NCBI GenBank assembly: GCA_017615125.1
Contig: JAGAAS010000094.1
Location: 1 to 37,774 of the forward strand
Length of the DNA: 37,774 nucleotides
Origin: Bacteroidaceae bacterium
GTDB taxonomy: Bacteria; Bacteroidota; Bacteroidia; Bacteroidales; Bacteroidaceae
Direction: 5' to 3'
The translations under genes were made by a program, and so were the position numbers. The notes below the pieces were generated by a model, which saw only the letters and a list, made by a program, of their open reading frames with translations, searched no databases and was not told the origin of the DNA. This document shows positions 1 to 37,774 of this stretch, piece by piece. How positions within the stretch are numbered: position 1 is the stretch's first letter; every line of letters begins with the position of its first letter.

Positions 1-3241
<3,241 letters not shown>

Positions 3242-3300
3242 AAGCCTATTGGCTAGAGAAAGCCTTTTCTGAGGAACTAACTGTTTTTCAGTGCAAAAAG

Positions 3301-3335
3301 AAGGGAGGGAGCACGTTTTGTTGCTCCCTCCTTTT
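3301..3335 (+). terminator. Rho-independent-like terminator after the GH2 gene
   Basis: A perfect 10-bp stem, GGAGGGAGCA at 3304-3313 and TGCTCCCTCC at 3322-3331, closes an 8-nt loop and is followed by TTTTCC. It lies about 60 bases after the GH2 stop codon. Confidence 0.75.
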
Positions 3336-3384
3336 CCTATTCATTCAAGCGCGAAATATGTTTTCTCCCAAAAGAATTATTCTT

Positions 3385-3505
3385 TCTTCAAAATGATTTT
3401 TCCCTTCTCGAAAAAAAATTATGGAGAAGGGAAAAATTTTTTTTCTTTCTTCATCTCGCCGGCTTCTTTCTTCATACGGCGAGATTCTTTCTCGAAAAAG
3501 TTTTC
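3385..3505. repeat. AT-rich intergenic repeat, copy 1
   Basis: Between two convergent genes lies a block of imperfect palindromes that recurs at four other places in the window. One 13-bp stem pairs TTTTTCCCTTCTC (3397-3409) with GAGAAGGGAAAAA (3424-3436). A second 8-bp stem pairs TCTCGCCG (3454-3461) with CGGCGAGA (3477-3484). Shared modules are CCCTTCTCGAAAAAAAATT and TTCATACGGCGAGA. The first hairpin could also end transcription from both sides. Confidence 0.7.
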
Positions 3506-3541
3506 CCCTTTGTCGATATGATTTTTTGAATGGGGAAACAC

Positions 3542-4006
3542 TCAGAGTTTTTCCCAAACTACGGATTCTCCTATGCCCAGCACGGAGCCTCGCAGGCGAA
3601 GCTTGTTGTCGTCGATGAACTTTGCAGTTACTTTTACTTTTATCCCGCGCTGAGGGTCGTAGATTTTGGCACCGTCCCATTGCTTTTTCTCGGCATTGTA
3701 CTTCAGCCCCTCGATGATTACTACCTTGTCGAGCGGTACGTTTCGACGGCTTTTGTCTGAGTTCTTGACGTCGTATTGAACGTTGCCTTTTGCATCCAGA
3801 AGGTTTCCGACAAACGTCATTTGAGCATTGTATGTGCCGTCGTTGTTGCGCGTGAAGCGTACTTTGAAGTCCGAGCCGCTATGAAATCCCTTGTATTCGC
3901 CAACGATGTTGTCGCCCTTGTCGTTTTGTCTTGTCTCGGCGTGCAACGGGCTCATTCCGAAGCTTGCGCAAAGGAATATCAGGGTGAGGAGAATTCTTTT
4001 CATCAT
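3542..4006 (-). CDS. DUF2147 family secreted protein
   Basis: A 154-residue protein with a signal peptide ending near LHA-ETR (about residue 24), so probably periplasmic. The rest matches the compact beta-rich DUF2147 fold: VGEYKG near the N-terminus, a middle strand VRFTRNNDGTYNAQ, the element DGAKIYDPQRGIKVKV and a C-terminal LRLRGSVLGIGESVVW. The family is widespread in Bacteroidota and Proteobacteria and its biochemical role is not established. Tandem ATG codons at 4006 and 4003 make the start ambiguous by one residue. It is transcribed divergently from the tcdA-like gene and has its own promoter at 4035-4042. Confidence 0.85.
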   Translation of the reverse strand: MMKRILLTLIFLCASFGMSPLHAETRQNDKGDNIVGEYKGFHSGSDFKVRFTRNNDGTYNAQMTFVGNLLDAKGNVQYDVKNSDKSRRNVPLDKVVIIEGLKYNAEKKQWDGAKIYDPQRGIKVKVTAKFIDDNKLRLRGSVLGIGESVVWEKL

Positions 4007-4034
4007 TTATTAAGTCTGGAACGGTTCTGCGTTG

Positions 4035-4042
4035 CAAAGGTA
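4035..4042 (-). promoter_or_regulatory. -7 promoter element of the DUF2147 gene
   Basis: Read on the minus strand this is TACCTTTG, a perfect TAnnTTTG -7 box, 29 bases before the start codon. The -33 region is not a clear TTTG. Confidence 0.6.
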
Positions 4043-4095
4043 CGAAGTTTTTCGAATGAATAGGCCGATTCCTTTTTTATTCTCCTCCTTTTTAT

Positions 4096-4103
4096 TATCT
4101 TTG
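4096..4103 (+). promoter_or_regulatory. -7 promoter element of the tcdA-like gene
   Basis: TATCTTTG matches the TAnnTTTG consensus, with a TTTT run about 20 bases upstream as a weak -33 element. It would give a leader of about 90 nt before the ATG at 4199. Confidence 0.6.
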
Positions 4104-4198
4104 TGCGCAGAAAAAAGCTTGGAAATGCTGTGCGGGAAGGGAAAAAGGCTTTGATTATTCCTCTCGTGCCGCTCAGCTTCCTGCAAAAACCGTTTTAG

Positions 4199-4996
4199 AT
4201 GATATCGGAGAAAGAGATATTTGCTCGTGCGGAGCTGCTGATGGGCTCGGATTATATGGAGGCTGTTGCCCGGCAGCGCGTCATCCTTTTCGGCGTAGGC
4301 GGCGTAGGAAGCTGGTGCGCCGAGGGACTTATCCGCTCGGGCATACGACATCTCACCATCGTTGATTCCGACAGGGTTAGTGCGAGCAACATCAATCGCC
4401 AGCTGATAGCGACAACAAAGACCGTCGGCAGGGTTAAGGTACAGGCGCTGAAGGAGCATCTGCTGGAGATAAATCCTGAGACAGAAATCATCGACAAGCA
4501 GGAAATCTTCTCGGCGGAGACAGCAGAAATGTTCGAACTTGACTCGTATGACTATATCATCGATGCAATTGACAGCCTTGAAAACAAAGCACAGCTGATA
4601 CTCCGTGCATGTGCGACGAAAACTGTTTTCTTCTCGTCGATGGGTGCTGCCCTCAAGATGGATCCTTCTCGAGTGAGTGTGGCGGAATTTTGGGATGTCA
4701 AGGGATGTCCGTTAGGGCGCGCGCTGAGGCAGAAATTCAAGAGTCAGAAGCAATTTCCCAAGCATAAGTTTAAGTGCGTGTTTAGCGATGAACTTCTCCC
4801 GAATCTGGGTGATAAAGAACTCCTCGTGGAAGACAATACCGAAAACGTAAAGAATTCGGCACAGGATGCATTACAGGGCTTTCGCTCTCCGAAGGCGCAG
4901 ACAAACGGCTCGCTGGCTCATATAACTGCCATTTTCGGTTTTACGCTCTCGGGACTTGTCTTAAAAGACATCGCAAATCGCTTTCAAAACAAATAA
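4199..4996 (+). CDS. tcdA: tRNA threonylcarbamoyladenosine dehydratase (ThiF/E1-like)
   Basis: An E1-like ATP-dependent enzyme of 265 residues, nearly the length of E. coli TcdA (268). TcdA converts t6A at position 37 of ANN-decoding tRNAs to the cyclic form ct6A in the cytoplasm. The ATP-binding motif GVGGVGSWCAEGLIRSG lies at about residues 32-48, followed by VDSDRVSASNINRQ, which holds the Asp, Asn and Arg residues that bind nucleotide in this superfamily. The C-terminal stretch GSLAHITAIFGFTLSGLVLKD is also typical. Related ThiF or MoeB proteins usually carry CxxC zinc pairs, which are not seen here. A terminator follows. The gene appears unrelated to the sugar-degrading neighbours. Confidence 0.88.
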   Translation: MISEKEIFARAELLMGSDYMEAVARQRVILFGVGGVGSWCAEGLIRSGIRHLTIVDSDRVSASNINRQLIATTKTVGRVKVQALKEHLLEINPETEIIDKQEIFSAETAEMFELDSYDYIIDAIDSLENKAQLILRACATKTVFFSSMGAALKMDPSRVSVAEFWDVKGCPLGRALRQKFKSQKQFPKHKFKCVFSDELLPNLGDKELLVEDNTENVKNSAQDALQGFRSPKAQTNGSLAHITAIFGFTLSGLVLKDIANRFQNK

Positions 4997-5048
4997 ATCC
5001 TTTTCGCTCGCAAACCGCTGATAAAAAGTCTCTTGTTGGAAAATAATG

Positions 5049-5078
5049 AAGGAGCAGAAGAATGCTCTTCTGCTCCTT
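5049..5078. terminator. Bidirectional terminator between convergent genes
   Basis: A perfect 13-bp stem, AAGGAGCAGAAGA (5049-5061) and TCTTCTGCTCCTT (5066-5078), closes a 4-nt loop. It sits between the tcdA-like gene and the convergent GH127 gene and can serve both. Confidence 0.8.
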
Positions 5079-5123
5079 GTGTTTCTTGTACATCTTGTGT
5101 TTTATATTACTCGCTATTCCTGC

Positions 5124-7670
5124 TTATTTGACTTCCCACTCATAAAGTCCGGAAGCAAAATGCTCAGGAAGGTCTATCTCCACTTTAAGTTTCTTCGTTG
5201 TAACGGGTTTGAAAGTGACAGTATTGGCAACAACCTTGCGTGTTCCATAGGGACTTGTGGCGCTTACGGGTTTCATTTCTCCGTTTTCATCTTCGTAATA
5301 GAGTCTCCATGCTTTAGGCACGCGGCATCCTCCCCAAGGACCATCGTCAAACCACCATATAGAGCTGCTCTTCACTGTAGAAGGCTTGGCGAATTCGTAG
5401 CAAATCCACTCAGTCGTTCCCTCCTTTGGCCACCAATGGAAATAAGGAATGGAATGATCATTTTCTACCGTAGGAGTCAGATGATCATTGATAGCGCTGT
5501 AACTTCCGCGATGACTGCCGGTAATAGTGCTGGTAGAGGCAAAAGTATCGGGCCACGTGGGTTTTGCCGCACTTACCTCAGCGGGAAGCCAAACGGCCAT
5601 ATTGCCTCTTCCACGATGAGCCCACGCATAATAAGGAATGAGATTGAGAGTAACGTCCTGCTCGTGCAGGTTCATCTTCTCGTCGTATCTAAGAGACTTA
5701 GCAGGAGTGGAAAGGCGAACAATAGGATAGGTTTGCTCCTTGCTTTCTTCGTCTTGATTGGCGGGAGTGGTTTTAATAGTAATGGTGCTTTCGTCGCATT
5801 TCCAATCCAACGCGTCTTTGTCAACAAGCGTGCTAAGTACGTTGAAGTCATTGTCGGGCCATTCGGCGCAATAAACGATAGGTCCGCGTTGCACAGCCAG
5901 TTTCCCTTTGTCTGCTTCCACTAAGTCATTGGCGCGAATAGCTCGCGGAACCATAACGAATTCTACGTTAACCACATCGCCTGCCTTCCAGTCGCGCTCA
6001 ACAGTAATATAACCATCTTGTGCAACATACCCCATACTTTTTCCTTTGTCGGTAGCTTTGAAGTTCAGCTCATAGCTTGAGCCATACTCGTCTTTTGGGC
6101 AAGATACATTTACTTTATAGGAATAATAGGTAGAGTCAGTGTTTACGAAAGAATAAAGGTCTGAAGGAACAGCGTCGGCGTGAGCCCATCCGGGGAAACG
6201 AATCTTTAGCGCAAACTTTCCAGCTTTGTTCTCGTTAATCTTTACAGATATTTTCCCATCCCAAGGATAGTCTGTCTCTTGAGCAAGTTCCACTTTCTTG
6301 CCGTTAACCTTTAGATTGACGGTACTTGTGTTAAAGAGATTGACGTAAACGTTGTTGTCGCGAACGGCATACATATATCCTGGCAAAGAAGGAATAAAAC
6401 GGCAGGCATTGCTGGGGCAGCAAGCGCATCCAAACCAAGGCTGACGTTGATGTTGCCCCATACTCTCCAAAGGATTGGGGTAGAAAAATCCTCCTCCGTC
6501 AAGACTGATGCCGCTGAGGACTCCATTATAAAGCGTGCGCTCCAGAACGTCGTAATACTTGCTTTCGCCGTGCAGCAAGAACAGTCTGTAGTTGACGTAA
6601 ACATTTCCAATAGCTGCGCATGTTTCGCAGTAAGCGCTCATGTTAGGCAGGTAATAGTTGGGCCCGAATGCTTCTCCGCTGCTCGTAGCACCGATACCGC
6701 CCGTTATGTAGTATTTCTTTCCAACGATATTCTCCCAAATGTTGTCAATCGCTTTCACATAGCTGCTGTCGCCAGTCAGAGCTGCTACGTCAGCCATTCC
6801 GGCATACATATAAGAAGCACGAACAGCATGCCCCACAGCTTCGTCTTGTTCGGTGACGGGTATATGCGACTGATTGTATTCATCTCGGTGCTCGGTACGT
6901 CCTCGTTTGTCGAGGAAGTATTTGGCTTGGTCTAAATATTTCTTGTCCCCTGTCGTAAGATACAGCTTTGCAAGGGCCATCTCGGCTATCTGATGCCCGG
7001 GAACGCGTGCAACTTGTCCTACGCTATCGCCTATTTCGCGGCAAACGCAGTCGGCATATCGGATAGCAAGGTTAAGGAAGTTGCGTTTTCCTGTTGCCTG
7101 ATAGTGTGCTATCGCTCCTTCTATCATATGGCCCAGGTTGTAGAATTCGTGGCTCAGGTCTTCCACTTTTTCCCAACGTTCTTTGCCTGCCCACTCGTGC
7201 GGTTGTTCCGGATTTTGCGTGCGGGCCGTATAAAGGTAGCCGTCTGGCTCCTGTGCTGCCGCCATCACGGCAATAACGCTGTCGATATAGGCTTTCATCT
7301 TTTTGTCAGGATAGGTCTGCAGCAGATAGCTGGCTCCCTCTATCGTTTTGTAAACGTCTGTGTCGTCGAAAGAATACCCTTCGACTTTGAGTCCGAGGTT
7401 TTCGGAACTTTTCAGTTGCTTGGCAGCTTTTGTAAAATTGGTGTAGCGCCCTTCGCTTTCACATTTACTGAAGGCAAGAGGAATGGTGACTTCGCGGGAA
7501 GCCTGCAGACGTTGTCCCCAGAATGTGTTAGGCGCCACTTTGACTGCGGTAAAGGGTACAGGAGTGATAGGATAACCGTCAACGGCGTTACCCAAGGTGT
7601 CAGCCTTTTTTGTGCAGCCTGCAAGAAGCAGGGCTGCGAGAAGGGAAAGAAATAGAATGTCTTTTTTCAT
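5124..7670 (-). CDS. GH127 (DUF1680) beta-L-arabinofuranosidase lipoprotein with C-terminal F5/8-type domain
   Basis: An 848-residue lipoprotein (lipobox LLAGC, Cys about 19) of the DUF1680/GH127 family. Characterised members are retaining beta-L-arabinofuranosidases using a cysteine nucleophile on a zinc site. All expected residues are visible: candidate acid/base E333 in GEAFG, zinc ligands E349 and C351 in YCETC, and C415, C417, C418 in GCACCPS, with C417 as nucleophile by comparison with HypBA1. After the (alpha/alpha)6 barrel and beta-sandwich parts, about residues 680-848 form an extra domain (SIWWFDDGPWGGCRVP) resembling an F5/8 or discoidin fold. No acidic export signal follows the lipid Cys, so it is probably periplasmic. 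It lies 86 bases downstream of the GH97 gene on the same strand, likely one operon. GH146, which shares the DUF1680 fold, is an alternative. Confidence 0.88.
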   Translation of the reverse strand: MKKDILFLSLLAALLLAGCTKKADTLGNAVDGYPITPVPFTAVKVAPNTFWGQRLQASREVTIPLAFSKCESEGRYTNFTKAAKQLKSSENLGLKVEGYSFDDTDVYKTIEGASYLLQTYPDKKMKAYIDSVIAVMAAAQEPDGYLYTARTQNPEQPHEWAGKERWEKVEDLSHEFYNLGHMIEGAIAHYQATGKRNFLNLAIRYADCVCREIGDSVGQVARVPGHQIAEMALAKLYLTTGDKKYLDQAKYFLDKRGRTEHRDEYNQSHIPVTEQDEAVGHAVRASYMYAGMADVAALTGDSSYVKAIDNIWENIVGKKYYITGGIGATSSGEAFGPNYYLPNMSAYCETCAAIGNVYVNYRLFLLHGESKYYDVLERTLYNGVLSGISLDGGGFFYPNPLESMGQHQRQPWFGCACCPSNACRFIPSLPGYMYAVRDNNVYVNLFNTSTVNLKVNGKKVELAQETDYPWDGKISVKINENKAGKFALKIRFPGWAHADAVPSDLYSFVNTDSTYYSYKVNVSCPKDEYGSSYELNFKATDKGKSMGYVAQDGYITVERDWKAGDVVNVEFVMVPRAIRANDLVEADKGKLAVQRGPIVYCAEWPDNDFNVLSTLVDKDALDWKCDESTITIKTTPANQDEESKEQTYPIVRLSTPAKSLRYDEKMNLHEQDVTLNLIPYYAWAHRGRGNMAVWLPAEVSAAKPTWPDTFASTSTITGSHRGSYSAINDHLTPTVENDHSIPYFHWWPKEGTTEWICYEFAKPSTVKSSSIWWFDDGPWGGCRVPKAWRLYYEDENGEMKPVSATSPYGTRKVVANTVTFKPVTTKKLKVEIDLPEHFASGLYEWEVK

Positions 7671-7756
7671 GATAGAAGATATTTGTTGGCTTAATCTTTT
7701 GCGAATATGTATGGAGTCGAAATTGGGTTTCTAACGTTGTGATTTTTTTTTTGAGT

Positions 7757-9820
7757 TTATTGTTGACGTATGAGTTTCATTACAAAACCGCCTCCTGACG
7801 CCATATGCTGGGAAAGAGTGCGTTTGTTGTTCAGCAGGTTGCTTTCGTCCTTGTAAACGTCTAACGTGTAATCTTCTGCATTTTTATCTGCATTGATGCC
7901 GTCTGAGAGCAGAATACACTTGTATTCCCCTTCGGGCAGGAAGGAGAGATTCATTTCTACATCACGAGCATTCCATCCGTTCAGTCCTCCTATATACCAG
8001 TCATTACCCAGCCGTCGGGCTGTGACAATGTATTCTCCCAGTTTGCCGCAAACGATACGCGTTTCGTCAAACACCGTTGGAATATCTGTAATGAAGCTGA
8101 CGTATTCAGGCTCGGGCTCATAGTTCGTAGGAGCATCGCAGAGCATCGTGAAAGGACTGTCGAAAACAACGTACATCGCTGCTTGATGGCAACGAGTCCC
8201 CTGACTGACAGGATTATAGTAGTTGGAGTGCCAATTGTTGTGCGTAGAATTTCGCATAGCTCCGGGTGTGAAATCTGACTGCCCGCACATCTGCCGGATA
8301 TAGGGGAAGGTGACGTCGTAGGTAACCATATCCTTGTCCTCAGGACCCCATTTCACGTCTTCCAATCCAAAGACGCCTTCGAAATTGAGGATATGGGGAT
8401 AGGTGCGGTTCAGGCCCTTGGGGGCATAGAAGCCGTGATAGTCGAGGAACAAATGATATTTAGCAGCTCTCTCGGCTATGCGGTATGCCATTTCCTGCGC
8501 CGTTTGGTCGTCTCGGTCGAGAAAATCAACTTTGAAGCCTTTGATGCCCATTTGAGAGTATTTTTGGCAGGCCTGCTCCAGTTGGTCGTCAAGAACATTG
8601 AACACGGTCCACAGCACAATGTCGACGTTTTTTTCTTTTGCGTAGCTTATCAACTCGGGCAGGTTCAGCTCGGGGATAACCGTCAGCATGTCGCCGCTGC
8701 TGGGTTCGTACCAGCCTTCGTCCAGCACGATGTATTCGATGTTGTTCTTCGAGGCAAAGTCAATGTAATACTTATAGGTGTCCATGTTGATTCCTGCCTT
8801 GAAGGGGACCCCTTTGAGGTTCCAGGCGTTCCACCAGTCCCACGCTACCTTGCCGGGCTTTATCCACGAAGTGTCGCCGATGCGGTTGGGGGAGGCGAGG
8901 TCGTAGACAAGGTTGTTGAGAGGCATCTGTGTGTCATCGTCGCTGATGGCAATGATGCGCCAAGGGAGCGAGCGCTTCCCTGATAGCTTGGCAATGTAGC
9001 GCTCAGTGTCAGTCACGTATAATTGCTGTCTCCGAGGATATTTGTCGAAGGCTTTTGGGTAGTGTGCGAAGACGGCATTCAGGGCGCTGCCGAGCTCTGC
9101 CGACACTTGATCGCTCTTTGTGGTTGGGGACTTGGCGCCTCCTGTTTTCAGCAAGAGTGTATGCTCTTTCTTGAGGAACATGCCTGGATAGGCCTCCAGA
9201 TCACTCTCGTGGAAGGTGAGCTTCGTCGAGCCGCAGTCGACAGTTACGGGCAGGAAGGAGGGAATGTCGCTGGCTTCGGAGAGAGGAGTCTTCGTGTAAG
9301 GGGCCTGAAAAGCCATCGCGAAAGGCTTTTTCTCGTTGGTGCTATACGACATCCATGCTGTCGGGTTGCCGAAGAAGCAGAACTGCGCCTGCTCGTTGGC
9401 AACGTTGACAGGAAGCCGCCCGCTGTAGTTGAAGCGGTATGCTACGCCGTCGTTGTAGGCGCGGAAGGTGACGCTGATGTAGGTTGTCAGCGCGAGGGTC
9501 ATCTCGTTGCAAGTCATTGCGATTTGTCTTTGGCGGTAGAAGGGTGCGTCGGTCTTCGAGGAAATCCTGCGGATGCGCGAGGCGCTGCTGACGCGCTTGG
9601 CTGTGGTTCCGTCGGTCAGCTTCAGCGAGATGGTCGACTTCTTGAGCACCGTAGCTCCGTTATGCTCGATGGTGAAGGCCAGCGGGCTCGGCATGATGTT
9701 GACTGTAGTCTTTCCGTCGGGCGACGTCAGGCTGTATTTCGTCGCTGCAGTTATCGGTTGAAGGTTGAAGAACAAAAGGCAGCAAACTGCAGAGAGAACG
9801 ACAAGTTTTGTTGTTTTCAT
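7757..9820 (-). CDS. GH97 glycoside hydrolase, probably retaining alpha-galactosidase type
   Basis: A 687-residue secreted enzyme of GH97, the SusB family, acting on alpha-glucosides or alpha-galactosides. I chose the ATG at 9820 because MKTTKLVVLSAVCC starts a normal signal peptide; an ATG eight codons upstream is less likely. The N-terminal beta-sandwich (about 25-270) is followed by a TIM barrel with VLDEGWY, GFKVDFLDRDDQ, LDYHGFYAPKG and a Glu-rich FEGVFGLEDVKW segment. In inverting SusB enzymes a glutamate base occupies the position after the His of the DYHG segment, while retaining members have Gly there and use the Asp of KVDF as nucleophile. This protein has Gly and Asp, pointing to the retaining alpha-galactosidase subgroup. 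That subtype call rests on remembered motifs. Confidence 0.9.
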   Translation of the reverse strand: MKTTKLVVLSAVCCLLFFNLQPITAATKYSLTSPDGKTTVNIMPSPLAFTIEHNGATVLKKSTISLKLTDGTTAKRVSSASRIRRISSKTDAPFYRQRQIAMTCNEMTLALTTYISVTFRAYNDGVAYRFNYSGRLPVNVANEQAQFCFFGNPTAWMSYSTNEKKPFAMAFQAPYTKTPLSEASDIPSFLPVTVDCGSTKLTFHESDLEAYPGMFLKKEHTLLLKTGGAKSPTTKSDQVSAELGSALNAVFAHYPKAFDKYPRRQQLYVTDTERYIAKLSGKRSLPWRIIAISDDDTQMPLNNLVYDLASPNRIGDTSWIKPGKVAWDWWNAWNLKGVPFKAGINMDTYKYYIDFASKNNIEYIVLDEGWYEPSSGDMLTVIPELNLPELISYAKEKNVDIVLWTVFNVLDDQLEQACQKYSQMGIKGFKVDFLDRDDQTAQEMAYRIAERAAKYHLFLDYHGFYAPKGLNRTYPHILNFEGVFGLEDVKWGPEDKDMVTYDVTFPYIRQMCGQSDFTPGAMRNSTHNNWHSNYYNPVSQGTRCHQAAMYVVFDSPFTMLCDAPTNYEPEPEYVSFITDIPTVFDETRIVCGKLGEYIVTARRLGNDWYIGGLNGWNARDVEMNLSFLPEGEYKCILLSDGINADKNAEDYTLDVYKDESNLLNNKRTLSQHMASGGGFVMKLIRQQ

Positions 9821-9841
9821 AAGGGGATTTTTTTCTATCTG

Positions 9842-9849
9842 CAAAGATA
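9842..9849 (-). promoter_or_regulatory. -7 promoter element of the GH97-GH127 operon
   Basis: The minus strand reads TATCTTTG, a perfect TAnnTTTG box, 21 bases upstream of the chosen GH97 start at 9820. The short leader supports that start, because the upstream ATG at 9844 would fall before the transcription start. Confidence 0.6.
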
Positions 9850-9867
9850 CTGCTTTTGCTTTTATTT

Positions 9868-9950
9868 TTTTCCTTCTCGAGAAAAAATTTTCCCTTCTTC
9901 AAAAATTTTTTTCCCTTCTCGAAAAAAAATTATTCCTTCTCCAAAATTCA
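9868..9950. repeat. AT-rich intergenic repeat, copy 2
   Basis: Four tandem imperfect units of about 20-22 bp beginning with (C)CCTTCTC or CCCTTCTTC (near 9872, 9892, 9913, 9935), each followed by a run of A then T. It lies between the divergent GH97 and susC-like genes and belongs to the same family as the blocks near 3.4, 15.3, 23.8 and 32.0 kb. Confidence 0.65.
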
Positions 9951-10062
9951 GTCTGCTGAAATGAGCCGTGAGAGAGGTTCGTAGGGCATATCATGAAAAG
10001 AGAATATTGGGACGAAAAGAGAATTTTTCTCCTTATTTATTTTATCAATCGAATTTTGTTGT

Positions 10063-10070
10063 TATCTTTG
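10063..10070 (+). promoter_or_regulatory. -7 promoter element of the susC-susD operon
   Basis: TATCTTTG matches the TAnnTTTG consensus, with a T-rich but non-consensus -33 region. It implies a leader of about 125 nt before the SusC ATG at 10203, long enough for post-transcriptional control. Confidence 0.55.
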
Positions 10071-10202
10071 CGCAGTATAAGTGTTCCTGCAGCCTGTCTT
10101 TGGAAAGCCGAGCGGGAAGACTTGCAAAACGAAGAAGAAGTACAAAGCCAGAATACACTAAAAATCATACATTATCTAACCATATTACAAATCAATTGTC
10201 CA

Positions 10203-13200
10203 ATGAAAGCACGAAGAATTCTTTCTCTGCTTGCCTTGCTGCTAAGCCTCTCGGTTGCAGTACAGGCGCAGACAACCGTTCGCGGTACCGTCGTGGACCA
10301 GAGCGGTGACGAGGTTATCGGCGCCAACGTCGTCGAAAAGGGCGTGCCCAACAACGGTGTCATTACCGACATCAACGGAGCATTCTCCTTCACGGTGAAA
10401 AACGCGCAGGCAACACTCGTTGTCTCCTACATCGGCTATGCAACCAAAGAAGTGTCGCTGGGAGGCAAGACAAACGTGAGAGTAGTCCTCGAGGAGGATA
10501 GCAAGATGCTCGGCGACGTAGTAGTTGTCGGCTACGGTACGATGAAGAAAGGCGACATCACGTCGGCTGTTGCAAGCGTGAAGCCCGAGGAGTTCAACAT
10601 CGGAAACATTCAGGATGCTGCCGAGCTCGTCAAGGGTAAGGTTGCCGGCTTGAACATCACCAAGGGCTCCGGAGACCCGAATGCTACGAGCACGATTCGT
10701 CTGCGTGGCGTCACCACCCTTCAGGGAGACCTTACGCCTCTCGTTCTCGTCGATGGAGTTCCTGGCGACATCACCGAGGTTGCTCCTGAGAACATTGCCT
10801 CTATCGATGTACTGAAGGACGCCTCAGCCGCAGCTATCTACGGAACACGCGGCGCAAACGGCGTCATCCTCATCACCACTCGGGGAGGACAGTTCAACGA
10901 GCATAAGAAGGTAACCTACTCGGGATATGTGAGCGCATCGAATTTCTACGATAATCTTCACTTTATGACAGCCGAAGACATTCGCAACATCAAGGGAGCT
11001 ACCGCCTTCAGCGACGAAGGCTTCACTACCGACTGGCTGGATGCCGTTACCCATACCGGGTTCGCACAGAATCACTCCATTACGATGGAGGGCGGCTCAG
11101 AAAATACGGCTTACGCTGCAGGATTCAGCTATCGTAACGAAGATGGTGTGATGATCAACACAGGAAACGAGCGTATGCGCATGCAGTTTGATGTGACGCA
11201 GAAAGCCCTCAACGGCATGCTGAAGTTTAACTTCAACGGAAACATCGGCTATTCGAAGAATCCGCAGAACAATCCTTCCTACGCCTATCGTCAGGCGGTG
11301 ATCCACAATCCCACTTCTCCTATTTATAATCTGGATGCAGACGGGAACCAGGATCCTTCGCTGGGCTACAACGAGGAGTTCAACCGCTTCCAGTATTACA
11401 ACCCTGTGGAAATCTTGAACGAGCAGATAGGCGACACCCGTTCCAACGACACCAAGATGACGGGAAACATTACCTTCGAGCCTATTCAGGGCTGGAAAAC
11501 AAACCTCATGCTTTCCACGTACCGCTATATGAGTGCGGGCGAGAACTACTATACGGCTAAGTACTACACACTTGCTCCTCAGAATTTGCCCGGTTCCACA
11601 GATCCCATTCTTGGCTCGGCATCCAAGTCGGAAAGCGACTACAGAAGCGACAATCTCGAAATAACCAGCGAGTACAAGAACACCTTTGGGGATCATCGTC
11701 TTGACGCTATTGTTGGTTACAGCTACAACTACAATATATCCAGTAGTTTTGGTGCAAACAACAGTAAGTTCCCCACCGAAGTTTATCTTTACAATAAACT
11801 GGAGGCTGGTGCTTTTGCAGAACTATTGTATAAAGACCCTGATGACAAAAGTACAGCATATTTGAAGAAGTACGGCGGAATGTCTTCTTATCGTGGCGAC
11901 GACAAACTGATAGGTTTCTTCGGACGTATCAGCTACGGATATGCCGATCGGTACAACGTGCTGCTCTCCATACGTCACGAAGGTTCTTCCAAGTTCGGTC
12001 AGGATAGGAAGTGGGGTAACTTCCCTTCGGCTTCGTTCGGCTGGACAATCAGCAACGAAGAATTTATGGAGAATGTGGATAAGATTTCGAATTTGAAACT
12101 TCGCGTGGGTTATGGAAAGACGGGTAACATCCCCGGGAGTTCCTACGGCTCGCTTACGGTATATGACTACGATACTTCCTATGGACGTTATCTCGACACC
12201 AGCGGGCAATGGACGGCAGGACTTGTAACAACCCAGAATCCTAATCCGAAACTCCAATGGGAAACAGCCGAAGAGGTTAACGTGGGCTTGGATATGGGAT
12301 TCTTCAAAGACAGGCTAAATATTACGGTTGATGCTTATCGAAAGGTAACCAACGACTTGCTCTACTATTACAACGTTCCTGTTCCGCCAAACATCTACAC
12401 AACAACGACTGCCAACGCGGCTCAGTTCCGTAACACGGGCGTTGAGTTGCTTGTTGAGGCAACTCCAGTCCGTACCAAGAAGTTCGAGTGGAACACGACT
12501 TTCACGGCTTCTCACAACAGCAGCCTTCTGGTAAGCCTTTCCAACGAACTTTATGAGACAGACAGTTATATGAACTGGGGCGGAGTAGGAGATCCTATTT
12601 CTGTCAGCACACACCGCATTGAGGAAGGAAAGTCGTTCGGAAACTTCTGGATGCTGAAGTCTGTTGGCGTCAACGAAAAAGGCAAGTGGGTGATTGAGAA
12701 TCCCAATGCTGTAACGGAAACAGCCGACGGTTGGCTTGACAAGGATGGAAACGCTGTTGACAAGTATATGGTTTACAGCACCGCCCTCAATAACGATGAG
12801 TATCGCCAATATTGCGGCACAGGTATGCCGCAACTCTATCTCAACTGGGGCAACAGCTTCCGTTACGGAAACTTCGACTTGGGAATCCAGATGAGCTCGC
12901 AGTTGGGATTCTATATCTTCAACTCGCAGCGTGCCTTCTACGAGAACAACTCTATCGCCTACAACCGTCTCTATGTGGCAGCTGTTGGTAAGCCTGTTGT
13001 TGATCTTGCCACAGGAAAGCCTACAGGCGAGTATGCCAAGCTGTCAACGGCTCAGCAGCAATGCGTCGTAAGCGCTTACCTGGAGCGGGGCGATTACGTG
13101 AAGATGGACAACATCACGTTGGGCTACACATACGACTTTAAGGGAGATGCCCGAAAATATATGCAAAGCGTGCGCGCTTATGTCTCGGGCGAGAACCTGT

Positions 13201-13331
13201 TCTGCATCACAAAGTATAGCGGTCTTGATCCAGAGCTCAGCAACGGAGATCCGTTCTCGGCAGGTCTTGACGGACGCGACAAGTATCCTACAATCCGCTC
13301 GTTCACAGGCGGCGTAACGTTAACTTTCTAA
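10203..13331 (+). CDS. SusC-like TonB-dependent outer-membrane transporter
   Basis: A 1042-residue SusC/RagA-family TonB-dependent transporter that should import oligosaccharides or glycopeptides with its SusD partner. I chose the ATG at 10203, where MKARRILSLLALLLSLSVAVQA-QTT forms a signal peptide cleaved near residue 22; the open frame extends upstream without a signal. Residues about 23-105 form the carboxypeptidase-regulatory-like domain. The TonB-box-like segment DVVVVGYGTMKKGDITSAV begins at residue 105, followed by the plug (IRLRGVTTLQG, VDGVPGD, IDVLKDASAAAIYGTRGANGVILITT). The remainder is the beta barrel ending in VTLTF with a terminal Phe. The SusD-like gene starts 12 bases after the stop. 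No sensor or sigma/anti-sigma regulator is visible nearby. Confidence 0.96.
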   Translation: MKARRILSLLALLLSLSVAVQAQTTVRGTVVDQSGDEVIGANVVEKGVPNNGVITDINGAFSFTVKNAQATLVVSYIGYATKEVSLGGKTNVRVVLEEDSKMLGDVVVVGYGTMKKGDITSAVASVKPEEFNIGNIQDAAELVKGKVAGLNITKGSGDPNATSTIRLRGVTTLQGDLTPLVLVDGVPGDITEVAPENIASIDVLKDASAAAIYGTRGANGVILITTRGGQFNEHKKVTYSGYVSASNFYDNLHFMTAEDIRNIKGATAFSDEGFTTDWLDAVTHTGFAQNHSITMEGGSENTAYAAGFSYRNEDGVMINTGNERMRMQFDVTQKALNGMLKFNFNGNIGYSKNPQNNPSYAYRQAVIHNPTSPIYNLDADGNQDPSLGYNEEFNRFQYYNPVEILNEQIGDTRSNDTKMTGNITFEPIQGWKTNLMLSTYRYMSAGENYYTAKYYTLAPQNLPGSTDPILGSASKSESDYRSDNLEITSEYKNTFGDHRLDAIVGYSYNYNISSSFGANNSKFPTEVYLYNKLEAGAFAELLYKDPDDKSTAYLKKYGGMSSYRGDDKLIGFFGRISYGYADRYNVLLSIRHEGSSKFGQDRKWGNFPSASFGWTISNEEFMENVDKISNLKLRVGYGKTGNIPGSSYGSLTVYDYDTSYGRYLDTSGQWTAGLVTTQNPNPKLQWETAEEVNVGLDMGFFKDRLNITVDAYRKVTNDLLYYYNVPVPPNIYTTTTANAAQFRNTGVELLVEATPVRTKKFEWNTTFTASHNSSLLVSLSNELYETDSYMNWGGVGDPISVSTHRIEEGKSFGNFWMLKSVGVNEKGKWVIENPNAVTETADGWLDKDGNAVDKYMVYSTALNNDEYRQYCGTGMPQLYLNWGNSFRYGNFDLGIQMSSQLGFYIFNSQRAFYENNSIAYNRLYVAAVGKPVVDLATGKPTGEYAKLSTAQQQCVVSAYLERGDYVKMDNITLGYTYDFKGDARKYMQSVRAYVSGENLFCITKYSGLDPELSNGDPFSAGLDGRDKYPTIRSFTGGVTLTF

Positions 13332-13343
13332 TTTGACTGCCTT

Positions 13344-15227
13344 ATGAAAAAGATCAGATATTCTGTATTTGCAGTTCTTGCAGCTCTTGTTGCCTTCTTC
13401 GGCACTTCCTGCACAGACTTGAGCGAGACGGTTCATAGCAGTTTGACTGACGAAAACCTCGATTTTACCGATGAGGGCACGCTTGAGGCTATGTCTGCTT
13501 CGGTTTATTCCAATATCCGCTTCATGTATTGGGGCTATTACGGCTTGATGGACCTTACGGAGGAGGCTAGTGACCTTTATGTCATTCCTTCGAAGATAGG
13601 AATCGGCTGGGGCGACTATTACATCAGCTATCACAAGCACGAAGTAACCAGCGAGAATGCCAACATGCATTCTACCGACTGGTATTATAATTATGTAGCC
13701 ATTACCTATGCCAACCAGTTCTGTCGGGCTATGGATGGCGTGAAGGAGAAGCAAGGGGGAACGCTTACCGAAAGCCAGAACTTCATGCTGGCTAAGGTTC
13801 GCTGCCTGCGTGCCCTCAGCTACTATATCCTGTTTGACAACTTCCGCTGGATACCCCTCCTGACGGGAGCTGACGAGGAGCAGGAAGCAGGCTATCTTCC
13901 TGCACAAGCCAATCCTGACGAGGTGTTCGACTGGGTTGAAAAGGAACTACTTGCAATCCGCGACGACTTGGGAACGGCTCATGTCTTCGGGCATCCGAAC
14001 CGTTATGTGGCTGACATGATTCTTGCCAAGATGTATCTCAACCACAATGCCTGGTTCGAGAATATTATTACCGCCGACGAGTTGCGCGAAGGAAAGCAGA
14101 AGGGCGATTCCTACCGCAGCCGTATCTCCGATGAATGGTACAAGAAGTGCGAAACCGTCCTGAAGGATGTTATCGACAACGGAGACTATACGCTTGAGAA
14201 CAACTTCAAGGATAATTTTAAGGCTGACCTTAGCGGATGCAAAGAGTGCATCTTCGCTATTCCTCTCAGCATCGCCTATGCTTCGCATAACTACACTATT
14301 TGCGAAAGCCTCATCACGGCTGGAGCTGCTGCCTATGGTTTTTCCAACTCTTGCTGGAACGGTGGAGCAGGAATCCCGCAGTTTATCGACACATATCATC
14401 CCAATGATACCCGTTTCGACGACACGTGGGCTCATGATCAGCAATATGCATACACCGAAGCCGGAGGAGCCCAGTCGGGAGAGCCGCTTACGACAGCTGA
14501 AGCTGACTTGAAAGGTACGGTTAACGTCTTCTATACCAAGAATATCCATAGCGTGGATGACCCAGGAGTCTATATGCTCGAGGGTTACCGCAACGTGAAA
14601 CTCGAAATAGTTCCTGGAACTGCTGGAACTTGGGGCGATGACGTCAACTTCTTCCGTCTTGCCGATGCCTATATGATGGCTGCCGAGTGCGCCCTTCGTC
14701 TGGGTGGAAAGGGAACTTATTCTGAGTCGGATGCTGTTTCCTTTGTTAACAAGGTGCGTGCGCGCGCATTCCGCGGGCGTGACACAAAGACCTTCCAGGT
14801 TCCTGCCGATCCGGCTGCTGCCGTACGTACGTTGGCTGACTTGAAGGGAGGAAGCTGCTACAACTACGGGCACTCGGAGTATCATGTGGCTGACAACTAC
14901 GATCCTGCTAAGTTTACGGCTTATACCTGGGATGCGAAGTACTACGACGAGGGTCCTGCTGAGGATGCTCCTTTCCGAGGAGGTGCCGACATAGAACTGG
15001 GCGGATTGCTTGACGATCTGGCTTGGGAATTCGTGTTTGAGCATCATCGTCGTCAGGATCTCATCCGTTTCAAGATGAGTAATGGGCAGAATGTCTGGAA
15101 CGGAAAGTCCTGGTTCTGCAAAGATCGTGTGCAGGATGTTACAGACACCCACTACAACGCAGGCCCCATCTATGTGGAATACATGAATGGCAACAAGAAC
15201 CTCGTTCAGATGCCCGGATTTAATTGA
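13344..15227 (+). CDS. SusD-like surface glycan-binding lipoprotein
   Basis: A 627-residue SusD/RagB-family lipoprotein with a lipobox ending at C23 (FFGTSC) that caps the SusC transporter. Family signatures are the early TDLSETVHSSLTDENLDFTDEG, the helical repeat stretch with KVRCLRALSYYILFDNFRWIPLL, the segment DVNFFRLADAYMMAAECALRLGG, VNKVRARAF, and the C-terminal WEFVFEHHRRQDLIRF. It is longer than many SusD proteins (about 500-570), the extra length lying mainly in the loop-rich region around residues 340-440 and 490-560. It follows the SusC gene after 12 bases, so the two are co-translated or at least co-transcribed. Ligand is unknown. Confidence 0.95.
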   Translation: MKKIRYSVFAVLAALVAFFGTSCTDLSETVHSSLTDENLDFTDEGTLEAMSASVYSNIRFMYWGYYGLMDLTEEASDLYVIPSKIGIGWGDYYISYHKHEVTSENANMHSTDWYYNYVAITYANQFCRAMDGVKEKQGGTLTESQNFMLAKVRCLRALSYYILFDNFRWIPLLTGADEEQEAGYLPAQANPDEVFDWVEKELLAIRDDLGTAHVFGHPNRYVADMILAKMYLNHNAWFENIITADELREGKQKGDSYRSRISDEWYKKCETVLKDVIDNGDYTLENNFKDNFKADLSGCKECIFAIPLSIAYASHNYTICESLITAGAAAYGFSNSCWNGGAGIPQFIDTYHPNDTRFDDTWAHDQQYAYTEAGGAQSGEPLTTAEADLKGTVNVFYTKNIHSVDDPGVYMLEGYRNVKLEIVPGTAGTWGDDVNFFRLADAYMMAAECALRLGGKGTYSESDAVSFVNKVRARAFRGRDTKTFQVPADPAAAVRTLADLKGGSCYNYGHSEYHVADNYDPAKFTAYTWDAKYYDEGPAEDAPFRGGADIELGGLLDDLAWEFVFEHHRRQDLIRFKMSNGQNVWNGKSWFCKDRVQDVTDTHYNAGPIYVEYMNGNKNLVQMPGFN

Positions 15228-15251
15228 TGAGGGATAATTAAGAAGGAATAA

Positions 15252-15325
15252 AAAATTTTCCCTTCTCGAAAAAAAATTATTCCTTCTCGAAAAAAATTTT
15301 ACCCTTCTTCATACGGCGAGATGTA
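15252..15325. repeat. AT-rich intergenic repeat, copy 3
   Basis: Placed inside the locus between the SusD-like gene and the next lipoprotein gene. It contains CCCTTCTCGAAAAAAAATTA, a second near-identical unit, and the module CCCTTCTTCATACGGCGAG. It could attenuate transcription after susD so that the SusCD pair is made in excess. Confidence 0.65.
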
Positions 15326-15389
15326 GAAAGAAAAAATCGAACTATTGAATACATTTTTGTTTAACTCTTAATCAACTAATTACGAAAGT

Positions 15390-16874
15390 ATGAAAAAGTA
15401 TTTGTATCTATTGTTGGCTATGGCCACTTTGACTGTGTTCTCGTGTAAAGAACCTGAACCCGAGCCACTTCCCGAACCCGAAGACGAGGCTTATGCCGAC
15501 TTCATCTTCCAGTACGAAGTGAACCTTCCTGCTGATGCTACCAGCTACAGCACCGTACCCCTCGACCTCGCTTCCGTGAAGGGCGTTAACTCCAAGGGTG
15601 AAAAGTATGACGTTTGGGAGTGCTTCGGCCTCGGCTCAGCATCTGAGCTGATTGCAGCTCTCGGAACCCTTTCAGGCGGAGCTCAAACGGGACAGACGGT
15701 AGACTTCATCGGCTTCGATGTATCGACTGAATATGTGGTTGAAACTCCTACCTCTACTAACGGCTGGGGCCATTGGCACATGGCCAACGGCGACATCTGC
15801 AATTGGGGCGATGATGCATACGTATTTGCAGAGGGATGGTTCACCGATACCCAAGATCTTGTGATCAATATCGGCCAGTTCCCCGGACGTCTGAAAGAGG
15901 GCGAAACCTACAAGATTATCGAAGGTATGCAGGACGACGAGAACACTGTAGCTTTCGAAATTACCATCAACGTTAAGCCCCAGACAGAATGGGCCGTTTA
16001 CAACACAACCAACGTAGAGGGCGAAGCTGTTGAATATGTATTCGATACAGAAGCCATCGCCAAACTTCTCGGCGTGAATAATCTGGCTAAGGCTGTTATC
16101 GACGGTACTGTAGTGCTGAAGCCCCGTAATGCCGACGGCTCGTACTTCGATCACTATTCGCAGGTTGACGATCCAGGCGCAAAGGGAGTCTTCCACAACA
16201 CCGCCGGCAACTGCTGCGAATGGCGGAACAATGAAGGTGCCGCAGATGAGTACTATGGTGACTTCTATAGCACCATCTACTTCTGGGAAGAGGGAGGCAA
16301 TCCTTACATCGAATTCTATCTGACTCCTTATGCTGCTACCGAGGATGACTTGGGATACTATGAGTTCAGCTGGGATCTCGTTAACGGCGACAAGGTGGCT
16401 ACCATCGTCTTCTGCACCGACCTTGAGTCGTCTCAGCCTTTCGCAAGCTATTCAGTTTACGGGTATAACTATACCGTAAAGATCGTTCCTAACGATGCAT
16501 ACAAGAGTATCGTTATTCCGATGCCGGAAACTTTAGCTGCAGACTTGGGCGTTGATGCTATTACGAAGGAAGCCCTTGAGGCTGGTACAATCTCTGTTAT
16601 CGGTTTGAATGCCGATGAATCGGAGTATACAGCAAAAGAGAAAACTGCAGGCGGTATTAGAGGCTGGTGGTACGATGTTGACGGCAACGTTCGCGAATGG
16701 GGCGAAGGTTGCTATGCTTTCGCTGAGTCAGACGATCTGCTCAACTATCGCGTAGGACTCTTCCCAGGTCTTGAGGTTGGCCAGACAGCAACATTGAAGT
16801 TCAAGTATGTTGCAGGCGAGAAGTCTCAAATCATTTCTGTATGGGTTACGACAGTAATGGAGATTGAAGAATAA
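15390..16874 (+). CDS. Lipoprotein with three DUF4859-like repeats
   Basis: A 494-residue lipoprotein (lipobox TVFSC, Cys 19). The residues after Cys are strongly acidic and proline-rich (KEPEPEPLPEPEDE), resembling the Bacteroidota surface-export signal, so it is probably on the cell surface. Three related modules of about 150 residues follow, each with an aromatic/Gly landmark: GHWHMANGDICNWGDDAYVF (about 126-145), FHNTAGNCCEWRNN (about 268-281) and GWWYDVDGNVREWGEGCYAF (about 430-449). The pattern matches what I recall of DUF4859, found in Bacteroidota surface proteins next to glycan enzymes. By position after SusD it is a candidate surface glycan-binding protein. Function unproven. Confidence 0.75.
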   Translation: MKKYLYLLLAMATLTVFSCKEPEPEPLPEPEDEAYADFIFQYEVNLPADATSYSTVPLDLASVKGVNSKGEKYDVWECFGLGSASELIAALGTLSGGAQTGQTVDFIGFDVSTEYVVETPTSTNGWGHWHMANGDICNWGDDAYVFAEGWFTDTQDLVINIGQFPGRLKEGETYKIIEGMQDDENTVAFEITINVKPQTEWAVYNTTNVEGEAVEYVFDTEAIAKLLGVNNLAKAVIDGTVVLKPRNADGSYFDHYSQVDDPGAKGVFHNTAGNCCEWRNNEGAADEYYGDFYSTIYFWEEGGNPYIEFYLTPYAATEDDLGYYEFSWDLVNGDKVATIVFCTDLESSQPFASYSVYGYNYTVKIVPNDAYKSIVIPMPETLAADLGVDAITKEALEAGTISVIGLNADESEYTAKEKTAGGIRGWWYDVDGNVREWGEGCYAFAESDDLLNYRVGLFPGLEVGQTATLKFKYVAGEKSQIISVWVTTVMEIEE

Positions 16875-16892
16875 TCCGCAGCTAACTTTCAC

Positions 16893-16976
16893 GCGGGGGT
16901 AGGCAACTGCTCCCGCGCATTATGCCCGCAGAGGCTCTGAGAATTCAGGACGGTTCGATTCCGCCGCGGGCAACAA
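16893..16976 (+). ncRNA. Structured intra-operon RNA element with a tRNA T-arm-like hairpin
   Basis: Between two co-directional lipoprotein genes lie two GC-rich structures. The first is a 7-bp stem, GCGGGGG (16893-16899) with CTCCCGC (16910-16916). The second starts with TGCCCGC (16923-16929), which pairs perfectly with GCGGGCA (16966-16972), like a 7-bp tRNA acceptor stem. Just inside is GACGG-TTCGATT-CCGCC (16949-16965), a T-arm with a textbook T loop and one A-C mismatch. A small hairpin CTGA-GAAT-TCAG (16937-16948) fills the middle. The whole is 50 nt, so no D arm or normal anticodon arm fits. ACAA follows the acceptor in place of ACCA. The strands can also pair in an alternative way (first GCGGG with CCCGC of the second stem). 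Identity unknown. Confidence 0.6.
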
Positions 16977-16998
16977 ATAACATTAGTAACATGTAACA

Positions 16999-18720
16999 AT
17001 GAAGAAATCGAAACAACTTCTTTTCCCGCTATCGGTTTTGTTTCTCACAACATTCCTTATAGCGTGCACTCCCGAGGAAATAGATCCTTTGGCTGACTAC
17101 GACGACTCTGTGAAGGCAACTCTTACCGTTAATCGTGACTCATACGAGGCGGAATGTGACTCTTGCCGCTTCATTGTGCGTATCAAATCCACGTATATGT
17201 GGAAGATAGAGATTCCCGAAGAAGCCTCGTGGCTCACATGCTCGGATCTCTGGGGTGACTCGCTTGTGAATAAGAAGGTTTACTTCCATCTCGAAGCCAA
17301 CACGACTGAAAAGGATCGCTCGACAATTGTTACCATCCGCTCGGGGAAGGCAAAAAAAAGGATTGTCGTAAGTCAGCGCCGACAGGTGAGAATCCTCGAC
17401 AAGGGAAGCGTTGACGTCAGCCGCATCTATATCCCGCAGGAACTCCGCACCAACGACTTTTATAAGAGCTCGAGCACGTGGTACTTCGGGCGAAGCCGAC
17501 AATCGGAGCATTTCATCGTCTTTTGGCAAGATGGGGAGAACTGGGATGAGTACGGCGAAAAGACGCCTTTCGATTCGCCCAACGCTGCCTTCCGCGTCGA
17601 CATTGACGACTTGCTGAAGAAGGCGGAACAGTTCTATCAGATTAATGTGGAGGAGCTGAAGTTTGCCGAAACGGGAGTGGGGAAGTCAACCCTCGACAAG
17701 TATAAGATGATGATAATGCTCAACTACCAGACGGATTGGCTAGCGACAGGAGCAGGCTACGATAATGTGATTGGAGCCCTTTGGGTAAGTCCCAATACGT
17801 GCCAGCCAGTAGGTTCAACTATCGCGCACGAGATTGGGCACACTTTCCAGTATCAGGTTTACTGCGATTATCTCCTTCAAGGCGGTACGGATAACAGCAA
17901 GGGTCCAGGCTGGCGCTTCGGGTTCGGCTCAAATGGTTCAGGAGGAAACGCATTTTGGGAGCAGACAGCCCAATGGCAGTCCTTCCAGCCTTATCCAGGA
18001 GAAATCTTTACGAACTATAACTTTCAGGGATATCTTGATGGATCTCACTTGCACATCTTCCACGAAGATCCGCGCTACTGCAATTACTTCATCCATTGGT
18101 ATTTCACACATCGCTACGGCATAGAAGAAGTTGCCCGACTGTGGAAGGAATGCCGCTATCCCGAAGACCCAGCCGAGACGTACAAGCGTATTCACGGGCT
18201 TACCACTGAGCAGTTGAACGACGATTTGTTCGACTATGCGCGTCGTATGGTGACTTGGGATGTAGATGCTTTGCGCACGCGTGGGAAGAATTATATAGGT
18301 AAGCACACTTGGGCCTTTACTCGCGACGGTGAATACTATAAGGTAAAGAGTTCGAAATGTCCCGAAAGTACGGGTTATAACGTAATAACTCTTTCCGTTC
18401 CTGCTGCAGTAACAACGGTGACTGCCGATTTCAGGGGCATCACTTCCGATAGCGGATATAATATCGTTAAGCCCGAAAATGCTGGCTGGCGATATGGCTT
18501 TGTCGCCTATTGTTCCAACGGTACGCGTGCGTACAGCGATATTTTCTCGGAGAAGGAGGGAACGGCCACGATAACTATCCCCGACAATTGCTCCAAGCTG
18601 TGGTTTGTCGTTTCGGGAGCACCTATCGTCTATGAGCGTCATGCGTGGGACGACAACAATGCAAACGATCCTCAATGGCCCTACGAAGTGAAGTTTACAG
18701 GAGCATCTGTGAAACAATAA
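16999..18720 (+). CDS. BACON-domain zincin-like metallopeptidase lipoprotein
   Basis: A 573-residue lipoprotein (lipobox LIAC, followed by acidic TPEEIDPLAD, suggesting surface exposure). Residues about 35-130 form a BACON-type Ig domain (WKIEIPEEASWLTCS, ending VVSQRRQ). The rest is a putative zinc peptidase with H277-E278-I-G-H281 in AHEIGHTFQYQ and a possible third ligand E321 in FWEQTAQW, 39 residues on. HExGHxxQ resembles the M60-like gluzincin signature, but overall the protein looks more like a DUF6055-type family, a tentative name from memory. A beta domain follows near ESTGYNVITLSVP. It is clearly paralogous to the gene at 21472 (shared DKYxMMxMxNY, GALWVxPN, AHExGHxFQ). Peptidase activity is inferred from the motif only. 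Confidence 0.75.
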   Translation: MKKSKQLLFPLSVLFLTTFLIACTPEEIDPLADYDDSVKATLTVNRDSYEAECDSCRFIVRIKSTYMWKIEIPEEASWLTCSDLWGDSLVNKKVYFHLEANTTEKDRSTIVTIRSGKAKKRIVVSQRRQVRILDKGSVDVSRIYIPQELRTNDFYKSSSTWYFGRSRQSEHFIVFWQDGENWDEYGEKTPFDSPNAAFRVDIDDLLKKAEQFYQINVEELKFAETGVGKSTLDKYKMMIMLNYQTDWLATGAGYDNVIGALWVSPNTCQPVGSTIAHEIGHTFQYQVYCDYLLQGGTDNSKGPGWRFGFGSNGSGGNAFWEQTAQWQSFQPYPGEIFTNYNFQGYLDGSHLHIFHEDPRYCNYFIHWYFTHRYGIEEVARLWKECRYPEDPAETYKRIHGLTTEQLNDDLFDYARRMVTWDVDALRTRGKNYIGKHTWAFTRDGEYYKVKSSKCPESTGYNVITLSVPAAVTTVTADFRGITSDSGYNIVKPENAGWRYGFVAYCSNGTRAYSDIFSEKEGTATITIPDNCSKLWFVVSGAPIVYERHAWDDNNANDPQWPYEVKFTGASVKQ

Positions 18721-18730
18721 AAAAGAAAAA

Positions 18731-20344
18731 ATGAGACAAAAGAAATTCTTGCTATTCATTCAGGTCACATGCGCCTTACTTCTCTTTGCATGCACGCAAG
18801 AAAATGTGGAAGAAGGCATGCTTGACCTTGTGGCTCAGTCGGGAGAGTATTTCACCGAGTGGCCTAAGTACAGCCCTACAATTCACTACGATTTCAATAA
18901 GGAAAACGGGCAACTCCCTGTTCCAACGAAGAATCTGCCTTTGTCGGCAAGCAAATACTATAAGGTATATCCTGCTGCAGATGATACCGAAACGGAAAGC
19001 TGGTGGTCTTTCTTTGTTGGCAAAAAGGCGAACCCGCTCGTAAAAGATAATGAAGTTGCTGCACGCAATATGCTGAAGCGCCTGAACGAGGATTTTGCCT
19101 ACATGACCGATGTGATGGGCTGGCCTCGCGATCTAGGACCTCAAAAAGGCTACCGCAGCGCCGTATTTCTCTTTGGCTCGGGACTTCCAACGGACAACGC
19201 TTCGAATACAGACCTTGGCGGTTGGCAAAGTGCCATAACGCTAAACGGAACAACGTGGCCTATCATCCTTGCATCGTATTATCCTGTTTATTGCTTCGAT
19301 CCCGCTTGCGGATATAGCGATGCCGAATCGCAATGCAGCGCTATGGTTCATGAAGGAATCCATGCAATTTTCGCTTCAATGCCAGGTTGCCGAAAGGCAA
19401 GCTGGTTCCACGAGGGAGCCAACTGTTGGCTGCAGGCAACCCTCACGTATGAGCGTCAGTATGGAAAAGAGTACACGGCAAATGATTTCGGCTGGCTCAC
19501 AATGGGAAGCGCGATGGCTCCTTTTATGCCGATTGAGTGTTATTCCGGCTGGCTTACGGATGGAACGTTCGGCGGACCAGGAGCACAAGGAGTAAATGGC
19601 GCTTCTCCTACAGGAAACGTGCGGAAAGTCATCGGCGGCGTGCAATATAGTGAGATGTTTCCCACGTTCCTTGGAGAAATCGTCGATTATATGGCTGTTC
19701 CTTGGGTTTGGATGAATGCTACCGGATATGTGCTCGAAGGAATTGCCGAGCAGATAGGAAAAGCTCAGATGGAGCGGATGATTCAGGAATACCGCGCAAG
19801 ACTTTGTCTGTGCGACTTTGGTAAATACTCGTCGGCTGTCAAGCATCTGTACAACACGTATATGGGATATATAGTGGAGTCGGAAAGCTGGAGCGTATAC
19901 AGCAAACCTTGGCGTGCTACCCCTTATGCAGCCACCGAGGAAGATGAAGAAGGCTGGCTTGTTCCTGATCAAGAAACCACTCCTGGTTGGACTGGGGCAA
20001 ACATTATTCCTATCATCGTTGACAGCAGTCCTTTAACTGTATCTTTCAAGCCTAACGGGAAACTTTCAACGGAAGAGAATATGTCGTGTCAGCTCTGCTA
20101 CCGCACGGAAGATGGAGAGACTGTCTACGGCGAACCTTTCCATTCTGGTAGCTATCGAATGGATTTCAGTAAATACAAGCCTGCCAATAACGTGGTGTTT
20201 GCTGTTGTGTGCAATTTGGACTATGAGTATACTCCGAACCCAAACATTCGTCGTAACCATTATGACTATCGGCTGAAGTTGAGTAGCAACGCTCACCCAG
20301 CAAACGTCTATGGTAAATGGTTCAATTGGGATGTGGAACAATAA
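18731..20344 (+). CDS. Putative zincin-like lipoprotein (HExxH)
   Basis: A 537-residue lipoprotein (lipobox LLFAC; acidic TQENVEEGM after Cys, so probably surface-exposed). It carries H207-E208-G-I-H211 in MVHEGIHAIFA and, 16 residues later, E228 in WFHEGANCW, a layout that fits a zinc gluzincin. The order of motifs resembles the neighbouring zincins, but the sequence is much more divergent, lacking HExGHxxQ and the DKYxMM signature. A C-terminal beta-rich part (about 440-537, LTVSFKPNGKLS...) may be an Ig-like module. It starts 10 bases after the preceding stop, so it is in the same operon. Substrate unknown; an inactive binding protein is also possible. Confidence 0.65.
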   Translation: MRQKKFLLFIQVTCALLLFACTQENVEEGMLDLVAQSGEYFTEWPKYSPTIHYDFNKENGQLPVPTKNLPLSASKYYKVYPAADDTETESWWSFFVGKKANPLVKDNEVAARNMLKRLNEDFAYMTDVMGWPRDLGPQKGYRSAVFLFGSGLPTDNASNTDLGGWQSAITLNGTTWPIILASYYPVYCFDPACGYSDAESQCSAMVHEGIHAIFASMPGCRKASWFHEGANCWLQATLTYERQYGKEYTANDFGWLTMGSAMAPFMPIECYSGWLTDGTFGGPGAQGVNGASPTGNVRKVIGGVQYSEMFPTFLGEIVDYMAVPWVWMNATGYVLEGIAEQIGKAQMERMIQEYRARLCLCDFGKYSSAVKHLYNTYMGYIVESESWSVYSKPWRATPYAATEEDEEGWLVPDQETTPGWTGANIIPIIVDSSPLTVSFKPNGKLSTEENMSCQLCYRTEDGETVYGEPFHSGSYRMDFSKYKPANNVVFAVVCNLDYEYTPNPNIRRNHYDYRLKLSSNAHPANVYGKWFNWDVEQ

Positions 20345-20371
20345 AAAGAGAATAAATTGAATATTGATTTC

Positions 20372-21400
20372 ATGAAAAGACACGTTGCTTTATTTTCTGC
20401 TTTTGCAGCTGTAATTCTTTTTGTTGCTTGCCAGCAAGACGACTATATCCCTTTCGGTCCGGAACAGATTGACTATTCGCAGGCCAAGCAGGGAAAAACT
20501 ATTGAAATGATAGAAGAGATGGAGTTAAAGGAAGCTTTTGGAACAACTGCCTTCACAATTCCACGCAACAACGTTCTTAGTGCATTTGGCGTGAAGAAGC
20601 TGCCCGAAGACCTTACCTTCTTTGGAGTGGACAAAAAAGGTAATCGACTCTGTGGGTCTCGTTATTTCACATCGACGTCTGGTTTCTATTTTGATAAAGA
20701 CGGTTTCGCATGCTCACCTGCCAGCAAAGACGCGTGCGTGTTTGTTGACTTTACTCCTTCGACACTAAAACTCGTTGTGGGACAAGTTCCCGAAGCCTGC
20801 AAGGCAGGCGAAACCTACACGCTCCACATGGGTTTGACAACGTCTTCTGTATACTGTCCCATTGACCTTATGCTGACAATTGCTACTGCGGGCGAATGGG
20901 CCGTGTATTTCAAACACAGCGACGGGCTCACTTACACTGTCTTAGAGACTGTGAAGACCGATTATACCTCGTTGCCTGTCTATATTGATGAAGAGGCTCT
21001 TTGCGGCGCACTAGGTCTTTCTTCTTTTGCCAAGCTAATTGAAGGAATGAAAGCCTCAAAGCCTACCGTAATGTTCTACGGGCTCAATGCAGATGGTTCG
21101 GAATATCTTATTTCTGCAGAAGACGGTTCTTCCCCGCAAGCTGGTTATACGGCAAACAATAAGGGTCATTGGTTCGACAACAATGGTAACGTATGCAAGT
21201 GGAAGGATTCAGGATGGTTTTGCTTTAGCGAGTGGGACGGCTCGTCGAATCCCATATTCTTTAACATAGGGCAGGCTACAACGGGTGTTGAGCCAGGAAT
21301 GTCTGCAACAATCCGCCAGAAATTCGTTCATGGCGACAAGGAGGCCGTTATCACGTTCAAAGTCGAAATCGTTAATAAGATTTTGGAGATCAACGAGTAG
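20372..21400 (+). CDS. Lipoprotein with two DUF4859-like repeats
   Basis: A 342-residue lipoprotein (lipobox FVAC followed by QQDDY, which fits an acidic surface-export signal). I chose the ATG at 20372, since MKRHVALFSAFAAVILFVAC makes a proper lipoprotein signal; the frame opens 15 bases earlier only from a TTG. Two modules are visible, with landmarks GFYFDKDGFACSPASKDACVF and GHWFDNNGNVCKWKDSGWF, the second clearly related to the repeats of the protein at 15390. It sits 27 bases after the zincin stop codon. It is likely a paralogous, shorter surface binding protein of the same system. No catalytic motif is seen. Confidence 0.7.
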   Translation: MKRHVALFSAFAAVILFVACQQDDYIPFGPEQIDYSQAKQGKTIEMIEEMELKEAFGTTAFTIPRNNVLSAFGVKKLPEDLTFFGVDKKGNRLCGSRYFTSTSGFYFDKDGFACSPASKDACVFVDFTPSTLKLVVGQVPEACKAGETYTLHMGLTTSSVYCPIDLMLTIATAGEWAVYFKHSDGLTYTVLETVKTDYTSLPVYIDEEALCGALGLSSFAKLIEGMKASKPTVMFYGLNADGSEYLISAEDGSSPQAGYTANNKGHWFDNNGNVCKWKDSGWFCFSEWDGSSNPIFFNIGQATTGVEPGMSATIRQKFVHGDKEAVITFKVEIVNKILEINE

Positions 21401-21471
21401 CAGATGCTCTTACAGTCAGATTGACTGACGGGGATAATACATATTAGTTTTTGAGGAAAACATATACGATT

Positions 21472-22941
21472 ATGAAAAAGACATATTTCGTTATCCTCCT
21501 GACAACCATAATATTTGCGTTGTCTGCATGCACGCATCAAAAAGGGAAATCGGTGTATATCCCTGAAGACTTGCGAGATTACTTCTGTGGCGTTACGGAA
21601 GTGCCTGACGACTCCATCCGCACGTTTGACAAGACGCATGCGCTACTTCCCGATACTGCGCGGTGGAGTTTCAGCCGTTGCCGATTGACAGACAACTTTG
21701 CCGTTTTCTGGGAACGCGGCTTTGGAAACGATATTTCCAAAGCACCTGAGCTTGACGGTCATCCTATGTGCGTAGACCTTGATAATCTGTGTAGTAAGCT
21801 TGAGTCTTTTTACGACTATTATTACCACACCCTGCAATTCGTACACCCAGGCTCACTTTGCGACAAATACCGCATGATGGTGATGATAAACTACTCACTT
21901 GAAGGCACTGCCTACGGGGGAGACTACGATGGCGTCATTGGAGCTCTTTGGGTAGCGCCGAACAGAATACAGGACAAATCGCTTAACTGTATAGCCCACG
22001 AGCTTGGGCATTGTTTCCAAAGTCAAATCATGTGTGATGGGACAGGAGAAGCCTGGGGCGGCTCAGGATTCTTCGAGATGACATCTCAATGGATGCTTTG
22101 GCAGGTTAATCCCGACTGGATAGGCTCGGAAAAGTATCATTGGGACGCCTTTTGTAAGCTTACGCACAAAGCTTTCCTCGACGGAGCGAACATCTATCAC
22201 TCGCCCTACGTGATAGAGTATTGGAGCATGAAACGAGGACTCATGTCCATCGGTGACCTGTATCGTGCAGGCAAGAGAGGCGATGACCCCGTTATCACTT
22301 ACAAAGAGCTCTACGGGCTTTCTCAATCCCAATTCTGCGACGAAATGTACGAAGCCGTTGCTCATACAGTCAACTTGGACTATCCTCGATGCTGGGAGCT
22401 GACGCGTCCATACGCTTGTCAGATGGCTGCGTCGATGGATGCTCTTGACTCAGGCGCGCTGGTTCCTTCTGCAGACAACATTCCCGAAAACTACGGCTAC
22501 AACGTGATAAACTTCACTGTTCCGATTGAAGGCAAAAAACTTGAGGTTCACCTGAAGGCGTTGCCGGCTCTGGCTACTCGTATGCGGGGAGGATGGTTCA
22601 GTCCGTCGCATCAAGAAAGTTCCGACGATGCTCAACAGCCCGAGCTGCGTGAGCCGGGAGAATTCCGTTTCGGATTTGTAGCTGTAGCTGACGACGGGAC
22701 TACCGTCTATGGGCCTATGCAAAGTGGCAGTGAAGGCTCGGTAACATATACGGGCGACGGAAAGACGCAGAAGCTTTTCTTGGTAGTGATGGCTGCCCCC
22801 AAAGAGCATTCCGCGCCATTTAGAAGAATGATACCTGTAGAGGATACTTCCGACGATACCGTACCGACAATACCTTCTGATCATTTCCGTCCTGCTCCCA
22901 GATACGAGATGCAGTATCCCTACGAGATTACTTTCTCATAA
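21472..22941 (+). CDS. Zincin-like metallopeptidase lipoprotein, paralogue of the BACON zincin
   Basis: A 489-residue lipoprotein (ATG at 21472 gives MKKTYFVILLTTIIFALSAC; an in-frame TTG seven codons upstream is rejected). It lacks a BACON domain but otherwise matches the protein at 16999: H176-E177-L-G-H180 in AHELGHCFQSQ, candidate third ligand E202 in FFEMTSQW, plus CDKYRMMVMINY, DGVIGALWVAPN and ENYGYNVINFTVP. The spacer between H180 and E202 is 21 residues, against 39 in the paralogue, which carries an inserted Gly-rich loop. Residues after the lipid Cys (THQKGKS) are basic, so unlike the other members it is more likely periplasmic. Last gene of the operon, 30 bases from a convergent gene with no terminator visible. 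Confidence 0.75.
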   Translation: MKKTYFVILLTTIIFALSACTHQKGKSVYIPEDLRDYFCGVTEVPDDSIRTFDKTHALLPDTARWSFSRCRLTDNFAVFWERGFGNDISKAPELDGHPMCVDLDNLCSKLESFYDYYYHTLQFVHPGSLCDKYRMMVMINYSLEGTAYGGDYDGVIGALWVAPNRIQDKSLNCIAHELGHCFQSQIMCDGTGEAWGGSGFFEMTSQWMLWQVNPDWIGSEKYHWDAFCKLTHKAFLDGANIYHSPYVIEYWSMKRGLMSIGDLYRAGKRGDDPVITYKELYGLSQSQFCDEMYEAVAHTVNLDYPRCWELTRPYACQMAASMDALDSGALVPSADNIPENYGYNVINFTVPIEGKKLEVHLKALPALATRMRGGWFSPSHQESSDDAQQPELREPGEFRFGFVAVADDGTTVYGPMQSGSEGSVTYTGDGKTQKLFLVVMAAPKEHSAPFRRMIPVEDTSDDTVPTIPSDHFRPAPRYEMQYPYEITFS

Positions 22942-22971
22942 AAAGGCCATCCTTCTCGACAGCTCCCCGCG

Positions 22972-23466
22972 TCAAAGCAACTGCAAGGCGATGACAGCAC
23001 ATGCTTCGGCATCGGCAAGAGCGTGATGATGTTGCGCAAGGTTGTATCCGCAGAATGCTGCTACCGTCTGCAGCTGATGGTTCGGGACACTATTGCCGAG
23101 AATACGGCGTGAAGCGCGAAGCGTGTCAAAGAACACATAATCAGGGTAATCCATCTGATAGACGCGGAAAACTGCCTTCAGGCAGGATTCGTCGAATCGG
23201 CTGTTGTGGGCTACGAGCGGGAGACCTTCTATCAGCGGTTCCACCTCAGCCCACACGTCGCGGAAGTTGGGCGCCCTATACGTATCGGCAAATGTCAGCC
23301 CGTGCACTCGGGTATTCCAGTAGCTGTAATAGTCCGGTTCAGGATGGATGAGGCTGTAATATCTGTCAACGATTTCTCCTTCACGCACGATGACTACGCC
23401 TACCGAGCAGACGCTGCTCAGGCACGAGTTGGCGGTTTCGAAATCAATTGCTGCGAAGTCAGTCAT
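22972..23466 (-). CDS. DEDDh 3'-5' exonuclease (DnaQ-like)
   Basis: A 164-residue exonuclease of the DnaQ/PolC epsilon type. The DEDDh residues are visible: D8 and E10 in AAIDFETAN (Exo I), the Asp in AHNSRFDESCL (Exo II), and His and Asp in HHALADAEAC (Exo III). It is a stand-alone domain with no polymerase or BRCT extension, so a role in DNA or RNA end trimming or repair is likely but unspecified. Its start codon is 4 bases after the stop of a small upstream gene on the same strand, so both are translated from one transcript. Cytoplasmic. Confidence 0.88.
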   Translation of the reverse strand: MTDFAAIDFETANSCLSSVCSVGVVIVREGEIVDRYYSLIHPEPDYYSYWNTRVHGLTFADTYRAPNFRDVWAEVEPLIEGLPLVAHNSRFDESCLKAVFRVYQMDYPDYVFFDTLRASRRILGNSVPNHQLQTVAAFCGYNLAQHHHALADAEACAVIALQLL

Positions 23467-23470
23467 ACGT

Positions 23471-23740
23471 TCACTCTTTAGTTGACGGATAGCTCTCGAG
23501 CCGCTTTTCCAGCCTTCCGACAGCAGTCTTCAAGTCGTTGGCAAAGGTGCTGTAGTCATGCAGAAAGTCGGCTTTCCCTTCAGCAATCTCCTCGTACAGC
23601 TCGCGGCTCATGCTGTCGGCATAGCTGCTTATGGCGCACACGATGTCGTCCTTCTGCCAATCCATCTTGGAGCGCGCGTATACGTTCCACTTTTGGTGGA
23701 AAAAGCAGTAAGCCGACTGGATGCTGTCCTTTGTTATCAT
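23471..23740 (-). CDS. Small conserved-looking protein of unknown function (89 aa)
   Basis: A mostly helical 89-residue protein with no signal peptide and no motif I recognise. The ATG at 23740 is preferred because a TATCTTTG promoter box lies 18-25 bases upstream, although the frame is open further. Middle residues MDWQKDDIVCAISSYADSMSRELYEEI and C-terminal KTAVGRLEKRLESY suggest amphipathic helices. It lies 4 bases upstream of the exonuclease gene, so a functional link is possible. Function unknown. Confidence 0.6.
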   Translation of the reverse strand: MITKDSIQSAYCFFHQKWNVYARSKMDWQKDDIVCAISSYADSMSRELYEEIAEGKADFLHDYSTFANDLKTAVGRLEKRLESYPSTKE

Positions 23741-23757
23741 AGCTGGAAAGTTTCGTG

Positions 23758-23765
23758 CAAAGATA
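23758..23765 (-). promoter_or_regulatory. -7 promoter element of the small gene-exonuclease operon
   Basis: The minus strand reads TATCTTTG, matching TAnnTTTG, close to the ATG at 23740, giving a very short leader. Confidence 0.6.
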
Positions 23766-23801
23766 GAATGTATTGCCCGAATCGGAGGGCTTATTTCCCG
23801 C

Positions 23802-23893
23802 AAAAAATTTTGGAGAAGGAATAATTTTTTTTCGAGAAGGAATCTCGCCGTATGAAGAAAGAAAAAAATTTTTTCCCTTCTCGAAAATTTACC
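23802..23893. repeat. AT-rich intergenic repeat, copy 4
   Basis: Contains GGAGAAGGAATAATTTTTTT, CGAGAAGGAATCTCGCCGTA and CCCTTCTCGAAAATTT, so modules of both orientations. It fills part of the 386-base gap between the divergent small gene and the WG-repeat gene. The gap also holds a second AT-rich stretch (23950-24070) with the near-repeat TTTTTATTTTGTTCT seen twice, near 23970 and 24055. Confidence 0.6.
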
Positions 23894-24061
23894 CTGCTTC
23901 CTGACCCCTTGTCGCGCCTTTTTCCAAAGCTGTTGGAAAAGCCTTTAGCGCGGGATGAAAAATGAATGGTTTTTATTTTGTTCTCCACTCGTTTTTCATT
24001 AATTTTAACCTTCGGTTTTAGATAGGCTGCAGCTCGGAATAAAAAATAAAAACCTTTTTAT

Positions 24062-24092
24062 TTTGTTCTTCACTCGCCTTGCACTACCTTTG
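24062..24092 (+). promoter_or_regulatory. Full promoter of the WG-repeat lipoprotein gene
   Basis: TTTG at 24062-24065, a 19-nt spacer and TACCTTTG at 24085-24092 match the Bacteroidota housekeeping promoter at both boxes. The start would be near 24098, about 29 nt before the ATG. Confidence 0.75.
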
Positions 24093-24126
24093 CATGCAGT
24101 TTTGAAATACTGACAAATTGTTGACT

Positions 24127-25008
24127 ATGAATAGGAGAAGTTTCTTTGCAGGCAAGGCTCTCATCCTCATCGCAGGGCTTGCGCTGCTAGCAAGTTGCGG
24201 AAAGCCTCGTGAGACGAAGAAAACATACCTCAGCATGGGCCTCTACGAGGCAGCCCTCCTATGGGATTTCGCTCCGAACCATCATTTCAGCGACGGAATG
24301 GTGCTTGTGAAGGACACCGCTTCTAATCTCTACGGTTTCCGCAACGTAAATGGTAAGCTTGTCATTCCCTGCAGCTACGAGATGGCGGGAGACTTCCACG
24401 ATGGGCTGGCTCGCGTGGTTGTGGATGGGAAAAACGGCTTCATCAATCACGAAGGACAAACGGTTGTTCCGCCCATCTACAATCGTGCAACCATCTTCTC
24501 CGACGGACTTGCTGGCGTGCAGCAGGATGGAAAGTGGGGCTACATCAATGCTCAGGGCGATTCGGTGACTTCCTTCGTCTACGACTTTGCAGCCGAGTTT
24601 TCCGACAGCATGGCATTCGTCAAGCAGGATGGGAAATACGGCTACGTCGACTGCTCGGGAACACTCGTGCTCCCAGCTGTTTATGACCTTGCCTACAACT
24701 TCCACGAAGGCGTCGCCAACGTCAAGCTCAACGGCGTGTGGATGCTCATCAACAAGCAGGGCAAGAAGACATCGCACCAGCAGAAGCCCAACGAATATCA
24801 CGACGGGTTGAAAGCTGTGGAGAAAGACGGCAAATGGGGCTACAAGGACAAGCAGGGCAACCTCGTTCATCCGTATATCTACGATACGGCTGGAGAATTT
24901 CACGAGGGGCTTGCTTTCGTCAGCATCGGAGAGCGCAAAGGCATTGCCGACAAGAACGGATTCAGTACGCTTAACGACCGTTGGCAGCGCGCCCGAAAGG
25001 TGAAATGA
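24127..25008 (+). CDS. WG-repeat (KWG) lipoprotein
   Basis: A 293-residue lipoprotein (C24 in LLASC). The ATG at 24127 is chosen over a TTG three codons upstream. The N-terminus, MNRRSFFAGK, contains a twin-arginine-like motif, so Tat export is possible. About six or seven WG/KWG beta repeats follow, for example DGKNGFINHEGQ, DGKWGYINAQGD, DGKYGYVDCSGT and DGKWGYKDKQGN, each with a partner PxxYDxAxxFHEG. Such repeats form a propeller-like or solenoid surface and often mediate binding; their function here is not known. The small lipoprotein gene downstream (107-base gap) could be co-transcribed. Confidence 0.85.
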   Translation: MNRRSFFAGKALILIAGLALLASCGKPRETKKTYLSMGLYEAALLWDFAPNHHFSDGMVLVKDTASNLYGFRNVNGKLVIPCSYEMAGDFHDGLARVVVDGKNGFINHEGQTVVPPIYNRATIFSDGLAGVQQDGKWGYINAQGDSVTSFVYDFAAEFSDSMAFVKQDGKYGYVDCSGTLVLPAVYDLAYNFHEGVANVKLNGVWMLINKQGKKTSHQQKPNEYHDGLKAVEKDGKWGYKDKQGNLVHPYIYDTAGEFHEGLAFVSIGERKGIADKNGFSTLNDRWQRARKVK

Positions 25009-25115
25009 TGTGTTCCTTCTGGCAAAATCCCGAAAAATCAATCAATAACATAATGGTGGAAGCCGAAAAACCTCACGAGTAGGCATAACGAAATCAAAAA
25101 GTTCAATTTATCTCT

Positions 25116-25541
25116 ATGAAGAAGTTAACTTATCTTGCAATCCTTGTTGTCGCATTGAGTATGACAAGCTGCTCTGCTCTGACGAGAGGCATGCGTGAGC
25201 CCGTTGTTACTTTCGAGCTCAATTCGGGAGATTACACGCTGAGCGAACCTGTCACCGCACAAGCCACAAGCGTTCGTATCTTCGGCATCGACTGGAAGCG
25301 TCTGTTCAGCGTTGAATCCGCTATCGTTGACGCTCCCATCGTGACGTCATCACTTACAAGCCTCGCAGCCGGCCTTCTCCCCACAACGGAGAACTATGCC
25401 CTCTATACGTTGATGGAGGAGAACCCGGGCTACGACTTTGTGATGTATCCTCAGTCGAAGAGCGAATTCCATCACTTCCTTTGGCTTATCTACTCGAAGG
25501 AAACAACGACGGTTACCGCACGCTTGGGTAAGCTGAAATAA
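25116..25541 (+). CDS. Small lipoprotein, DUF6567-like
   Basis: A 141-residue lipoprotein with lipobox MTSC. The body has an N-terminal beta stretch (VTFELNSGDYTLSEPVTAQA), the element VRIFGIDWKRLF, then TTENYALYTLMEENPGYDFVMYPQ and a C-terminal strand TTTVTARLGKLK. The pair 'NYALYxLM-ENPGYD...YPQ' is characteristic of a small Bacteroidota lipoprotein family I associate with DUF6567; the family name is from memory. Function unknown. It is followed by a strong hairpin shared with the convergent Nudix gene. Confidence 0.6.
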   Translation: MKKLTYLAILVVALSMTSCSALTRGMREPVVTFELNSGDYTLSEPVTAQATSVRIFGIDWKRLFSVESAIVDAPIVTSSLTSLAAGLLPTTENYALYTLMEENPGYDFVMYPQSKSEFHHFLWLIYSKETTTVTARLGKLK

Positions 25542-25639
25542 GCTCCTCGCGTAGCACGGAATCTTCCCGAAGAGGCTGGAAAATCAATTACCAGCCCGAC
25601 AAAAACAAAGGACTTTGTCGTCTTTCTTCGGTTAAGCAT

Positions 25640-25671
25640 GAAGGCTGTCCCTCACGGGGCAGCCTTCTTTG
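25640..25671. terminator. Terminator between convergent genes
   Basis: A 12-bp hairpin with one T-G wobble (GAAGGCTGTCCC, loop TCAC, GGGGCAGCCTTC) followed by TTTGC. A second weaker hairpin, CGACAAA with TTTGTCG, precedes it at about 25597-25620. Confidence 0.75.
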
Positions 25672-25709
25672 CATTCGCATACGGGAAGGTAGGGCTGGGG
25701 ATATTTGTC

Positions 25710-26120
25710 TTAGATTTTTGTCTCTTCGAGGAGCTTCTCAACTACTTTTTGGTCTGCTTCAGCCCAGTCGAGGGATCGAAGCGCGTGTAGGGGAAGCCAG
25801 CGGAAGTCGTGATGTTCCTTCATGTCGAATTGCGGAGAGCGGACGTCGCACCAGAAGACTTGCAGCGTGATGGAAAAGTCGGGATAGTCGTTGCGGAAGG
25901 CTCCCACAAAGTCGCCTACTTGGACTTCCATATTCATTTCCTCCTTGATTTCGCGCCGGAGAGCCTCCTGGGGCGTTTCTCCCTCCTCAACTTTTCCGCC
26001 TGGAAACTCCCATTTGTAGCTTGTGTAGGCAAAGCGCGTCAGGCCCCTTTGCATGCAGAGCACATCGTCTCCAAAGCGGATGACGGCAGCAACGACGCTA
26101 TAGTGTTTCTTTCTCTCCAT
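25710..26120 (-). CDS. Nudix hydrolase, MutT/CTP pyrophosphohydrolase-like
   Basis: A 136-residue cytoplasmic Nudix enzyme that should cleave a nucleoside triphosphate to the monophosphate, probably cleaning up damaged or modified (d)NTPs. The Nudix box lies at residues 42-64: G42, E48, R56-E57 and E60-E61 are all present, and the final Gly of the consensus is Asn (N63), a common variation. Upstream KWEFPGGKVEEGE and the C-terminal FRWLPLHALRSLDWAEAD are typical of MutT and NudG-type members. It has its own promoter at 26156-26163. Exact substrate cannot be told from sequence. Confidence 0.88.
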   Translation of the reverse strand: MERKKHYSVVAAVIRFGDDVLCMQRGLTRFAYTSYKWEFPGGKVEEGETPQEALRREIKEEMNMEVQVGDFVGAFRNDYPDFSITLQVFWCDVRSPQFDMKEHHDFRWLPLHALRSLDWAEADQKVVEKLLEETKI

Positions 26121-26155
26121 ATTTTAAAAGCATCCTTAGACGTAAGATTTTGCGG

Positions 26156-26163
26156 CAAAGATA
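26156..26163 (-). promoter_or_regulatory. -7 promoter element of the Nudix gene
   Basis: The minus strand reads TATCTTTG, 36 bases upstream of the start codon. Confidence 0.6.
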
Positions 26164-26186
26164 GTGAGTTTTTTTTCTTTTTCATT

Positions 26187-26356
26187 CCTTTGACTTCGTC
26201 TAAGGTACTTTCGCTCGGAAAAGAAAAAGAAAAACGAGTTTCCCTTTTTACTTTTCGCTCGCTTTTTCGTACCTTTGACTTCGTCTAAGGTACTTTCGCT
26301 CGGAAATGAAAAAGAAAAACGAGTTTCCCTTTTTGCTTTTCGCTCGCTTTTTCGTA
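26187..26356 (+). repeat. Two-copy 85-bp tandem duplication carrying a promoter
   Basis: The units 26187-26271 and 26272-26356 are nearly identical. Visible differences are AAAA/AAAT in the CGGAAAAG segment and TTTTTA/TTTTTG. Each unit ends in TTTTTCGTA and is followed by CCTTTG, so each junction forms the -7 box TACCTTTG. Each unit begins with a hairpin, CCTT-T-GAC-TTC-GTC-T-AAGG, overlapping that box. This makes two promoters in series ahead of the LysE-type gene. Confidence 0.85.
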
Positions 26357-26362
26357 CCTTTG
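26332..26362 (+). promoter_or_regulatory. Proximal promoter of the LysE-type gene
   Basis: TTTG at 26332-26335, a 19-nt spacer and TACCTTTG at 26355-26362 match the consensus exactly. The distal copy has TTTA (26247-26250) with TACCTTTG at 26270-26277, so its -33 box is weaker. The proximal one gives a leader of about 100 nt. Confidence 0.75.
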
Positions 26363-26468
26363 CCCCCAGAATGTCAGGCTTTCTTTTCGAGTTGGAGCGA
26401 GAAATGTCTCCAGGAGGATTCGAGTCAGTCATTCAGGTAAATAAAAAGATTGTTTTTAAGGTTTTCCT

Positions 26469-27056
26469 ATGCCGCTGTCGCTGCTTCCTGCCTTGTTGCT
26501 GCAGATTCTCGTTGTGGGTTACACGCCGGGACCTGCCAATATCTACGCTTTGACTATGGGCGTGAAGTATGGGAAAACCCATGCGATGAGGGCTTGGGCA
26601 GGCCTTTTTGCGGGGTTTACGTTGGCAGCGCTGGTGATAGTGATTCTCACGCACTTCATTGGGGCGGTGATGGGGAAGTATATCGTCTGGCTCAAGTACT
26701 TGGGTGCGCTCTACCTGTTTTGGCTCGCCCTGAAAACGTGGAAAAGCGGAATGGGGAAGACAGACGGGCGGAAGTCGTGTTCCTTTCTTTCGGGCTTCGT
26801 GATGCAGCTGACAAATGCCAAGATGCTTCTTTTCGAGCTGACAGTATACAGCACATTCGTTCTTCCTTATTCTAATAGGATAAGCAACCTTTTGGAACTC
26901 GTTCCCCTGCTTTGGGTTGCAGGTCCTGTTGCCAATCTTGTCTGGCTGGAAGCAGGAAATGGGCTGCGCGGGCTCTTCAATAAGTATGGCGAGCAAATCG
27001 ATTTGGTTGCCGCTCTCGCACTCGCCACGTGTGCTTTCTTCGTGGCAATCCTCTGA
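26469..27056 (+). CDS. LysE/RhtB-family amino-acid exporter
   Basis: A 195-residue inner-membrane protein with about six hydrophobic segments. The N-terminal motif VVGYTPGPANIYALTMGVKYG is the LysE/RhtB signature (TPGPxN), and GAVMGKYIVWLKYLGALYLFWLALKTWKSG matches the third-helix region (LKxxGAxYLxxLG) of the family. Such proteins expel amino acids or related metabolites using proton motive force; the substrate cannot be deduced. The N-terminal start at 26469 gives the usual length of about 200. It stands alone, downstream of a duplicated promoter. Confidence 0.88.
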   Translation: MPLSLLPALLLQILVVGYTPGPANIYALTMGVKYGKTHAMRAWAGLFAGFTLAALVIVILTHFIGAVMGKYIVWLKYLGALYLFWLALKTWKSGMGKTDGRKSCSFLSGFVMQLTNAKMLLFELTVYSTFVLPYSNRISNLLELVPLLWVAGPVANLVWLEAGNGLRGLFNKYGEQIDLVAALALATCAFFVAIL

Positions 27057-27192
27057 TGTCTTTTCAGACGCCTGAGCATTCAGCGAATCCTGTAATTTGA
27101 AGGGTCTGCATGTCCTGCTTTTCCTTTGTCTGGCGACAATAGTACGAATCGCACACTTCATTCCTTCTCCATACGTTTTTTTCTTTGACTTC

Positions 27193-27266
27193 GGGGGTCT
27201 ATCAACGCGTTGATCGAGGTCTAACAACGCGTTGTTCGAGGTCTACCAACGCGTTGTTAGACCCCC
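27193..27266. repeat. Triple CAACGCGTTG palindrome element, copy A
   Basis: A 74-bp element bounded by the inverted repeat GGGGGTCT (27193-27200) and AGACCCCC (27259-27266). Inside are three identical 10-bp palindromes CAACGCGTTG starting at 27203, 27225 and 27247, an exact 22-bp period. The spacers share CGAGGTCT. A second element with the same plan lies at 36063-36135. Confidence 0.85.
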
Positions 27267-27442
27267 GTTGAAAAACATCCACTCAGAAGTATCTGACGCG
27301 TGCCGCATTTACTTTGCTTAGTGTCAATTTATTTGCAGTTACCAGACTCGTTTCTTTCTTTTGAAAATCCGATTCTTTCACGGCAAATAAATATTTGTTC
27401 ATCTTTTTTGGCCATACTCTTTTTTCTTTGGCGGGATATGCC
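27267..27442. other. Intergenic stretch without a recognised feature
   Basis: Part of the 523-base gap between the LysE-type gene and the GH59 operon. Apart from the triple-palindrome element before it and the promoter after it, I see only AT-rich sequence with no gene-like reading frame. Bases 27057-27192 are likewise featureless. Confidence 0.5.
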
Positions 27443-27450
27443 TATATTTG
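27443..27450 (+). promoter_or_regulatory. -7 promoter element of the GH59 operon
   Basis: TATATTTG fits TAnnTTTG. The -33 region, 19-20 bases upstream, is a TTTT run, so the match is partial. It would start transcription near 27456, about 125 nt before the GH59 start codon. Confidence 0.55.
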
Positions 27451-27473
27451 CCACAAAAGAAAAATGTACTATC

Positions 27474-27572
27474 ATGGAGACGCACTTTCCTCATCTCTTA
27501 ATCCTGTCTGCCGGCAGCTATAACGGGCAAATGGATGCGTTGGAGAAGGGGGCGTGCTTACATGTGAATTAA
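27474..27572 (+). CDS. Possible 32-residue leader peptide before the GH59 gene
   Basis: An ATG at 27474, only about 18 bases after the predicted transcription start, opens a 32-codon frame (METHFPHLLILSAGSYNGQM... to HVN) that ends 7 bases before the GH59 ATG. Position suggests a leader peptide, translationally coupled to the enzyme gene. There is no family match and the frame may be chance. Confidence 0.25.
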   Translation: METHFPHLLILSAGSYNGQMDALEKGACLHVN

Positions 27573-27579
27573 TATTCTC

Positions 27580-29790
27580 ATGATTATGAATCGCATTGAC
27601 AGATTATTCAGACTCCTTCCCGTCTTGCTTGTCACGGTGATGATGACAGGCTGTGACCGTTTGTCTTCGTCGCCTAAGCGAGTCGAGGGCGTTCCGATTC
27701 AGGCCATCAGCATTGACGGGCAGAGCGAGGGACGGCTCTTCGAAGGAATAGGGCTTGTGAACGGCGGAGGGGCAACTTCCGTCCTGCTGAAGGACTATCC
27801 TGAGCCGCAGCGCAGCCAGATACTCGACTTGGTTTACAAGCCTAAGTTCGGTGCTTCGGTAAGCGCCCTTCTCGTGGAGATTCCAGGCGACGGTAACTCC
27901 ACGCAGGGCTCTATGCCGAGCCACAGCCATATGCGCGGGGAGACGGACTATACGCGCGGGTATACCTGGTGGATTTTGCAGGAAGCAAGGAAGCGCAACC
28001 CGCAGATTACCCTCGACGCCACAGCGTGGAGTGCTCCCGGCTGGGTGGGCAAAGGAAACTTCTGGACGCAGGATGCTGCCGACTACTACGTGAGCTGGCT
28101 CAAGGGCCTGCGCGAGGAATACGGAATGGAACTTGATGCTATCGGGTGCCGCAACGAAAAGGGCGTTGACTATAAGTTCGTGAAAATGCTGCGCCGCACC
28201 CTCGACAGGGAAGGATTTGGAAACGTGCGCATACACGCCTTTGACAACTGGTACGAATCGAAGCTGGATTTCGTGAGGGATATGCTCAAGGACCGTGAAT
28301 TGGCTGAGGCTGTCGACATCATCAGCGGGCATGTGTTCTACGAGCACAGCGGCGTGCCCGAGGATGTAAGGATGATTGCCGATTCGCTGGGAAAGCCCAT
28401 CTGGAACACCGAGGATCATGTTTACAAACAAGGCTTCGATGCACTCATCGGCATCGTGGAATGCTTTAACCGAAACTATATCGATAACGGGGCAACGAAA
28501 ATCATCAACTGGTACGACATCGCGGGCGTTTACGAGGTGGAACCGTATGCGGAGGAGCCCGTCGCTGTGATGGCGCGAGAGCCCTGGAGCGGGCACTACG
28601 ACGTGCGCGAAGCCTTATGGGGCTATGCTCACTACGGACAGTTCTCCGAAGTGGGTTGGAGATATGTCGACGGCGGATGCTGCTCGCTTGACAAGGGCGG
28701 CTCCCTTGTCACCCTGCGCTCGGAGGAGGGGGACTATAGCCTTATCATCGAGACGAAGAACGCGACAGAGCCCCAGACTCTGCAAATAACAATTGGCAAG
28801 GGGCTGAAGGGCGACAAGCTGTGCGTCTGGCGCAGCACGGAGAAGTCGCAGTTCTCCCACCAGATAAGTGTAAGGCCCCGTCATCGTACCCTTACTCTTA
28901 CCCTTGAGCCCAATACCGTCTATTCGCTCTCGACAACGAGGGGGCAGCAGAAGGGCTCCTTCATCGCCATTCCCCGCTCGAGGCCGTTCCCGATGCCTTA
29001 TGAGGAGGATTTCGAGGACTACGGGGAGAAGAAGCAATGGGGCTTCCTTCCGCATTTCTTTGCCGACATCAGCGGGGCCTTTGAACTTGTGGAAACGCCC
29101 GACCATGCAGAAACCTGTCTCAGGCAGGTAGTTTCCGAGCAAGCTAACAGTTGGGCTCCCGATTGGCATCCATATACTATCGTGGGTGATCTTTCTTGGA
29201 CGGATTATGAAGTAAGTGCTGATGTCTGGCTCAACGGAGCAGACGAAGCAGGCATTATGGGACGCATTTGTCACGTAGGAACAGGCTGGGGCACTACTCC
29301 TAAAGGGTATTGTTTCATCATCGACGACGAAGGGCATTGTATGCTGGTGGAATCGCGCGGAAAGCTGAAGGCTGGATCTCTTGAGGGCGATGCTGAGCAG
29401 CAGGAGCTACTGGCTCATCAGAAAGACAGCATCGGGGGAGAAGAAGTGCTGGGAACAGCTTGGGCAACATGGGTTCTTCCTTATGAATGGCACAAGCTGA
29501 CGCTTCGCTTCGAATGCGATACGGTGACGGCGTGCGTGGATGATGCGCCTGTGCTGAGAGCAGAAGGCATAATATATAAGAATGGTATGGCTGGGCTGAT
29601 GGCTACCCGTCAGAATAAGAAGCAGTCAACTCCTTATTTCGACAATCTTCACATTGCGCCATTGGGAACGAACACTTCGCGAATTCCCATTAGGAGAGTT
29701 GACTTCTCTCCCTTATATGTGGAGAAACCTTGTCTGCTTGACAGCTGCGAAGTCGAGGAAGATATGAACGTTAACAATTTGAATGAATAA
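27580..29790 (+). CDS. GH59 family (galactocerebrosidase-like) beta-galactosidase lipoprotein
   Basis: A 736-residue lipoprotein (lipobox MTGC) clearly related along its whole length to animal galactocerebrosidase (GALC). Shared landmarks include FEGIGLVNGGGATSVLLKDYPEP, QILDLVYKPKFGASVSALLVEI, the PSHSHMR segment, AxxRNPQITLDATAWSAPGWVGKG, REPWSGHYDVREALWGYAH and GSYxLIIET-type strands. The acid/base equivalent is E193 in CRNEKG and the nucleophile equivalent E278 in WNTEDH, matching GALC E182 and E258. The normally conserved WNE is RNE here. After the TIM barrel come the beta-sandwich and a C-terminal lectin-like domain (about 475-720). It should hydrolyse beta-galactosides, but lipid substrate use is unproven. 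The next gene begins at the very next base. Confidence 0.9.
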   Translation: MIMNRIDRLFRLLPVLLVTVMMTGCDRLSSSPKRVEGVPIQAISIDGQSEGRLFEGIGLVNGGGATSVLLKDYPEPQRSQILDLVYKPKFGASVSALLVEIPGDGNSTQGSMPSHSHMRGETDYTRGYTWWILQEARKRNPQITLDATAWSAPGWVGKGNFWTQDAADYYVSWLKGLREEYGMELDAIGCRNEKGVDYKFVKMLRRTLDREGFGNVRIHAFDNWYESKLDFVRDMLKDRELAEAVDIISGHVFYEHSGVPEDVRMIADSLGKPIWNTEDHVYKQGFDALIGIVECFNRNYIDNGATKIINWYDIAGVYEVEPYAEEPVAVMAREPWSGHYDVREALWGYAHYGQFSEVGWRYVDGGCCSLDKGGSLVTLRSEEGDYSLIIETKNATEPQTLQITIGKGLKGDKLCVWRSTEKSQFSHQISVRPRHRTLTLTLEPNTVYSLSTTRGQQKGSFIAIPRSRPFPMPYEEDFEDYGEKKQWGFLPHFFADISGAFELVETPDHAETCLRQVVSEQANSWAPDWHPYTIVGDLSWTDYEVSADVWLNGADEAGIMGRICHVGTGWGTTPKGYCFIIDDEGHCMLVESRGKLKAGSLEGDAEQQELLAHQKDSIGGEEVLGTAWATWVLPYEWHKLTLRFECDTVTACVDDAPVLRAEGIIYKNGMAGLMATRQNKKQSTPYFDNLHIAPLGTNTSRIPIRRVDFSPLYVEKPCLLDSCEVEEDMNVNNLNE

Positions 29791-31872
29791 ATGGAAACAC
29801 CAAAACAACGCAGAGGAATGCGTCTCCCTTTGCAAAAAGGAACGATAGTTTTACTGATGTTACTTACTTTTGGCTTGTGGGCTTGTCGTGAAAACGATAA
29901 AGTTAGTGTAACAGAACGTCCTCTTTCGGGCGCGCAGTCTCATTACTCGGGCTTCCGTGCTCCGTTGAAGGCAGACAACAGCCTGCTGAAGCTTCCTGTG
30001 GGAAGCATTCACCCTGAAGGATGGCTGAAGCGTTGGCTCGAACTGCAGCGAGAGGGCCTTTGCGGGCAGCTTGGAACCGTAAGCGAATGGCTTGACAAAG
30101 AAGGGAACCAATGGCTGGGCGAAGGCGGAAGTCACGGATGGGAGGAAGTTCCTTATTGGCTTCGCGGATACAGTAACTTGGCTTATCTGCTGAACGATGA
30201 GGCAATGATTGCCGAAACGAAGACTTGGATTGAAGCTGTTATCTGCGGGCAAAGGGAAGATGGTTTCATAGGCCCGGCAAATGCTAAAGAAAATGGGCGT
30301 TACGAAGTTTGGCCACAGATGATTATGCTTTGGATTCTGCAGGACTACTACGAGTTTACGGGCGACAAGAGGGTGCTTGACGTAATGACAAAGTACTTCC
30401 ATTTCCAGCTTACCCAGCCCGACGACAAGTTTCTTGAGGATTACTGGGAGAACAGTCGAGGAGGCGATAATATGTGGAGCGTCATTTGGCTCTACAATCG
30501 TACGGGCGATAAGACGCTCCTTCCTCTTATCGATCAGATTCATCGGAATACTGCCAACTGGACTCAGCACGACAACTTCCCCAACTGGCACGGGGTGAAT
30601 ATCGCTCAAGGTATTCGCGAGCCTGCTACGTATTGGCTGTACAAAGGGGACGAAGCTTTGTTGAAGGCTTCTTATCGTGATCAGGAACTTATCCGCGAGC
30701 GTTTCGGACAAGTGCCTGGCGGAATGTATGGTGCTGACGAAAATTGTAGAAACGGCTATATCGATCCGCGACAAGGGGCTGAGACGTGCGCGATGGTTGA
30801 GCAGATGGCTTCGGACGAGATTATGATGACTATCACAGGCGATCCTATGTGGGCCGAGAACTGCGAAGACGTTGCCTTCAATACGCTTCCAGTAGCTTTT
30901 ATGCCTGATTTCCGTTCCTTGCGCTATTTCGTTTCACCAAACATGCCCATCAGCGATGCTGCAAACCATTACCCGAGCATCGAGAATGCAGGGCCGTTCC
31001 TTTGCATGAATCCTTTCAGCAGCAGATGTTGTCAGCACAATCACGGCTTTGGCTGGCCTTATTATGCTGAATATCTGACGATGGCGACTTCGGACGGCGG
31101 ATTAGCCACGATGCTCTATTGCGCCAGCGAGACAAAGGCTCTTGTCGGGAAAGGAAAGGGGCACGAGGTAGTCTTGCGGCAGGAAACGCACTATCCTTTC
31201 GAGGGTGTGGTAAGCCTTGTCGTCAATACCGAAAAGCAAGTGCATTTCCCTCTCTATCTGCGCATTCCGTCGTGGGCAAAGGACGCTGAAGTTAGCGTGA
31301 ATGGCAATGCTGTTGCTGCCGAGAATGCCGAAGGCAAGTATGTCCGCATCGAGCGCACGTGGAAGGATGGAGATGAGGTGGTGCTGAACCTTCCGATGGA
31401 AATCTTTGTTCGTACTTGGGAGGCTAACAAGAATAGCGTCAGCGTCAACTACGGTCCTCTCACTCTTTCCTTAAAAATAGCCGAGAAGTATGTCGTGCGC
31501 GACGGACGCGAGTTATCTCAGGGCGACAGTCATTGGCAAAAGGGTGCCGATGCTTCCCTTTGGCCCACGTATGAGATTTTCCCCGATTCCCCTTGGAATT
31601 ATTCGTTGCTGATGGATGAGAAAGGCTTGCCTGTTGACTTGAAAGTCGTCCAGAAGTCTTGGCCTGCCGACGATTTTCCATTCACGCAGGAGAGCGTTCC
31701 TTTGGAGTTTACGGCAGTTGGTTGCCGCGTGCCCTCGTGGGGATGGGACGAAACGGGCTATGTTCAAGTTCTTCCCGACGAAGATGCACCCAAGGAGGCT
31801 GCTGAACCTATCACCCTTATCCCGATGGGTGCCGCGCGCTTGCGCATTTCTGCTTTCCCAACTGCTAGGTGA
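29791..31872 (+). CDS. DUF1680 (GH127-like) lipoprotein, probable beta-L-arabinofuranosidase
   Basis: A 693-residue lipoprotein (lipobox LWAC) of the DUF1680 superfamily. The ATG at 29791 directly abuts the GH59 stop; MRLPLQ nine codons on is an alternative start. The fold landmarks are GSIHPEGWLKRWLELQ at the start of the alpha/alpha barrel, the ETC zinc motif (E331, C333) preceded by candidate acid/base E317, and C413-C414 in SRCCQHNHG. The first Cys of the CxCC motif seen in the GH127 at 5124 is Ser here, but both cysteines needed for zinc and nucleophile are kept. The E-to-ETC distance is 14 rather than 16. There is no extra C-terminal domain. It may be a GH146-like or uncharacterised subfamily. 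It forms a two-gene operon with GH59. Confidence 0.82.
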   Translation: METPKQRRGMRLPLQKGTIVLLMLLTFGLWACRENDKVSVTERPLSGAQSHYSGFRAPLKADNSLLKLPVGSIHPEGWLKRWLELQREGLCGQLGTVSEWLDKEGNQWLGEGGSHGWEEVPYWLRGYSNLAYLLNDEAMIAETKTWIEAVICGQREDGFIGPANAKENGRYEVWPQMIMLWILQDYYEFTGDKRVLDVMTKYFHFQLTQPDDKFLEDYWENSRGGDNMWSVIWLYNRTGDKTLLPLIDQIHRNTANWTQHDNFPNWHGVNIAQGIREPATYWLYKGDEALLKASYRDQELIRERFGQVPGGMYGADENCRNGYIDPRQGAETCAMVEQMASDEIMMTITGDPMWAENCEDVAFNTLPVAFMPDFRSLRYFVSPNMPISDAANHYPSIENAGPFLCMNPFSSRCCQHNHGFGWPYYAEYLTMATSDGGLATMLYCASETKALVGKGKGHEVVLRQETHYPFEGVVSLVVNTEKQVHFPLYLRIPSWAKDAEVSVNGNAVAAENAEGKYVRIERTWKDGDEVVLNLPMEIFVRTWEANKNSVSVNYGPLTLSLKIAEKYVVRDGRELSQGDSHWQKGADASLWPTYEIFPDSPWNYSLLMDEKGLPVDLKVVQKSWPADDFPFTQESVPLEFTAVGCRVPSWGWDETGYVQVLPDEDAPKEAAEPITLIPMGAARLRISAFPTAR

Positions 31873-31949
31873 TGCAGAATAGCTTGCGTCGAACTTTGCA
31901 TATCTCATGTAGAACGGATTTTTCCCTGTTGAAAAAGGCTCCGTCAATA

Positions 31950-32045
31950 TGAAGAAAGAATCTCGCCGTATGAAGAAAGAATCCGGCGAGATGTAGAAAG
32001 AAAAAATTTTTTTGAAGAAAGAATAATTTTCTCTGGAGAACAAAT
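31950..32045. repeat. AT-rich intergenic repeat, copy 5
   Basis: Contains GAAGAAAGAATCTCGCCGTA, then GAAGAAAGAATCCGGCGAGA and AGAAAGAATAATTTTCTC. The modules match copies 1-4, mostly in the opposite orientation. It follows the GH59/DUF1680 operon. Confidence 0.6.
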
Positions 32046-32079
32046 AATTTCTCTGCCAAGAGGAAAGACATCGGATAGT

Positions 32080-32108
32080 CCCTTCTCCCGTGTGGGAGAG
32101 GGGATTAC
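32080..32108. terminator. Hairpin, probable terminator
   Basis: CCCTTCTCCC, loop GTGT, GGGAGAGGGG: a 10-bp stem with one T-G wobble, about 210 bases after the DUF1680 stop and followed by ATTACCTTTTT. Confidence 0.55.
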
Positions 32109-32162
32109 CTTTTTGCGTAAATCCGGATGGAGTCGCTAAGGCAAATAAAAATGATTTTTTCC

Positions 32163-32193
32163 TTTGGAGATACGGGAAAAGTGTGTACTTTTG
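32163..32193 (+). promoter_or_regulatory. Promoter of the riboswitch-DASS-DUF2490 transcript
   Basis: TTTG at 32163-32166, a 19-nt spacer and TACTTTTG at 32186-32193 match both promoter boxes. Transcription would start near 32200, just before the riboswitch. Confidence 0.8.
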
Positions 32194-32209
32194 CAGCGCA
32201 TTTGGTTCT

Positions 32210-32376
32210 CCCGACAGCCTTAGTGCTTGCTTGTGGAGCTAAGAAGGGAACGCAGTGAGAGTCTGCGACTATACCCGTAGCTGTAAGTCCTGTTGATCCA
32301 GGCGACGTTCAGTCACTGCCCGAAGGGGCGGGAAGGCGAGTCGCCAAAGGGGAAGGACAAAGTCAGAAGACCTGCC
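32210..32376 (+). ncRNA. Cobalamin (B12) riboswitch aptamer
   Basis: The conserved cobalamin aptamer blocks occur in order: AAGGGAA (32244-32250), a hairpin CGCAGTGAGAGTCTGCG, CCCGTAGCTGTAA (32274-32286), TCACTG (32313-32318), GGGAAGGC (32330-32337) and the 3' block AGTCAGAAGACCTGCC (32361-32376). These match the RF00174-type consensus (GGGAA, CCCGCnACTGT, GCCACTG, GGGAAGGC, AGTCnGnAGACCTGCC). The B12-bound form normally represses the gene that follows. The 5' boundary is approximate. Confidence 0.9.
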
Positions 32377-32377
32377 A

Positions 32378-32526
32378 ATGCCAGAAGAGATTTGTGTACC
32401 ACGGGACTATGGTGCAAAATGTTATGGAAAGATTTAGGCTGTGCCGCAAAGGCTTGCTTAAGTTACTCCGCACAAGATATCCCGTGTACATTTTCTGAAG
32501 TATTAACCGCTGGGCTTGCCTGGCAT
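32378..32526 (+). promoter_or_regulatory. Long base-paired expression platform of the riboswitch
   Basis: Between the aptamer and the DASS ATG at 32544, nested pairs are visible. ATGCCAG (32378-32384) pairs with CTGGCAT (32520-32526). TGTAC-ACGGGA (32395-32399 and 32401-32406, with C32400 bulged) pairs with TCCCGTGTACA (32480-32490). This makes a roughly 150-nt extended arm ending 17 nt before the start codon. No classical terminator with a U-run is seen, so control is more likely at translation initiation. The pairs were found by eye. Confidence 0.5.
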
Positions 32527-32543
32527 AGTGTGTACATAGGGAA

Positions 32544-34055
32544 ATGTTTAAGAATTTTGTTGGATACCATCTGGTTGAAGCATATCACCAGATGAAGAAA
32601 GAAAAGCGTAACCCGCTGAAAAATCATGGCGTCGTGATAAAACTGGCGTTCTGTATTGTCAGCGCGCTTGTCGTGTGGAACTTGCCTTTTGAGTGTTTCG
32701 GCCCGGTGGGGCTTACGGTTGTGGAGCAGAGAGTGTTGGCTATTTTTTGCTTTGCCACACTCATGTGGGTGCTTGAGCCCGTTTCGGCGTGGACAACATC
32801 GGTGATGTCTATCGTGTTGCTGCTCTTCTGCTGTAGCGACTCGAGCATTTGGTTCTTTACGAGCGGCATTGAACCTGAAAGGATGGGCCACTTGTTGAGT
32901 TTCAAGGCTTTGTTGGCATGTTTCGCCGATCCCATCATCATGCTTTTCATCGGAGGATTCATTCTTGCTATTGCGGCAACGAAAAGCGGGCTCGACGTGA
33001 AGCTTGCGCGTGTGCTGCTGAAGCCTTTCGGTACTCGCAGCGAGAGCGTCTTGCTGGGATTCCTCTTGGTGACGGGGCTTTTTTCTATGTTCCTCAGCAA
33101 TACGGCAACGGCAGCTATGATGCTGACGTTTCTCTCGCCTGTGCTCAAGAGCCTCCCCGCTAACGGCAAGGGACGCATTGCGCTTGCGTTGGCAATCCCC
33201 ATAGGCGCAAATATCGGTGGTATCGGCACGCCCATTGGCACGCCGCCTAACGCTATTGCGCTCAAGTTCCTCAACGACCCTGCCGGGATGAATATGAATA
33301 TCGGCTTCGGGCAATGGATGATGTATATGTTTCCGCTTGCTATCATCCTGCTGCTAATATCTTGGCGGCTGTTGCTGAGGCTTTTCCCCTTCACACAAAA
33401 GACAATCGAGCTCCACATCGAAGGAGAGTCGAAGAACGACTGGCGTAGCATTGTAACTTATGTAACTTTCGGCATCACCATCTTACTTTGGATGTTCGAC
33501 AAGAAGACTGGCGTCAATTCCAATGTCGTTGCGATGCTTCCCGTTGGCGTGTTCTGCATCACAGGGATTATTACCCGTCGTGATTTGGAAGAAATCAACT
33601 GGAGCGTATTGTGGATGGTGGCTGGAGGCTTTGCTCTCGGGCTGGCGCTGCAGGAATCGGGGCTGGCAGCGCGCATTGTTGAGACTATACCGTTTGCTTC
33701 GTGGAGTCCTGTGCTGATGATTGTCGGAAGCGGCTTGCTTTGCTACCTTATGGCTAACTTTATCAGCCACACCGCTACGGCAAACCTCCTTGTGCCCATC
33801 CTTGCTTTGGCAGGAATGTCGGCATCCGAAACGCTGGCTCCGTTGGGGGGGGTGAGTACCTTGCTTATCGGTGTAGCTCTGGGCTCAAGCCTTGCGATGC
33901 TGTTGCCTATCAGTACGCCTCCGAACGCCTTGGCGCACGCTACGGGGCTTATCGAGCAGAAACAGATGATGAAGACAGGACTCATAATCGGTTTCATCGG
34001 GTTCCTCTTGGGTTATGTAATGCTCATCATTCTAGGAAAGAATGGACTGTTCTAA
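32544..34055 (+). CDS. DASS (SLC13) family anion/dicarboxylate transporter
   Basis: A 503-residue inner-membrane transporter with about 12-13 hydrophobic segments. DASS/SLC13 landmarks are S185-N186-T187 in FLSNTATAAMM and the repeated TPPN motif (GTPIGTPPNAIA and LPISTPPNALA). The second half-site reads S408-H409-T410 in FISHTATANLL instead of SNT. Relatives carry succinate, malate, citrate or sulfate, often driven by sodium. The N-terminal start could also be the ATG at 32592, which gives the conventional MKKEKRN start; the first ATG is kept because the leader ends close to it. The next gene overlaps its last 14 bases, so the two are translationally coupled, downstream of the cobalamin riboswitch. 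Confidence 0.88.
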   Translation: MFKNFVGYHLVEAYHQMKKEKRNPLKNHGVVIKLAFCIVSALVVWNLPFECFGPVGLTVVEQRVLAIFCFATLMWVLEPVSAWTTSVMSIVLLLFCCSDSSIWFFTSGIEPERMGHLLSFKALLACFADPIIMLFIGGFILAIAATKSGLDVKLARVLLKPFGTRSESVLLGFLLVTGLFSMFLSNTATAAMMLTFLSPVLKSLPANGKGRIALALAIPIGANIGGIGTPIGTPPNAIALKFLNDPAGMNMNIGFGQWMMYMFPLAIILLLISWRLLLRLFPFTQKTIELHIEGESKNDWRSIVTYVTFGITILLWMFDKKTGVNSNVVAMLPVGVFCITGIITRRDLEEINWSVLWMVAGGFALGLALQESGLAARIVETIPFASWSPVLMIVGSGLLCYLMANFISHTATANLLVPILALAGMSASETLAPLGGVSTLLIGVALGSSLAMLLPISTPPNALAHATGLIEQKQMMKTGLIIGFIGFLLGYVMLIILGKNGLF

Positions 34056-34794
34056 GTACATATCTGTCTTTCTCCTTGCTGCCTTCGTGGCAATCTCTTC
34101 GGCAGCAGCGGGTGACGCAGCCAAACAGCATGTGGCAGCTTCCTGGCAGTCGCTTTCCGTGAAGAAAGGATTGGGCGAGGACTTCTCGCTGACGCTTCGC
34201 GGGGAGTACCGTTGCAAGGATGACTTCCGCTGTGACGATCTCTGGTTCATTCGTCTCACAGCAGGCTATAAACTGAATAGTCATCTCTCTACAGCTCTCT
34301 CTGCCGACTGGTTTAATGTCAGTCAGGCGCTCTCGCAGCGCGGAGAAGTCACTCTGCTTCCTTGGATGAAGCATTCGCGGCGTCTGCTTGCGGATGTCAG
34401 CGGTAAGATGTCTTACGAAAGATGGACACTCGCCCAACGAGAGCGCTACGTCTATGGACGTACGTACGAGAGAAAGCTGGATGCTTACGATGAACAGGGA
34501 CTCTATTGCCAGATAGTGCAGCCAGCAGCTGGTTCCATGCTGCTTCGCTCATTGACGACGCTCTCTTACAAGCCCGCTGATTCGTGTCTGTCACCTTACG
34601 TGGCTGCAGAACTGTTCAATAGCCTTCAGCGGGGCGATGGAATGGCTCTCCAGCAATGTCACATCTTTGCAGGAACGGGCATCAAGCTCGATGCCGTCAA
34701 TGCGCTGAAGCTTTATTATGTCTGTCAGGTGAAACAGCCTTCAGGCAAGCATCTTCACACGCTTGCCGTTGACTATGTTATCACATTACCATAG
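34042..34794 (+). CDS. DUF2490-like outer-membrane beta-barrel protein
   Basis: A 250-residue protein with a signal peptide (cleavage near SAAAG-DAA, about residue 23) and alternating amphipathic strands ending in YVITLP. The start RGEYRCKDDFRCDDLWFIRLTAGYKLNSHLSTALSADWF and WTLAQRERYVYGRTYE fit the DUF2490 family, a small outer-membrane barrel group without assigned function. The ATG at 34042 lies inside the 3' end of the transporter gene, so it is co-translated. By context it could be a pore or partner for the same solute. Confidence 0.75.
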   Translation: MDCSKYISVFLLAAFVAISSAAAGDAAKQHVAASWQSLSVKKGLGEDFSLTLRGEYRCKDDFRCDDLWFIRLTAGYKLNSHLSTALSADWFNVSQALSQRGEVTLLPWMKHSRRLLADVSGKMSYERWTLAQRERYVYGRTYERKLDAYDEQGLYCQIVQPAAGSMLLRSLTTLSYKPADSCLSPYVAAELFNSLQRGDGMALQQCHIFAGTGIKLDAVNALKLYYVCQVKQPSGKHLHTLAVDYVITLP

Positions 34795-34955
34795 AAATAA
34801 CCTTTTTTGCCTTTTTGATAATATGAATAAATCCTCTTTCTTTCCAATGGTGCCTCAGGGAAGGTACGAAGACCTTGAGTGTGCTAACGGGACGTCGCAG
34901 GGATAGCCTGTGTCGAAAAACTTCGTCAGCCTGTTGTGAAACACGCTGACGACAT

Positions 34956-34995
34956 AAAGAGGGAAGATGTTTCAAACGCCATCTTCCCTCTTTTA
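34956..34995. terminator. Strong bidirectional terminator
   Basis: A perfect 14-bp stem, AAAGAGGGAAGATG (34956-34969) and CATCTTCCCTCTTT (34980-34993), followed by T-rich sequence, between convergent genes. A second hairpin, CGTCAGC with GCTGACG, lies just before it at about 34924-34951. Confidence 0.85.
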
Positions 34996-35034
34996 TTTTT
35001 CTTCAAGGCAGGGTTGCTGCCTTGTTGTTTTTGC

Positions 35035-35838
35035 TTAGCGTACTACCTGTGTAAACTCGGGCTTGGAATCGGGCTCTGTTCCCTTTGTCACGAAGATAGT
35101 GACGTTTGCTTCCTCGCCGCCCATTCCTCGGCTTACGGCGATGAACTTGTAGTCGGTGCCGTCGTCTGTTGTGCGTTTGGCAACGGAAACAGGGATGCCG
35201 AGCGGGAACTGGTAGCTGGAGCAGGCATCGCTGAAGACGATGGAATCCTCTGCCGTCACGGGCATCTGCTCAGAGAAATCGGGCAGTTGCTCGAGGGCTC
35301 CCTCCTTGAATCCGTTTTCCTTCAGGAAACGGTCGAGCTCCTTCTCTGCTGCGGCAACTCTCGCTGCTCGCACGCCGTAGCCTGACAGTATGTTGGCCTT
35401 TGGTAATGCCTGCTTGAGGGCTTCGGATGATGAGTCAAGGCCTCCGCTGCCGAACGTGCAGAAGGGGATAATGGTCTTTCCGGCAAAGTCGTTGTCCTTT
35501 ACAAGGCTCGCAATCGGCATAGCGTAGGTGCCGAACCAGATGGGATAGCCGAGGAAGATGACGTCGTAGTTGGCAATCTTTGACTTGAGCGGTTTCAGCT
35601 CGGGCAGTTTTCCGCTCCGCATTTCGCGTCCTCCGCGCTCGATGGTTTCCTGAAAGTTCCCCGTGTAGGGTACTACAGCCTCGATTTTTTCAATATCGGC
35701 CCCCAGCTGTTTCTGAAGTTCAAGGGCAACGGCTTCGGTTGTCCCCGTTTCGGAATAGTAAAGCACTAACGGCTTTTTCTGTGTGCAGCCCGTTACGATG
35801 AATGCGACGGCTGCAAGCGTAACAAAGAGTTTTTTCAT
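35035..35838 (-). CDS. Flavodoxin-like lipoprotein
   Basis: A 267-residue lipoprotein (C18 in VTGC) with a flavodoxin fold at about 24-180. The FMN phosphate loop YSETGTTEAV is at the N-terminus of the domain, GYPIWFGTYAMP packs on the flavin, and the FCTFGSGGLDSS segment is the third flavin loop. About 80 further C-terminal residues (SSYQFPLGIPVSVAKRTTDDG... to TQVVR) form an extra strand-rich module that classical flavodoxins lack. A periplasmic, membrane-tethered flavodoxin is unusual but recurs in Bacteroidota. It probably acts in extracytoplasmic electron transfer; its partner is unknown. Confidence 0.85.
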   Translation of the reverse strand: MKKLFVTLAAVAFIVTGCTQKKPLVLYYSETGTTEAVALELQKQLGADIEKIEAVVPYTGNFQETIERGGREMRSGKLPELKPLKSKIANYDVIFLGYPIWFGTYAMPIASLVKDNDFAGKTIIPFCTFGSGGLDSSSEALKQALPKANILSGYGVRAARVAAAEKELDRFLKENGFKEGALEQLPDFSEQMPVTAEDSIVFSDACSSYQFPLGIPVSVAKRTTDDGTDYKFIAVSRGMGGEEANVTIFVTKGTEPDSKPEFTQVVR

Positions 35839-35870
35839 AAGCTTATCTTTTTAAAGTTTCTTTTCAGATG

Positions 35871-35878
35871 CAAAAATA
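35871..35878 (-). promoter_or_regulatory. -7 promoter element of the flavodoxin-like gene
   Basis: The minus strand reads TATTTTTG, fitting TAnnTTTG, 33 bases before the ATG. The -33 box is weak. Confidence 0.5.
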
Positions 35879-36062
35879 CTCCCTCTTTCCGAAATATGAA
35901 AATGAATAGTGATTTATTTTTCAATGAGAAAGAATGTGACATTCTACGTTGTGTCGACACGAGGATGCTTTTGGAATATATCCTTTGCGTGATGTTACCC
36001 GTTCTTCTTACTTCTTAATAGGCTCATCTCTCTTTGCTTGCCTTACTGCTTGTTTCTCGCGA

Positions 36063-36135
36063 GGGGTTTATCAACGCGTTGATAAAGGTGTCTCAACGCG
36101 TTGATAAAGGTAGCTCAACGCGTTGATAAACCCCC
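36063..36135. repeat. Triple CAACGCGTTG palindrome element, copy B
   Basis: A 73-bp element in the 394-base gap between the divergent flavodoxin-like and DUF4886 genes. It starts GGGGTTTA and ends TAAACCCCC, with CAACGCGTTG at 36072, 36094 and 36116, again an exact 22-bp period. Each palindrome is followed by ATAAAGG or ATAAACC. Plan and spacing match the element at 27193-27266; the spacers differ. Confidence 0.85.
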
Positions 36136-36192
36136 GAAGAGAAAGAAATCATTTTTCTTCAGAAAGTGCTTGGTCGAGTCGTCTTTTCTCCG

Positions 36193-36200
36193 TATCTTCG
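36193..36200 (+). promoter_or_regulatory. -7-like promoter element of the DUF4886 gene
   Basis: TATCTTCG differs by one base from TAnnTTTG. A TTGG at 36170-36173, 19-20 bases upstream, could serve as -33. Confidence 0.4.
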
Positions 36201-36232
36201 CGGATGAAAAACATCACTAAAAGATTAAATCC

Positions 36233-37150
36233 ATGAAGAAATCATCCATACTTGCGCTCCTCATCCTTTGCCTGCTTTCGGCGGCTTGCAACAAGAACAC
36301 TTCCAGCCAGTTGCGTAACTTTCCCATTCCTGTCCAGCCCGACACGCTGCGTATCCTGGGGTGGGGAAACAGTTTCACCGACGACGGAATGCAGTATCTG
36401 CCCGACTTGCTGGAGGCTGCAGGCATCCGCAACGTAGTTCTCGGCCGTCTTTACATCGGAGGATGTACGCTGGAGAGGCATTGCCGTGAGTACCGCGACG
36501 CGCTTTCTAACTATATCTACTATAAATCGCGCGGCAATCATTGGGTGACCGTCTCGCCTCAGAGCTCCGCCACCGAGGCGCTGAAGGATGAGCCGTGGGA
36601 CATCATAGTCCTCCAGCAGGCGTCAGGCCTTTCCGGAATATACGAGACGTATCATCCGTGGGTCGAGGAACTTTTCGCGATTGCCCGGAAGTACTGTCCA
36701 AACAAGAAGGCTACCATCGCGTGGCAGCAGACTTGGGCCTACGCGCGTACGTCAACGCATCCCGAGTTCCCGAACTATAAGTGCTCGCAGGACACGATGT
36801 TCCGTGCTATCGCCGAGTGTTGTCGCCGGCTTGTTGAGGATACTCCTATCCGCGTCGTCATCCCCTCTGGGCCTGCTTTGCAAGAGTTGCGGAAGACAGC
36901 CTTCTGCGACTCGCTCGATTTCACCCGCGACGGCTATCATCTGAGCTACGGAATGGGGCGTTACTTGGCGGCTTGCTGTTGGTTCGAGACGCTTGTTGCT
37001 CCTGCCTTCGGCGTCACTGTGCGCGACAACTCTTTCCGCTTGCAGGGAACGCCGGAAGAGCTCTCTGAACTTCAGGCGCTCGTTTGCCGCGAATATGCTT
37101 GCATGGCTTTGCATAGCGCGCAGTCGGTTTCTCCTGACAAGGGCGACTGA
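36233..37150 (+). CDS. DUF4886 SGNH-like hydrolase lipoprotein
   Basis: A 305-residue lipoprotein (C19 in LSAAC) with an SGNH-hydrolase layout: WGNSFTDDG near the N-terminus holds the probable catalytic S47 (G-N-S in place of the usual GDS), and DGYHLSYGMGRY near residue 233 holds the Asp and His of the triad (D233, H236). WDIIVLQQASGLSG forms a middle block. This is the DUF4886 pattern, frequent in Bacteroidota beside carbohydrate loci, with suspected esterase activity. Substrate unknown. Confidence 0.85.
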   Translation: MKKSSILALLILCLLSAACNKNTSSQLRNFPIPVQPDTLRILGWGNSFTDDGMQYLPDLLEAAGIRNVVLGRLYIGGCTLERHCREYRDALSNYIYYKSRGNHWVTVSPQSSATEALKDEPWDIIVLQQASGLSGIYETYHPWVEELFAIARKYCPNKKATIAWQQTWAYARTSTHPEFPNYKCSQDTMFRAIAECCRRLVEDTPIRVVIPSGPALQELRKTAFCDSLDFTRDGYHLSYGMGRYLAACCWFETLVAPAFGVTVRDNSFRLQGTPEELSELQALVCREYACMALHSAQSVSPDKGD

Positions 37151-37518
37151 TATTCCTTTCTGCGGGTATTTCTTTTCTTTCCCGTTCAGGAAAGAATCTT
37201 TTTCCATACCGAAGAACGGCTCCCTAATAATTCAAAACTGTTGCTTCCGTTGTTTTCCCTTTGTTCGCTTGGTTTTATTCCATTTATATTTAAAAAGGTA
37301 TAAGCTTCCTTCCCTTTTTGTAATATGACATAGGAGAAAACTTGTAGCGCGGTTTCCGAAATGGAAGGTTCTTCTTCCTGTTGTAGCCGCAGAGAATCTC
37401 TTCCGTTTCCTTTTCGTCTGCAAGCATCCGAAAAAACGCTCTTTCATGACTCTTTCGTAGTGGAAAAATCAGGAAGCGGCACTTTTTTGCGGCAAAAATG
37501 AAAAAAGTTGCTAAAAAA
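37151..37518. other. Intergenic stretch without a recognised feature
   Basis: A 368-base, AT-rich region after the DUF4886 gene. I see no coding frame with family features, no tRNA and no clear terminator, and a few poly-T runs only. Confidence 0.5.
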
Positions 37519-37550
37519 TTTGGTGGGTAAATAAAAGTGCTGTAATTTTG
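37519..37550 (+). promoter_or_regulatory. Strong promoter near the right edge
   Basis: TTTG (37519-37522), a 20-nt spacer and TAATTTTG (37543-37550) match the consensus at both boxes. Transcription would start near 37556, entering a GC-rich structured region with no gene start visible before the window ends. Confidence 0.75.
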
Positions 37551-37555
37551 TCCCG

Positions 37556-37774
37556 CTTTTCGAAAGACAAGCAGGGGTTGCCTCGATAAATGGACGAGGC
37601 GAATTTTTTCTGCCCCTTTCGCGAAGCAGTTCATTGAAACGATTTCCATACAGACAAGTAGTACAAGAAAGCTGCCGTCCGCGTGCGCGCCGGGAAGATT
37701 CCCGGAGCAGTCACTGCAGGGCGGCGGGTAGAAGATACGAACCGTCGATTCGAAGTCGCCCTCCCCTGCGGGGA
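37556..37774 (+). ncRNA. Unidentified structured RNA or long leader, cut by the window end
   Basis: Downstream of a strong promoter, the sequence folds into several GC-rich hairpins: GCCTCG...CGAGGC near 37580-37600, and a 7-bp stem GCCGTCC (37674-37680) with GGGCGGC (37719-37725), T-G wobble included. This stem encloses CCGGGAA/TTCCCGG (37690-37705) and GCAGT-C-ACTGC (37707-37717). The window ends exactly at a hairpin, TCCCC-TGC-GGGGA (37762-37774). A 15-codon frame (MDEANFF..., 37590-37637) is present but unsupported. It is not a recognised riboswitch, RNase P, SRP or tmRNA by eye. Confidence 0.5.

Follow-up and report, generated by a model that had tools for sequence, protein, structure and literature searches.

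The window, a 37,774-nucleotide stretch of DNA from a Bacteroidaceae bacterium, carries at 5124–22941 a SusCD pair together with GH97 and GH127 enzymes, two DUF4859 lipoproteins and three HExxH lipoproteins. We propose, with a probability of about two in three, that this is a SusCD-type utilisation locus for extensin-type hydroxyproline-rich glycoproteins. Extensins are cross-linked structural hydroxyproline-rich glycoproteins of plant cell walls, and to our knowledge their recycling by gut and environmental bacteria is largely unknown. The reading is based on the homology of the DUF6055 proteins of the locus to the Svx peptidase, on the gluzincin-type fold predicted for one of them, and on the genes found repeatedly linked to DUF6055, for GH127, GH43, alpha-galactosidases, prolyl peptidases and the catabolism of hydroxyproline. 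The earlier note on this DNA had already suggested an extensin-like substrate, and these data support it, still as a prediction.

Table 1. Genes of the proposed extensin-type locus and its possible satellites
Feature	Position	Strand	Evidence
GH127 beta-L-arabinofuranosidase-type lipoprotein, weak C-terminal F5/8 C domain	5124..7670	-	PF07944 1.7e-123
GH97 retaining alpha-galactosidase type	7757..9820 (ORF to 9844, likely start 9820)	-	PF10566 7.7e-100; NF053844
SusC/RagA TonB-dependent transporter	10203..13331 (ORF from 9993, likely start 10203)	+	TIGR04056 719.7 bits
SusD-like binding lipoprotein	13344..15227	+	PF07980 1.3e-18
DUF4859 lipoprotein, two DUF4859 stretches	15390..16874	+	PF16151 9.8e-26
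BACON + DUF6055 lipoprotein, proposed glycopeptidase	16999..18720	+	DUF6055 515.6 bits; HEIGH at 277, Glu 321
Divergent HExxH lipoprotein	18731..20344	+	HEGIH at 207, Glu 228 after 16 residues
Second DUF4859 lipoprotein, two stretches	20372..21400 (ORF from 20357; start inferred)	+	PF16151 5.1e-29
Second DUF6055 lipoprotein	21472..22941 (ORF from 21451)	+	PF19527 2.8e-120, 402.5 bits; HELGH-X21-Glu
Possible satellite: GH59-like enzyme and second GH127-like enzyme	27580..31872	+	Pfam
Possible satellite: GH2 beta-galactosidase (LacZ-like)	50..3241	+	Pfam

Using Pfam and NCBIfam profile scans, we found every gene named in the earlier note at its position (Table 1), including both proteins that it had called DUF4859-like; exactly three of the 17 window proteins checked carry HExxH. 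The SusC and SusD genes (TIGR04056, PF07980) are adjacent, with 12 bases between them, as in Bacteroidota SusCD utilisation loci. The start of SusC was set by its match to a relative in locus L034. Lipobox-like signal sequences, judged by eye, are present in the three HExxH proteins, both DUF4859 proteins, SusD and GH127. No dedicated regulator (HTCS, sigma/anti-sigma or AraC) was found beside the locus among the 19 window proteins scanned, and no GH43, prolyl-peptidase or hydroxyproline genes adjoin the window's cluster.

The nearby GH2 and GH59 genes are not explained by extensin. They flank the locus at 50–3241 and 27580–29790, and related genes occupy the same places in the same-genus genome G030, where the second-GH127/GH59 pair also follows the cluster (L034) and a LacZ-like gene stands beside GH127/GH97 (L127). 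Such flanks would fit an arabinogalactan protein or another mixed-glycan hydroxyproline-rich glycoprotein, from which GH127 would trim the beta-L-Araf tips and GH97 the alpha-Gal caps, while GH2 and GH59 would attack beta-galactans. A GH2 beta-galactosidase is also found in the L209 cluster, and a linkage to hydroxyproline suits any glycoprotein of this kind. However, the characterised relative of the peptidase, Svx, cuts extensin, and the neighbours of related loci offer little for such a substrate. In 28 relative loci we surveyed the unlabelled neighbours, 48 of 59 proteins, with 25 of 58 families listed. Among the families listed, CotH (10/48) was the only one in more than two of the proteins, alpha-rhamnosidase, pectinesterase, alpha-L-fucosidase and GH95 were each seen a single time, and galactanase and lyase families were absent. 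We consider this substrate unlikely.

The two glycosidases named in the earlier note have the expected residues. The GH127 protein has ETC at 349–351 and CACC at 415–418, which we take to be the zinc and nucleophile residues from their roles in HypBA1, so that it is a predicted member of the family by both profile and motif. The GH97 protein scores 802.5 bits against the NF053844 cut-off of 800. Its Asp 440 in KVDFLDR, presumably the nucleophile, aligns with 3a24, and the 5e1q chain has Gly at the same place; these features point to a retaining alpha-galactosidase. GH127 and alpha-galactosidase serve arabinogalactan proteins and pectins too, which we counted against extensin. The best solved relative of the GH127 protein is 6ex6 (949 bits), and its solved relatives include, among others, an entry named rhamnogalacturonan lyase. 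GH127-family enzymes take part in pectin degradation, and 27 GH43 matches lie elsewhere in the host genome, as might be expected if this were a conventional locus for pectin or arabinan side chains with accessory or non-catalytic HExxH lipoproteins. Such a locus is improbable, given that each locus has two or three peptidase relatives with the catalytic motif (invariant HExGH...E...Q), that relatives have prolyl peptidases and hydroxyproline catabolism, and that no pectinase was found among the 19 window proteins scanned. The HypBA1/HypBA2/HypAA system (GH127, GH121 and GH43) of Bifidobacterium longum and Xanthomonas euvesicatoria is similar in using GH127, and in our relatives GH43, for Hyp-linked arabinose. 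In contrast to it, the window has SusCD transport, no GH121 among the 19 proteins scanned, and an additional alpha-galactosidase and putative metallopeptidases, to which the relatives add prolyl peptidases and hydroxyproline catabolism.

The assignment of HExxH proteins to DUF6055 was absent from the earlier note and is added here: two of them belong to this family by profile, and the third is probably its distant relative. The H, E, G and H of the motif are the same in 26/26 aligned DUF6055 proteins, as are an E and a Q downstream, and HEGIH is invariant in all seven members of the third family; therefore, HExxH in the window proteins is not a chance occurrence. Svx is a gluzincin peptidase of plant pathogens, for which cleavage of carrot extensin was reported in 2026. 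All 26 DUF6055 proteins tested matched the Svx model NF040510 (best 4.6e-21), with scores far under its cut-off. The two window proteins gave 67.7 and 61 bits (8.8e-17 for 21451–22941) and did not reach the curated Svx/AvrXca equivalog score of 625. The zinc motif of Svx-type gluzincins is HEXXH-X(8-28)-E. The spacing of X21 in 21451–22941 falls inside these limits and the X39 in 16999–18720 falls outside, though the Glu column of the alignment is invariant (26/26).

The Svx match of a window DUF6055 protein stops at residue 570 of its 573, which corresponds to position 445 in the 601-position profile. The peptidase domain of Svx spans 43–445 (PMC9266454). In the NF040510 alignment, the window DUF6055 proteins lack the C-terminal acyltransferase-like, extensin-recognising domain of Svx, which in Pba Svx is required for extensin cleavage. 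They share a homologous peptidase domain and HExxH...E with Svx/AvrXca of Pectobacterium, Dickeya and Xanthomonas, whose reported target is extensin, but differ in being lipoproteins that are encoded in a SusCD locus and carry BACON or DUF4859 domains. The earlier note had set a lack of peptidase activity together with a non-zinc fold in all three HExxH proteins against its proposal; the AlphaFold2 model of the one DUF6055 protein modelled has a gluzincin-type fold. PDB sequence searches with DUF6055 gave no significant match, and Foldseek alone matched chiefly the BACON/Ig part. In a FastTree tree of 186 domains, the label was clustered (33 changes versus 61.5 when shuffled), with long branches flagged. 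We propose that the DUF6055 proteins are putative gluzincin-type peptidases homologous to the extensin-cleaving Svx.

A HEXXH gluzincin-type fold (in the one protein modelled) and a BACON domain could also belong to a locus for animal or other mucin-like glycoproteins, with DUF6055 analogous to the M60 mucin glycopeptidases, and the close relatives come from ruminant guts. This is very improbable. Many DUF6055 carriers are named as genera of marine or soil habitats, hexosaminidase, sialidase and fucosidase are absent among the 19 window proteins scanned, and mucin was among the proteins on which Svx was tested, such controls being reported as not degraded (PMC13164431). No PF13402-type match was found in Pfam among the nine locus proteins at E <= 1, and an M60 mucin-type glycopeptidase was rejected.

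The protein at 18731–20344 has HEGIH-X16-Glu and no Svx match. It scored 14.6 bits (E=0.016) against PF19527, below the gathering score of 27, and hhalign aligned it to DUF6055 with HExxH in register (E 9e-5, prob 59). PDB sequence searches with its family gave no significant match. Its relatives are present in 6/79 named-genome DUF6055 loci; they were sought in such loci only, which makes the co-location partly one of construction. Of 24 aligned DUF6055 proteins, 14 also carry a fused DUF4859, and we propose that the DUF4859 lipoprotein at 15390–16874 is glycan-binding, in a SusE-like position.

Comparison of gene order across genomes, suggested in the earlier note, showed that DUF6055 recurs in other Bacteroidota with GH127, GH43, alpha-galactosidases (GH97, GH27 or GH36) and prolyl peptidases. 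Loci L036 and L107 have the order GH127-SusCD-DUF6055-GH97-GH43-GH127-DPPIV. We compared 20 DUF6055+Sus loci, from 20 genomes, with 32 SusD control loci from seven genomes; six of the seven also supplied test loci. GH127 was present in 8/20 versus 1/32, alpha-galactosidase in 7/20 versus 3/32, DUF4859 in 9/20 versus 0/32 and prolyl peptidase in 4/20 versus 0/32. For GH43 the counts were 4/20 versus 0/32 at a score of at least 300 bits and 4/20 versus 4/32 at any score. These numbers come from single-sequence phmmer queries, which miss distant family members, and they ignore phylogeny, several loci being from one genus; Fisher values serve here as description only. One control locus, L141 of genome G163, likewise carries GH127 and an alpha-galactosidase next to its SusCD and was counted against the reading. 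The DUF6055 locus of the same genome (L038) has no SusCD within the 20 kb examined, and L141 may be its split other half. L-arabinose isomerase lies near DUF6055 in L189 and L190. HTCS genes adjoin L038, and also L036 and L121 as judged from their similarity to L038, and in this, as in SusCD, surface lipoproteins and glycosidases, the loci are like Bacteroidota polysaccharide utilisation loci. Unlike those, they are centred on peptidases and in some relatives are coupled to an operon for amino-acid catabolism.

We rejected the view that a DUF6055 gene is always a sign of this system. No SusCD match was found in 50/70 family-f1 DUF6055 loci, in a count where contig ends cut some stretches short and Sus proteins were recognised only through their similarity to the SusC and SusD of the window. 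Of these 50, three have GH127 and six have an alpha-galactosidase. Therefore, the DUF6055 family, taken as a whole, is not specific to extensin.

We also assessed the linkage to hydroxyproline catabolism. A 4-hydroxyproline catabolic operon lies 4–26 kb from DUF6055 in 6/9 genomes of the distant family f6, as well as in Galbibacter and Salegentibacter. These nine are the f6 genomes with a strong DUF6055 gene, those with matches below cut-off being left out, and in six of them no more than 30 kb separates the genome's single PF05544 gene from such a gene; with G683 and G846, also left out (33–34 bits, just over cut-off; PF05544 on other contigs), the count is 6/11. In L114 the epimerase scores above the cut-off of NF010578 (591 versus 376), and in L097 a gene does so for the pyrroline-2-carboxylate reductase model NF004793 (379 versus 322). 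In L195 (Galbibacter) and L209 (Salegentibacter) the epimerase is about 4 kb from DUF6055, and neither GH43 nor alpha-galactosidase was found within the DNA examined. The linkage is missing in 3/9 f6 genomes and both f3 genomes, and no PF05544 match over cut-off was found in 21 family-f1 genomes, the host's own included. The epimerase is present in 157/299 f6 genomes; its presence alone is weak evidence, and physical linkage is what counts.

Within the roughly 7 kb each way reached by the operon control, GH127 was found at 5/8 DUF6055-linked hydroxyproline operons versus 0/8 operons in DUF6055-negative genomes, and prolyl-type peptidases at 8/8 versus 2/8. GH43, alpha-galactosidase and DUF5695 are absent at this distance in both sets, so that of the glycosidases and peptidases only GH127 and the prolyl peptidases discriminate; GH43 and alpha-galactosidase of linked clusters lie 12–19 kb from the epimerase, past the control's reach.

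In the proposed extensin-type pathway, the putative surface lipoproteins (SusD, DUF4859 and BACON-DUF6055) would bind the arabinosylated Ser-Hyp4 rod, and the gluzincin-type DUF6055 peptidases, perhaps helped by the divergent HExxH protein, would cleave the polypeptide where it is glycosylated, in the manner of Svx. SusCD would then import the glycopeptides, GH127 would take beta-L-arabinofuranose off hydroxyproline, and GH97 would take alpha-galactose off serine. Outer arabinose would be removed by an alpha-L-arabinofuranosidase encoded elsewhere, and the released arabinose would be consumed; AraA is encoded in the host genome. In relatives, GH43 and proline-specific peptidases complete the set in place, joined in some by genes of hydroxyproline catabolism.

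The locus is apparently one of a widespread, undescribed class. We slightly favour the view that this class is phylum-wide and uses extensin as both sugar and amino acid, with Svx-like DUF6055 glycopeptidases, arabinoside-binding DUF4859 in place of the acyltransferase-like domain of Svx, SusCD import, deglycosylation by GH127, GH43 and alpha-galactosidase, prolyl peptidases, a linked hydroxyproline operon and the divergent HExxH proteins as a further peptidase family. Degradation of hydroxyproline-rich glycoproteins was previously predicted for Latescibacteria, where GH127 was likewise read as extensin-acting. In contrast, that prediction was made from single enzymes, and the accessible part of the source describes no peptidase-SusCD locus and no hydroxyproline operon (PMC4454575). 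The present proposal gives names and testable functions to DUF6055 and DUF4859, families of unknown function, and to a further HExxH family. It ties a plant-virulence peptidase to bacterial nutrition, and from the linkage one can predict which Bacteroidota in culture should use extensin and hydroxyproline for growth.

The SusCD pair, GH97, GH127, DUF4859 proteins and three HExxH proteins that the earlier note had listed are all present in the window, which is one complete contig of a 3.03 Mb assembly (107 contigs, 87% complete). The HExxH motif occurs in these three of the 17 window proteins checked, and in no others. GH97 passes the curated model of retaining alpha-galactosidases (802.5 against a cut-off of 800), the type suggested in the earlier note. 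The only DUF6055 genes found in the assembly are the two of this locus. One AraA gene, three DPPIV_N matches and 27 GH43 matches lie elsewhere in the genome, none of them inside the window.

Genes and neighbouring features of the locus and of related loci (L numbers, DNA stretches read in relatives)
Stretch	Position	Strand	Feature	Remark
Window		minus	GH127, GH97	pair at one side of locus
Window		divergent from GH127/GH97	SusC, SusD, DUF4859, BACON-DUF6055	in this order
Window	18731-20344	divergent	HExxH protein	follows BACON-DUF6055
Window		divergent	DUF4859, DUF6055	follow HExxH protein
Window	24118-25008		WG-repeat protein, lipoprotein-like	after locus; similar-looking ORF at equivalent place in G030 (compared by eye)
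Window	27580-31872		GH59 (galactocerebrosidase-type), then directly distant GH127-like gene	pair also in G030; GH59 appears unusual at such a place
L035	6144-8865		GH97 region of G177	two ORFs (221 + 700 residues) vs one of 906 in G032; may be disrupted or mis-sequenced
L220	11881-13185		CotH-kinase family	adjoins or separates DUF6055 genes
L244	12362-13660		CotH-kinase family	same
L249	12095-13456		CotH-kinase family	same
L178	12190-13929		CotH-kinase family	same; fused to DUF4859
L094	14951-17641		DUF5695	next to DUF6055; also in L136, L189, L190, L233
L134	10702-13041		single 779-residue ORF matching EutB + EutC (ethanolamine ammonia-lyase large/small subunits)	beside DUF6055; apparently a natural fusion
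L133	9580-14926		Cas1 and 1479-residue Cas9-type gene (HNH, RuvC_III, bridge-helix)	just past DUF6055

The same-genus genome G030 carries LacZ, GH127, GH97, SusCD, DUF4859, three DUF6055 genes, GH59 and a second GH127 (GH127b) in the order of the window (L127 and L034). The third HExxH gene is missing from this version and is present in four others of the genus (L058, L060, L061, L066). In the window's family, DUF6055 was found in 88 of 201 genomes. We read 70 of its DUF6055 loci, picked among the matches listed; 20 contain SusC/SusD-like genes. Relative to 32 SusD loci drawn from seven genomes with DUF6055, these 20 are enriched in several families. GH127 was present in 8 of 20 against 1 of 32, alpha-galactosidase in 7 against 3, DUF4859 in 9 against 0, and prolyl peptidases in 4 against 0. 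GH43 at 300 bits or more gave 4 against 0, and 4 against 4 at any score. Of the remaining 50 loci, 3 have GH127, 6 alpha-galactosidase, 2 GH43 and 9 prolyl-peptidase matches, which indicates that DUF6055 serves additional uses too. The most complete versions (L036 with its flank L123, and L107) read GH127-SusCD-(DUF4859)-DUF6055-GH97-GH43-GH127-DPPIV; L039, L128 and L129 together show the same set and order with some unrelated ORFs interspersed. The alpha-galactosidase family differs between loci (GH97, GH27, GH36) while the set of activities is constant, which argues for selection on activity.

The gene order SusC-SusD-DUF4859-DUF6055 stands in 34 of 79 loci of named genomes, taken from the best 80 of 498 relatives and partly shared with the family sample. 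Among these 79, Sus genes occur in 62, DUF4859 in 49, GH127 in 39, GH43 in 18, proline-type peptidases in 15 and alpha-galactosidase in 9; 28 combine two or more members of the set GH127, alpha-galactosidase, GH43, prolyl peptidase and epimerase. Record titles show rumen and further gut MAGs among the carriers, along with genera of soil or marine habitats. L-arabinose isomerase adjoins DUF6055 in Sinomicrobium pectinilyticum (L189), together with FGGY kinase and GH51-like genes, and in S. oceani (L190). DUF5695, present in 11 of the 79 loci and in all six hydroxyproline-linked clusters of the distant family f6, may represent an additional enzyme in these loci. CotH-kinase-family proteins make up 10 of 48 unlabelled neighbours in relatives' loci.

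Each of nine f6 genomes with a strong DUF6055 gene (at least 376 bits) has one PF05544 (4-hydroxyproline epimerase-type) gene. In six genomes, which belong to three of the six genera, this gene and DUF6055 share a contig at a distance of 6-26 kb; in the other three, and in both genomes of family f3, the epimerase is elsewhere and unlinked. The G648 cluster (L135-L137) runs DUF6055-GH97-GH43-pyrroline-2-carboxylate reductase-like-DUF5695-DUF885-GH127-DPPIV-M24-DAO-type dehydrogenase-4-hydroxyproline epimerase-ALDH-DapA family-AraC-like-GH127-DUF6055. In Galbibacter sp. EGI 63066 (L195) and Salegentibacter salinarum (L209), about 4 kb separate the operon from DUF6055. The dehydrogenase is present in seven of these eight linked operons; in the eighth (G541) the sequence read ends at the epimerase. 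The L114 epimerase and L097 reductase score above the cut-offs of curated equivalog models. For the ALDH, DapA-like and DadA-like genes, NCBIfam matches stay below cut-off, and the putative pathway roles of these genes follow established hydroxyproline catabolism. As a control we used eight hydroxyproline operons (of 20 initially chosen) from DUF6055-negative genomes, 15 kb each. GH127, GH43, alpha-galactosidase and DUF5695 occurred in none of the eight, prolyl-type peptidases in two and a SusCD pair in one (L252). At equal reach (about 7 kb), the linked operons have GH127 in 5/8 and a prolyl-type peptidase in 8/8; GH43 and alpha-galactosidase, where present, lie 12-19 kb from the epimerase, a distance on which this control says nothing.

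The Ser-Hyp4 repeats of extensin form a rod in which serine carries alpha-galactose and hydroxyproline one to four arabinofuranoses, mainly beta-linked (PMC9266454, PMC6085000). The glycosidases of the locus and its relatives would correspond bond for bond to these linkages, the peptidases to the backbone, and the relatives' hydroxyproline operon to the product of breakdown. Because of this threefold match we put extensin-type HRGPs first as substrate, with a probability of about two in three. Arabinogalactan proteins, ranked below them, are an unlikely substrate, and pectic arabinan is less likely still. Published papers already describe Hyp-arabinoside enzymes in Bifidobacterium and Xanthomonas (PMC6085000, PMC7263609) and a GH127-based proposal of HRGP degradation in Latescibacteria (PMC4454575). 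In the titles and opening abstracts listed for published open-access papers, there is no description of a Bacteroidota extensin locus. Within the same open-access scope, DUF4859 is not mentioned and DUF6055 is named in one paper, for a fungal M106 peptidase of unknown function.

PF05544 was above cut-off in none of 21 genomes of the window's family, its own included. Since the epimerase is also unlinked in three f6 genomes and both f3 genomes, the bacterium that carries this locus may live on the sugars alone or process hydroxyproline in another way. In L252, a SusCD pair close to this locus type (1007 and 542 bits) directly adjoins a hydroxyproline operon in a genome that has no DUF6055. Thus, a transporter of this type may itself mark hydroxyproline-rich substrates.
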